Origin: Loxodes magnus
Taxonomy: Eukaryota > Ciliophora > Karyorelictea > Loxodida > Loxodidae
Length of the DNA stretch: 64,000 nucleotides
Direction: 5' to 3'
Assembly: GCA_946699065.1 (NCBI GenBank)
Contig: CAMPDV010000304.1
Location: forward strand, 306,748-370,747
Each line of letters opens with the position of its first letter. Position 1 is the stretch's first letter. The notes beneath the pieces are model-generated. The model had not been told where the DNA came from. It ran no database searches and worked only from the letters and a program-made list of their open reading frames with translations. The translations under genes were made by a program, and so were the position numbers. Below are positions 1 through 64,000 of the stretch, in pieces.

Positions 1-136
1 ATAGTCTCACCGTATAATCTACACTTCCCGATACGATGAACTCTGAATCACTGGATATAGCCACAGATAATACATAATGTGTGTGACCACTCATGGTCTT
101 ACAGGTACCTGTCTTGACGTCCCATAGTCTCACCGT
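1..136 (-). CDS. Open WD40 segment running off the left edge (partial)
   Basis: Downstream (minus strand) of the TAG at 137-139, the WD40 frame stays open to the window edge. It covers one blade and the start of the next, joined through a TAT (Tyr) codon at the site where TAG often occurs. The C-terminal end lies outside the window. Confidence 0.5.
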
Positions 137-748
137 CTAATCTACACTTCCCGATACGATGAACTCTGAATCACTGGATATAGCCACAGATAATACATAA
201 TGTGTGTGACCACTCATGGTCTTACAGGTACCTGTCTTGACGTCCCATAGTCTCACCGTATTATCTCCACTTCCCGATACGATGAACTCTGAATCACTGG
301 ATATAGCCACAGATAATACACAACTAGTGTGACCACTCATGGTCTTACAGGTACCTGTCTTGACGTCCCATAGTCTCACCGTCTTATCTCTACTTCCCGA
401 TACGATGAACTCTGAATCACTGGATATAACCACAGCATATACATAATGTGTGTGACCACTCATGGTCTTACAGGTACCTGTCTTGACGTCCCATAGTCTC
501 ACCGTCTTATCATAACTTCCCGATACGATGAACTCTGAATCACTGGATATAGCCACAGCATATACACAACTAGTGTGACCACTCATGGTCTTACAGGTAC
601 CTGTCTTGACGTCCCATAGTCTCACCGTATTATCATAACTTCCCGATACGATGAACTCTGAATCACTGGATATAGCCACAGCATATACATAACTAGTGTG
701 ACCACTCATGGTCTTACAGGTACCTGTCTTGACGTCCCATAGTCTCAC
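137..748 (-). CDS. Open WD40 segment, 5 blades (203 aa)
   Basis: Five blades with variable pairs, in N to C order, SY, SC, HY, SC, HY; the D-x turns are Y-D-N, Y-D-K, R-D-K, G-D-N and V-D before the TAG. It is bounded by TAG at codon 2 on both sides. The apparent GTG start is the invariant Val of T-V-R-L-W, not a convincing initiator. Five blades do not close a propeller, so this is a piece of a larger frame rather than a gene. Confidence 0.5.
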   Translation of the reverse strand: MRLWDVKTGTCKTMSGHTSYVYAVAISSDSEFIVSGSYDNTVRLWDVKTGTCKTMSGHTSCVYAVAISSDSEFIVSGSYDKTVRLWDVKTGTCKTMSGHTHYVYAVVISSDSEFIVSGSRDKTVRLWDVKTGTCKTMSGHTSCVLSVAISSDSEFIVSGSGDNTVRLWDVKTGTCKTMSGHTHYVLSVAISSDSEFIVSGSVD

Positions 749-751
749 CGT

Positions 752-1363
752 CTAATCTGCACTTCCCGATACTATGAACTCTGAATCACTGGATATAACC
801 ACAGCACATACATAACAAGTGTGACCACTCATGGTCTTACAGGTACCTGTCTTGACGTCCCATAGTCTCACCGTCTTATCTCTACTTCCCGATACGATGA
901 ACTCTGAATCACTGGATATAACCACAGCATATACATAATGTGTGTGACCACTCATGGTCTTACAGGTACCTGTCTTGACGTCCCATAGTCTCACCGTCTT
1001 ATCATAACTTCCCGATACGATGAACTCTGAATCACTGGATATAGCCACAGATAATACATAATGTGTGTGACCACTCATGGTCTTACAGGTACCTGTCTTG
1101 ACGTCCCATAGTCTCACCGTATTATCTCCACTTCCCGATACGATGAACTCTGAATCACTGGATATAGCCACAGATAATACACAACTAGTGTGACCACTCA
1201 TGGTCTTACAGGTACCTGTCTTGACGTCCCATAGTCTCACCGTCTTATCTCTACTTCCCGATACGATGAACTCTGAATCACTGGATATAGCCACAGATAA
1301 TACATAACTAGTGTGACCACTCATGGTCTTACAGGTACCTATCTTGACGTCCCATAGTCTCAC
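752..1363 (-). CDS. Open WD40 segment, 5 blades (203 aa)
   Basis: Blade order is SY/R-D-K, SC/G-D-N, HY/Y-D-K, HY/R-D-K and CY/A-D before TAG. The first blade has K-I-G instead of K-T-G. The last carries the rarer C-Y-V-C-A-V-V version. It lies directly against the 137-748 segment, separated only by one TAG codon. Confidence 0.5.
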   Translation of the reverse strand: MRLWDVKIGTCKTMSGHTSYVLSVAISSDSEFIVSGSRDKTVRLWDVKTGTCKTMSGHTSCVLSVAISSDSEFIVSGSGDNTVRLWDVKTGTCKTMSGHTHYVLSVAISSDSEFIVSGSYDKTVRLWDVKTGTCKTMSGHTHYVYAVVISSDSEFIVSGSRDKTVRLWDVKTGTCKTMSGHTCYVCAVVISSDSEFIVSGSAD

Positions 1364-1489
1364 CGTCTAATCTGCACTTCCCAATACGATGAACTCTGAA
1401 TCACTGGATTTAGCCACAGATAATACACAACTAGTGTGACCACTCATGGTCTTACAGGTACCTATCTTGACGTCCCATAGTCTCACCGT

Positions 1490-2101
1490 CTAATCTGCAC
1501 TTCCCGATACGATGAACTCTGAATCACTGGATATAGCCACAGATAATACACAACTAGTGTGACCACTCATGGTCTTACAGGTACCTATCTTGACGTCCCA
1601 TAGTCTCACCGTATTATCTCCACTTCCCGATACGATGAACTCTGAATCACTGGATATAACCACAGCATATACATAATGTGTGTGACCACTCATGGTCTTA
1701 CAGGTACCTGTCTTGACGTTCCATAGTCTCACCGTATAATCTACACTTCCCGATACGATGAACTCTGAATCACTGGATATAGCCACAGATAATACATAAT
1801 GTGTGTGACCACTCATGGTCTTACAGGTACCTGTCTTGACGTCCCATAGTCTCACCGTCTTATCTCTACTTCCCGATACGATGAACTCTGAATCACTGGA
1901 TATAACCACAGCATATACATAATGTGTGTGACCACTCATGGTCTTACAGGTACCTGTCTTGACGTCCCATAGTCTCACCGTCTTATCATAACTTCCCGAT
2001 ACGATGAACTCTGAATCACTGGATATAGCCACAGCATATACACAACTAGTGTGACCACTCATGGTCTTACAGGTACCTATCTTGACGTCCCATAGTCTCA
2101 C
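1490..2101 (-). CDS. Open WD40 segment, 5 blades (203 aa)
   Basis: Blade order is SC/Y-D-K, HY/R-D-K, HY/V-D-Y, HY/G-D-N and SC/A-D before TAG. The V-D-Y turn shows the same V-D context that precedes TAG in many other units, here with TAT. One blade reads W-N-V-K instead of W-D-V-K. A single TAG unit separates it from the segment ending at 1363. Confidence 0.5.
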   Translation of the reverse strand: MRLWDVKIGTCKTMSGHTSCVYAVAISSDSEFIVSGSYDKTVRLWDVKTGTCKTMSGHTHYVYAVVISSDSEFIVSGSRDKTVRLWDVKTGTCKTMSGHTHYVLSVAISSDSEFIVSGSVDYTVRLWNVKTGTCKTMSGHTHYVYAVVISSDSEFIVSGSGDNTVRLWDVKIGTCKTMSGHTSCVLSVAISSDSEFIVSGSAD

Positions 2102-3457
2102 CGTCTAATCTGCACTTCCCAATACGATGAACTCTGAATCACTGGATTTAGCCACAGATAATACACAACTAGTGTGAACACTCATGGTCTTACAGGTACC
2201 TGTCTTGACGCTCCATAGTCTCACCGTCTTATCATAACTTCCCGATACGATGAACTCTGAATCACTGGATATAGCCACAGATAATACATAATGTGTGTGA
2301 CCACTCATGGTCTTACAGGTACCTATCTTGACGTCCCATAGTCTCACCGTCTAATCTACACTTCCCGATACGATGAACTCGGAATCACTGGATATAGCCA
2401 CAGATAATACATAATGTGTGTGACCACTCATGGTCTTACAGGTACCTGTCTTGACGTCCCATAGTCTCACCGTCTTATCTCTACTTCCCGATACGATGAA
2501 CTCTGAATCACTGGATATAACCAAAGCATATACATAATGTGTGTGACCACTCATGGTCTTACAGGTACCTGTCTTGACGTCCCATAGTCTCACCGTCTTA
2601 TCATAACTTCCCGATACGATGAACTCTGAATCACTGGATATAGCCACAGCATATACACAACTAGTGTGACCACTCATGGTCTTACAGGTACCTATCTTGA
2701 CGTCCCATAGTCTCACCGTCTAATCTGCACTTCCCAATACGATGAACTCTGAATCACTGGATTTAGCCACAGATAATACACAACTAGTGTGAACACTCAT
2801 GGTCTTACAGGTACCTGTCTTGACGCTCCATAGTCTCACCGTATTATCTCCACTTCCCGATACGATGAACTCTGAATCACTGGATATAGCCACAGATAAT
2901 ACATAATGTGTGTGACCACTCATGGTCTTACAGGTACCTATCTTGACGTCCCATAGTCTCACCGTCTAATCTACACTTCCCGATACGATGAACTCGGAAT
3001 CACTGGATATAGCCACAGATAATACACAACTAGTGTGACCACTCATGGTCTTACAGGTACCTGTCTTGACGTCCCATAGTCTCACCGTCTTATCTCTACT
3101 TCCCGATACGATGAACTCTGAATCACTGGATATAGCCACAGATAATACATAATGTGTGTGACCACTCATGGTCTTACAGGTACCTATCTTGACGTCCCAT
3201 AGTCTCACCGTCTAATCTGCACTTCCCAATACGATGAACTCTGAATCACTGGATTTAGCCACAGATAATACACAACTAGTGTGAACACTCATGGTCTTAC
3301 AGGTACCTGTCTTGACGCTCCATAGTCTCACCGTCTTATCATAACTTCCCGATACGATGAACTCTGAATCACTGGATATAGCCACAGATAATACATAATG
3401 TGTGTGACCACTCATGGTCTTACAGGTACCTATCTTGACGTCCCATAGTCTCACCGT
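2102..3457 (-). repeat. Array region of short open WD40 segments (2-3 blades)
   Basis: Five segments of 80-121 residues lie end to end (2105-2347, 2351-2716, 2720-2962, 2966-3208, 3212-3454), each closed by codon-2 TAG. Local marks are S-V-H-T for S-G-H-T, W-S-V-K for W-D-V-K and A-K-S-S-D for A-I-S-S-D. 2105-2347 and 3212-3454 translate identically and lie 1107 bp (9 units) apart, which indicates block duplication. Confidence 0.8.
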
Positions 3458-3946
3458 CTAATCTACACTTCCCGATACGATGAACTCGGAATCACTGGAT
3501 ATAGCCACAGATAATACACAACTAGTGTGACCACTCATGGTCTTACAGGTACCTGTCTTGACGTCCCATAGTCTCACCGTATTATCTAAACTTCCCGATA
3601 CGATGAACTCTGAATCACTGGATATAGCCACAGATAATACATAATGTGTGTGACCACTCATGGTCTTACAGGTACCTGTCTTGACGTTCCATAGTCTCAC
3701 CGTCTTATCATAACTTCCCGATACGATGAACTCTGAATCACTGGATATAGCCACAGATAATACACAACTAGTGTGACCACTCATGGTCTTACAGGTACCT
3801 GTCTTGACGTCCCATAGTCTCACCGTCTTATCTCTACTTCCCGATACGATGAACTCTGAATCACTGGATATAGCCACAGCATATACACAACTAGTGTGAA
3901 CACTCATGGTCTTACAGGTACCTGTCTTGACGTTCCATAGTCTCAC
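3458..3946 (-). CDS. Open WD40 segment, 4 blades (162 aa)
   Basis: Blade order is SC/R-D-K, SC/Y-D-K, HY/L-D-N and SC/V-D before TAG. The first blade has the S-V-H-T variant, which loses the Gly of the G-H dipeptide. It is flanked on both sides by single TAG codons with no spacer. Confidence 0.48.
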   Translation of the reverse strand: MRLWNVKTGTCKTMSVHTSCVYAVAISSDSEFIVSGSRDKTVRLWDVKTGTCKTMSGHTSCVLSVAISSDSEFIVSGSYDKTVRLWNVKTGTCKTMSGHTHYVLSVAISSDSEFIVSGSLDNTVRLWDVKTGTCKTMSGHTSCVLSVAISSDSEFIVSGSVD

Positions 3947-3949
3947 CGT

Positions 3950-4438
3950 CTAATCTACACTTCCCGATACGATGAACTCTGAATCACTGGATATAGCCAC
4001 AGCATATACATAATGTGTATGACCACTCATGGTCTTACAGGTACCTGTCTTGACGCTCCATAGTCTCACCGTATTATCTCCACTTCCCGATACGATGAAC
4101 TCTGAATCACTGGATATAGCCACAGATAATACACAACTAGTGTGACCACTCATGGTCTTACAGGTACCTGTCTTGACGTCCCATAGTCTCACCGTCTTAT
4201 CTCTACTTCCCGATACGATGAACTCTGAATCACTGGATATAGCCACAGATAATACACAACTAGTGTGACCACTCATGGTCTTACAGGTACCTGTCTTGAC
4301 GTCCCATAGTCTCACCGTATTATCATAACTTCCCGATACGATGAACTCTGAATCACTGGATATAGCCACAGATAATACATAATGTGTGTGACCACTCATG
4401 GTCTTACAGGTACCTGTCTTGACGTCCCATAGTCTCAC
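3950..4438 (-). CDS. Open WD40 segment, 4 blades (162 aa)
   Basis: Blade order is HY/Y-D-N, SC/R-D-K, SC/G-D-N and HY/V-D before TAG. One blade has W-S-V-K in place of W-D-V-K. Identity to sequence 1353 bp to the right begins near 4320. Confidence 0.48.
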   Translation of the reverse strand: MRLWDVKTGTCKTMSGHTHYVLSVAISSDSEFIVSGSYDNTVRLWDVKTGTCKTMSGHTSCVLSVAISSDSEFIVSGSRDKTVRLWDVKTGTCKTMSGHTSCVLSVAISSDSEFIVSGSGDNTVRLWSVKTGTCKTMSGHTHYVYAVAISSDSEFIVSGSVD

Positions 4439-6558
4439 CGTCTAATCTACACTTCCCGATACGATGAACTCTGAATCACTGGATATAGCCACAGATAATA
4501 CACAACTAGTGTGACCACTCATGGTCTTACAGGTACCTGTCTTGACGTCCCATAGTCTCACCGTTTTATCATTACTTCCCAATACGATGAACTCTGAATC
4601 ACTGGATATAGCCACAGATAATACACAACTAGTGTGACCACTCATGGTCTTACAGGTACCTGTCTTGACGTCCCATAGTCTGACCGTCTAATCTACACTT
4701 CCCGATACGATGAACTCTGAATCACTGGATATAGCCACAGCATATACACAACTAGTGTGACCACTCATGGTCTTACAGGTACCTATCTTGACGTCCCATA
4801 GTCTCACCGTCTAATCTGCACTTCCCAATACGATGAACTCTGAATCACTGGATTTAGCCACAGATAATACACAACTAGTGTGAACACTCATGGTCTTACA
4901 GGTACCTGTCTTGACGCTCCATAGTCTCACCGTATTATCTCCACTTCCCGATACGATGAACTCTGAATCACTGGATATAGCCACAGATAATACACAACTA
5001 GTGTGACCACTCATGGTCTTACAGGTACCTGTCTTGACGTCCCATAGTCTCACCGTCTAATCTACACTTCCCGATACGATGAACTCTGAATCACTGGATA
5101 TAGCCACAGATAATACATAATGTGTGTGACCACTCATGGTCTTACAGGTACCTGTCTTGACGTCCCATAGTCTCACCGTCTAATCTGCACTTCCCGATAC
5201 GATGAACTCGGAATCACTGGATATAACCACAGCACATACATAACAAGTGTGACCACTCATGGTCTTACAGGTACCTGTCTTGACGTTCCATAGTCTCACC
5301 GTCTAATCTACACTTCCCGATACGATGAACTCTGAATCACTGGATATAGCCACAGCACATACATAACAAGTGTGACCACTCATGGTCTTACAGGTACCTG
5401 TCTTGACGTCCCATAGTCTCACCGTATTATCATAACTTCCCGATACGATGAACTCTGAATCACTGGATATAGCCACAGATAATACATAACTAGTGTGACC
5501 ACTCATGGTCTTACAGGTACCTGTCTTGACGTCCCATAGTCTCACCGTCTAATCTGCACTTCCCGATACGATGAACTCGGAATCACTGGATATAGCCACA
5601 GATAATACACAACTAGTGTGACCACTCATGGTCTTACAGGTACCTGTCTTGACGTCCCATAGTCTCACCGTATTATCATAACTTCCCGATACGATGAACT
5701 CTGAATCACTGGATATAGCCACAGATAATACATAATGTGTGTGACCACTCATGGTCTTACAGGTACCTGTCTTGACGTTCCATAGTCTCACCGTCTAATC
5801 TACACTTCCCGATACGATGAACTCTGAATCACTGGATATAGCCACAGATAATACACAACTAGTGTGACCACTCATGGTCTTACAGGTACCTGTCTTGACG
5901 TCCCATAGTCTCACCGTTTTATCATTACTTCCCAATACGATGAACTCTGAATCACTGGATATAGCCACAGATAATACACAACTAGTGTGACCACTCATGG
6001 TCTTACAGGTACCTGTCTTGACGTCCCATAGTCTCACCGTCTAATCTACACTTCCCGATACGATGAACTCTGAATCACTGGATATAGCCACAGCATATAC
6101 ACAACTAGTGTGACCACTCATGGTCTTACAGGTACCTATCTTGACGTCCCATAGTCTCACCGTCTAATCTGCACTTCCCAATACGATGAACTCTGAATCA
6201 CTGGATTTAGCCACAGATAATACACAACTAGTGTGAACACTCATGGTCTTACAGGTACCTGTCTTGACGCTCCATAGTCTCACCGTATTATCTCCACTTC
6301 CCGATACGATGAACTCTGAATCACTGGATATAGCCACAGATAATACACAACTAGTGTGACCACTCATGGTCTTACAGGTACCTGTCTTGACGTCCCATAG
6401 TCTCACCGTCTAATCTACACTTCCCGATACGATGAACTCTGAATCACTGGATATAGCCACAGATAATACATAATGTGTGTGACCACTCATGGTCTTACAG
6501 GTACCTGTCTTGACGTCCCATAGTCTCACCGTCTAATCTGCACTTCCCGATACGATGA
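4320..6558 (-). repeat. Partial 1353-bp (11-unit) block duplication
   Basis: Sequence at about 4320-5205 recurs at about 5673-6558 with a constant 1353-bp offset. Shared rare variants support common descent: a Leu-Gly-Ser-Asn-Asp-Lys blade, the W-S-V-K/S-V-H-T pair and an A-K-S-S-D blade (4811-5053 and 6164-6406 translate identically). The region otherwise holds 2-blade open segments separated by codon-2 TAGs. Boundaries were judged by eye. Confidence 0.7.
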
Positions 6559-7393
6559 ACTCTGAATCACTGGATATAACCACAGCATATACACAATGTG
6601 TGTGACCACTCATGGTCTTACAGGTACCTGTCTTGACGTCCCATAGTCTCACCGTATAATCTCTACTTCCCGATACGATGAACTCTGAATCACTGGATAT
6701 AACCACAGATAATACATAACTAGTGTGACCACTCATGGTCTTACAGGTACCTGTCTTGACGTCCCATAGTCTCACCGTCTAATCTACACTTCCCGATACG
6801 ATGAACTCTGAATCACTGGATATAGCCACAGATAATACATAACTAGTGTGACCACTCATGGTCTTACAGGTACCTGTCTTGACGTCCCATAGTCTCACCG
6901 TCTAATCTACACTTCCCGATACGATGAACTCTGAATCACTGGATATAGCCACAGATAATACATAATGTGTGTGACCACTCATGGTCTTACAGGTACCTGT
7001 CTTGACGTCCCATAGTCTCACCGTATTATCTCCACTTCCCGATACGATGAACTCTGAATCACTGGATATAGCCACAGCACATACATAACAAGTGTGACCA
7101 CTCATGGTCTTACAGGTACCTGTCTTGACGTCCCATAGTCTCACCGTATTATCTCCACTTCCCGATACGATGAACTCTGAATCACTGGATATAGCCACAG
7201 ATAATACATAACTAGTGTGACCACTCATGGTCTTACAGGTACCTGTCTTGACGTCCCATAGTCTCACCGTCTAATCTACACTTCCCGATACGATGAACTC
7301 TGAATCACTGGATATAGCCACAGATAATACATAATGTGTGTGACCACTCATGGTCTTACAGGTACCTGTCTTGACGTTCCATAGTCTCACCGT
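6533..7393 (-). repeat. Array region with 2- and 3-blade open segments
   Basis: Open segments are 6533-6775 (80 aa, with the rarer H-C-V-Y-A-V-V blade) and 6902-7267 (121 aa, with a C-Y-V-C-A-V blade). Lone TAG-containing units separate them and follow them. Nothing else is seen. Confidence 0.75.
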
Positions 7394-8374
7394 CTAATCT
7401 ACACTTCCCGATACGATGAACTCTGAATCACTGGATATAGCCACAGATAATACACAACTAGTGTGACCACTCATGGTCTTACAGGTACCTGTCTTGACGT
7501 CCCATAGTCTCACCGTATAATCTACACTTCCCAATACGATGAACTCTGAATCACTGGATATAGCCACAGATAATACACAACTAGTGTGACCACTCATGGT
7601 CTTACAGGTACCTGTCTTGACGTCCCATAGTCTTACCGTATAATCTACACTTCCCGATACGATGAACTCTGAATCACTGGATATAGCCACAGATAATACA
7701 TAATGTGTGTGACCACTCATGGTCTTACAGGTACCTGTCTTGACGTCCCATAGTCTCACCGTATTATCTCCACTTCCCGATACGATGAACTCTGAATCAC
7801 TGGATATAGCCACAGATAATACACAACTAGTGTGACCACTCATGGTCTTACAGGTACCTGTCTTGACGTCCCATAGTCTCACCGTATAATCTACACTTCC
7901 CAATACGATGAACTCTGAATCACTGGATATAGCCACAGATAATACATAATGTGTGTGACCACTCATGGTCTTACAGGTACCTGTCTTGACGTCCCATAGT
8001 CTCACCGTATTATCTCCACTTCCCGATACGATGAACTCTGAATCACTGGATATAGCCACAGATAATACACAACTAGTGTGACCACTCATGGTCTTACAGG
8101 TACCTGTCTTGACGTCCCATAGTCTCACCGTATTATCATAACTTCCCGATACGATGAACTCTGAATCACTGGATATAGCCACAGATAATACACAACTAGT
8201 GTGACCACTCATGGTCTTACAGGTACCTGTCTTGACGTCCCATAGTCTCACCGTATTATCATAACTTCCCGATACGATGAACTCTGAATCACTGGATATA
8301 GCCACAGCATATACATAATGTGTGTGACCACTCATGGTCTTACAGGTACCTGTCTTGACGTCCCATAGTCTCAC
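7394..8374 (-). CDS. Open WD40 segment, 8 blades (326 aa)
   Basis: Eight blades fit one propeller in number, the second-longest TAG-free stretch up to this point. Blade order is HY/Y-D-N, SC/Y-D-N, SC/G-D-N, HY/V-D-Y, SC/G-D-N, HY/V-D-Y, SC/V-D-Y, SC/V-D before TAG. Several V-D turns are followed by TAT here where other regions have TAG. Its first six blades match the beginning of the 8378-9727 segment, at an offset of 1353 bp. Confidence 0.55.
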   Translation of the reverse strand: MRLWDVKTGTCKTMSGHTHYVYAVAISSDSEFIVSGSYDNTVRLWDVKTGTCKTMSGHTSCVLSVAISSDSEFIVSGSYDNTVRLWDVKTGTCKTMSGHTSCVLSVAISSDSEFIVSGSGDNTVRLWDVKTGTCKTMSGHTHYVLSVAISSDSEFIVLGSVDYTVRLWDVKTGTCKTMSGHTSCVLSVAISSDSEFIVSGSGDNTVRLWDVKTGTCKTMSGHTHYVLSVAISSDSEFIVSGSVDYTVRLWDVKTGTCKTMSGHTSCVLSVAISSDSEFIVLGSVDYTVRLWDVKTGTCKTMSGHTSCVLSVAISSDSEFIVSGSVD

Positions 8375-10093
8375 CGTCTAATCTACACTTCCCGATACTA
8401 TGAACTCTGAATCACTGGATATAGCCACAGATAATACATAATGTGTGTGACCACTCATGGTCTTACAGGTACCTGTCTTGACGTCCCATAGTCTCACCGT
8501 ATTATCTCCACTTCCCGATACGATGAACTCTGAATCACTGGATATAGCCACAGATAATACACAACTAGTGTGACCACTCATGGTCTTACAGGTACCTGTC
8601 TTGACGTCCCATAGTCTCACCGTCTTATCTCTACTTCCCGATACGATGAACTCTGAATCACTGGATATAGCCACAGATAATACATAATGTGTGTGACCAC
8701 TCATGGTCTTACAGGTACCTGTCTTGACGTCCCATAGTCTCACCGTATAATCTACACTTCCCGATACGATGAACTCTGAATCACTGGATATAGCCACAGA
8801 TAATACATAATGTGTGTGACCACTCATGGTCTTACAGGTACCTGTCTTGACGTCCCATAGTCTCACCGTATTATCTCCACTTCCCGATACGATGAACTCT
8901 GAATCACTGGATATAGCCACAGATAATACACAACTAGTGTGACCACTCATGGTCTTACAGGTACCTGTCTTGACGTCCCATAGTCTTACCGTATAATCTA
9001 CACTTCCCGATACGATGAACTCTGAATCACTGGATATAGCCACAGATAATACATAATGTGTGTGACCACTCATGGTCTTACAGGTACCTGTCTTGACGTC
9101 CCATAGTCTCACCGTATTATCTCCACTTCCCGATACGATGAACTCTGAATCACTGGATATAGCCACAGATAATACACAACTAGTGTGACCACTCATGGTC
9201 TTACAGGTACCTGTCTTGACGTCCCATAGTCTCACCGTATAATCTACACTTCCCAATACGATGAACTCTGAATCACTGGATATAGCCACAGATAATACAT
9301 AATGTGTGTGACCACTCATGGTCTTACAGGTACCTGTCTTGACGTCCCATAGTCTCACCGTATTATCTCCACTTCCCGATACGATGAACTCTGAATCACT
9401 GGATATAGCCACAGATAATACACAACTAGTGTGACCACTCATGGTCTTACAGGTACCTGTCTTGACGTCCCATAGTCTCACCGTATTATCATAACTTCCC
9501 GATACGATGAACTCTGAATCACTGGATATAGCCACAGATAATACACAACTAGTGTGACCACTCATGGTCTTACAGGTACCTGTCTTGACGTCCCATAGTC
9601 TCACCGTATTATCATAACTTCCCGATACGATGAACTCTGAATCACTGGATATAGCCACAGCATATACATAATGTGTGTGACCACTCATGGTCTTACAGGT
9701 ACCTGTCTTGACGTCCCATAGTCTCACCGTCTAATCTACACTTCCCGATACTATGAACTCTGAATCACTGGATATAGCCACAGATAATACATAATGTGTG
9801 TGACCACTCATGGTCTTACAGGTACCTGTCTTGACGTCCCATAGTCTCACCGTATTATCTCCACTTCCCGATACGATGAACTCTGAATCACTGGATATAG
9901 CCACAGATAATACACAACTAGTGTGACCACTCATGGTCTTACAGGTACCTGTCTTGACGTCCCATAGTCTCACCGTCTTATCTCTACTTCCCGATACGAT
10001 GAACTCTGAATCACTGGATATAGCCACAGATAATACATAATGTGTGTGACCACTCATGGTCTTACAGGTACCTGTCTTGACGTCCCATAGTCT
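7550..10093 (-). repeat. 1353-bp (11-unit) tandem block duplication
   Basis: About 7550-8740 recurs at about 8903-10093 with an offset of 1353 bp. Rare shared marks confirm it: a silent change giving tagtcttacc (near 7629 and 8982) and an ATC to ATA change giving gatactatg (near 8395 and 9748). The block crosses the TAG codons separating open segments, so the stops were copied with it. Confidence 0.78.
8378..9727 (-). CDS. Longest open WD40 segment, 11 blades (449 aa)
   Basis: This is the longest stop-free stretch under the standard code. It has eleven blades with turns Y-D-N, Y-D-N, G-D-N, V-D-Y, G-D-N, V-D-Y, G-D-N, V-D-Y, R-D-K, G-D-N and V-D before TAG. A 2-blade alternation of SC/G-D-N and HY/V-D-Y runs through its middle. 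The start is again only the Val codon after the previous TAG, so true initiation here is doubtful. It has no signal peptide, membrane segment or other domain. Confidence 0.55.
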   Translation of the reverse strand: MRLWDVKTGTCKTMSGHTHYVYAVAISSDSEFIVSGSYDNTVRLWDVKTGTCKTMSGHTSCVLSVAISSDSEFIVSGSYDNTVRLWDVKTGTCKTMSGHTSCVLSVAISSDSEFIVSGSGDNTVRLWDVKTGTCKTMSGHTHYVLSVAISSDSEFIVLGSVDYTVRLWDVKTGTCKTMSGHTSCVLSVAISSDSEFIVSGSGDNTVRLWDVKTGTCKTMSGHTHYVLSVAISSDSEFIVSGSVDYTVRLWDVKTGTCKTMSGHTSCVLSVAISSDSEFIVSGSGDNTVRLWDVKTGTCKTMSGHTHYVLSVAISSDSEFIVSGSVDYTVRLWDVKTGTCKTMSGHTHYVLSVAISSDSEFIVSGSRDKTVRLWDVKTGTCKTMSGHTSCVLSVAISSDSEFIVSGSGDNTVRLWDVKTGTCKTMSGHTHYVLSVAISSDSEFIVSGSVD

Positions 10094-10342
10094 CACCGTA
10101 TTATCATAACTTCCCGATACGATGAACTCTGAATCACTGGATATAGCCACAGCATATACATAATGTGTGTGACCACTCATGGTCTTACAGGTACCTGTCT
10201 TGACGTCCCATAGTCTCACCGTATAATCATAACTTCCCGATACGATGAACTCTGAATCACTGGATATAACCACAGATAATACACAACTAGTGTGACCACT
10301 CATGGTCTTACAGGTACCTGTCTTGACGTCCCATAGTCTCAC
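9731..10342 (-). CDS. Open WD40 segment, 5 blades (203 aa)
   Basis: Blade order is SC/Y-D-Y, HY/Y-D-N, HY/R-D-K, SC/G-D-N and HY/V-D before TAG. Its last three blades are the same as the C-terminal end of the 8378-9727 segment, as expected from the 11-unit duplication. They recur again at 10469-10834. Confidence 0.5.
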   Translation of the reverse strand: MRLWDVKTGTCKTMSGHTSCVLSVVISSDSEFIVSGSYDYTVRLWDVKTGTCKTMSGHTHYVYAVAISSDSEFIVSGSYDNTVRLWDVKTGTCKTMSGHTHYVLSVAISSDSEFIVSGSRDKTVRLWDVKTGTCKTMSGHTSCVLSVAISSDSEFIVSGSGDNTVRLWDVKTGTCKTMSGHTHYVLSVAISSDSEFIVSGSVD

Positions 10343-13297
10343 CGTCTAATCTACACTTCCCGATACGATGAACTCTGAATCACTGGATATAGCCACAGCA
10401 TATACATAATGTGTGTGACCACTCATGGTCTTACAGGTACCTGTCTTGACGTCCCATAGTCTCACCGTCTAATCTACACTTCCCGATACGATGAACTCTG
10501 AATCACTGGATATAGCCACAGATAATACATAATGTGTGTGACCACTCATGGTCTTACAGGTACCTGTCTTGACGTCCCATAGTCTCACCGTATTATCTCC
10601 ACTTCCCGATACGATGAACTCTGAATCACTGGATATAGCCACAGATAATACACAACTAGTGTGACCACTCATGGTCTTACAGGTACCTGTCTTGACGTCC
10701 CATAGTCTCACCGTCTTATCTCTACTTCCCGATACGATGAACTCTGAATCACTGGATATAGCCACAGATAATACATAATGTGTGTGACCACTCATGGTCT
10801 TACAGGTACCTGTCTTGACGTCCCATAGTCTCACCGTCTAATCTACACTTCCCGATACGATGAACTCTGAATCACTGGATATAGCCACAGCATATACATA
10901 ATGTGTGTGACCACTCATGGTCTTACAGGTACCTGTCTTGACGTCCCATAGTCTCACCGTATAATCATAACTTCCCGATACGATGAACTCTGAATCACTG
11001 GATATAACCACAGCATATACATAATGTGTATGACCACTCATGGTCTTACAGGTACCTGTCTTGACGTCCCATAGTCTCACCGTCTAATCTACACTTCCCG
11101 ATACGATGAACTCTGAATCACTGGATATAGCCACAGATAATACACAACTAGTGTGACCACTCATGGTCTTACAGGTACCTGTCTTGACGTCCCATAGTCT
11201 CACCGTCTTATCTCTACTTCCCGATACGATGAACTCTGAATCACTGGATATAACCACAGCATATACATAATGTGTGTGACCACTCATGGTCTTACAGGTA
11301 CCTGTCTTGACGTCCCATAGTCTCACCGTCTAATCTACACTTCCCGATACGATGAACTCTGAATCACTGGATATAGCCACAGATAATACATAACTAGTGT
11401 GACCACTCATGGTCTTACAGGTACCTGTCTTGACGTCCCATAGTCTCACCGTATAATCATAACTTCCCGATACGATGAACTCTGAATCACTGGATATAAC
11501 AACAGCATATACATAATGTGTATGACCACTCATGGTCTTACAGGTACCTGTCTTGACGTCCCATAGTCTCACCGTATAATCTACACTTCCCGATACGATG
11601 AACTCTGAATCACTGGATATAGCCACAGCATATACATAACTAGTGTGACCACTCATGGTCTTACAGGTACCTTTCTTGACGTCCCATAGTCTCACCGTCT
11701 AATCTACACTTCCCGATACGATGAACTCGGAATCACTGGATATAGCCACAGATAATACACAACTAGTGTGACCACTCATGGTCTTACAGGTACCTGTCTT
11801 GACGTCCCATAGTCTCACCGTCTAATCTACACTTCCCGATACGATGAACTCTGAATCACTGGATATAGCCACAGCATATACATAACTAGTGTGACCACTC
11901 ATGGTCTTACAGGTAACTGTCTTGACGTCCCATAGTCTCACCGTATAATCATAACTTCCCGATACGATGAACTCTGAATCACTGGATATAACCACAGCAT
12001 ATACATAATGTGTATGACCACTCATGGTCTTACAGGTACCTGTCTTGACGTCCCATAGTCTCACCGTCTAATCTACACTTCCCGATACGATGAACTCTGA
12101 ATCACTGGATATAGCCACAGATAATACACAACTAGTGTGACCACTCATGGTCTTACAGGTACCTGTCTTGACGTCCCATAGTCTCACCGTCTTATCTCTA
12201 CTTCCCGATACGATGAACTCTGAATCACTGGATATAGCCACAGCATATACATAATGTGTGTGACCACTCATGGTCTTACAGGTACCTGTCTTGACGTCCC
12301 ATAGTCTCACCGTCTAATCATAACTTCCCGATACGATGAACTCTGAATCACTGGATATAACCACAGATAATACACAACTAGTGTGACCACTCATGGTCTT
12401 ACAGGTACCTGTCTTGACGTCCCATAGTCTCACCGTCTAATCTACACTTCCCGATACGATGAACTCTGAATCACTGGATATAGCCACAGATAATACATAA
12501 TGTGTATGACCACTCATGGTCTTACAGGTACCTGTCTTGACGTCCCATAGTCTCACCGTATAATCTACACTTCCCGATACGATGAACTCTGAATCACTGG
12601 ATATAGCCACAGCATATACATAACTAGTGTGACCACTCATGGTCTTACAGGTACCTGTCTTGACGTCCCATAGTCTCACCGTCTAATCATAACTTCCCGA
12701 TACGATGAACTCTGAATCACTGGATATAGCCACAGATAATACATAATGTGTGTGACCACTCATGGTCTTACAGGTACCTGTCTTGACGTCCCATAGTCTC
12801 ACCGTCTAATCTACACTTCCCGATACGATGAACTCTGAATCACTGGATATAGCCACAGCATATACACAACTAGTGTGACCACTCATGGTCTTACAGGTAC
12901 CTGTCTTGACGTCCCATAGTCTCACCGTCTAATCTACACTTCCCGATACGATGAACTCTGAATCACTGGATATAGCCACAGATAATACATAATGTGTGTG
13001 ACCACTCATGGTCTTACAGGTACCTGTCTTGACGTCCCATAGTCTCACCGTTTTATCATTACTTCCCAATACGATGAACTCTGAATCAATGGATATAGCC
13101 ACAGCATATACACAACTAGTGTGACCACTCATGGTCTTACAGGTACCTGTCTTGACGTCCCATAGTCTCACCGTCTAATCTACACTTCCCGATACGATGA
13201 ACTCTGAATCACTGGATATAACCACAGCATATACATAATGTGTATGACCACTCATGGTCTTACAGGTACCTGTCTTGACGTCCCATAGTCTCACCGT
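10343..13297 (-). repeat. Array region of 2- and 3-blade open segments
   Basis: Open segments are 10469-10834, 10838-11080, 11084-11326, 11330-11695, 11822-12064, 12068-12310, 12437-12679 and 12929-13171 (80-121 aa). Codon-2 TAG separates them, sometimes with one or two lone TAG units between. Local variants are K-K-G (near 11671), K-T-V for K-T-G (near 11914) and the Leu-Gly-Ser-Asn-Asp-Lys blade with S-I-D for S-S-D (near 13050), which becomes frequent to the right. Confidence 0.8.
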
Positions 13298-13786
13298 CTA
13301 ATCTACACTTCCCGATACGATGAACTCTGAATCACTGGATATAGCCACAGATAATACACAACTAGTGTGACCACTCATGGTCTTACAGGTACCTGTCTTG
13401 ACGTCCCATAGTCTCACCGTCTTATCTCTACTTCCCGATACGATGAACTCTGAATCACTGGATATAGCCACAGATAATACATAATGTGTGTGACCACTCA
13501 TGGTCTTACAGGTACCTGTCTTGACGTCCCATAGTCTCACCGTATAATCTCTACTTCCCGATACGATGAACTCTGAATCACTGGATATAACCACAGCATA
13601 TACATAATGTGTGTGACCACTCATGGTCTTACAGGTACCTGTCTTGACGTCCCATAGTCTCACCGTCTTATCATAACTTCCCGATACGATGAACTCTGAA
13701 TCACTGGATATAGCCTCAGATAATACATAATGTGTGTGACCACTCATGGTCTTACAGGTACCTGTCTTGACGTCCCATAGTCTCAC
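13298..13786 (-). CDS. Open WD40 segment, 4 blades (162 aa)
   Basis: Blade order is HY/Y-D-K with Leu-Ser-Glu, HY/R-D-Y, HY/R-D-K and SC/V-D before TAG. The Leu-Ser-Glu blade is a GCT to GAG change in an otherwise Ala/Val position. The first two blades are repeated at 13913-14155, 615 bp (5 units) away. Confidence 0.48.
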   Translation of the reverse strand: MRLWDVKTGTCKTMSGHTHYVLSEAISSDSEFIVSGSYDKTVRLWDVKTGTCKTMSGHTHYVYAVVISSDSEFIVSGSRDYTVRLWDVKTGTCKTMSGHTHYVLSVAISSDSEFIVSGSRDKTVRLWDVKTGTCKTMSGHTSCVLSVAISSDSEFIVSGSVD

Positions 13787-15757
13787 CGTCTAATCTGCAC
13801 TTCCCGATACGATGAACTCTGAATCACTGGATATAGCCACAGCATATACACAACTAGTGTGACCACTCATGGTCTTACAGGTACCTATCTTGACGTCCCA
13901 TAGTCTCACCGTCTAATCTCTACTTCCCGATACGATGAACTCTGAATCACTGGATATAACCACAGCATATACATAATGTGTGTGACCACTCATGGTCTTA
14001 CAGGTACCTGTCTTGACGTCCCATAGTCTCACCGTCTTATCATAACTTCCCGATACGATGAACTCTGAATCACTGGATATAGCCTCAGATAATACATAAT
14101 GTGTGTGACCACTCATGGTCTTACAGGTACCTGTCTTGACGTCCCATAGTCTCACCGTCTAATCATAACTTCCCGATACGATGAACTCTGAATCACTGGA
14201 TATTGCCACAGCATATACACAACTAGTGTGACCACTCATGGTCTTACAGGTACCTGTCTTGACGTCCCATAGTCTCACCGTCTAATCTACACTTCCCAAT
14301 ACGATGAACTCTGAATCACTGGATATAGCCACAGCATATACATAACTAGTGTGACCACTCATGGTCTTACAGGTAACTGTCTTGACGTCCCATAGTCTCA
14401 CCGTATAATCATAACTTCCCGATACGATGAACTCTGAATCACTGGATATAGCCACAGATAATACATAATGTGTGTGACCACTCATGGTCTTACAGGTACC
14501 TGTCTTGACGTCCCATAGTCTCACCGTCTTATCTCTACTTCCCGATACGATGAACTCTGAATCACTGGATATAGCCACAGCATATACATAATGTGTGTGA
14601 CCACTCATGGTCTTACAGGTACCTGTCTTGACGTCCCATAGTCTCACCGTCTAATCATAACTTCCCGATACGATGAACTCTGAATCACTGGATATAACCA
14701 CAGATAATACACAACTAGTGTGACCACTCATGGTCTTACAGGTACCTGTCTTGACGTCCCATAGTCTCACCGTCTAATCTACACTTCCCGATACGATGAA
14801 CTCTGAATCACTGGATATAGCCACAGATAATACATAATGTGTATGACCACTCATGGTCTTACAGGTACCTGTCTTGACGTCCCATAGTCTCACCGTATAA
14901 TCTACACTTCCCGATACGATGAACTCTGAATCACTGGATATAGCCACAGCATATACATAACTAGTGTGACCACTCATGGTCTTACAGGTACCTGTCTTGA
15001 CGTCCCATAGTCTCACCGTCTAATCTACACTTCCCGATACGATGAACTCTGAATCACTGGATATAGCCACAGATAATACATAATGTGTGTGACCACTCAT
15101 GGTCTTACAGGTACCTGTCTTGACGTCCCATAGTCTCACCGTCTAATCTACACTTCCCGATACGATGAACTCTGAATCACTGGATATAGCCACAGCATAT
15201 ACATAACTAGTGTGACCACTCATGGTCTTACAGGTAACTGTCTTGACGTCCCATAGTCTCACCGTCTTATCTCTACTTCCCGATACGATGAACTCTGAAT
15301 CACTGGATATAGCCACAGATAATACATAACTAGTGTGACCACTCATGGTCTTACAGGTACCTGTCTTGACGTCCCATAGTCTCACCGTCTAATCTACACT
15401 TCCCAATACGATGAACTCTGAATCACTGGATATAGCCACAGATAATACATAATGTGTGTGACCACTCATGGTCTTACAGGTACCTGTCTTGACGTCCCAT
15501 AGTCTCACCGTATTATCATAACTTCCCGATACGATGAACTCTGAATCACTGGATATAGCCACAGCATATACATAATGTGTGTGACCACTCATGGTCTTAC
15601 AGGTACCTGTCTTGACGTCCCATAGTCTCACCGTCTAATCATAACTTCCCGATACGATGAACTCTGAATCACTGGATATAACCACAGATAATACACAACT
15701 AGTGTGACCACTCATGGTCTTACAGGTACCTGTCTTGACGTCCCATAGTCTCACCGT
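13787..15757 (-). repeat. Array region of 2- and 3-blade open segments
   Basis: Open segments are 13913-14155, 14282-14647, 14774-15016, 15143-15385 and 15389-15631. Almost all are separated by one lone TAG-containing unit, so the TAGs tend to fall in a 3-unit rhythm here. The K-T-V blade recurs near 14376 and 15236, copied from the type seen near 11914. Confidence 0.78.
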
Positions 15758-16615
15758 CTAATCTACACTTCCCGATACGATGAACTCTGAATCACTGGAT
15801 ATAGCCACAGATAATACATAATGTGTGTGACCACTCATGGTCTTACAGGTACCTGTCTTGACGTCCCATAGTCTCACCGTATAATCTACACTTCCCGATA
15901 CGATGAACTCTGAATCACTGGATATAGCCACAGATAATACATAATGTGTGTGACCACTCATGGTCTTACAGGTACCTGTCTTGACGTCCCATAGTCTCAC
16001 CGTATTATCTCCACTTCCCGATACGATGAACTCTGAATCACTGGATATAGCCACAGATAATACACAACTAGTGTGACCACTCATGGTCTTACAGGTACCT
16101 GTCTTGACGTCCCATAGTCTCACCGTCTTATCTCTACTTCCCGATACGATGAACTCGGAATCACTGGATATAGCCACAGATAATACATAATGTGTGTGAC
16201 CACTCATGGTCTTACAGGTACCTGTCTTGACGTCCCATAGTCTCACCGTATTATCTGCACTTCCCGATACGATGAACTCTGAATCACTGGATATAGCCAC
16301 AGATAATACACAACTAGTGTGACCACTCATGGTCTTACAGGTACCTGTCTTGACGTCCCATAGTCTCACCGTTTTATCATTACTTCCCAATACGATGAAC
16401 TCTGAATCAATGGATATAGCCACAGCATATACACAACTAGTGTGACCACTCATGGTCTTACAGGTACCTGTCTTGACGTCCCATAGTCTCACCGTATTAT
16501 CTCCACTTCCCGATACGATGAACTCTGAATCACTGGATATAGCCACAGATAATACACAACTAGTGTGACCACTCATGGTCTTACAGGTACCTGTCTTGAC
16601 GTCCCATAGTCTCAC
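15758..16615 (-). CDS. Open WD40 segment, 7 blades (285 aa)
   Basis: Seven blades equal the count of the commonest propeller. Turns in order are G-D-N, N-D-K, A-D-N, R-D-K, G-D-N, V-D-Y and V-D before TAG. The second blade is the Leu-Gly-Ser type with S-I-D. A-D-N is notable because A-D is usually followed by TAG elsewhere in the array. Confidence 0.55.
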   Translation of the reverse strand: MRLWDVKTGTCKTMSGHTSCVLSVAISSDSEFIVSGSGDNTVRLWDVKTGTCKTMSGHTSCVYAVAISIDSEFIVLGSNDKTVRLWDVKTGTCKTMSGHTSCVLSVAISSDSEFIVSGSADNTVRLWDVKTGTCKTMSGHTHYVLSVAISSDSEFIVSGSRDKTVRLWDVKTGTCKTMSGHTSCVLSVAISSDSEFIVSGSGDNTVRLWDVKTGTCKTMSGHTHYVLSVAISSDSEFIVSGSVDYTVRLWDVKTGTCKTMSGHTHYVLSVAISSDSEFIVSGSVD

Positions 16616-16864
16616 CGTCTAATCTACACTTCCCGATACGATGAACTCTGAATCACTGGATATAGCCACAGATAATACACAACTAGTGTGACCACTCATG
16701 GTCTTACAGGTACCTGTCTTGACGTCCCATAGTCTCACCGTCTAATCATAACTGCCCGATACGATGAACTCTGAATCACTGGATATAGCCACAGCATATA
16801 CATAACTAGTGTGACCACTCATGGTCTTACAGGTACCTGTCTTGACGTCCCATAGTCTCACCGT

Positions 16865-19800
16865 CTAATCATAACTTCCCGATACGATGAACTCTGAATC
16901 ACTGGATATAACCACAGCATATACACAATGTGTGTGACCACTCATGGTCTTACAGGTACCTGTCTTGACGTCCCATAGTCTCACCGTATAATCTCTACTT
17001 CCCGATACGATGAACTCTGAATCACTGGATATAACCACAGATAATACATAACTAGTGTGACCACTCATGGTCTTACAGGTACCTGTCTTGACGTCCCATA
17101 GTCTCACCGTCTAATCTACACTTCCCGATACGATGAACTCTGAATCACTGGATATAGCCACAGATAATACATAATGTGTGTGACCACTCATGGTCTTACA
17201 GGTACCTGTCTTGACGTCCCATAGTCTCACCGTTTTATCATTACTTCCCAATACGATGAACTCTGAATCAATGGATATAGCCACAGCATATACACAACTA
17301 GTGTGACCACTCATGGTCTTACAGGTACCTGTCTTGACGTCCCATAGTCTCACCGTCTAATCTACACTTCCCGATACGATGAACTCTGAATCACTGGATA
17401 TAGCCACAGATAATACATAATGTGTGTGACCACTCATGGTCTTACAGGTACCTGTCTTGACGTCCCATAGTCTCACCGTTTTATCATTACTTCCCAATAC
17501 GATGAACTCTGAATCAATGGATATAGCCACAGCATATACACAACTAGTGTGACCACTCATGGTCTTACAGGTACCTGTCTTGACGTCCCATAGTCTCACC
17601 GTCTAATCTACACTTCCCGATACGATGAACTCTGAATCACTGGATATAGCCACAGATAATACATAATGTGTGTGACCACTCATGGTCTTACAGGTACCTG
17701 TCTTGACGTCCCATAGTCTCACAGTTTTATCATTACTTCCCAATACGATGAACTCTGAATCACTGGATATAGCCACAGCATATACACAACTAGTGTGACC
17801 ACTCATGGTCTTACAGGTACCTGTCTTGACGTCCCATAGTCTCACCGTCTAATCTACACTTCCCGATACGATGAACTCTGAATCACTGGATATAGCCACA
17901 GATAATACATAATGTGTGTGACCACTCATGGTCTTACAGGTACCTGTCTTGACGTCCCATAGTCTCACCGTTTTATCATTACTTCCCAATACGATGAACT
18001 CTGAATCAATGGATATAGCCACAGCATATACACAACTAGTGTGACCACTCATGGTCTTACAGGTACCTGTCTTGACGTCCCATAGTCTCACCGTCTAATC
18101 TACACTTCCCGATACGATGAACTCTGAATCACTGGATATAACCACAGCACATACATAACAAGTGTGACCACTCATGGTCTTACAGGTACCTGTCTTGACG
18201 TCCCATAGTCTCACCGTCTAATCATAACTTCCCGATACGATGAACTCTGAATCACTGGATATAGCCACAGATAATACACAACTAGTGTGACCACTCATGG
18301 TCTTACAGGTACCTGTCTTGACGTCCCATAGTCTCACCGTCTAATCTACACTTCCCGATACTATGAACTCTGAATCACTGGATATAGCCTCAGATAATAC
18401 ATAATGTGTGTGACCACTCATGGTCTTACAGGTACCTGTCTTGACGTCCCATAGTCTCACCGTCTAATCATAACTTCCCGATACGATGAACTCTGAATCA
18501 CTGGATATAACCACAGCATATACACAATGTGTGTGACCACTCATGGTCTTACAGGTACCTGTCTTGACGTCCCATAGTCTCACCGTATAATCTCTACTTC
18601 CCGATACGATGAACTCTGAATCACTGGATATAACCACAGATAATACATAACTAGTGTGACCACTCATGGTCTTACAGGTACCTGTCTTGACGTCCCATAG
18701 TCTCACCGTCTAATCTACACTTCCCGATACGATGAACTCTGAATCACTGGATATAGCCACAGATAATACATAATGTGTGTGACCACTCATGGTCTTACAG
18801 GTACCTGTCTTGACGTCCCATAGTCTCACCGTTTTATCATTACTTCCCAATACGATGAACTCTGAATCAATGGATATAGCCACAGCATATACACAACTAG
18901 TGTGACCACTCATGGTCTTACAGGTACCTGTCTTGACGTCCCATAGTCTCACCGTCTAATCTACACTTCCCGATACGATGAACTCTGAATCACTGGATAT
19001 AGCCACAGATAATACATAATGTGTGTGACCACTCATGGTCTTACAGGTACCTGTCTTGACGTCCCATAGTCTCACCGTTTTATCATTACTTCCCAATACG
19101 ATGAACTCTGAATCAATGGATATAGCCACAGCATATACACAACTAGTGTGACCACTCATGGTCTTACAGGTACCTGTCTTGACGTCCCATAGTCTCACCG
19201 TCTAATCTACACTTCCCGATACGATGAACTCTGAATCACTGGATATAGCCACAGATAATACATAATGTGTGTGACCACTCATGGTCTTACAGGTACCTGT
19301 CTTGACGTCCCATAGTCTCACCGTTTTATCATAACTGCCCGATACGATGAACTCTGAATCACTGGATATAGCCACAGCATATACACAACTAGTGTGACCA
19401 CTCATGGTCTTACAGGTACCTGTCTTGACGTCCCATAGTCTCACCGTCTAATCTACACTTCCCGATACGATGAACTCTGAATCACTGGATATAGCCACAG
19501 ATAATACATAATGTGTGTGACCACTCATGGTCTTACAGGTACCTGTCTTGACGTCCCATAGTCTCACCGTTTTATCATTACTTCCCAATACGATGAACTC
19601 TGAATCAATGGATATAGCCACAGCATATACACAACTAGTGTGACCACTCATGGTCTTACAGGTACCTGTCTTGACGTCCCATAGTCTCACCGTCTAATCT
19701 ACACTTCCCGATACGATGAACTCTGAATCACTGGATATAACCACAGCACATACATAACAAGTGTGACCACTCATGGTCTTACAGGTACCTGTCTTGACGT

Positions 19801-20062
19801 CCCATAGTCTCACCGTCTAATCATAACTTCCCGATACGATGAACTCTGAATCACTGGATATAGCCACAGATAATACACAACTAGTGTGACCACTCATGGT
19901 CTTACAGGTACCTGTCTTGACGTCCCATAGTCTCACCGTCTAATCTACACTTCCCGATACTATGAACTCTGAATCACTGGATATAGCCTCAGATAATACA
20001 TAATGTGTGTGACCACTCATGGTCTTACAGGTACCTGTCTTGACGTCCCATAGTCTCACCGT
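16865..20062 (-). repeat. 1599-bp (13-unit) tandem duplication with nested 246-bp dimers
   Basis: Copies are 16865-18463 and 18464-20062, offset exactly 1599 bp. Each copy has, from low to high coordinate, one R-D-Y/H-C-V dimer, four near-identical 246-bp dimers (17111-18091 and 18710-19690), then three lone TAG units, one with AACAAGTG and one with the ATA-silent change. The third dimer differs: Leu-Gly-Ser-Asn-Asp-Lys in the left copy (17603-17845) and Ser-Gly-Ser-Tyr-Asp-Lys in the right (19202-19444). This shows two levels of amplification plus later divergence or conversion. All open segments here are 80 residues. Confidence 0.85.
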
Positions 20063-21661
20063 ATTATCATAACTTCCCGATACGATGAACTCTGAATCAC
20101 TGGATATAGCCACAGCATATACATAATGTGTGTGACCACTCATGGTCTTACAGGTACCTGTCTTGACGTCCCATAGTCTCACCGTCTAATCTAAACTTCC
20201 CGATACGATGAACTCTGAATCACTGGATATAGCCACAGCATATACATAATGTGTGTGACCACTCATGGTCTTACAGGTACCTGTCTTGACGTCCCATAGT
20301 CTCACCGTCTAATCTACACTTCCCGATACTATGAACTCTGAATCACTGGATATAGCCTCAGATAATACATAATGTGTGTGACCACTCATGGTCTTACAGG
20401 TACCTGTCTTGACGTCCCATAGTCTCACCGTTTTATCATTACTTCCCAATACGATGAACTCTGAATCAATGGATATAGCCACAGCATATACACAACTAGT
20501 GTGACCACTCATGGTCTTACAGGTACCTGTCTTGACGTCCCATAGTCTCACCGTCTAATCTACACTTCCCGATACGATGAACTCTGAATCACTGGATATA
20601 GCCACAGATAATACATAATGTGTGTGACCACTCATGGTCTTACAGGTACCTGTCTTGACGTCCCATAGTCTCACCGTTTTATCATTACTTCCCAATACGA
20701 TGAACTCTGAATCAATGGATATAGCCACAGCATATACACAACTAGTGTGACCACTCATGGTCTTACAGGTACCTGTCTTGACGTCCCATAGTCTCACCGT
20801 CTAATCTACACTTCCCGATACGATGAACTCTGAATCACTGGATATAGCCACAGATAATACATAATGTGTGTGACCACTCATGGTCTTACAGGTACCTGTC
20901 TTGACGTCCCATAGTCTCACCGTCTAATCTGCACTTCCCGATACGATGAACTCGGAATCACTGGATATAACCACAGCACATACATAACAAGTGTGACCAC
21001 TCATGGTCTTACAGGTACCTGTCTTGACGTCCCATAGTCTCACCGTTTTATCATTACTTCCCAATACGATGAACTCTGAATCACTGGATATAGCCACAGA
21101 TAATACACAACTAGTGTGACCACTCATGGTCTTACAGGTACCTGTCTTGACGTCCCATAGTCTCACCGTCTTATCTCTACTTCCCGATACGATGAACTCT
21201 GAATCACTGGATATAGCCACAGCATATACACAACTAGTGTGACCACTCATGGTCTTACAGGTACCTATCTTGACGTCCCATAGTCTCACCGTCTAATCAT
21301 AACATCCCGATACGATGAACTCGGAATCACTGGATATAGCCACAGCATATACATAATGTGTGTGACCACTCATGGTCTTACAGGTACCTGTCTTGACGTC
21401 CCATAGTCTCACCGTCTAATCTACACTTCCCGATACTATGAACTCTGAATCACTGGATATAGCCACAGATAATACATAATGTGTGTGACCACTCATGGTC
21501 TTACAGGTACCTGTCTTGACGTCCCATAGTCTCACCGTCTAATCATAACTTCCCGATACGATGAACTCTGAATCACTGGATATAACCACAGCATATACAC
21601 AATGTGTGTGACCACTCATGGTCTTACAGGTACCTGTCTTGACGTCCCATAGTCTCACCGT
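20063..21661 (-). repeat. Array region, short segments; part of a 13-unit repeat
   Basis: Open segments are 20309-20551, 20555-20797 and 20924-21289. The last (121 aa; K-I-G, N-D-K and C-Y-V-C-A-V-V blades) is copied exactly in translation at 22523-22888, 1599 bp away. 21290-21661 consists of three consecutive TAG units with no open segment. Confidence 0.75.
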
Positions 21662-22273
21662 CTAATCTGCACTTCCCGATACGATGAACTCGGAATCACT
21701 GGATATAACCACAGCACATACATAACAAGTGTGACCACTCATGGTCTTACAGGTACCTGTCTTGACGTCCCATAGTCTCACCGTTTTATCATTACTTCCC
21801 AATACGATGAACTCTGAATCACTGGATATAGCCACAGATAATACACAACTAGTGTGACCACTCATGGTCTTACAGGTACCTGTCTTGACGTCCCATAGTC
21901 TCACCGTCTTATCTCTACTTCCCGATACGATGAACTCTGAATCACTGGATATAGCCACAGCATATACACAACTAGTGTGACCACTCATGGTCTTACAGGT
22001 ACCTATCTTGACGTCCCATAGTCTCACCGTTTTATCATTACTTCCCAATACGATGAACTCTGAATCACTGGATATAGCCACAGATAATACACAACTAGTG
22101 TGACCACTCATGGTCTTACAGGTACCTGTCTTGACGTCCCATAGTCTCACCGTCTTATCTCTACTTCCCGATACGATGAACTCTGAATCACTGGATATAG
22201 CCACAGATAATACATAATGTGTGTGACCACTCATGGTCTTACAGGTACCTGTCTTGACGTCCCATAGTCTCAC
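21662..22273 (-). CDS. Open WD40 segment, 5 blades (203 aa)
   Basis: Blade order is HY/R-D-K, SC/N-D-K, SC/R-D-K (K-I-G), SC/N-D-K and CY/A-D before TAG. It contains an internal 2-blade repeat, and its last three blades equal 20924-21289. This open segment was therefore built by re-use of the same module. Confidence 0.5.
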   Translation of the reverse strand: MRLWDVKTGTCKTMSGHTHYVLSVAISSDSEFIVSGSRDKTVRLWDVKTGTCKTMSGHTSCVLSVAISSDSEFIVLGSNDKTVRLWDVKIGTCKTMSGHTSCVYAVAISSDSEFIVSGSRDKTVRLWDVKTGTCKTMSGHTSCVLSVAISSDSEFIVLGSNDKTVRLWDVKTGTCKTMSGHTCYVCAVVISSDSEFIVSGSAD

Positions 22274-24121
22274 CGTCTAATCTACACTTCCCGATACGAT
22301 GAACTCTGAATCACTGGATATAGCCACAGCATATACATAATGTGTGTGACCACTCATGGTCTTACAGGTACCTGTCTTGACGTCCCATAGTCTCACCGTA
22401 TAATCATAACTTCCCGATACGATGAACTCTGAATCACTGGATATAACCACAGCATATACACAATGTGTGTGACCACTCATGGTCTTACAGGTACCTGTCT
22501 TGACGTCCCATAGTCTCACCGTCTAATCTGCACTTCCCGATACGATGAACTCGGAATCACTGGATATAACCACAGCACATACATAACAAGTGTGACCACT
22601 CATGGTCTTACAGGTACCTGTCTTGACGTCCCATAGTCTCACCGTTTTATCATTACTTCCCAATACGATGAACTCTGAATCACTGGATATAGCCACAGAT
22701 AATACACAACTAGTGTGACCACTCATGGTCTTACAGGTACCTGTCTTGACGTCCCATAGTCTCACCGTCTTATCTCTACTTCCCGATACGATGAACTCTG
22801 AATCACTGGATATAGCCACAGCATATACACAACTAGTGTGACCACTCATGGTCTTACAGGTACCTATCTTGACGTCCCATAGTCTCACCGTCTAATCATA
22901 ACTTCCCGATACGATGAACTCTGAATCACTGGATATAGCCACAGCATATACATAATGTGTGTGACCACTCATGGTCTTACAGGTACCTGTCTTGACGTCC
23001 CATAGTCTCACCGTCTAATCTACACTTCCCGATACTATGAACTCTGAATCACTGGATATAGCCACAGATAATACATAATGTGTGTGACCACTCATGATCT
23101 TACAGGTACCTGTCTTGACGTCCCATAGTCTCACCGTATAATCTGCACTTCCCGATACGATGAACTCTGAATCACTGGATATAGCCACAGCATATACAAC
23201 ATTATTGTGACCACTCATGTTCTTACAGGTACCTGTCTTGACGTCCCATAGTCTCACCGTCTAATCTACACTTCCCGATACGATGAACTCTGAATCACTG
23301 GATATAGCCACAGATAATACACAACTAGTGTGACCACTCATGGTCTTACAGGTACCTGTCTTGACGTCCCATAGTCTCACCGTCTAATCTGCACTTCCCG
23401 ATACGATGAACTCTGAATCACTGGATATAGCCACAGATAATACACAACTAGTGTGACCACTCATGGTCTTACAGGTACCTGTCTTGACGTCCCATAGTCT
23501 CACCGTCTAATCTGCACTTCCCGATACGATGAACTCTGAATCACTGGATATAGCCACAGATAATACACAACTAGTGTGACCACTCATGGTCTTACAGGTA
23601 CCTGTCTTGACGTCCCATAGTCTCACCGTATTATCTGCACTTCCCGATACGATGAACTCTGAATCACTGGATATAGCCACAGATCATACATAACTAGTGT
23701 GACCACTCATGGTCTTACAGGTACCTGTCTTGACGTCCCATAGTCTCACCGTATTATCTGCACTTCCCGATACGATGAACTCTGAATCACTGGATATAGC
23801 CACAGATAATACACAACTAGTGTGACCACTCATGGTCTTACAGGTACCTGTCTTGACGTCCCATAGTCTCACCGTCTTATCTCTACTTCCCGATACGATG
23901 AACTCTGAATCACTGGATATAGCCACAGCATATACACAACTAGTGTGACCACTCATGGTCTTACAGGTACCTATCTTGACGTCCCATAGTCTCACCGTCT
24001 AATCTGCACTTCCCAATACGATGAACTCTGAATCACTGGATATAGCCACAGCATATACATAATGTGTGTGACCACTCATGGTCTTACAGGTACCTGTCTT
24101 GACGTCCCATAGTCTCACCGT
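22274..24121 (-). repeat. Array region with H-N-N blade subtype and a TGA stop
   Basis: Open segments are 22277-22519, 22523-22888, 23015-23257 and 23684-23995. 23015-23257 contains a divergent blade, S-G-H-N-N-V-V-Y-A-V preceded by C-K-N-M. 23684-23995 ends at a TGA inside a blade rather than at codon 2. 23261-23629 is three consecutive TAG units. Confidence 0.75.
23684..23686 (-). other. In-frame TGA inside a blade
   Basis: Codon 25, normally TTA (Leu), is TGA (plus strand agatcatac instead of agataatac). This is a stop under both the standard code and a TAG-as-sense code. The same change recurs at 25283-25285, 24914-24916 and 32663-32665. Confidence 0.9.
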
Positions 24122-24610
24122 CTAATCTACACTTCCCGATACGATGAACTCTGAATCACTGGATATAGCCACAGATAATACATAATGTGTGTGACCACTC
24201 ATGGTCTTACAGGTACCTGTCTTGACGTCCCATAGTCTCACCGTATAATCTACACTTCCCGATACGATGAACTCTGAATCACTGGATATAGCCACAGATA
24301 ATACACAACTAGTGTGACCACTCATGGTCTTACAGGTACCTGTCTTGACGTCCCATAGTCTCACCGTCTTATCATAACTACCCGATACTATGAACTCTGA
24401 ATCACTGGATATAGCCACAGCATATACACAACTAGTGTGACCACTCATGGTCTTACAGGTACCTATCTTGACGTCCCATAGTCTCACCGTATAATCTAAA
24501 CTTCCCGATACGATGAACTCGGAATCACTGGATATAGCCACAGCATATACATAACTAGTGTGACCACTCATGGTCTTACAGGTACCTGTCTTGACGTCCC
24601 ATAGTCTCAC
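24122..24610 (-). CDS. Open WD40 segment, 4 blades (162 aa)
   Basis: Blade order is SY/L-D-Y, SC/Y-D-K (K-I-G), SC/V-D-Y and HY/V-D before TAG. Its last three blades correspond to 25721-26086 in the right copy of the 13-unit block. Confidence 0.48.
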   Translation of the reverse strand: MRLWDVKTGTCKTMSGHTSYVYAVAISSDSEFIVSGSLDYTVRLWDVKIGTCKTMSGHTSCVYAVAISSDSEFIVSGSYDKTVRLWDVKTGTCKTMSGHTSCVLSVAISSDSEFIVSGSVDYTVRLWDVKTGTCKTMSGHTHYVLSVAISSDSEFIVSGSVD

Positions 24611-24844
24611 CGTCTAATCTACACTTCCCGATACTATGAACTCTGAATCACTGGATATAGCCACAGATAATACATAATGTGTGTGACCACTCATGATCTT
24701 ACAGGTACCTGTCTTGACGTCCCATAGTCTCACCGTATAATCTGCACTTCCCGATACGATGAACTCTGAATCACTGGATATAGCCACAGCATATACAACA
24801 TTATTGTGACCACTCATGTTCTTACAGGTACCTGTCTTGACGTC

Positions 24845-24847
24845 CTA
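24845..24847 (-). other. Invariant blade Trp codon changed to TAG
   Basis: The conserved W of R-L-W-D is TAG here (plus strand cctatag instead of cccatag). It is the only Trp-site TAG I noticed. It breaks the frame under the standard code and would replace a structural Trp if TAG were sense. The matching unit in the left copy, 1599 bp away, keeps TGG. Confidence 0.9.
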
Positions 24848-24913
24848 TAGTCTCACCGTCTAATCTACACTTCCCGATACGATGAACTCTGAATCACTAG
24901 ATATAGCCAAAGA

Positions 24914-24916
24914 TCA
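24914..24916 (-). other. In-frame TGA inside a blade
   Basis: TGA at codon 25 follows S-H-V, with plus strand agatcatacatgac. It lies in the same damaged stretch as the Trp to TAG change at 24845-24847, so this unit carries at least two disabling changes. It is also unusual for a GGA to AGA-side silent change (aatcactaga) and an aaag change nearby. Confidence 0.9.
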
Positions 24917-25282
24917 TACATGACTAGTGTGACCACTCATGGTCTTACAGGTACCTATCTTGACGTCCCATAGTCTCACCGTATTATCTCCACTTCCCGA
25001 TACGATGAACTCTGAATCACTGGATATAGCCACAGATAATACACAACTAGTGTGACCACTCATGGTCTTACAGGTACCTGTCTTGACGTCCCATAGTCTC
25101 ACCGTCTAATCTGCACTTCCCGATACGATGAACTCTGAATCACTGGATATAGCCACAGATAATACACAACTAGTGTGACCACTCATGGTCTTACAGGTAC
25201 CTGTCTTGACGTCCCATAGTCTCACCGTATTATCTGCACTTCCCGATACGATGAACTCTGAATCACTGGATATAGCCACAGA

Positions 25283-25285
25283 TCA
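25283..25285 (-). other. In-frame TGA, copy of the one at 23684
   Basis: TGA at codon 25 after S-Y-V lies exactly 1599 bp from 23684-23686. The stop was therefore duplicated with the 13-unit block. Confidence 0.9.
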
Positions 25286-25720
25286 TACATAACTAGTGTG
25301 ACCACTCATGGTCTTACAGGTACCTGTCTTGACGTCCCATAGTCTCACCGTATTATCTGCACTTCCCGATACGATGAACTCTGAATCACTGGATATAGCC
25401 ACAGATAATACACAACTAGTGTGACCACTCATGGTCTTACAGGTACCTGTCTTGACGTCCCATAGTCTCACCGTCTTATCTCTACTTCCCGATACGATGA
25501 ACTCTGAATCACTGGATATAGCCACAGCATATACACAACTAGTGTGACCACTCATGGTCTTACAGGTACCTATCTTGACGTCCCATAGTCTCACCGTCTA
25601 ATCTGCACTTCCCAATACGATGAACTCTGAATCACTGGATATAGCCACAGCATATACATAACTAGTGTGACCACTCATGGTCTTACAGGTACCTGTCTTG
25701 ACGTCCCATAGTCTCACCGT

Positions 25721-27442
25721 CTAATCTACACTTCCCGATACGATGAACTCTGAATCACTGGATATAGCCACAGATAATACATAATGTGTGTGACCACTCA
25801 TGGTCTTACAGGTACCTGTCTTGACGTCCCATAGTCTCACCGTATAATCTACACTTCCCGATACGATGAACTCTGAATCACTGGATATAGCCACAGATAA
25901 TACACAACTAGTGTGACCACTCATGGTCTTACAGGTACCTGTCTTGACGTCCCATAGTCTCACCGTCTTATCATAACTACCCGATACTATGAACTCTGAA
26001 TCACTGGATATAGCCACAGATAATACATAACTAGTGTGACCACTCATGGTCTTACAGGTACCTGTCTTGACGTCCCATAGTCTCACCGTCTAATCTACAC
26101 TTCCCGATACGATGAACTCTGAATCACTGGATATAGCCACAGATAATACATAATGTGTGTGACCACTCATGGTCTTACAGGTACCTGTCTTGACGTCCCA
26201 TAGTCTCACCGTCTTATCTCTACTTCCCGATACGATGAACTCTGAATCACTGGATATAACCACAGCATATACATAATGTGTGTGACCACTCATGGTCTTA
26301 CAGGTACCTGTCTTGACGTCCCATAGTCTCACCGTATAATCTAAACTTCCCGATACGATGAACTCTGAATCACTGGATATAGCCACAGATAATACATAAT
26401 GTGTGTGACCACTCATGGTCTTACAGGTACCTGTCTTGACGTCCCATAGTCTCACCGTATAATCTACACTTCCCGATACGATGAACTCTGAATCACTGGA
26501 TATAACCACAGCATATACATAATGTGTATGACCACTCATGGTCTTACAGGTACCTGTCTTGACGTCCCATAGTCTCACCGTCTAATCTACACTTCCCGAT
26601 ACGATGAACTCTGAATCACTGGATATAGCCACAGATAATACATAATGTGTGTGACCACTCATGGTCTTACAGGTACCTGTCTTGACGTCCCATAGTCTCA
26701 CCGTATAATCTACACTTCCCGATACGATGAACTCTGAATCACTGGATATAGCCACAGATAATACACAACTAGTGTGACCACTCATGGTCTTACAGGTACC
26801 TGTCTTGACGTCCCATAGTCTCACCGTCTTATCATAACTACCCGATACTATGAACTCTGAATCACTGGATATAGCCACAGATAATACATAACTAGTGTGA
26901 CCACTCATGGTCTTACAGGTACCTGTCTTGACGTCCCATAGTCTCACCGTCTAATCTACACTTCCCGATACGATGAACTCTGAATCACTGGATATAGCCA
27001 CAGATAATACATAATGTGTGTGACCACTCATGGTCTTACAGGTACCTGTCTTGACGTCCCATAGTCTCACCGTCTTATCTCTACTTCCCGATACGATGAA
27101 CTCTGAATCACTGGATATAACCACAGCATATACATAATGTGTGTGACCACTCATGGTCTTACAGGTACCTGTCTTGACGTCCCATAGTCTCACCGTATAA
27201 TCTAAACTTCCCGATACGATGAACTCTGAATCACTGGATATAGCCACAGATAATACATAATGTGTGTGACCACTCATGGTCTTACAGGTACCTGTCTTGA
27301 CGTCCCATAGTCTCACCGTATAATCATAACTTCCCGATACGATGAACTCTGAATCACTGGATATAACCACAGCATATACATAATGTGTATGACCACTCAT
27401 GGTCTTACAGGTACCTGTCTTGACGTCCCATAGTCTCACCGT
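25721..27442 (-). repeat. 861-bp (7-unit) tandem duplication
   Basis: 25721-26581 and 26582-27442 are tandem copies. The 121-aa segments at 25721-26086 and 26582-26947 translate identically. The following L-D-Y and R-D-K blades match at the same offset. Confidence 0.78.
26090..26578 (-). CDS. Open WD40 segment, 4 blades (162 aa)
   Basis: Blade order is HY/V-D-Y, HY/L-D-Y, HY/R-D-K and HY/V-D before TAG. Every blade here is the HY type, unusual uniformity at residues 22-23. Residues 25-26 alternate between Tyr-Ala and Leu-Ser. Confidence 0.48.
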   Translation of the reverse strand: MRLWDVKTGTCKTMSGHTHYVYAVVISSDSEFIVSGSVDYTVRLWDVKTGTCKTMSGHTHYVLSVAISSDSEFIVSGSLDYTVRLWDVKTGTCKTMSGHTHYVYAVVISSDSEFIVSGSRDKTVRLWDVKTGTCKTMSGHTHYVLSVAISSDSEFIVSGSVD

Positions 27443-27562
27443 ATAATCATAACTTCCCGATACGATGAACTCTGAATCACTGGATATAGCCACAGCATAT
27501 ACACAACTAGTGTGACCACTCATGGTCTTACAGGTACCTGTCTTGACGTACCATAGTCTCAC
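26951..27562 (-). CDS. Open WD40 segment, 5 blades (203 aa)
   Basis: Blade order is SC/Y-D-Y, HY/Y-D-Y, HY/L-D-Y, HY/R-D-K and HY/V-D before TAG. The first blade reads W-Y-V-K, replacing the Asp of the W-D dipeptide, a change I saw only here. Its last three blades repeat those of 26090-26578. Confidence 0.5.
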   Translation of the reverse strand: MRLWYVKTGTCKTMSGHTSCVYAVAISSDSEFIVSGSYDYTVRLWDVKTGTCKTMSGHTHYVYAVVISSDSEFIVSGSYDYTVRLWDVKTGTCKTMSGHTHYVLSVAISSDSEFIVSGSLDYTVRLWDVKTGTCKTMSGHTHYVYAVVISSDSEFIVSGSRDKTVRLWDVKTGTCKTMSGHTHYVLSVAISSDSEFIVSGSVD

Positions 27563-29656
27563 CGTCTAATCTACACTTCCCGATACGATGAACTCTGAAT
27601 CACTGGATATAGCCACAGATAATACATAATGTGTGTGACCACTCATGGTCTTACAGGTACCTGTCTTGACGTCCCATAGTCTCACCGTCTAATCTACACT
27701 TCCCAATACGATGAACTCTGAATCACTGGATATAGCCACAGCATATACACAACTAGTGTGACCACTCATGGTCTTACAGGTACCTGTCTTGACGTTCCAT
27801 AGTCTCACCGTCTAATCTACACTTCCCGATACGATGAACTCTGAATCACTGGATATAGCCACAGATAATACATAACTAGTGTGACCACTCATGGTCTTAC
27901 AGGTACCTGTCTTGACGTCCCATAGTCTCACCGTCTAATCTACACTTCCCGATACGATGAACTCTGAATCACTGGATATAGCCACAGATAATACATAATG
28001 TGTGTGACCACTCATGGTCTTACAGGTACCTGTCTTGACGTCCCATAGTCTCACCGTCTTATCTCTACTTCCCGATACGATGAACTCTGAATCACTGGAT
28101 ATAACCACAGCATATACATAATGTGTGTGACCACTCATGGTCTTACAGGTACCTGTCTTGACGTCCCATAGTCTCACCGTATAATCATAACTTCCCGATA
28201 CGATGAACTCTGAATCACTGGATATAGCCACAGCATATACATAATGTGTGTGACCACTCATGGTCTTACAGGTACCTGTCTTGACGTCCCATAGTCTCAC
28301 CGTCTAATCTACACTTCCCGATACGATGAACTCTGAATCACTGGATATAACCACAGCATATACATAATGTGTATGACCACTCATGGTCTTACAGGTACCT
28401 GTCTTGACGTCCCATAGTCTCACCGTATAATCTACACTTCCCGATACGATGAACTCTGAATCACTGGATATAGCCACAGCATATACATAACTAGTGTGAC
28501 CACTCATGGTCTTACAGGTACCTGTCTTGACGTCCCATAGTCTCACCGTCTAATCATAACTTCCCGATACGATGAACTCGGAATCACTGGATATAGCCAC
28601 AGCATATACATGACTAGAGTGACAACTCATGGTCTTACAGGTACCTGTCTTGACGTCCCATAGTCTCACCGTCTAATCTACACTTCCCGATACGATGAAC
28701 TCTGAATCACTGGATATAGCCACAGATAATACACAACTAGTGTGACCACTCATGGTCTTACAGGTACCTGTCTTGACATCCCATAGTCTCACCGTCTTAT
28801 CATAACTACCCGATACGATGAACTCTGAATCACTGGATATAACCACAGAATATACAGAACCTGTGTGACCACTCATGGTCTTACAGGTACCTGTCTTGAC
28901 GTCCCATAGTCTCACCGTCTAATCATAACTTCCCGATACGATGAACTCTGAATCACTGGATATAGCCACAGATAATACATAACTAGTGTGACCACTCATG
29001 GTCTTACAGGTACCTGTCTTGACGTCCCATAGTCTCACCGTCTAATCTACACTTCCCGATACGATGAACTCTGAATCACTGGATATAGCCACAGATAATA
29101 CATAATGTGTGTGACCACTCATGGTCTTACAGGTACCTGTCTTGACGTCCCATAGTCTCACCGTATTATCATAACTTCCCGATACGATGAACTCTGAATC
29201 ACTGGATATAGCCACATATAATACACAACTAGTGTGACCACTCATGGTCTTACAGGTACCTGTCTTGACGTCCCATAGTCTCACCGTCTAATCTACACTT
29301 CCCGATACGATGAACTCTGAATCACTGGATATAGCCACAGCATATACATAATGTGTATGACCACTCATGGTCTTACAGGTACCTGTCTTGACGTCCCATA
29401 GTCTCACCGTCTTATCTCTACTTCCCGATACGATGAACTCTGAATCACTGGATATAACCACAGCATATACATAATGTGTGTGAACACTCATGGTCTTACA
29501 GGTACCTATCTTGACGTCCCATAGTCTCACCGTCTAATCTGCACTTCCCAATACGATGAACTCTGAATCACTGGATATAGCCACAGCATATACATAAATA
29601 GTGTGACCACTCATGGTCTTACAGGTACCTGTCTTGACGTCCCATAGTCTCACCGT
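27563..29656 (-). repeat. Array region of 2- and 3-blade segments; GSVYSV subtype
   Basis: Open segments are 27935-28300, 28304-28546, 28673-28915, 29042-29284 and 29288-29530. 27563-27934 is three consecutive TAG units. 28673-28915 contains the rare G-S-V-Y-S-V-V blade and an S-C-H variant follows at 28616-28630. Both recur together at 31625-31867, 2952 bp (24 units) away. Confidence 0.78.
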
Positions 29657-30268
29657 CTAATCTACACTTCCCGATACGATGAACTCTGAATCACTGGATA
29701 TAGCCACAGATAATACATAATGTGTGTGACCACTCATGGTCTTACAGGTACCTGTCTTGACGTCCCATAGTCTCACCGTATAATCTACACTTCCCGATAC
29801 GATGAACTCTGAATCACTGGATATAGCCACAGATAATACACAACTAGTGTGACCACTCATGGTCTTACAGGTACCTGTCTTGACGTCCCATAGTCTCACC
29901 GTCTTATCATAACTACCCGATACTATGAACTCTGAATCACTGGATATAGCCACAGATAATACATAACTAGTGTGACCACTCATGGTCTTACAGGTACCTG
30001 TCTTGACGTCCCATAGTCTCACCGTATAATCATAACTTCCCGATACGATGAACTCTGAATCACTGGATATAACCACAGCATATACATAATGTGTGTGACC
30101 ACTCATGGTCTTACAGGTACCTGTCTTGACGTCCCATAGTCTCACCGTATAATCTACACTTCCCGATACGATGAACTCTGAATCACTGGATATAGCCACA
30201 GCATATACATAACTAGTGTGACCACTCATGGTATTACAGGTACCTGTCTTGACGTCCCATAGTCTCAC
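29657..30268 (-). CDS. Open WD40 segment, 5 blades (203 aa)
   Basis: Blade order is SY/V-D-Y, HY/Y-D-Y, SY/Y-D-K, SC/V-D-Y and HY/V-D before TAG. The first blade has C-N-T-M for C-K-T-M. It is bounded by codon-2 TAGs on both sides. Confidence 0.5.
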   Translation of the reverse strand: MRLWDVKTGTCNTMSGHTSYVYAVAISSDSEFIVSGSVDYTVRLWDVKTGTCKTMSGHTHYVYAVVISSDSEFIVSGSYDYTVRLWDVKTGTCKTMSGHTSYVLSVAISSDSEFIVSGSYDKTVRLWDVKTGTCKTMSGHTSCVLSVAISSDSEFIVSGSVDYTVRLWDVKTGTCKTMSGHTHYVLSVAISSDSEFIVSGSVD

Positions 30269-30271
30269 CGT

Positions 30272-30760
30272 CTAATCTACACTTCCCGATACGATGAACT
30301 CTGAATCACTGGATATAGCCACAGATAATACACAACTAGTGTGACCACTCATGGTCTTACAGGTACCTGTCTTGACGTCCCATAGTCTCACCGTCTTATC
30401 ATAACTACCCGATACTATGAACTCTGAATCACTGGATATAGCCACAGATAATACATAATGTGTGTGACCACTCATGGTCTTACAGGTACCTGTCTTGACG
30501 TCCCATAGTCTCACCGTATAATCATAACTTCCCGATACGATGAACTCTGAATCACTGGATATAACCAAAGCATATACATAATGTGTATGACCACTCATGG
30601 TCTTACAGGTACCTGTCTTGACGTCCCATAGTCTCACCGTATAATCTACACTTCCCGATACGATGAACTCTGAATCACTGGATATAGCCACAGATAATAC
30701 ACAACTAGTGTGACCACTCATGGTCTTACAGGTACCTGTCTTGACGTCCCATAGTCTCAC
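30272..30760 (-). CDS. Open WD40 segment, 4 blades (162 aa)
   Basis: Blade order is SC/V-D-Y, HY/Y-D-Y with A-L-V, HY/Y-D-K and SC/V-D before TAG. The A-L-V blade (GTG to TTG) is also found at 2351-2716. 30764-31129 to its right is three lone TAG units. Confidence 0.48.
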   Translation of the reverse strand: MRLWDVKTGTCKTMSGHTSCVLSVAISSDSEFIVSGSVDYTVRLWDVKTGTCKTMSGHTHYVYALVISSDSEFIVSGSYDYTVRLWDVKTGTCKTMSGHTHYVLSVAISSDSEFIVSGSYDKTVRLWDVKTGTCKTMSGHTSCVLSVAISSDSEFIVSGSVD

Positions 30761-32662
30761 CGTCTAATCTGCACTTCCCGATACGATGAACTCTGAATCA
30801 CTGGATATAGCCACAGATAATACACAACTAGTGTGACCACTCATGGTCTTACAGGTACCTGTCTTGACGTCCCATAGTCTCACCGTCTAATCTACACTTC
30901 CCGATACGATGAACTCTGAATCACTGGATATAGCCACAGATAATACACAACTAGTGTGACCACTCATGGTCTTACAGGTACCTGTCTTGACGTCCCATAG
31001 TCTCACCGTCTAATCTACACTTCCCGATACGATGAACTCTGAATCACTGGATATAGCCACAGCATATACATAATGTGTGTGACCACTCATGGTCTTACAG
31101 GTACCTGTCTTGACGTCCCATAGTCTCACCGTCTAATCTACACTTCCCGATACGATGAACTCTGAATCACTGGATATAGCCACAGATAATACACAACTAG
31201 TGTGACCACTCATGGTCTTACAGGTACCTGTCTTGACGTCCCATAGTCTCACCGTCTTATCTCTACTTCCCGATACGATGAACTCGGAATCACTGGATAT
31301 AGCCACAGATAATACATAATGTGTGTGAACACTCATGGTCTTACAGGTACCTGTCTTGACGTCCCATAGTCTCACCGTATTATCTCCACTTCCCGATACG
31401 ATGAACTCTGAATCACTGGATATAGCCTCAGATAATACATAATGTGTGTGAACACTCATGGTCTTACAGGTACCTGTCTTGACGTTCCATAGTCTCACCG
31501 TCTAATCTGCACTTCCCGATACGATGAACTCGGAATCACTGGATATAGCCACAGCATATACATGACTAGAGTGACAACTCATGGTCTTACAGGTACCTGT
31601 CTTGACGTCCCATAGTCTCACCGTCTAATCTACACTTCCCGATACGATGAACTCTGAATCACTGGATATAGCCACAGATAATACACAACTAGTGTGACCA
31701 CTCATGGTCTTACAGGTACCTGTCTTGACATCCCATAGTCTCACCGTCTTATCATAACTACCCGATACGATGAACTCTGAATCACTGGATATAACCACAG
31801 AATATACAGAACCTGTGTGACCACTCATGGTCTTACAGGTACCTGTCTTGACGTCCCATAGTCTCACCGTCTAATCTGCACTTCCCGATACGATGAACTC
31901 GGAATCACTGGATATAACCACAGCACATACATAACAAGTGTGACCACTCATGGTCTTACAGGTACCTGTCTTGACGTCCCATAGTCTCACCGTTTTATCA
32001 TTACTTCCCAATACGATGAACTCTGAATCACTGGATATAGCCACAGATAATACACAACTAGTGTGACCACTCATGGTCTTACAGGTACCTGTCTTGACGT
32101 CCCATAGTCTCACCGTATTATCATAACTTCCCGATACGATGAACTCTGAATCACTGGATATAGCCTCAGATAATACACAACTAGTGTGACCACTCATGGT
32201 CTTACAGGTACCTGTCTTGACGTCCCATAGTCTCACCGTCTAATCTACACTTCCCGATACGATGAACTCTGAATCACTGGATATAGCCTCAGATAATACA
32301 TAATGTGTGTGACCACTCATGGTCTTACAGGTACCTATCTTGACGTCCCATAGTCTCACCGTCTTATCTCTACTTCCCGATACGATGAACTCTGAATCAC
32401 TGGATATAACCACAGCATATACATAATGTGTGTGACCACTCATGGTCTTACAGGTACCTGTCTTGACGTCCCATAGTCTCACCGTATAATCTAAACTTCC
32501 CGATACGATGAACTCTGAATCACTGGATATAGCCACAGCATATACATAATGTGTGTGACCACTCATGGTCTTACAGGTACCTGTCTTGACGTCCCATAGT
32601 CTCACCGTCTAATCTGCACTTCCCGATACGATGAACTCGGAATCACTGGATATAGCCACAGA

Positions 32663-32665
32663 TCA
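32663..32665 (-). other. In-frame TGA inside a blade
   Basis: Codon 25 is TGA (plus strand gatcatac), the same change as at 23684 and 25283 but in a different block. This implies spread by local conversion, dispersed duplication or recurrent mutation. Confidence 0.88.
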
Positions 32666-33865
32666 TACATAACTAGTGTGACCACTCATGGTCTTACAGG
32701 TACCTGTCTTGACGTCCCATAGTCTCACCGTCTAATCTGCACTTCCCAATACGATGAACTCTGAATCACTGGATATAGCCACAGATAATACACAACTAGT
32801 GTGACCACTCATGGTCTTACAGGTACCTGTCTTGACGTCCCATAGTCTCACCGTCTTATCATAACTACCCGATACTATGAACTCTGAATCACTGGATATA
32901 GCCACAGCATATACATAATGTGTGTGACCACTCATGGTCTTACAGGTACCTGTCTTGACGTCCCATAGTCTCACCGTCTAATCTACACTTCCCGATACGA
33001 TGAACTCTGAATCACTGGATATAGCCTCAGATAATACATAATGTGTGTGAACACTCATGGTCTTACAGGTACCTATCTTGACGTCCCATAGTCTCACCGT
33101 CTAATCTGCACTTCCCAATACGATGAACTCTGAATCACTGGATATAGCCACAGATAATACACAACTAGTGTGACCACTCATGGTCTTACAGGTACCTATC
33201 TTGACGTCCCATAGTCTCACCGTCTAATCTGCACTTCCCGATACTATGAACTCTGAATCACTGGATATAACCACAGAATATACAGAACCTGTGTGACCAC
33301 TCATGGTCTTACAGGTACCTGTCTTGACGTCCCATAGTCTCACCGTCTAATCTGCACTTCCCGATACGATGAACTCGGAATCACTGGATATAACCACAGA
33401 TAATACACAACTAGTGTGACCACTCATGGTCTTACAGGTACCTGTCTTGACGTCCCATAGTCTCACCGTATAATCTCTACTTCCCGATACGATGAACTCG
33501 GAATCACTGGATATAGCCACAGATAATACACAACTAGTGTGACCACTCATGGTCTTACAGGTACCTATCTTGACGTCCCATAGTCTCACCGTCTAATCTG
33601 CACTTCCCGATACTATGAACTCTGAATCACTGGATATAACCACAGATGATACATAACTAGTGTGACCACTCATGGTCTTACAGGTACCTGTCTTGACGTC
33701 CCATAGTCTCACCGTCTAATCTGCACTTCCCGATACGATGAACTCGGAATCACTGGATATAACCACAGCACATACATAACAAGTGTGACCACTCATGGTC
33801 TTACAGGTACCTGTCTTGACGTCCCATAGTCTCACCGTTTTATCATTACTTCCCAATACGATGAA

Positions 33866-33868
33866 CTA
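33866..33868 (-). other. Conserved Glu codon changed to TAG
   Basis: In S-D-S-E-F the GAG codon is TAG (plus strand gaactatgaat for gaactctgaat). It stops the frame away from the usual codon-2 position. The same change is at 35342-35344. Confidence 0.92.
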
Positions 33869-35341
33869 TGAATCACTGGATATAGCCACAGCATATACAT
33901 AATGTGTGTGACCACTCATGGTCTTACAGGTACCTGTCTTGACGTCCCATAGTCTCACCGTCTTATCTACACTTCCCGATACGATGAACTCTGAATCACT
34001 GGATATAGCCACAGATAATACACAACTAGTGTGACCACTCATGGTCTTACAGGTACCTGTCTTGACGTCCCATAGTCTCACCGTCTAATCTACACTTCCC
34101 GATACGATGAACTCTGAATCACTGGATATAGCCACAGATAATACACAACTAGTGTGACCACTCATGGTCTTACAGGTACCTGTCTTGACGTCCCATAGTC
34201 TCACCGTCTAATCTACACTTCCCGATACGATGAACTCTGAATCACTGGATATAGCCACAGATAATACATAATGTGTGTGACCACTCATGGTCTTACAGGT
34301 ACCTGTCTTGACGTCCCATAGTCTCACCGTCTTATCTCTACTTCCCGATACGATGAACTCTGAATCACTGGATATAACCACAGCATATACATAATGTGTA
34401 TGACCACTCATGGTCTTACAGGTACCTGTCTTGACGTCCCATAGTCTCACCGTCTAATCATAACTTCCCGATACGATGAACTCGGAATCACTGGATATAG
34501 CCACAGATAATACACAACTAGTGTGACCACTCATGGTCTTACAGGTACCTGTCTTGACGTTCCATAGTCTCACCGTCTAATCTACACTTCCCGATACGAT
34601 GAACTCTGAATCACTGGATATAGCCACAGATAATACATAATGTGTGTGACCACTCATGGTCTTACAGGTACCTATCTTGACGTCCCATAGTCTCACCGTC
34701 TAATCTGCACTTCCCAATACGATGAACTCTGAATCACTGGATATAGCCACAGATAATACACAACTAGTGTGACCACTCATGGTCTTACAGGTACCTGTCT
34801 TGACGTCCCATAGTCTCACCGTATAATCTCTACTTCCCGATACGATGAACTCTGAATCACTGGATATAGCCACAGATAATACACAACTAGTGTGACCACT
34901 CATGGTCTTACAGGTACCTGTCTTGACGTCCCATAGTCTCACCGTCTAATCTACACTTCCCGATACGATGAACTCTGAATCACTGGATATAGCCACAGAT
35001 AATACATAATGTGTGTGACCACTCATGGTCTTACAGGTACCTATCTTGACGTCCCATAGTCTCACCGTCTAATCTGCACTTCCCAATACGATGAACTCTG
35101 AATCACTGGATATAGCCACAGATAATACACAACTAGTGTGACCACTCATGGTCTTACAGGTACCTGTCTTGACGTTCCATAGTCTCACCGTCTAATCATA
35201 ACTGCCCGATACGATGAACTCTGAATCACTGGATATAGCCACAGCATATACACAACTAGTGTGACCACTCATGGTCTTACAGGTACCTATCTTGACGTCC
35301 CATAGTCTCACCGTCTAATCTGCACTTCCCAATACGATGAA

Positions 35342-35344
35342 CTA
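35342..35344 (-). other. Conserved Glu codon changed to TAG (second copy)
   Basis: Identical to the change at 33866-33868 and located 1476 bp (12 units) from it. A single origin followed by duplication is the simplest reading, although the surrounding blades differ in part. Confidence 0.92.
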
Positions 35345-36298
35345 TGAATCACTGGATATAGCCACAGCATATACATAATGTGTGTGACCACTCATGGTCT
35401 TACAGGTACCTATCTTGACGTCCCATAGTTTCACCGTATTATCATAACTTCCCGATACGATGAACTCTGAATCACTGGATATAGCCACAGATAATACACA
35501 ACTAGTGTGACCACTCATGGTCTTACAGGTACCTGTCTTGACGTCCCATAGTCTCACCGTCTAATCTACACTTCCCGATACGATGAACTCTGAATCACTG
35601 GATATAGCCACAGATAATACATAATGTGTGTGACCACTCATGGTCTTACAGGTACCTGTCTTGACGTCCCATAGTCTCACCGTATAATCTCTACTTCCCG
35701 ATACGATGAACTCTGAATCACTGGATATAACCACAGCATATACATAATGTGTATGACCACTCATGGTCTTACAGGTACCTGTCTTGACGTCCCATAGTCT
35801 CACCGTCTAATCATAACTTCCCGATACGATGAACTCGGAATCACTGGATATAGCCACAGATAATACACAACTAGTGTGACCACTCATGGTCTTACAGGTA
35901 CCTGTCTTGACGTTCCATAGTCTCACCGTCTAATCTACACTTCCCGATACGATGAACTCTGAATCACTGGATATAGCCACAGATAATACATAATGTGTGT
36001 GACCACTCATGGTCTTACAGGTACCTATCTTGACGTCCCATAGTCTCACCGTCTAATCTGCACTTCCCAATACGATGAACTCTGAATCACTGGATATAGC
36101 CACAGATAATACACAACTAGTGTGACCACTCATGGTCTTACAGGTACCTGTCTTGACGTCCCATAGTCTCACCGTCTAATCTACACTTCCCGATACGATG
36201 AACTCTGAATCACTGGATATAGCCTCAGATAATACACAACTAGTGTGACCACTCATGGTCTTACAGGTACCTGTCTTGACGTCCCATAGTCTCACCGT

Positions 36299-36910
36299 CT
36301 AATCTACACTTCCCGATACGATGAACTCTGAATCACTGGATATAGCCTCAGATAATACATAATGTGTGTGAACACTCATGGTCTTACAGGTACCTGTCTT
36401 GACGTCCCATAGTCTCACCGTCTTATCATAACATCCCGATACGATGAACTCTGAATCACTGGATATAGCCTCAGATAATACATAATGTGTGTGACCACTC
36501 ATGGTCTTACAGGTACCTGTCTTGACGTCCCATAGTCTCACCGTCTTATCTCTACTTCCCGATACGATGAACTCTGAATCACTGGATATAACCACAGCAT
36601 ATACATAATGTGTGTGAACACTCATGGTCTTACAGGTACCTATCTTGACGTCCCATAGTCTCACCGTCTAATCTGCACTTCCCAATACGATGAACTCTGA
36701 ATCACTGGATATAGCCACAGATAATACACAACTAGTGTGACCACTCATGGTCTTACAGGTACCTGTCTTGACGTCCCATAGTCTCACCGTATAATCTCTA
36801 CTTCCCGATACGATGAACTCTGAATCACTGGATATAGCCACAGCATATACATAAATAGTGTGACCACTCATGGTCTTACAGGTACCTGTCTTGACGTCCC
36901 ATAGTCTCAC
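36299..36910 (-). repeat. 3-blade plus 2-blade open segments before a TAG-dense zone
   Basis: 36299-36664 (121 aa) carries S-V-H-T, Leu-Ser-Glu and a S-G-C-Y-D blade with a Cys for Ser. It is partly copied at 37898-38263, 1599 bp away. 36668-36910 (80 aa) has an I-Y-V pair at the variable site. Confidence 0.75.
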
Positions 36911-37897
36911 CGTCTAATCATGACTTCCCGATACGATGAACTCTGAATCACTGGATATAGCCTCAGATAATACACAACTAGTGTGACCACTCATGGTCTT
37001 ACAGGTACCTGTCTTGACGTCCCATAGTCTCACCGTCTAATCTACACTTCCCGATACGATGAACTCTGAATCACTGGATATAGCCTCAGATAATACATAA
37101 TGTGTGTGAACACTCATGGTCTTACAGGTACCTGTCTTGACGTCCCATAGTCTCACCGTCTAATCTACACTTCCCGATACGATGAACTCTGAATCACTGG
37201 ATATAGCCACAGATAATACATAATGTGTGTGACCACTCATGGTCTTACAGGTACCTATCTTGACGTCCCATAGTCTCACCGTCTAATCTGCACTTCCCAA
37301 TACGATGAACTCTGAATCACTGGATATAGCCACAGATAATACACAACTAGTGTGACCACTCATGGTCTTACAGGTACCTGTCTTGACGTTCCATAGTCTC
37401 ACCGTCTAATCATAACTGCCCGATACGATGAACTCTGAATCACTGGATATAGCCACAGCATATACACAACTAGTGTGACCACTCATGGTCTTACAGGTAC
37501 CTGTCTTGACGTCCCATAGTCTCACCGTCTAATCTGCACTTCCCAATACGATGAACTCTGAATCACTGGATATTGCCACAGCATATACACAACTAGTGTG
37601 ACCACTCATGGTCTTACAGGTACCTATCTTGACGTCCCATAGTCTCACCGTCTAATCTGCACTTCCCAATACGATGAACTCTGAATCACTGGATATAGCC
37701 ACAGCATATACATAAATAGTGTGACCACTCATGGTCTTACAGGTACCTGTCTTGACGTCCCATAGTCTCACCGTCTAATCTACACTTCCCGATACGATGA
37801 ACTCTGAATCACTGGATATAGCCTCAGATAATACACAACTAGTGTGACCACTCATGGTCTTACAGGTACCTGTCTTGACGTCCCATAGTCTCACCGT
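36911..37897 (-). repeat. Eight consecutive TAG-containing units
   Basis: Eight units in a row carry TAG at codon 2, so no standard-code segment is longer than one blade. The scaffold codons remain intact and in frame. Confidence 0.85.
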
Positions 37898-38263
37898 CTA
37901 ATCTACACTTCCCGATACGATGAACTCTGAATCACTGGATATAGCCTCAGATAATACATAATGTGTGTGAACACTCATGGTCTTACAGGTACCTGTCTTG
38001 ACGTCCCATAGTCTCACCGTCTTATCATAACATCCCGATACGATGAACTCTGAATCACTGGATATAGCCTCAGATAATACATAATGTGTGTGACCACTCA
38101 TGGTCTTACAGGTACCTGTCTTGACGTCCCATAGTCTCACCGTCTTATCATTACTTCCCGATACGATGAACTCGGAATCACTGGATATAGCCACAGATAA
38201 TACACAACTAGTGTGACCACTCATGGTCTTACAGGTACCTATCTTGACGTCCCATAGTCTCAC
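37898..38263 (-). CDS. Open WD40 segment, 3 blades (121 aa), isolated
   Basis: Three blades (SC/N-D-K, HY/Y-D-K with Cys, HY/V-D) sit between two TAG-dense runs. It has two Leu-Ser-Glu blades. About 240 bp of it matches 36299-36540 at an offset of 1599 bp. Confidence 0.42.
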   Translation of the reverse strand: MRLWDVKIGTCKTMSGHTSCVLSVAISSDSEFIVSGSNDKTVRLWDVKTGTCKTMSGHTHYVLSEAISSDSEFIVSGCYDKTVRLWDVKTGTCKTMSVHTHYVLSEAISSDSEFIVSGSVD

Positions 38264-39373
38264 CGTCTAATCTGCACTTCCCAATACGATGAACTCGGAA
38301 TCACTGGATATAGCCACAGATAATACACAACTAGTGTGACCACTCATGGTCTTACAGGTACCTATCTTGACGTCCCATAGTCTCACAATCTAATCTACAC
38401 TTCCCGATACGATGAACTCTGAATCACTGGATATAACCACAGAATATACAGAACCTGTGTGACCACTCATGGTCTTACAGGTACCTGTCTTGACGTCCCA
38501 TAGTCTCACCGTCTAATCTGCACTTCCCGATACGATGAACTCGGAATCACTGGATATAACCACAGCACATACATAACAAGTGTGACCACTCATGGTCTTA
38601 CAGGTACCTGTCTTGACGTCCCATAGTCTCACCGTCTAATCTACACTTCCCGATACGATGAACTCTGAATCACTGGATATAGCCTCAGATAATACATAAT
38701 GTGTGCGACCACTCATGGTCTTACAGGTACCTGTCTTGACGTCCCATAGTCTCACCGTCTAATCTACACTTCCCAATACGATGAACTCTGAATCACTGGA
38801 TATAGCCACAGATAATACACAACTAGTGTGACCACTCATGGTCTTACAGGTACCTGTCTTGACGTTCCATAGTCTCACCGTCTAATCATAACTGCCCGAT
38901 ACGATGAACTCTGAATCACTGGATATAGCCACAGCATATACACAACTAGTGTGACCACTCATGGTCTTACAGGTACCTGTCTTGACGTTCCATAGTCTCA
39001 CCGTCTAATCATAACTGCCCGATACGATGAACTCTGAATCACTGGATATAGCCACAGCATATACACAACTAGTGTGACCACTCATGGTCTTACAGGTACC
39101 TATCTTGACGTCCCATAGTCTCACCGTCTAATCTACACTTCCCAATACGATGAACTCTGAATCACTGGATATAGCCACAGCATATACATAAATAGTGGGA
39201 CCACTCATGGTCTTACAGGTACCTGTCTTGACGTCCCATAGTCTCACCGTCTAATCATGACTTCCCGATACGATGAACTCTGAATCACTGGATATAGCCA
39301 CAGCATATACATAATATGTGTGACCACTCATGGTCTTACAGGTACCTGTCTTGACGTCCCATAGTCTCACCGT
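38264..39373 (-). repeat. Nine consecutive TAG-containing units
   Basis: Every unit carries TAG at codon 2. One unit reads T-to-I next to it (plus strand tcacaatctaatc near 38386), and one has G-P-T for G-H-T near 39197, so the glycine-histidine landmark is lost there. No other sequence is inserted. Confidence 0.85.
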
Positions 39374-40236
39374 CTAATCATAACTTCCCGATACGATGAA
39401 CTCTGAATCACTGGATATAGCCACAGATAATACATAATGTGTGTGACCACTCATGGTCTTACAGGTACCTGTCTTGACGTCCCATAGTCTCACCGTCTTA
39501 TCATTACTTCCCGATACGATGAACTCTGAATCACTGGATATAGCCACAGCATATACATAATGTGTATGACCACTCATGGTCTTACAGGTACCTGTCTTGA
39601 CGTCCCATAGTCTCACCGTATTATCTGCACTTCCCGATACTATGAACTCTGAATCACTGGATATAGCCACAGCATATACATAATGTGTGTGACCACTCAT
39701 GGTCTTACAGGTACCTGTCTTGACGTCCCATAGTCTCACCGTCTAATCTACACTTCCCGATACGATGAACTCTGAATCACTGGATATAGCCACAGCATAT
39801 ACACAACTAGTGTATGACCACTCATGGTCTTACAGGTACCTGTCTTGACGTCCCATAGTCTCACCGTCTAATCTACACTTCCCGATACGATGAACTCTGA
39901 ATCACTGGATATAGCCACAGCATATACATAATGTGTGTGACCACTCATGGTCTTACAGGTACCTGTCTTGACGTCCCATAGTCTCACCGTCTAATCTACA
40001 CTTCCCGATACGATGAACTCTGAATCACTGGATATAGCCACAGATAATACATAATGTGTGTGACCACTCATGGTCTTACAGGTACCTGTCTTGACGTCCC
40101 ATAGTCTCACCGTCTAATCTACACTTCCCGATACGATGAACTCTGAATCACTGGATATAGCCACAGCATATACATAATGTGTGTGACCACTCATGGTCTT
40201 ACAGGTACCTGTCTTGACGTCCCATAGTCTCACCGT
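39374..40236 (-). repeat. 3-blade segment followed by TAG units and first frameshift
   Basis: 39374-39739 is an open 121-aa segment (HY blades with A-D-N, N-D-K and Y-D turns). 39740-40236 is four TAG units, one of which is 125 bp long. From here to the right the WD40 frame is in a different phase. Confidence 0.78.
39801..39817 (-). other. 125-bp unit: +2 bp frameshift allele (1 of 9)
   Basis: Plus strand acacaactagtgtatga has two extra bases (near 39813-39815) relative to the 17-bp alleles acacaactagtgtgacc and acataatgtgtatgacc. Downstream translation leaves the WD40 frame, and a TAG (then a TGA) follows within the same unit. Confidence 0.92.
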
Positions 40237-40725
40237 CTAATCTACACTTCCCGATACGATGAACTCTGAATCACTGGATATAGCCACAGATAATACACAA
40301 CTAGTGTGACCACTCATGGTCTTACAGGTACCTGTCTTGACGTTCCATAGTCTCACCGTATAATCTCTACTTCCCAATACGATGAACTCTGAATCACTGG
40401 ATATAGCCACAGATAATACATAATGTGTGTGACCACTCATGGTCTTACAGGTACCTGTCTTGACGTCCCATAGTCTCACCGTATAATCTCTACTTCCCGA
40501 TACGATGAACTCTGAATCACTGGATATAGCCACAGATAATACACAACTAGTGTGACCACTCATGGTCTTACAGGTACCTGTCTTGACATCCCATAGTCTC
40601 ACCGTCTTATCATAACTACCCGATACTATGAACTCTGAATCACTGGATATAGCCACAGCATATACATAACTAGTGTGACCACTCATGGTCTTACAGGTAC
40701 CTGTCTTGACGTCCCATAGTCTCAC
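40237..40725 (-). CDS. Open WD40 segment, 4 blades (162 aa)
   Basis: Blade order is SY/Y-D-K, SC/R-D-Y, HY/R-D-Y (Leu-Gly-Ser) and SC/V-D before TAG. One blade has W-N-V-K. Confidence 0.48.
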   Translation of the reverse strand: MRLWDVKTGTCKTMSGHTSYVYAVAISSDSEFIVSGSYDKTVRLWDVKTGTCKTMSGHTSCVLSVAISSDSEFIVSGSRDYTVRLWDVKTGTCKTMSGHTHYVLSVAISSDSEFIVLGSRDYTVRLWNVKTGTCKTMSGHTSCVLSVAISSDSEFIVSGSVD

Positions 40726-41343
40726 CGTCTAATCTACACTTCCCGATACGATGAACTCTGAATCACTGGATATAGCCACAGCATATACATAATGTGTGTG
40801 ACCACTCATGGTCTTACAGGTACCTGTCTTGACGTCCCATAGTCTCACCGTCTAATCTACACTTCCCGATACGATGAACTCTGAATCACTGGATATAGCC
40901 ACAGATAATACATAATGTGTGTGACCACTCATGGTCTTACAGGTACCTGTCTTGACGTTCCATAGTCTCACCGTTTTATCATTACTTCCCAATACGATGA
41001 ACTCTGAATCACTGGATATAGCCTCAGATAATACATAATGTGTGTGAACACTCATGGTCTTACAGGTACCTGTCTTGACGTCCCATAGTCTCACCGTCTA
41101 ATCTGCACTTCCCAATACGATGAACTCTGAATCACTGGATATAGCCACAGATAATACACAACTAGTGTGACCACTCATGGTCTTACAGGTACCTGTCTTG
41201 ACGTCCCATAGTCTCACCGTATTATCTGCACTTCCCGATACTATGAACTCTGAATCACTGGATATAGCCACAGCATATACATAATGTGTGTGACCACTCA
41301 TGGTCTTACAGGTACCTGTCTTGACGTCCCATAGTCTCACCGT
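40726..41343 (-). repeat. Array region, one TAG unit and two 2-blade segments
   Basis: 40852-41094 carries S-V-H-T, Leu-Ser-Glu and N-D-K. 41098-41340 carries A-D-N followed by a Leu-Gly-Ser blade. Nothing else is present. Confidence 0.75.
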
Positions 41344-41832
41344 CTAATCTACACTTCCCGATACGATGAACTCTGAATCACTGGATATAGCCACAGCATA
41401 TACATAACTAGTGTGACCACTCATGGTCTTACAGGTACCTGTCTTGACGTCCCATAGTCTCACCGTATAATCTCTACTTCCCGATACGATGAACTCTGAA
41501 TCACTGGATATAGCCACAGATAATACATAATGTGTGTGACCACTCATGGTCTTACAGGTACCTGTCTTGAAGTCCCATAGTCTCACCGTCTTATCTCTAC
41601 TTCCCGATACGATGAACTCTGAATCACTGGATATAGCCACAGATAATACATAATGTGTGTGACCACTCATGGTCTTACAGGTACCTGTCTTGACGTCCCA
41701 TAGTCTCACCGTCTTATCTCTACTTCCCGATACGATGAACTCTGAATCACTGGATATAGCCACAGATAATACATAATGTGTGTGACCACTCATGGTCTTA
41801 CAGGTACCTGTCTTGACGTTCCATAGTCTCAC
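41344..41832 (-). CDS. Open WD40 segment, 4 blades (162 aa)
   Basis: Blade order is HY/R-D-K, HY/R-D-K, HY/R-D-Y and SY/V-D before TAG. One blade reads W-D-F-K instead of W-D-V-K. Three nearly identical HY/R-D blades in a row suggest recent single-unit duplication. Confidence 0.48.
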   Translation of the reverse strand: MRLWNVKTGTCKTMSGHTHYVLSVAISSDSEFIVSGSRDKTVRLWDVKTGTCKTMSGHTHYVLSVAISSDSEFIVSGSRDKTVRLWDFKTGTCKTMSGHTHYVLSVAISSDSEFIVSGSRDYTVRLWDVKTGTCKTMSGHTSYVYAVAISSDSEFIVSGSVD

Positions 41833-42450
41833 CGTCTAATCTACACTTCCCGATACGATGAACTCTGAATCACTGGATATAGCCACAGCATATACATAAT
41901 GTGTATGACCACTCATGGTCTTACAGGTACCTGTCTTGACGTCCCATAGTCTCACCGTCTAATCTACACTTCCCGATACGATGAACTCTGAATCACTGGA
42001 TATAGCCACAGCATATACATAACTAGTGTGACCACTCATGGTCTTACAGGTACCTGTCTTGACGTCCCATAGTCTCACCGTCTAATCTACACTTCCCGAT
42101 ACGATGAACTCTGAATCACTGGATATAGCCACAGCATATACATAACTAGTGTGACCACTCATGGTCTTACAGGTACCTGTCTTGACGTCCCATAGTCTCA
42201 CCGTCTTATCATAACTACCCGATACTATGAACTCTGAATCACTGGATATAGCCACAGATAATACACAACTAGTGTGACCACTCATGGTCTTACAGGTACC
42301 TGTCTTGACGTCCCATAGTCTCACCGTATAATCTCTACTTCCCGATACGATGAACTCTGAATCACTGGATATAGCCACAGATAATACACAACTAGTGTGA
42401 ACACTCATGGTCTTACAGGTACCTGTCTTGACGTCCCATAGTCTCACCGT
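41833..42450 (-). repeat. Two TAG units and a 3-blade segment
   Basis: 42082-42447 (121 aa) has the S-V-H-T variant, then R-D-Y, Y-D-K and V-D turns. It is preceded at lower coordinates by two lone TAG units. Confidence 0.75.
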
Positions 42451-43062
42451 CTAATCTGCACTTCCCAATACGATGAACTCTGAATCACTGGATATAGCCA
42501 CAGATAATACACAACTAGTGTGACCACTCATGGTCTTACAGGTACCTGTCTTGACGTCCCATAGTCTCACCGTCTTATCTCTACTTCCCGATACGATGAA
42601 CTCTGAATCACTGGATATAACCACAGCATATACATAATGTGTGTGACCACTCATGGTCTTACAGGTACCTGTCTTGACGTCCCATAGTCTCACCGTATAA
42701 TCTAAACTTCCCGATACGATGAACTCTGAATCACTGGATATAGCCACAGCATATACATAATGTGTGTGACCACTCATGGTCTTACAGGTACCTGTCTTGA
42801 CGTCCCATAGTCTCACCGTCTTATCTCTACTTCCCGATACGATGAACTCTGAATCACTGGATATAACCACAGCATATACATAATGTGTGTGACCACTCAT
42901 GGTCTTACAGGTACCTGTCTTGACGTCCCATAGTCTCACCGTATAATCTAAACTTCCCGATACGATGAACTCTGAATCACTGGATATAGCCACAGCATAT
43001 ACATAATGTGTGTGACCACTCATGGTCTTACAGGTACCTGTCTTGACGTCCCATAGTCTCAC
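42451..43062 (-). CDS. Open WD40 segment, 5 blades, with a dimer repeat (203 aa)
   Basis: Blade order is HY/L-D-Y, HY/R-D-K, HY/L-D-Y, HY/R-D-K and SC/A-D before TAG. The first four blades are two copies of a 246-bp L-D-Y/R-D-K dimer, the same dimer seen at 32240-32605 and 44665-45030. Confidence 0.5.
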   Translation of the reverse strand: MRLWDVKTGTCKTMSGHTHYVYAVAISSDSEFIVSGSLDYTVRLWDVKTGTCKTMSGHTHYVYAVVISSDSEFIVSGSRDKTVRLWDVKTGTCKTMSGHTHYVYAVAISSDSEFIVSGSLDYTVRLWDVKTGTCKTMSGHTHYVYAVVISSDSEFIVSGSRDKTVRLWDVKTGTCKTMSGHTSCVLSVAISSDSEFIVLGSAD

Positions 43063-43680
43063 CGTCTAATCTACACTTCCCGATACGATGAACTCTGAAT
43101 CACTGGATATAGCCACAGATAATACACAACTAGTGTGACCACTCATGGTCTTACAGGTACCTGTCTTGACGTCCCATAGTCTCACCGTCTAATCTACACT
43201 TCCCGATACGATGAACTCTGAATCACTGGATATAGCCACAGCATATACAGAACTAGTGTGAACACTCATGGTCTTACAGGTACCTGTCTTGACGTCCCAT
43301 AGTCTCACCGTCTAATCTGCACTTCACAATACGATGAACTCTGAATCACTGGATATAGCCACAGATAATACACAACTAGTGTGACCACTCATGGTCTTAC
43401 AGGTACCTGTCTTGACGTCCCATAGTCTCACCGTCTAATCTACACTTCCCGATACGATGAACTCTGAATCACTGGATATAGCCACAGATAATACACAACT
43501 AGTGTGACCACTCATGGTCTTACAGGTACCTATCTTGACGTCCCATAGTCTCACCGTCTAATCTGCACTTCCCGATACTATGAACTCTGAATCACTGGAT
43601 ATAACCACAGAATATACAGAACCTGTGTGACCACTCATGGTCTTACAGGTACCTGTCTTGACGTCCCATAGTCTCACCGT
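43063..43680 (-). repeat. Five TAG-containing units with a TGA
   Basis: No open segment longer than one blade is present. Codon-2 TAG occurs in all five units, and one unit also has GGA to TGA at 43324-43326. Confidence 0.82.
43324..43326 (-). other. In-frame TGA at a conserved Gly codon
   Basis: The Gly of (S/L)-G-S is TGA (plus strand acttcacaat for acttcccaat). It is a single-base change, seen once. It would end translation even if TAG were sense. Confidence 0.9.
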
Positions 43681-44292
43681 CTAATCTGCACTTCCCGATA
43701 CGATGAACTCGGAATCACTGGATATAACCACAGCACATACATAACAAGTGTGACCACTCATGGTCTTACAGGTACCTGTCTTGACGTCCCATAGTCTCAC
43801 CGTTTTATCATTACTTCCCAATACGATGAACTCTGAATCACTGGATATAGCCACAGATAATACATAATGTGTGTGACCACTCATGGTCTTACAGGTACCT
43901 GTCTTGACGTCCCATAGTCTCACCGTATAATCATAACTACCCGATACTATGAACTCTGAATCACTGGATATAGCCACAGATAATACACAACTAGTGTGAC
44001 CACTCATGGTCTTACAGGTACCTGTCTTGACGTCCCATAGTCTCACCGTCTTATCATAACTTCCCGATACGATGAACTCTGAATCACTGGATATAGCCTC
44101 AGATAATACATAATGTGTGTGACCACTCATGGTCTTACAGGTACCTGTCTTGACGTCCCATAGTCTCACCGTATTATCTGCACTTCCCGATACGATGAAC
44201 TCTGAATCACTGGATATAGTCGCAGCATATACACAACTAGTGTGACCACTCATGGTCTTACAGGTACCTATCTTGACGTCCCATAGTCTCAC
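43681..44292 (-). CDS. Open WD40 segment, 5 blades (203 aa)
   Basis: Blade order is SC/A-D-N with A-A-T-I-S, HY/Y-D-K with Leu-Ser-Glu, SC/Y-D-Y, HY/N-D-K and CY/A-D before TAG. The A-A-T-I-S blade is unique in the window. Confidence 0.5.
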   Translation of the reverse strand: MRLWDVKIGTCKTMSGHTSCVYAATISSDSEFIVSGSADNTVRLWDVKTGTCKTMSGHTHYVLSEAISSDSEFIVSGSYDKTVRLWDVKTGTCKTMSGHTSCVLSVAISSDSEFIVSGSYDYTVRLWDVKTGTCKTMSGHTHYVLSVAISSDSEFIVLGSNDKTVRLWDVKTGTCKTMSGHTCYVCAVVISSDSEFIVSGSAD

Positions 44293-45527
44293 CGTCTAAT
44301 CTGCACTTCCCAATACGATGAACTCTGAATCACTGGATATAGCCACAGATAATACACAACTAGTGTGACCACTCATGGTCTTACAGGTACCTGTCTTGAC
44401 ATCCCATAGTCTCACCGTCTAATCTACACTTCCCGATACGATGAACTCTGAATCACTGGATATAGCCACAGATAATACACAACTAGTGTGACCACTCATG
44501 GTCTTACAGGTACCTGTCTTGACGTCCCATAGTCTCACCGTCTAATCTACACTTCCCGATACGATGAACTCTGAATCACTGGATATAGCCACAGATAATA
44601 CACAACTAGTGTGACCACTCATGGTCTTACAGGTACCTGTCTTGACGTTCCATAGTCTCACCGTCTAATCATAACTGCCCGATACGATGAACTCTGAATC
44701 ACTGGATATAGCCTCAGCATATACACAACTAGTGTGACCACTCATGGTCTTACAGGTACCTATCTTGACGTCCCATAGTCTCACCGTCTTATCTCTACTT
44801 CCCGATACGATGAACTCTGAATCACTGGATATAACCACAGCATATACATAATGTGTGTGACCACTCATGGTCTTACAGGTACCTGTCTTGACGTCCCATA
44901 GTCTCACCGTATAATCTAAACTTCCCGATACGATGAACTCTGAATCACTGGATATAGCCACAGCATATACATAATGTGTATGACCACTCATGGTCTTACA
45001 GGTACCTGTCTTGACGTCCCATAGTCTCACCGTCTAATCTACACTTCCCGATACGATGAACTCTGAATCACTGGATATAGCCACAGCATATACACAACTA
45101 GTGTATGACCACTCATGGTCTTACAGGTACCTGTCTTGACGTCCCATAGTCTCACCGTCTAATCTACACTTCCCGATACGATGAACTCTGAATCACTGGA
45201 TATAGCCACAGCATATACATAATGTGTGTGACCACTCATGGTCTTACAGGTACCTGTCTTGACGTCCCATAGTCTCACCGTCTAATCATGACTTCCCGAT
45301 ACGATGAACTCTGAATCACTGGATATAACCACAGCATATACATAATGTGTGTGACCACTCATGGTCTTACAGGTACCTGTCTTGACGTCCCATAGTCTCA
45401 CCGTATAATCTAAACTTCCCGATACGATGAACTCTGAATCACTGGATATAACCACAGCATATACATAATGTGTATGACCACTCATGGTCTTACAGGTACC
45501 TGTCTTGACGTCCCATAGTCTCACCGT
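44293..45527 (-). repeat. Array region with second frameshift unit
   Basis: 44293-44664 is three TAG units. 44665-45030 is a 121-aa segment with the L-D-Y/R-D-K dimer. 45031-45281 is two TAG units, one of 125 bp. 45282-45524 is an 80-aa segment ending S-G-S-H-D before TAG. Confidence 0.75.
45091..45107 (-). other. 125-bp unit: +2 bp frameshift allele (2 of 9)
   Basis: Same cacaactagtgtatga allele as at 39801, with the extra two bases near 45104-45106. The open segments to the right are again in a new phase, as expected for another +2. Confidence 0.92.
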
Positions 45528-46685
45528 CTAATCATAACTGCCCGATACGATGAACTCTGAATCACTGGATATAGCCACAGCATATACATAATGTGTGTGA
45601 CCACTCATGGTCTTACAGGTACCTGTCTTGACGTCCCATAGTCTCACCGTATAATCTGCAGTTCCCGATACGATGAACTCTGAATCACTGGATATAGCCA
45701 CAGCATATACATAACTAGTGTGACCACTCATGGTCTTACAGGTACCTGTCTTGACGTTCCATAGTCTCACCGTATAATCTGCACTTCCCGATACGATGAA
45801 CTCTGAATCACTGGATATAGCCACAGCATATAAATGAATAGTGTGACCACTCATGGTCTTACAGGTACCTGTCTTGACGTTCCATAGTCTCACCGTATAA
45901 TCTGCACTTCCCGATACGATGAACTCTGAATCACTGGATATAGCCACAGATAATACAGAATCAGTGATACCACTCATGGTCTTACAGGTACCTGTCTTGA
46001 CGTCCCATAGTCTCACCGTATAATCTGCACTTCCCGATACGATGAACTCTGAATCACTGGATATAGCCACAGCATATACATAACTAGTGTGACCACTCAT
46101 GGTCTTACAGGTACCTGTCTTGACGTTCCATAGTCTCACCGTATAATCTGCACTTCCCGATACGATGAACTCTGAATCACTGGATATAGCCACAGATAAT
46201 ACAGAATCAGTGATACCACTCATGGTCTTACAGGTACCTGTCTTGACGTCCCATAGTCTCACCGTATAATCTGCACTTCCCGATACGATGAACTCTGAAT
46301 CACTGGATATAGCCACAGCATATACATAACTAGTGTGACCACTCATGGTCTTACAGGTACCTGTCTTGACGTCCCATAGTCTCACCGTATAATCTGCAGT
46401 TCCCGATACGATGAACTCTGAATCACTGGATATTGCCACAGATGATACATAACTAGTGTGACCACTCATGGTCTTACAGGTACCTGTCTTGACGTCCCAT
46501 AGTCTCACCGTATAATCTGCAGTTCCCGATACGATGAACTCTGAATCACTGGATATAGCCACAGATAATACAGAATCAGTGATACCACTCATGGTCTTAC
46601 AGGTACCTGTCTTGACGTCCCATAGTCTCACCGTATAATCATTACTTTCCGATACGATGAACTCTGAATCACTGGATATTGTCAC
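45528..46685 (-). CDS. Divergent TAG-free WD40 segment, over 9 blades (385 aa)
   Basis: This is the second-longest standard-code segment and belongs to a distinct blade subtype. Three blades read S-G-I-T-D-S-V-L-S-V, replacing the G-H of the blade with G-I. Turns are mostly A-D-Y, with S-G-T for S-G-S in several blades and S-E-S-N-D-Y at the N-terminal end. Codon 2 is TAT throughout, never TAG, until the closing stop. It lies just downstream, on the minus strand, of a TGA at 46689. Loss of the His in three blades may weaken the usual His-Asp-Ser-Trp network. It may be an older, less homogenised part of the array. Confidence 0.55.
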   Translation of the reverse strand: MTISSDSEFIVSESNDYTVRLWDVKTGTCKTMSGITDSVLSVAISSDSEFIVSGTADYTVRLWDVKTGTCKTMSGHTSYVSSVAISSDSEFIVSGTADYTVRLWDVKTGTCKTMSGHTSYVYAVAISSDSEFIVSGSADYTVRLWDVKTGTCKTMSGITDSVLSVAISSDSEFIVSGSADYTVRLWNVKTGTCKTMSGHTSYVYAVAISSDSEFIVSGSADYTVRLWDVKTGTCKTMSGITDSVLSVAISSDSEFIVSGSADYTVRLWNVKTGTCKTMSGHTIHLYAVAISSDSEFIVSGSADYTVRLWNVKTGTCKTMSGHTSYVYAVAISSDSEFIVSGTADYTVRLWDVKTGTCKTMSGHTHYVYAVAISSDSEFIVSGSYD

Positions 46686-46688
46686 AGA

Positions 46689-46877
46689 TCATACATGAAT
46701 AGTGTGACCACTCATGGTCTTACAGGTACCTGTCTTGACGTCCCATAGTCTCACCGTATAATCTGCACTTCCCGATACGATGAACTCTGAATCACTGGAT
46801 ATAGCCACAGATGATACACAACTAGTGTGACCACTCATGGTCTTACAGGTAACTGTCTTGACGTCCCATAGTCTCAC
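46689..46877 (-). CDS. 62-aa open WD40 segment ending in TGA
   Basis: One and a half blades with K-T-V and A-D-Y end at TGA (46689-46691) after T-I-H-V. The neighbouring 45528 segment begins in the same unit with M-T-I-S-S-D. An identical copy lies at 48294-48482. Confidence 0.4.
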   Translation of the reverse strand: MRLWDVKTVTCKTMSGHTSCVSSVAISSDSEFIVSGSADYTVRLWDVKTGTCKTMSGHTIHV

Positions 46878-47184
46878 CGTCTAATCTACACTTCCCGATA
46901 CGATGAACTCTGAATCACTGGATATAGCCACAGATAATACATAATGTGTGTGACCACTCATGGTCTTACAGGTACCTGTCTTGACGTTCCATAGTCTCAC
47001 CGTCTAATCTACACTTCCCGATACGATGAACTCTGAATCACTGGATATAGCCACAGCATATACATAATGTGTATGACCACTCATGGTCTTACAGGTACCT
47101 GTCTTGACGTCCCATAGTCTCACCGTCTAATCTACACTTCCCGATACGATGAACTCTGAATCACTGGATATAGCCACAGCATAT

Positions 47185-47200
47185 ACACAACTAGTGTATG
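47185..47200 (-). other. +2 bp frameshift unit (3 of 9)
   Basis: The cacaactagtgtatg allele has extra bases near 47197-47199. It is copied at 48927 minus one unit, at 48802, through the 1605-bp duplication. Confidence 0.9.
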
Positions 47201-47310
47201 ACCACTCATGGTCTTACAGGTACCTGTCTTGACGTCCCATAGTCTCACCGTCTAATCTACACTTCCCGATACGATGAACTCTGAATCACTGGATATAGCC
47301 ACAGCATATA

Positions 47311-47325
47311 CACAACTAGTGTATG
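47311..47325 (-). other. +2 bp frameshift unit (4 of 9)
   Basis: Extra bases are near 47322-47324, exactly 125 bp from the previous one, so two lengthened units are adjacent. Confidence 0.9.
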
Positions 47326-47680
47326 ACCACTCATGGTCTTACAGGTACCTGTCTTGACGTCCCATAGTCTCACCGTCTAATCTACACTTCCCGATACGAT
47401 GAACTCTGAATCACTGGATATAGCCACAGCATATACATAATGTGTGTGACCACTCATGGTCTTACAGGTACCTGTCTTGACGTTCCATAGTCTCACCGTC
47501 TAATCTACACTTCCCGATACGATGAACTCTGAATCACTGGATATAGCCACAGCATATACATAATGTGTATGACCACTCATGGTCTTACAGGTACCTGTCT
47601 TGACGTCCCATAGTCTCACCGTCTAATCTACACTTCCCGATACGATGAACTCTGAATCACTGGATATAGCCACAGCATAT

Positions 47681-47696
47681 ACACAACTAGTGTATG
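47681..47696 (-). other. +2 bp frameshift unit (5 of 9)
   Basis: Extra bases are near 47693-47695, 496 bp from the copy at 47197, which matches the nested 4-unit repeat. Confidence 0.9.
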
Positions 47697-47747
47697 ACCA
47701 CTCATGGTCTTACAGGTACCTGTCTTGACGTCCCATAGTCTCACCGT

Positions 47748-48290
47748 CTAATCTACACTTCCCGATACGATGAACTCTGAATCACTGGATATAGCCACAG
47801 ATAATACAGAATCAGTGATACCACTCATGGTCTTACAGGTACCTGTCTTGACGTCCCATAGTCTCACCGTATAATCTGCACTTCCCGATACGATGAACTC
47901 TGAATCACTGGATATAGCCACAGCATATACATAACTAGTGTGACCACTCATGGTCTTACAGGTACCTGTCTTGACGTCCCATAGTCTCACCGTATAATCT
48001 GCAGTTCCCGATACGATGAACTCTGAATCACTGGATATTGCCACAGATGATACATAACTAGTGTGACCACTCATGGTCTTACAGGTACCTGTCTTGACGT
48101 CCCATAGTCTCACCGTATAATCTGCAGTTCCCGATACGATGAACTCTGAATCACTGGATATAGCCACAGATAATACAGAATCAGTGATACCACTCATGGT
48201 CTTACAGGTACCTGTCTTGACGTCCCATAGTCTCACCGTATAATCATTACTTTCCGATACGATGAACTCTGAATCACTGGATATTGTCAC
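47748..48290 (-). CDS. Second copy of the divergent WD40 segment, about 4.5 blades (180 aa)
   Basis: This corresponds to the N-terminal part of the 45528-46685 segment, starting M-T-I-S-S-D and including G-I-T-D-S-V and S-G-T-A-D-Y blades. It is cut short by V-D-TAG at the junction of the 1605-bp duplication, where the left copy continues with A-D-Y. The junction itself is therefore visible as a change from TAT to TAG. Confidence 0.52.
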   Translation of the reverse strand: MTISSDSEFIVSESNDYTVRLWDVKTGTCKTMSGITDSVLSVAISSDSEFIVSGTADYTVRLWDVKTGTCKTMSGHTSYVSSVAISSDSEFIVSGTADYTVRLWDVKTGTCKTMSGHTSYVYAVAISSDSEFIVSGSADYTVRLWDVKTGTCKTMSGITDSVLSVAISSDSEFIVSGSVD

Positions 48291-48293
48291 AGA

Positions 48294-48482
48294 TCATACA
48301 TGAATAGTGTGACCACTCATGGTCTTACAGGTACCTGTCTTGACGTCCCATAGTCTCACCGTATAATCTGCACTTCCCGATACGATGAACTCTGAATCAC
48401 TGGATATAGCCACAGATGATACACAACTAGTGTGACCACTCATGGTCTTACAGGTAACTGTCTTGACGTCCCATAGTCTCAC
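48294..48482 (-). CDS. 62-aa open WD40 segment ending in TGA (copy)
   Basis: It translates identically to 46689-46877, 1605 bp away, with TGA at 48294-48296. Confidence 0.4.
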   Translation of the reverse strand: MRLWDVKTVTCKTMSGHTSCVSSVAISSDSEFIVSGSADYTVRLWDVKTGTCKTMSGHTIHV

Positions 48483-49477
48483 CGTCTAATCTACACTTCC
48501 CGATACGATGAACTCTGAATCACTGGATATAGCCACAGATAATACATAATGTGTGTGACCACTCATGGTCTTACAGGTACCTGTCTTGACGTTCCATAGT
48601 CTCACCGTCTAATCTACACTTCCCGATACGATGAACTCTGAATCACTGGATATAGCCACAGCATATACATAATGTGTATGACCACTCATGGTCTTACAGG
48701 TACCTGTCTTGACGTCCCATAGTCTCACCGTCTAATCTACACTTCCCGATACGATGAACTCTGAATCACTGGATATAGCCACAGCATATACACAACTAGT
48801 GTATGACCACTCATGGTCTTACAGGTACCTGTCTTGACGTCCCATAGTCTCACCGTCTAATCTACACTTCCCGATACGATGAACTCTGAATCACTGGATA
48901 TAGCCACAGCATATACACAACTAGTGTATGACCACTCATGGTCTTACAGGTACCTGTCTTGACGTCCCATAGTCTCACCGTCTAATCTACACTTCCCGAT
49001 ACGATGAACTCTGAATCACTGGATATAGCCACAGCATATACATAATGTGTGTGACCACTCATGGTCTTACAGGTACCTGTCTTGACGTTCCATAGTCTCA
49101 CCGTCTAATCTACACTTCCCGATACGATGAACTCTGAATCACTGGATATAGCCACAGCATATACATAATGTGTATGACCACTCATGGTCTTACAGGTACC
49201 TGTCTTGACGTCCCATAGTCTCACCGTCTAATCTACACTTCCCGATACGATGAACTCTGAATCACTGGATATAGCCACAGCATATACACAACTAGTGTAT
49301 GACCACTCATGGTCTTACAGGTACCTGTCTTGACGTCCCATAGTCTCACCGTCTAATCTACACTTCCCGATACGATGAACTCTGAATCACTGGATATAGC
49401 CACAGCATATACACAACTAGTGTATGACCACTCATGGTCTTACAGGTACCTGTCTTGACGTCCCATAGTCTCACCGT
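48483..49477 (-). repeat. Eight TAG units including four frameshift units
   Basis: All eight units carry codon-2 TAG. The 125-bp alleles lie near 48802-48804, 48927-48929, 49298-49300 and 49423-49425. The first three are copies of 47197, 47322 and 47693 at +1605; the fourth is an extra copy next to the third. To the right the frame stays in one phase to the window end. Confidence 0.85.
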
Positions 49478-52306
49478 CTAATCTACACTTCCCGATACGA
49501 TGAACTCTGAATCACTGGATATAGCCACAGCATATACATAATGTGTGTGACCACTCATGGTCTTACAGGTACCTGTCTTGACGTCCCATAGTCTCACCGT
49601 ATTATCATAACTTCCCGATACGATGAACTCTGAATCACTGGATATAGCCACAGCATATACAGAACTAGTGTGACCACTCATGGTCTTACAGGTACCTGTC
49701 TTGACGTTCCATAGTCTCACCGTTTTATCATTACTTCCCAATACGATGAACTCTGAATCACTGGATATAGCCACAGATAATACATAATGTGTGTGACCAC
49801 TCATGGTCTTACAGGTACCTGTCTTGACGTCCCATAGTCTCACCGTCTAATCTGCACTTCCCAATACGATGAACTCTGAATCACTGGATATAGCCACAGA
49901 TAATACACAACTAGTGTGACCACTCATGGTCTTACAGGTACCTGTCTTGACATCCCATAGTCTCACCGTCTAATCTGCACTTCCCGATACGATGAACTCT
50001 GAATCACTGGATATAGCCACAGATAATACACAACTAGTGTGACCACTCATGGTCTTACAGGTACCTGTCTTGACGTCCCATAGTCTCACCGTCTAATCTA
50101 CACTTCCCGATACGATGAACTCTGAATCACTGGATATAGCCACAGATAATACATAATGTGTGTGACCACTCATGGTCTTACAGGTACCTGTCTTGACGTC
50201 CCATAGTCTCACCGTCTTATCTCTACTTCCCGATACGATGAACTCTGAATCACTGGATATAACCACAGCATATACATAATGTGTATGACCACTCATGGTC
50301 TTACAGGTACCTGTCTTGACGTCCCATAGTCTCACCGTCTAATCATAACTGCCCGATACGATGAACTCTGAATCACTGGATATAGCCACAGCATATACAT
50401 AATGTGTGTGACCACTCATGGTCTTACAGGTACCTGTCTTGACGTCCCATAGTCTCACCGTATAATCTCTACTTCCCGATACGATGAACTCTGAATCACT
50501 GGATATAACCACAGCATATACATAATGTGTGTGACCACTCATGGTCTTACAGGTACCTGTCTTGACGTTCCATAGTCTCACCGTCTAATCTACACTTCCC
50601 GATACGATGAACTCTGAATCACTGGATATAGCCTCAGATAATACATAATGTGTGTGACCACTCATGGTCTTACAGGTACCTGTCTTGACGTCCCATAGTC
50701 TCACCGTATAATCTCTACTTCCCGATACGATGAACTCTGAATCACTGGATATAACCACAGCATATACATAATGTGTGTGACCACTCATGGTCTTACAGGT
50801 ACCTGTCTTGACGTTCCATAGTCTCACCGTCTAATCTACACTTCCCGATACGATGAACTCTGAATCACTGGATATAGCCACAGATAATACATAATGTGTG
50901 TGACCACTCATGGTCTTACAGGTACCTGTCTTGACGTCCCATAGTCTCACCGTCTAATCTACACTTCCCGATACGATGAACTCTGAATCACTGGATATAG
51001 CCACAGCATATACATAATGTGTGTGACCACTCATGGTCTTACAGGTACCTGTCTTGACGTCCCATAGTCTCACCGTCTAATCTACACTTCCCGATACGAT
51101 GAACTCTGAATCACTGGATATAGCCACAGATAATACATAATGTGTGTGACCACTCATGGTCTTACAGGTACCTGTCTTGACGTCCCATAGTCTCACCGTA
51201 TAATCTACACTTCCCGATACGATGAACTCTGAATCACTGGATATAGCCACAGCATATACATAATGTGTGTGACCACTCATGGTCTTACAGGTACCTGTCT
51301 TGACGTCCCATAGTCTCACCGTCTAATCTACACTTCCCGATACGATGAACTCTGAATCACTGGATATAGCCACAGATAATACATAATGTGTGTGACCACT
51401 CATGGTCTTACAGGTACCTGTCTTGACGTCCCATAGTCTCACCGTCTAATCTACACTTCCCGATACGATGAACTCTGAATCACTGGATATAGCCACAGCA
51501 TATACATAATGTGTGTGACCACTCATGGTCTTACAGGTACCTGTCTTGACGTCCCATAGTCTCACCGTCTAATCTACACTTCCCGATACGATGAACTCTG
51601 AATCACTGGATATAGCCACAGCATATACAGAACTAGTGTGACCACTCATGGTCTTACAGGTACCTGTCTTGACGTTCCATAGTCTCACCGTTTTATCATT
51701 ACTTCCCAATACGATGAACTCTGAATCACTGGATATAGCCACAGATAATACATAATGTGTGTGACCACTCATGGTCTTACAGGTACCTGTCTTGACGTCC
51801 CATAGTCTCACCGTCTAATCTGCACTTCCCAATACGATGAACTCTGAATCACTGGATATAGCCACAGATAATACACAACTAGTGTGACCACTCATGATCT
51901 TACAGGTACCTGTCTTGACGTTCCATAGTCTCACCGTCTTATCATAACTACCCGATACTATGAACTCTGAATCACTGGATATAGCCACAGCATATACATA
52001 ATGTGTGTGACCACTCATGGTCTTACAGGTACCTGTCTTGACGTCCCATAGTTTCACCGTCTAATCTACACTTCCCGATACGATGAACTCTGAATCACTG
52101 GATATAACCACAGCATATACATAATGTGTGTGACCACTCATGGTCTTACAGGTACCTGTCTTGACGTTCCATAGTCTCACCGTCTAATCTACACTTCCCG
52201 ATACGATGAACTCTGAATCACTGGATATAGCCTCAGATAATACATAATGTGTGTGACCACTCATGGTCTTACAGGTACCTGTCTTGACGTCCCATAGTCT
52301 CACCGT
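49478..52306 (-). repeat. Array region of 2- and 3-blade segments
   Basis: Open segments are 49478-49843, 50093-50335, 50339-50581, 50585-50827, 51077-51319, 51569-51811 and 51815-52057. Most are spaced by pairs of TAG units. An S-S-V-Y-A-V blade appears at 49478-49843 and again at 51569-51811, with its neighbouring N-D-K blade. M-K-L-W (V-K-L-W, GTG AAA) is seen at 51815. Confidence 0.78.
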
Positions 52307-52795
52307 CTAATCTACACTTCCCGATACGATGAACTCTGAATCACTGGATATAGCCACAGATAATACATAATGTGTGTGACCACTCATGGTCTTACAGGTA
52401 CCTGTCTTGACGTCCCATAGTCTCACCGTCTTATCTCTACTTCCCGATACGATGAACTCTGAATCACTGGATATAACCACAGCATATAAATAATGTGTAT
52501 GACCACTCATGGTCTTACAGGTACCTGTCTTGACGTCCCATAGTCTCACCGTATAATCTCTACTTCCCGATACGATGAACTCTGAATCACTGGATATAGC
52601 CACAGATAATACACAACTAGTGTGACCACTCATGGTCTTACAGGTACCTGTCTTGACATCCCATAGTCTCACCGTCTTATCATAACTACCCGATACTATG
52701 AACTCTGAATCACTGGATATAACCACAGATAATACACAACTAGTGTGACCACTCATGGTCTTACAGGTACCTGTCTTGACGTCCCATAGTTTCAC
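52307..52795 (-). CDS. Open WD40 segment, 4 blades (162 aa)
   Basis: Blade order is SC/Y-D-K, SC/R-D-Y, HY/R-D-K with H-Y-L-Y and HY/V-D before TAG. The V-K-L-W variant precedes it. The H-Y-L-Y blade recurs at 54152-54640. Confidence 0.48.
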   Translation of the reverse strand: MKLWDVKTGTCKTMSGHTSCVLSVVISSDSEFIVSGSYDKTVRLWDVKTGTCKTMSGHTSCVLSVAISSDSEFIVSGSRDYTVRLWDVKTGTCKTMSGHTHYLYAVVISSDSEFIVSGSRDKTVRLWDVKTGTCKTMSGHTHYVLSVAISSDSEFIVSGSVD

Positions 52796-54151
52796 CGTCT
52801 AATCTACACTTCCCGATACGATGAACTCTGAATCACTGGATATAACCACAGCATATACATAATGTGTGTGACCACTCATGGTCTTACAGGTACCTGTCTT
52901 GACGTTCCATAGTCTCACCGTCTAATCTACACTTCCCGATACGATGAACTCTGAATCACTGGATATAGCCTCAGATAATACATAATGTGTGTGACCACTC
53001 ATGGTCTTACAGGTACCTGTCTTGACGTCCCATAGTCTCACCGTCTAATCTACACTTCCCGATACGATGAACTCTGAATCACTGGATATAGCCACAGATA
53101 ATACATAATGTGTGTGACCACTCATGGTCTTACAGGTACCTGTCTTGACGTCCCATAGTCTCACCGTCTTATCTCTACTTCCCGATACGATGAACTCTGA
53201 ATCACTGGATATAGCCACAGATAATACATAATGTGTGTGACCACTCATGGTCTTACAGGTACCTGTCTTGACGTCCCATAGTCTCACCGTCTAATCTGCA
53301 CTTCCCAATACGATGAACTCTGAATCACTGGATATAGCCACAGATAATACACAACTAGTGTGACCACTCATGGTCTTACAGGTACCTGTCTTGACATCCC
53401 ATAGTCTCACCGTCTTATCATAACTACCCGATACTATGAACTCTGAATCACTGGATATAACCACAGATAATACACAACTAGTGTGACCACTCATGGTCTT
53501 ACAGGTACCTGTCTTGACGTCCCATAGTCTCACCGTCTAATCATAACTGCCCGATACGATGAACTCTGAATCACTGGATATAGCCACAGCATATACATAA
53601 TGTGTGTGACCACTCATGGTCTTACAGGTACCTGTCTTGACGTCCCATAGTCTCACCGTATAATCTCTACTTCCCGATACGATGAACTCTGAATCACTGG
53701 ATATAACCACAGCATATACATAATGTGTGTGACCACTCATGGTCTTACAGGTACCTGTCTTGACGTTCCATAGTCTCACCGTTTTATCATTACTTCCCGA
53801 TACGATGAACTCTGAATCACTGGATATAGCCACAGATAATACATAATGTGTGTGACCACTCATGGTCTTACAGGTACCTGTCTTGACGTCCCATAGTCTC
53901 ACCGTCTAATCTACACTTCCCGATACGATGAACTCTGAATCACTGGATATAGCCACAGATAATACATAATGTGTGTGACCACTCATGGTCTTACAGGTAC
54001 CTGTCTTGACGTCCCATAGTCTCACCGTCTAATCTACACTTCCCGATACGATGAACTCTGAATCACTGGATATAGCCACAGCATATACACAACTAGTGTG
54101 ACCACTCATGGTCTTACAGGTACCTGTCTTGACGTCCCATAGTCTCACCGT
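52796..54151 (-). repeat. Array region of 2- and 3-blade segments
   Basis: Open segments are 53045-53287, 53291-53533 and 53537-53902, with two-unit TAG gaps at 52796-53044 and 53903-54151. Confidence 0.78.
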
Positions 54152-54640
54152 CTAATCTGCACTTCCCAATACGATGAACTCTGAATCACTGGATTTAGCC
54201 ACAGATAATACACAACTAGTGTGACCACTCATGGTCTTACAGGTACCTGTCTTGACGTTCCATAGTCTCACCGTCTTATCATAACTACCCGATACTATGA
54301 ACTCTGAATCACTGGATATAGCCACAGCATATACATAATGTGTGTGACCACTCATGGTCTTACAGGTACCTGTCTTGACGTCCCATAGTCTCACCGTATA
54401 ATCTCTACTTCCCGATACGATGAACTCTGAATCACTGGATATAGCCACAGATAATACATAATGTGTGTGACCACTCATGGTCTTACAGGTACCTGTCTTG
54501 ACGTCCCATAGTCTCACCGTCTTATCTCTACTTCCCGATACGATGAACTCTGAATCACTGGATATAACCACAGCATATAAATAATGTGTATGACCACTCA
54601 TGGTCTTACAGGTACCTGTCTTGACGTCCCATAGTCTCAC
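54152..54640 (-). CDS. Open WD40 segment, 4 blades (162 aa)
   Basis: Blade order is HY/R-D-K with H-Y-L-Y, HY/R-D-Y, HY/Y-D-K and SC/A-D with A-K-S-S-D before TAG. The A-K-S-S-D change (ATA to AAA) is otherwise found only in the first 6.5 kb, linking distant parts of the array. Confidence 0.48.
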   Translation of the reverse strand: MRLWDVKTGTCKTMSGHTHYLYAVVISSDSEFIVSGSRDKTVRLWDVKTGTCKTMSGHTHYVLSVAISSDSEFIVSGSRDYTVRLWDVKTGTCKTMSGHTHYVYAVAISSDSEFIVSGSYDKTVRLWNVKTGTCKTMSGHTSCVLSVAKSSDSEFIVLGSAD

Positions 54641-55381
54641 CGTCTAATCATAACTGCCCGATACGATGAACTCTGAATCACTGGATATAGCCACAGCATA
54701 TACATAATGTGTGTGACCACTCATGGTCTTACAGGTACCTGTCTTGACGTCCCATAGTCTCACCGTATAATCTCTACTTCCCGATACGATGAACTCTGAA
54801 TCACTGGATATAACCACAGCATATACATAATGTGTGTGACCACTCATGGTCTTACAGGTACCTGTCTTGACGTTCCATAGTCTCACCGTCTAATCTACAC
54901 TTCCCGATACGATGAACTCTGAATCACTGGATATAGCCTCAGATAATACATAATGTGTGTGACCACTCATGGTCTTACAGGTACCTGTCTTGACGTCCCA
55001 TAGTCTCACCGTTTTATCATTACTTCCCAATACGATGAACTCTGAATCACTGGATATTGCAACAGCATATACACAACTAGTGTGACCACTCATGGTCTTA
55101 CAGGTACCTGTCTTGACGTCCCATAGTCTCACCGTCTAATCTACACTTCCCGATACGATGAACTCTGAATCACTGGATATAGCCTCAGATAATACATAAT
55201 GTGTGTGACCACTCATGGTCTTACAGGTACCTGTCTTGACGTCCCATAGTCTCACCGTCTAATCTGCACTTCCCAATACGATGAACTCTGAATCACTGGA
55301 TATAGCCACAGATAATACACAACTAGTGTGACCACTCATGGTCTTACAGGTACCTGTCTTGACGTCCCATAGTCTCACCGT
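54641..55381 (-). repeat. Array region with two 2-blade segments and a TAG pair
   Basis: Open segments are 54644-54886 and 54890-55132; 55133-55381 is two TAG units. The segment 54890-55132 recurs at 58211-58453 and, with an extra W-N-V-K, at 60056-60298. Confidence 0.75.
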
Positions 55382-55870
55382 CTAATCTACACTTCCCGAT
55401 ACGATGAACTCTGAATCACTGGATATAGCCACAGCATATACAGAACTAGTGTGACCACTCATGGTCTTACAGGTACCTGTCTTGACGTTCCATAGTCTCA
55501 CCGTTTTATCATTACTTCCCAATACGATGAACTCTGAATCACTGGATATAGCCACAGATAATACACAACTAGTGTGACCACTCATGGTCTTACAGGTACC
55601 TGTCTTGACATCCCATAGTCTCACCGTCTTATCTGCACTTCCCAATACGATGAACTCTGAATCACTGGATATAGCCACAGATAATACACAACTAGTGTGA
55701 CCACTCATGGTCTTACAGGTACCTGTCTTGACGTTCCATAGTCTCACCGTTTTATCATTACTTCCCAATACGATGAACTCTGAATCACTGGATATAGCCA
55801 CAGATAATACACAACTAGTGTGACCACTCATGGTCTTACAGGTACCTGTCTTGACGTCCCATAGTCTCAC
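55382..55870 (-). CDS. Open WD40 segment, 4 blades (162 aa)
   Basis: Blade order is SC/N-D-K, SC/A-D-K, SC/N-D-K and SS/V-D before TAG; three of the four are Leu-Gly-Ser type. A-D-K shows that the A-D context can carry Lys at codon 2 as well as TAG. Confidence 0.48.
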   Translation of the reverse strand: MRLWDVKTGTCKTMSGHTSCVLSVAISSDSEFIVLGSNDKTVRLWNVKTGTCKTMSGHTSCVLSVAISSDSEFIVLGSADKTVRLWDVKTGTCKTMSGHTSCVLSVAISSDSEFIVLGSNDKTVRLWNVKTGTCKTMSGHTSSVYAVAISSDSEFIVSGSVD

Positions 55871-58800
55871 CGTCTAATCTGCACTTCCCAATACGATGAA
55901 CTCTGAATCACTGGATATAGCCACAGATAATACACAACTAGTGTGACCACTCATGGTCTTACAGGTACCTGTCTTGACGTCCCATAGTCTCACCGTCTAA
56001 TCTACACTTCCCGATACGATGAACTCTGAATCACTGGATACAGCCACAGATAATACACAACTAGTGTGACCACTCATGGTCTTACAGGTACCTGTCTTGA
56101 CGTCCCATAGTCTCACCGTCTAATCTACACTTCCCGATACGATGAACTCTGAATCACTGGATATAGCCACAGATAATACATAATGTGTGTGACCACTCAT
56201 GGTCTTACAGGTACCTATCTTGACGTCCCATAGTCTCACCGTCTTATCTGCACTTCCCAATACGATGAACTCTGAATCACTGGATATAGCCACAGATAAT
56301 ACACAACTAGTGTGACCACTCATGGTCTTACAGGTACCTGTCTTGACGTTCCATAGTCTCACCGTCTAATCATAACTGCCCGATACGATGAACTCTGAAT
56401 CACTGGATATAGCCACAGCATATACACAACTAGTGTGACCACTCATGGTCTTACAGGTACCTGTCTTGACGTCCCATAGTCTCACCGTCTAATCTGCACT
56501 TCCCAATACGATGAACTCTGAATCACTGGATATAGCCACAGATAATACACAACTAGTGTGACCACTCATGGTCTTACAGGTACCTATCTTGACGTCCCAT
56601 AGTCTCACCGTCTAATCTGCACTTCCCAATACGATGAACTCTGAATCACTGGATATAGCCACAGATAATACACAACTAGTGTGACCACTCATGGTCTTAC
56701 AGGTACCTGTCTTGACGTTCCATAGTCTCACCGTATAATCTACACTTCCCGATACGATGAACTCTGAATCACTGGATATAGCCACAGCATATACATAATG
56801 TGTGTGACCACTCATGGTCTTACAGGTACCTGTCTTGACGTCCCATAGTCTCACCGTCTAATCTACACTTCCCGATACGATGAACTCTGAATCACTGGAT
56901 ATAGCCACAGATAATACACAACTAGTGTGACCACTCATGGTCTTACAGGTACCTGTCTTGACGTCCCATAGTCTCACCGTCTAATCTGCACTTCCCAATA
57001 CGATGAACTCTGAATCACTGGATATAGCCTCAGATAATACATAATGTGTGTGACCACTCATGGTCTTACAGGTACCTGTCTTGACGTCCCATAGTCTCAC
57101 CGTTTTATCATAACTGCCCGATACGATGAACTCTGAATCACTGGATATAGCCACAGCATATACACAACTAGTGTGACCACTCATGGTCTTACAGGTACCT
57201 GTCTTGACGTCCCATAGTCTCACCGTCTAATCTGCACTTCCCAATACGATGAACTCTGAATCACTGGATATAGCCACAGATAATACACAACTAGTGTGAC
57301 CACTCATGGTCTTACAGGTACCTATCTTGACGTCCCATAGTCTCACCGTCTAATCTGCACTTCCCAATACGATGAACTCTGAATCACTGGATATAGCCAC
57401 AGATAATACACAACTAGTGTGACCACTCATGGTCTTACAGGTACCTGTCTTGACGTTCCATAGTCTCACCGTATAATCTACACTTCCCGATACGATGAAC
57501 TCTGAATCACTGGATATAGCCACAGCATATACATAATGTGTGTGACCACTCATGGTCTTACAGGTACCTGTCTTGACGTCCCATAGTCTCACCGTCTAAT
57601 CTACACTTCCCGATACGATGAACTCTGAATCACTGGATATAGCCACAGATAATACACAACTAGTGTGACCACTCATGGTCTTACAGGTACCTGTCTTGAC
57701 GTCCCATAGTCTCACCGTCTAATCTACACTTCCCGATACGATGAACTCTGAATCACTGGATATAGCCACAGATAATACATAATGTGTGTGACCACTCATG
57801 GTCTTACAGGTACCTGTCTTGACGTCCCATAGTCTCACCGTATAATCTCTACTTCCCGATACGATGAACTCTGAATCACTGGATATAACCACAGCATATA
57901 CATAATGTGTATGACGACTCATGGTCTTACAGGTACCTGTCTTGACGTCCCATAGTCTCACCGTCTAATCATAACTGCCCGATACGATGAACTCTGAATC
58001 ACTGGATATAGCCACAGATAATACATAATGTGTGTGACCACTCATGGTCTTACAGGTACCTGTCTTGACGTCCCATAGTCTCACCGTATAATCTCTACTT
58101 CCCGATACGATGAACTCTGAATCACTGGATATAACCACAGCATATACATAATGTGTGTGACCACTCATGGTCTTACAGGTACCTGTCTTGACGTTCCATA
58201 GTCTCACCGTCTAATCTACACTTCCCGATACGATGAACTCTGAATCACTGGATATAGCCTCAGATAATACATAATGTGTGTGACCACTCATGGTCTTACA
58301 GGTACCTGTCTTGACGTCCCATAGTCTCACCGTTTTATCATTACTTCCCAATACGATGAACTCTGAATCACTGGATATTGCCACAGCATATACACAACTA
58401 GTGTGACCACTCATGGTCTTACAGGTACCTGTCTTGACGTCCCATAGTCTCACCGTCTAATCTACACTTCCCGATACGATGAACTCTGAATCACTGGATA
58501 TAGCCACAGATAATACATAATGTGTGTGACCACTCATGGTCTTACAGGTACCTGTCTTGACGTCCCATAGTCTCACCGTCTAATCTGCACTTCCCAATAC
58601 GATGAACTCTGAATCACTGGATATAGCCACAGATAATACACAACTAGTGTGACCACTCATGGTCTTACAGGTACCTGTCTTGACGTCCCATAGTCTCACC
58701 GTCTAATCTACACTTCCCGATACGATGAACTCTGAATCACTGGATATAGCCACAGATAATACATAATGTGTGTGACCACTCATGGTCTTACAGGTACCTA

Positions 58801-58945
58801 TCTTGACGTCCCATAGTCTCACCGTCTTATCTGCACTTCCCAATACGATGAACTCTGAATCACTGGATATAGCCACAGATAATACACAACTAGTGTGACC
58901 ACTCATGGTCTTACAGGTACCTGTCTTGACGTTCCATAGTCTCAC
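55871..58945 (-). repeat. Array region of 2-blade segments; dispersed module copies
   Basis: Open segments are 56120-56362, 56612-56854, 56981-57223, 57350-57592, 57719-57961, 57965-58207, 58211-58453 and 58703-58945, all 80 aa. 56612-56854 and 57350-57592 are the same. 56120-56362 and 58703-58945 are the same module (A-D-K then K-I-G/HY) seen twice more to the right. 57719 has S-R-H-T for S-G-H-T. Confidence 0.8.
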
Positions 58946-60055
58946 CGTCTAATCATAACTGCCCGATACGATGAACTCTGAATCACTGGATATAGCCACA
59001 GCATATACACAACTAGTGTGACCACTCATGGTCTTACAGGTACCTGTCTTGACGTCCCATAGTCTCACCGTCTAATCTGCACTTCCCAATACGATGAACT
59101 CTGAATCACTGGATATAGCCACAGATAATACATAATGTGTGTGACCACTCATGGTCTTACAGGTACCTGTCTTGACGTCCCATAGTCTCACCGTCTAATC
59201 TACACTTCCCGATACGATGAACTCTGAATCACTGGATATAGCCACAGATAATACACAACTAGTGTGACCACTCATGGTCTTACAGGTACCTGTCTTGACG
59301 TCCCATAGTCTCACCGTCTAATCTGCACTTCCCAATACGATGAACTCTGAATCACTGGATATAGCCACAGATAATACACAACTAGTGTGACCACTCATGG
59401 TCTTACAGGTACCTATCTTGACGTCCCATAGTCTCACCGTCTAATCTGCACTTCCCAATACGATGAACTCTGAATCACTGGATATAGCCACAGATAATAC
59501 ACAACTAGTGTGACCACTCATGGTCTTACAGGTAACTGTCTTGACGTCCCATAGTCTCACCGTCTAATCTACACTTCCCGATACGATGAACTCTGAATCA
59601 CTGGATATAGCCACAGCATATACATAACTAGTGTGACCACTCATGGTCTTACAGGTACCTGTCTTGACGTCCCATAGTCTCACCGTCTAATCTACACTTC
59701 CCGATACGATGAACTCTGAATCACTGGATATAGCCACAGCATATACATAATGTGTGTGACCACTCATGGTCTTACAGGTACCTGTCTTGACGTCCCATAG
59801 TCTCACCGTCTAATCTGCACTTCCCAATACGATGAACTCTGAATCACTGGATATAGCCACAGATAATACACAACTAGTGTGACCACTCATGGTCTTACAG
59901 GTAACTGTCTTGACGTCCCATAGTCTCACCGTCTAATCTACACTTCCCGATACGATGAACTCTGAATCACTGGATATAACCACAGCATATACATAATGTG
60001 TGTGACCACTCATGGTCTTACAGGTACCTGTCTTGACGTCCCATAGTCTCACCGT
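58946..60055 (-). repeat. Nine consecutive TAG-containing units
   Basis: Every unit has codon-2 TAG, so no segment longer than one blade is open under the standard code. All scaffold codons are intact and the phase is constant. Confidence 0.85.
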
Positions 60056-60916
60056 CTAATCTACACTTCCCGATACGATGAACTCTGAATCACTGGATAT
60101 AGCCTCAGATAATACATAATGTGTGTGACCACTCATGGTCTTACAGGTACCTGTCTTGACGTCCCATAGTCTCACCGTTTTATCATTACTTCCCAATACG
60201 ATGAACTCTGAATCACTGGATATTGCCACAGCATATACACAACTAGTGTGACCACTCATGGTCTTACAGGTACCTGTCTTGACGTTCCATAGTCTCACCG
60301 TCTAATCTACACTTCCCGATACGATGAACTCTGAATCACTGGATATAGCCACAGCATATACATAACTAGTGTGACCACTCATGGTCTTACAGGTACCTGT
60401 CTTGACGTCCCATAGTCTCACCGTCTAATCTACACTTCCCGATACGATGAACTCTGAATCACTGGATATAGCCACAGCATATACATAATGTGTGTGACCA
60501 CTCATGGTCTTACAGGTACCTGTCTTGACGTCCCATAGTCTCACCGTCTAATCTACACTTCCCGATACGATGAACTCTGAATCACTGGATATAGCCACAG
60601 CATATACATAATGTGTGTGACCACTCATGGTCTTACAGGTACCTGTCTTGACGTCCCATAGTCTCACCGTCTAATCTACACTTCCCGATACGATGAACTC
60701 TGAATCACTGGATATAGCCACAGATAATACATAATGTGTGTGACCACTCATGGTCTTACAGGTACCTGTCTTGACGTCCCATAGTCTCACCGTCTAATCT
60801 GCACTTCCCAATACGATGAACTCTGAATCACTGGATATAGCCACAGATAATACACAACTAGTGTGACCACTCATGGTCTTACAGGTACCTGTCTTGACAT
60901 CCCATAGTCTCACCGT
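60056..60916 (-). repeat. One 2-blade segment and five TAG units
   Basis: 60056-60298 (80 aa) has the N-D-K Leu-Gly-Ser blade and Leu-Ser-Glu. 60299-60916 is five TAG units with nothing else in them. Confidence 0.78.
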
Positions 60917-63900
60917 CTAATCTACACTTCCCGATACGATGAACTCTGAATCACTGGATATAGCCACAGATAATACATAATGTGTGTGACCACTCATGGT
61001 CTTACAGGTACCTATCTTGACGTCCCATAGTCTCACCGTCTTATCTGCACTTCCCAATACGATGAACTCTGAATCACTGGATATAGCCACAGATAATACA
61101 CAACTAGTGTGACCACTCATGGTCTTACAGGTACCTGTCTTGACGTTCCATAGTCTCACCGTCTAATCATAACTGCCCGATACGATGAACTCTGAATCAC
61201 TGGATATAGCCACAGCATATACACAACTAGTGTGACCACTCATGGTCTTACAGGTACCTGTCTTGACGTCCCATAGTCTCACCGTCTAATCTGCACTTCC
61301 CAATACGATGAACTCTGAATCACTGGATATAGCCACAGATAATACACAACTAGTGTGACCACTCATGGTCTTACAGGTACCTGTCTTGACGTTCCATAGT
61401 CTCACCGTCTTATCATAACTACCCGATACTATGAACTCTGAATCACTGGATATAGCCACAGCATATACATAATGTGTGTGACCACTCATGGTCTTACAGG
61501 TACCTGTCTTGACGTCCCATAGTTTCACCGTCTAATCTACACTTCCCGATACGATGAACTCTGAATCACTGGATATAGCCACAGATAATACACAACTAGT
61601 GTGACCACTCATGGTCTTACAGGTAACTGTCTTGACGTCCCATAGTCTCACCGTCTAATCTACACTTCCCGATACGATGAACTCTGAATCACTGGATATA
61701 GCCTCAGATAATACATAATGTGTGTGAACACTCATGGTCTTACAGGTACCTGTCTTGACGTCCCATAGTCTCACCGTCTAATCTACACTTCCCGATACGA
61801 TGAACTCTGAATCACTGGATATAGCCTCAGATAATACATAATGTGTGTGAACACTCATGGTCTTACAGGTACCTGTCTTGACGTCCCATAGTCTCACCGT
61901 ATAATCATAACTACCCGATACTATGAACTCTGAATCACTGGATATAGCCACAGATAATACACAACTAGTGTGACCACTCATGGTCTTACAGGTACCTGTC
62001 TTGACGTCCCATAGTCTCACCGTCTAATCTACACTTCCCGATACGATGAACTCTGAATCACTGGATATAGCCACAGATAATACATAATGTGTGTGACCAC
62101 TCATGGTCTTACAGGTACCTGTCTTGACGTCCCATAGTCTCACCGTATAATCATAACTACCCGATACTATGAACTCTGAATCACTGGATATAGCCACAGA
62201 TAATACACAACTAGTGTGACCACTCATGGTCTTACAGGTACCTGTCTTGACGTCCCATAGTCTCACCGTCTAATCTACACTTCCCGATACGATGAACTCT
62301 GAATCACTGGATATAGCCACAGATAATACATAATGTGTGTGACCACTCATGGTCTTACAGGTACCTGTCTTGACGTCCCATAGTCTCACCGTCTAATCTA
62401 CACTTCCCGATACGATGAACTCTGAATCACTGGATATAACCACAGCATATACATAATGTGTGTGACCACTCATGGTCTTACAGGTACCTGTCTTGACGTC
62501 CCATAGTCTCACCGTCTAATCTGCACTTCCCAATACGATGAACTCTGAATCACTGGATATAGCCACAGATAATACACAACTAGTGTGACCACTCATGGTC
62601 TTACAGGTACCTGTCTTGACATCCCATAGTCTCACCGTCTAATCTACACTTCCCGATACGATGAACTCTGAATCACTGGATATAGCCACAGATAATACAT
62701 AATGTGTGTGACCACTCATGGTCTTACAGGTACCTATCTTGACGTCCCATAGTCTCACCGTCTTATCTGCACTTCCCAATACGATGAACTCTGAATCACT
62801 GGATATAGCCACAGATAATACACAACTAGTGTGACCACTCATGGTCTTACAGGTACCTGTCTTGACGTTCCATAGTCTCACCGTCTAATCATAACTGCCC
62901 GATACGATGAACTCTGAATCACTGGATATAGCCACAGCATATACACAACTAGTGTGACCACTCATGGTCTTACAGGTACCTGTCTTGACGTCCCATAGTC
63001 TCACCGTCTAATCTGCACTTCCCAATACGATGAACTCTGAATCACTGGATATAGCCACAGATAATACACAACTAGTGTGACCACTCATGGTCTTACAGGT
63101 ACCTGTCTTGACGTTCCATAGTCTCACCGTCTTATCATAACTACCCGATACTATGAACTCTGAATCACTGGATATAGCCACAGCATATACATAATGTGTG
63201 TGACCACTCATGGTCTTACAGGTACCTGTCTTGACGTCCCATAGTTTCACCGTCTAATCTACACTTCCCGATACGATGAACTCTGAATCACTGGATATAG
63301 CCACAGATAATACACAACTAGTGTGACCACTCATGGTCTTACAGGTAACTGTCTTGACGTCCCATAGTCTCACCGTCTAATCTACACTTCCCGATACGAT
63401 GAACTCTGAATCACTGGATATAGCCTCAGATAATACATAATGTGTGTGAACACTCATGGTCTTACAGGTACCTGTCTTGACGTCCCATAGTCTCACCGTC
63501 TAATCTACACTTCCCGATACGATGAACTCTGAATCACTGGATATAGCCTCAGATAATACATAATGTGTGTGAACACTCATGGTCTTACAGGTACCTGTCT
63601 TGACGTCCCATAGTCTCACCGTATAATCATAACTACCCGATACTATGAACTCTGAATCACTGGATATAGCCACAGATAATACACAACTAGTGTGACCACT
63701 CATGGTCTTACAGGTACCTGTCTTGACGTCCCATAGTCTCACCGTCTAATCTACACTTCCCGATACGATGAACTCTGAATCACTGGATATAGCCACAGAT
63801 AATACATAATGTGTGTGACCACTCATGGTCTTACAGGTACCTGTCTTGACGTCCCATAGTCTCACCGTATAATCATAACTACCCGATACTATGAACTCTG

Positions 63901-64000
63901 AATCACTGGATATAGCCACAGATAATACACAACTAGTGTGACCACTCATGGTCTTACAGGTACCTGTCTTGACGTCCCATAGTCTCACCGTCTAATCTAC
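60780..64000 (-). repeat. 1722-bp (14-unit) tandem duplication running off the right edge
   Basis: Copies are about 60780-62501 and 62502 to the window end. Four open segments are duplicated in order: 60917, 61286, 61778 and 62024 match 62639, 63008, 63500 and 63746, all at +1722. Shared marks are gacatccc near 60895 and 62617, the V-K-L-W variant near 61523 and 63245, and an AGT-TAC change (ggtaactgtc) near 61621 and 63343. The right copy lacks any clear difference from the left by eye, so this is among the youngest events here. Confidence 0.85.

Follow-up and report, generated by a model that had tools for sequence, protein, structure and literature searches.

The 64,000-bp stretch analysed here (the window), from a Loxodes magnus contig, carries a tandem array of WD40 units in which the triplet TAG recurs at one fixed codon. 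The first-pass annotation took this as a sign of stop-codon reassignment and held that so clean a frame argued against a dead satellite. Two questions follow: whether TAG is a sense codon in this genome, and whether the array is coding. We favor, with a probability of roughly 0.86, a reading in which the array is a karyorelict satellite with TAG as glutamine, its unit derived from a pentapeptide-WD40 gene family, in which it forms the internal blades, and its arrays left to drift.

Overall organization of the WD40 array

On its minus strand, the window is a single head-to-tail array of a 123-bp (41-codon) WD40 unit, with 520.2 copies according to TRF. Four additional 10-kb segments sampled from the same contig (C304) are all array. 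Units were phased to begin at TGG on the minus strand, from which codons are numbered; codon 37 is codon 2 in the numbering of the first-pass annotation. Among 519 unit spacings in the window, 510 measure 123 bp and nine measure 125 bp (Table 1); the nine longer units also hold the codon-37 site, but out of register. No strong higher-order period was found in the window, the autocorrelation of TAG being at most 0.12 in size, and both further array contigs sampled have a 369-bp periodicity.

Translation with TAG as glutamine yields a protein that matches Pfam WD40 (PF00400), among other families, with an E-value of 1.2e-130 across 500 residues. A search against the PDB gave a sequence match to 2ymu (E-value 2.6e-179). 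The unit has the GH and WD landmarks of WD40 repeats, which places it in this family, and eight units modelled by AlphaFold adopt an all-strand structure, the best of five models having a mean pLDDT of 93.7.

An exact 29-mer of the unit occurs 356,843 times in the assembly (705,730,643 bp), corresponding to about 44 Mb of satellite, and several of 20 sampled contigs are strongly tandem-periodic. Long head-to-tail arrays on several contigs, with no coding constraint seen in the sampled arrays, identify the repeat as a satellite. The available text of PMC11441545 describes a macronuclear (MAC) assembly of L. magnus of 706 Mbp with 231 Mbp of low-complexity tandem repeats, a fraction into which the array should fall if the species assignment is right. 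The words WD40 and satellite are absent from the main text of that paper in the form available, and the papers listed in literature searches include none on a WD40 satellite and none on WD40 in Loxodes.

Table 1. Features of the window
Feature	Position	Strand	Remark
WD40 array	1..64000	-	last 64 kb of contig C304 (370,747 bp)
Frame open if TAG is sense, 7894 codons	2..23683	-	ORF listing, TAG=Q and table 6
Frame open if TAG is sense, 4884 codons	49346..64000	-	ORF listing, TAG=Q and table 6
125-bp units, nine	span 39731..49465	-	identical +2 insertion in each; shift frame
125-bp units 1-5	39731-39855, 45022-45146, 47115-47239, 47240-47364, 47611-47735	-	
125-bp units 6-9	48720-48844, 48845-48969, 49216-49340, 49341-49465	-	
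Codon-37 TAG, 275 full units	span 137..63748 (first to last)	-	Gln by table 27; hypervariable-codon allele
Other in-frame stop-like codons, 10, full units	span 23684..48296	-	

Stop-like codons and the genetic code

Codon 37 of the 510 full units is TAG in 275, TAT in 83, AAG in 76, AAT in 45 and AAA in 31, in agreement with the five alleles and the hand count of about 270 TAG in 520 units made earlier. As also claimed, in-frame TAA is absent (0/510), and TAG lies off this site only three times, once at codon 1 and twice at codon 28. The remaining stop-like codons outside codon 37 are seven TGA, six at codon 19 and one at codon 33, which had escaped the earlier reading. The proportion of about one half describes the window as a whole but is no constant: the TAG share ranges from 0.35 to 0.75 between tenths of the window, and from 1/29 to 8/9 units in 11 other array segments.

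If TAG were a true stop, the window would be a dead satellite in a standard-code genome, in which TAG arose once, from AAG or TAT, and was homogenised. TAG is indeed one base from either codon, and all 12 array segments read carry it at codon 37. However, conserved genes of the same genome place both TAG and TAA at glutamine sites, and codon-17 TAG and codon-19 TGA are seen in genes as in arrays, which leaves this explanation scarcely credible.

In the H3 core of eight genes, each of the 10 TAG and 12 of the 16 TAA coincide with glutamine in the human protein; the other four TAA sit at non-glutamine sites. Four of 12 histone loci (L040, L043, L044 and L051) were dropped from this count for poor H3 and H4 alignment and may represent other histones. 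All 31 histone matches and all three eRF1_2 matches contain in-frame TAA or TAG. The standard code was rejected for this genome on these codons in the histone and eRF1 matches. Two eRF1 genes contain in-frame TAA/TAG, read RA-TAA-NIKS where TASNIKS is expected, and terminate with DFL-TGA.

Two H3 genes (L041 and L042) terminate with RGERT-TGA. The first stop-like codon past the expected H3 end is TGA in six of eight genes and TAA in two (L045 and L048), L048 having no TGA within 25 codons past that end. UGA therefore serves as a terminator in H3 and eRF1 genes. It also stands for tryptophan inside genes, as in table 27: in all eight pentapeptide-WD40 genes read, one blade has TGA for its conserved WD tryptophan, and three gene units have TGA at codon 19, where 2ymu often has tryptophan in the alignment.

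According to the available text of PMC11441545, UGA is the sole stop in Loxodes and can also be tryptophan (table 27); for Parduczia, that of PMC4967479 assigns glutamine to UAA and UAG and tryptophan to UGA. The genes read here agree with this karyorelict code, and no tested feature differs from it, as far as those texts describe it. The TAG in the array is real and almost certainly read as glutamine, because the genome uses a variant code that is already known. The proposal that TAG is sense is borne out by both the conserved genes and eRF1; since this recoding was already published, the reassignment itself is ordinary.

No glutamine tRNA reading UAG or UAA was recovered, in searches that had no working positive control. 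One genome search for a CUA-anticodon tRNA gave no hits but also no controls, and a second gave an empty answer that is uninformative. A glutamine CUA tRNA was not among 63 tRNA matches scored from 42,786 candidates, a set with no working glutamine positive control. All 20 tRNA loci cut out are Lys TTT, eight of them also Ala TGC; another locus, L021, is Glu CTC.

The open frames are most simply inherited

Read with the standard code, the minus strand of the window is open for at most 450 codons. With TAG as sense, both predicted long frames are present (Table 1), the first as described and the second starting at 49346 instead of 49426. Could these frames represent one or more functional giant genes, encoding WD40 proteins of thousands of residues with TAG as glutamine? 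Frames of such length and a translation that reads as a good, confidently modelled WD40 protein would suit this idea. Against it, the array occupies all sampled segments across the 370 kb of the contig, and the eight family genes read carry just four such units each. Moreover, 34 of 1008 unit spacings depart from 123 bp, and the difference is never a multiple of three. Variant types outside the hypervariable codons comprise 59/241 nonsynonymous versus 23/74 synonymous (Fisher p = 0.29), and pN/pS at ordinary codons is 0.88; one of 971 array units was dropped from the variant count, and all unit comparisons used 123-bp units only. A giant coding gene is very improbable on these grounds and is rejected as the main reading, and the arrays are probably not translated.

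The clean frame, earlier held to speak against a dead satellite, does not do so: it is most simply inherited, since all 34 length changes break the frame and variation away from the hypervariable codons looks neutral. The long open frame gives no evidence that the array is coding, and variation in the sampled arrays is near-neutral. The case is a warning that, where an array was recently homogenised, even thousands of open codons are no evidence of coding.

The hypervariable codons include codon 37

Ranking the 41 codons by diversity placed codons 35, 37, 17 and 19 in the first four positions. The HNWD genes of Podospora anserina (het-d, het-e and het-r) have WD40 repeats with positively selected codons 7, 9, 25 and 27 in the available text of PMC2873952, and the four top codons here equal HNWD codons 25, 27, 7 and 9 when 10 is added to each number. 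With the seven-site HNWD list, five sites fall within the top seven codons, the best of 41 offsets (next best, three); HNWD site 39 falls on the nearly invariant codon 3 and site 10 on codon 15, which ranks 15th, and codon 20 ranks sixth although it is not on that list. Stop-like codons outside codon 37 follow the same pattern, with 107 at the other five hypervariable codons versus 18 at the 35 ordinary codons in 971 units. Codon 37 is one among several hypervariable codons, and TAG, as glutamine, is a common allele.

The likeness to HNWD, within what that text describes, lies in near-identical WD40 repeats with few hypervariable codons at matching positions. They differ in that the genes here have pentapeptide repeats, and the gene parts read show neither a NACHT nor a HET domain. 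The family lists for L001 (18 of 18) and L007 (best 25 of 36) contain neither; the frames of both overrun the locus start and cover the later gene part. Also different here are the 41-codon unit, the four variable units in all eight genes, the many more gene places and the huge satellite.

The unit matches internal blades of a gene family

The array unit equals the internal blades of a pentapeptide-WD40 gene family in the same genome. The N-terminal part of this family was scored at 108 genome places, several with identical scores that may reflect allelic or duplicated contigs. Each of the eight genes read, seven of which belong to the 108 places, has four such units inside a seven-blade layout. 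Between genes, the internal blades hardly differ, with a silent difference of 0.046 compared with 0.35-0.44 for flanking blades; the value is lower for internal blades in all 28 gene pairs. Between gene internal blades and array units, the silent difference is 0.034. This pattern suggests gene-to-gene conversion, and the family may have a role in recognition. No Pfam family matched any of six frames sampled from five random contigs and a stretch of C476, and Rfam gave no matches on five loci.

Origin and possible role of the arrays

The model we propose starts from a nuclear code in which UAA and UAG both specify glutamine and UGA serves either for tryptophan or for termination. The 123-bp unit would be one WD40 blade copied out of the internal blades of the gene family. 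These blades are hypervariable at codons 16, 17, 19, 35 and 37, positions that make up the ligand face of fungal HNWD receptors. Amplification into arrays, through unequal exchange or a similar process, would have carried this diversity along, with reshuffling between units. The arrays would now be drifting, and the frame would persist because indels are rare relative to copying, not because it is selected.

Satellites and macrosatellites derived from protein-coding sequence, such as D4Z4, also form tandem arrays whose unit holds a gene-derived reading frame. The unit here differs in being a single protein-domain blade present in hundreds of thousands of copies, with diversity concentrated at the hypervariable codons of the gene. 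The recoding is known; what is apparently unreported is the WD40-blade satellite and its hypervariable gene family.

The arrays might also act as a reservoir from which variant, hypervariable blades reach the genes through gene conversion. The closeness of internal blades to the array and to each other, relative to their flanks, in every gene pair would be expected of such a reservoir. Nevertheless, the same numbers arise from conversion between genes in which arrays play no part, or if the arrays were recently amplified from genes, and the comparison is blind to direction and based on the eight genes; we regard a donor role as unlikely. Quite unlikely too is the fuller picture of a very large family of hypervariable pentapeptide-WD40 receptors for which the satellite, with several hundred thousand blades, would be an archive renewing the recognition face via gene conversion, in the way that antigenic-variation systems use silent cassettes. 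Together, the array and the gene family offer a direct case in which to study the escape of a gene repeat into satellite DNA and to ask whether a satellite can return variation to genes.

Reading frame of the WD40 satellite

Repeat finding over the 64 kb revealed that a single tandem array of a 123-bp unit fills the window end to end, each unit comprising 41 codons on the minus strand (numbered from TGG) that match WD40 families in Pfam. Contig C304 is 370,747 bp long and ends with the 64,000 bases of the window; all four further 10-kb samples of this contig are array in unchanged orientation. In agreement with the first-pass annotation, which had noticed TAG at one fixed codon, codon 37 is TAG in 275 of 510 full units, the remainder being TAT, AAG, AAT and AAA. 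Its hand counts of in-frame TAA (0/510 units) and of TAG elsewhere (three times) were reproduced by computer, and seven in-frame TGA codons, absent from that annotation, were found in full units. The mid-window frame is interrupted by nine identical 125-bp units and by TGA codons. For eight units of the window, with both TAG codons set to Gln, the best of five predicted models has a mean pLDDT of 93.7 (range 43.1 to 93.7) and consists entirely of strands, about four per unit. The predicted fold indicates that the sequence reads as WD40; it is no sign of production.

Coordinates of array, open frames and eRF1 genes
Feature	Sequence	Position	Strand	Basis
Open frame if TAG is sense	window	2-23683	-	ORF listing
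Open frame if TAG is sense	window	49346-64000	-	ORF listing
Array start	C4	near 2,225,700		
Array reads	C4	2,255,001-2,258,000 and 2,271,655-2,274,654 (contig end)		
eRF1 genes (L037, L038)	G000:C196	near 54994 and 20094		

Genetic code

The macronuclear assembly of Loxodes magnus is described as 706 Mbp, with 231 Mbp of tandem repeats and NCBI table 27 (PMC11441545), a description that the code and repeat richness found here fit, and UAA and UAG are given as Gln in another karyorelict, Parduczia (PMC4967479). The earlier proposal that TAG is sense is right, and the code was already known. In conserved genes, the place suggested for checking it, TAG is sense: all 31 genomic histone matches carry in-frame TAA or TAG, and 3/31 carry TGA. 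Twelve histone loci were cut out, eight of which align as H3 and were used for the codon count. In the H3 core, 10/10 TAG and 12/16 TAA codons fall at Gln sites of human H3, where the codons are CAA (16), TAA (12), TAG (10), CAG (3) and others (7). The first stop-like codon past the expected H3 end is TGA in six of the eight genes, two of which end in RGERT-TGA, and TAA in two; in one of the latter (L048) no TGA occurs within the 25 codons examined past the end. Two kinds of H3 were seen, a canonical one with the RGERT end (L041, L042) and a variant with an altered tail, ending in RGEK plus a few residues (L045-L050).

The release factor eRF1, also proposed as a check, is present in two copies on one contig, both with internal TAA and TAG and a terminal TGA. 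Both copies have RA-TAA-NIKS in place of TASNIKS, the motif of other eukaryotes at this position, so that eRF1 itself requires TAA to be Gln; FFLCENTF occupies the position of the YxCxxxF motif. Furthermore, 8/8 of the family genes examined (pentapeptide-WD40 genes, see below) have one blade in which the codon for the conserved WD tryptophan is TGA. Together, the histone H3, eRF1 and WD-tryptophan codons demonstrate that TAG is Gln and that UGA is both Trp and stop in this genome. Genome searches recovered no CUA tRNA, but without a Gln-tRNA positive control they were no fair test. Tandem tRNA matches with regular spacing were found at C78:681122-688206 (~1753 bp), C103:669738-672972 (~527 bp) and C158:171420-182004 (~1752 bp); the loci cut out, C78 included, are tRNA-Lys(TTT), and 8/20 loci hold a tRNA-Ala(TGC) as well.

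Hypervariable codons

Across 971 units, amino-acid diversity is highest at codons 35, 37, 17 and 19, in rank order. Adding 10 to codons 7, 9, 25 and 27, listed as positively selected in the HNWD receptors of Podospora anserina (PMC2873952), gives exactly these four. For a seven-site HNWD list (PMC12222747), five sites fall in our top seven under the best of 41 offsets, compared to three under the next best, and aligning the GH and WD landmarks gives the same offset. There are differences: HNWD site 39 corresponds to codon 3, which hardly varies; site 10 corresponds to codon 15, 15th in diversity; and codon 20, sixth here, is not an HNWD site.

Stop-like codons in the 971 units number 107 at the five hypervariable codons other than 37 (56 TGA at codon 19; 37 TAG at codon 17, none of them in the window; 14 TAA or TGA at codon 35), compared to 18 at the 35 ordinary codons. 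As codon 37 is among the hypervariable codons matching HNWD sites, it is not a special stop site, and the other stop-like codons obey the same rule. Within a fixed 30-base context, codon 37 is TAG 97,234 times genome-wide and CAG, also Gln, 475 times; in the window this context holds TAG 244, TAT 74, AAG 62, AAT 40, AAA 24, and neither CAG nor TAA. The CAG-bearing units cluster at C124:3977-106102, which contains 64 among the first 100 listed, and the match strand on this contig switches between 10,521 and 12,966.

Near-neutral variation and genomic extent

The variant count covers 12 array segments on four contigs, 971 full units in all, with one unit dropped and the six hypervariable codons excluded. 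Of the single-base changes that are possible, 59 of 241 nonsynonymous and 23 of 74 synonymous ones were seen (Fisher p = 0.29), and mean pairwise pN/pS is 0.88 (random unit pairs, codon 20 excluded as well). Moreover, 34 of 1008 unit spacings (nine within the window) deviate from 123 bp, none by a multiple of three, although part of those in locus L034 could be assembly errors. Neutral variation and off-frame lengths are the expectation for an unconstrained, recently homogenised satellite, and the earlier argument from a clean frame to function is not supported.

Genome-wide, 356,843 exact matches to a 29-mer of the unit were counted; with 123 bp per copy this makes 43.9 Mb, of which gene copies take a minor share. 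As the 29-mer is intact in 395/520 window copies, the satellite may come close to 58 Mb, or some 8% of the 705,730,643-bp assembly (7,843 contigs), a rough figure because this share varies from 36/81 to 69/82 in other C304 samples. Random sampling of one 2-kb stretch in each of 20 contigs, half of 40 drawn, found array in two. Random contigs also contain repeats of other kinds, tandem or nearly so (L025, L026, L028, L029, L030, L031), whose best periods range from 43 bp (14% GC) to 890 bp. Directly left of the C4 array (L052, L008; C4:2221500-2227257), a kinase-like frame is followed, by eye, by degenerate WD40 with frame changes, which may be a kinase-WD40 gene or what is left of one. Two further loci (L004, C2:246730-249758; L006, C3:1482893-1485921) hold roughly one to three satellite units, broken within a unit, in AT-rich surroundings.

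Parent gene family

Two of the first four isolated unit places listed lie within genes (L001, L007), which both consist of a Gln-rich N-terminal part, pentapeptide repeats (Pfam E 7.4e-11 in L001), one divergent blade, four satellite-type blades identical to the array consensus at 89 to 117 of 123 bases, and two divergent blades. The 380-residue N-terminal part of L007 yielded 108 scored places from 2,238 first-look candidates. Some of these places share identical scores and could be duplicated or allelic copies; the list lacks L001. One place is L007 and the other 107, nearly all full length, show 47-78% identity by the tool's count, in which stop-like codons were apparently scored as differences, since L007's own place counts 92%. 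Each of the 107 contains TAA/TAG codons by the tens but no more than one TGA. In the WD40 part of six further genes, chosen across the identity range, the layout with four satellite-type blades recurs in all six.

Over 28 gene pairs, silent difference is 0.44 in the preceding blade and 0.35 in the following blades, compared to 0.059 in the first three satellite-type blades when ordinary codons are counted; the hypervariable codons give 0.20, with a nonsynonymous difference of 0.42. The internal blades are less silently diverged than their flanks in 28/28 pairs, with a boundary visible along the gene, and differ silently by 0.034 from array units and 0.046 from each other. These comparisons are most simply read as internal blades evolving in concert across genes while a few codons keep their diversity. 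Altogether, the recoding was already known; what is new is a very large satellite of WD40 blades and its hypervariable parent gene family.
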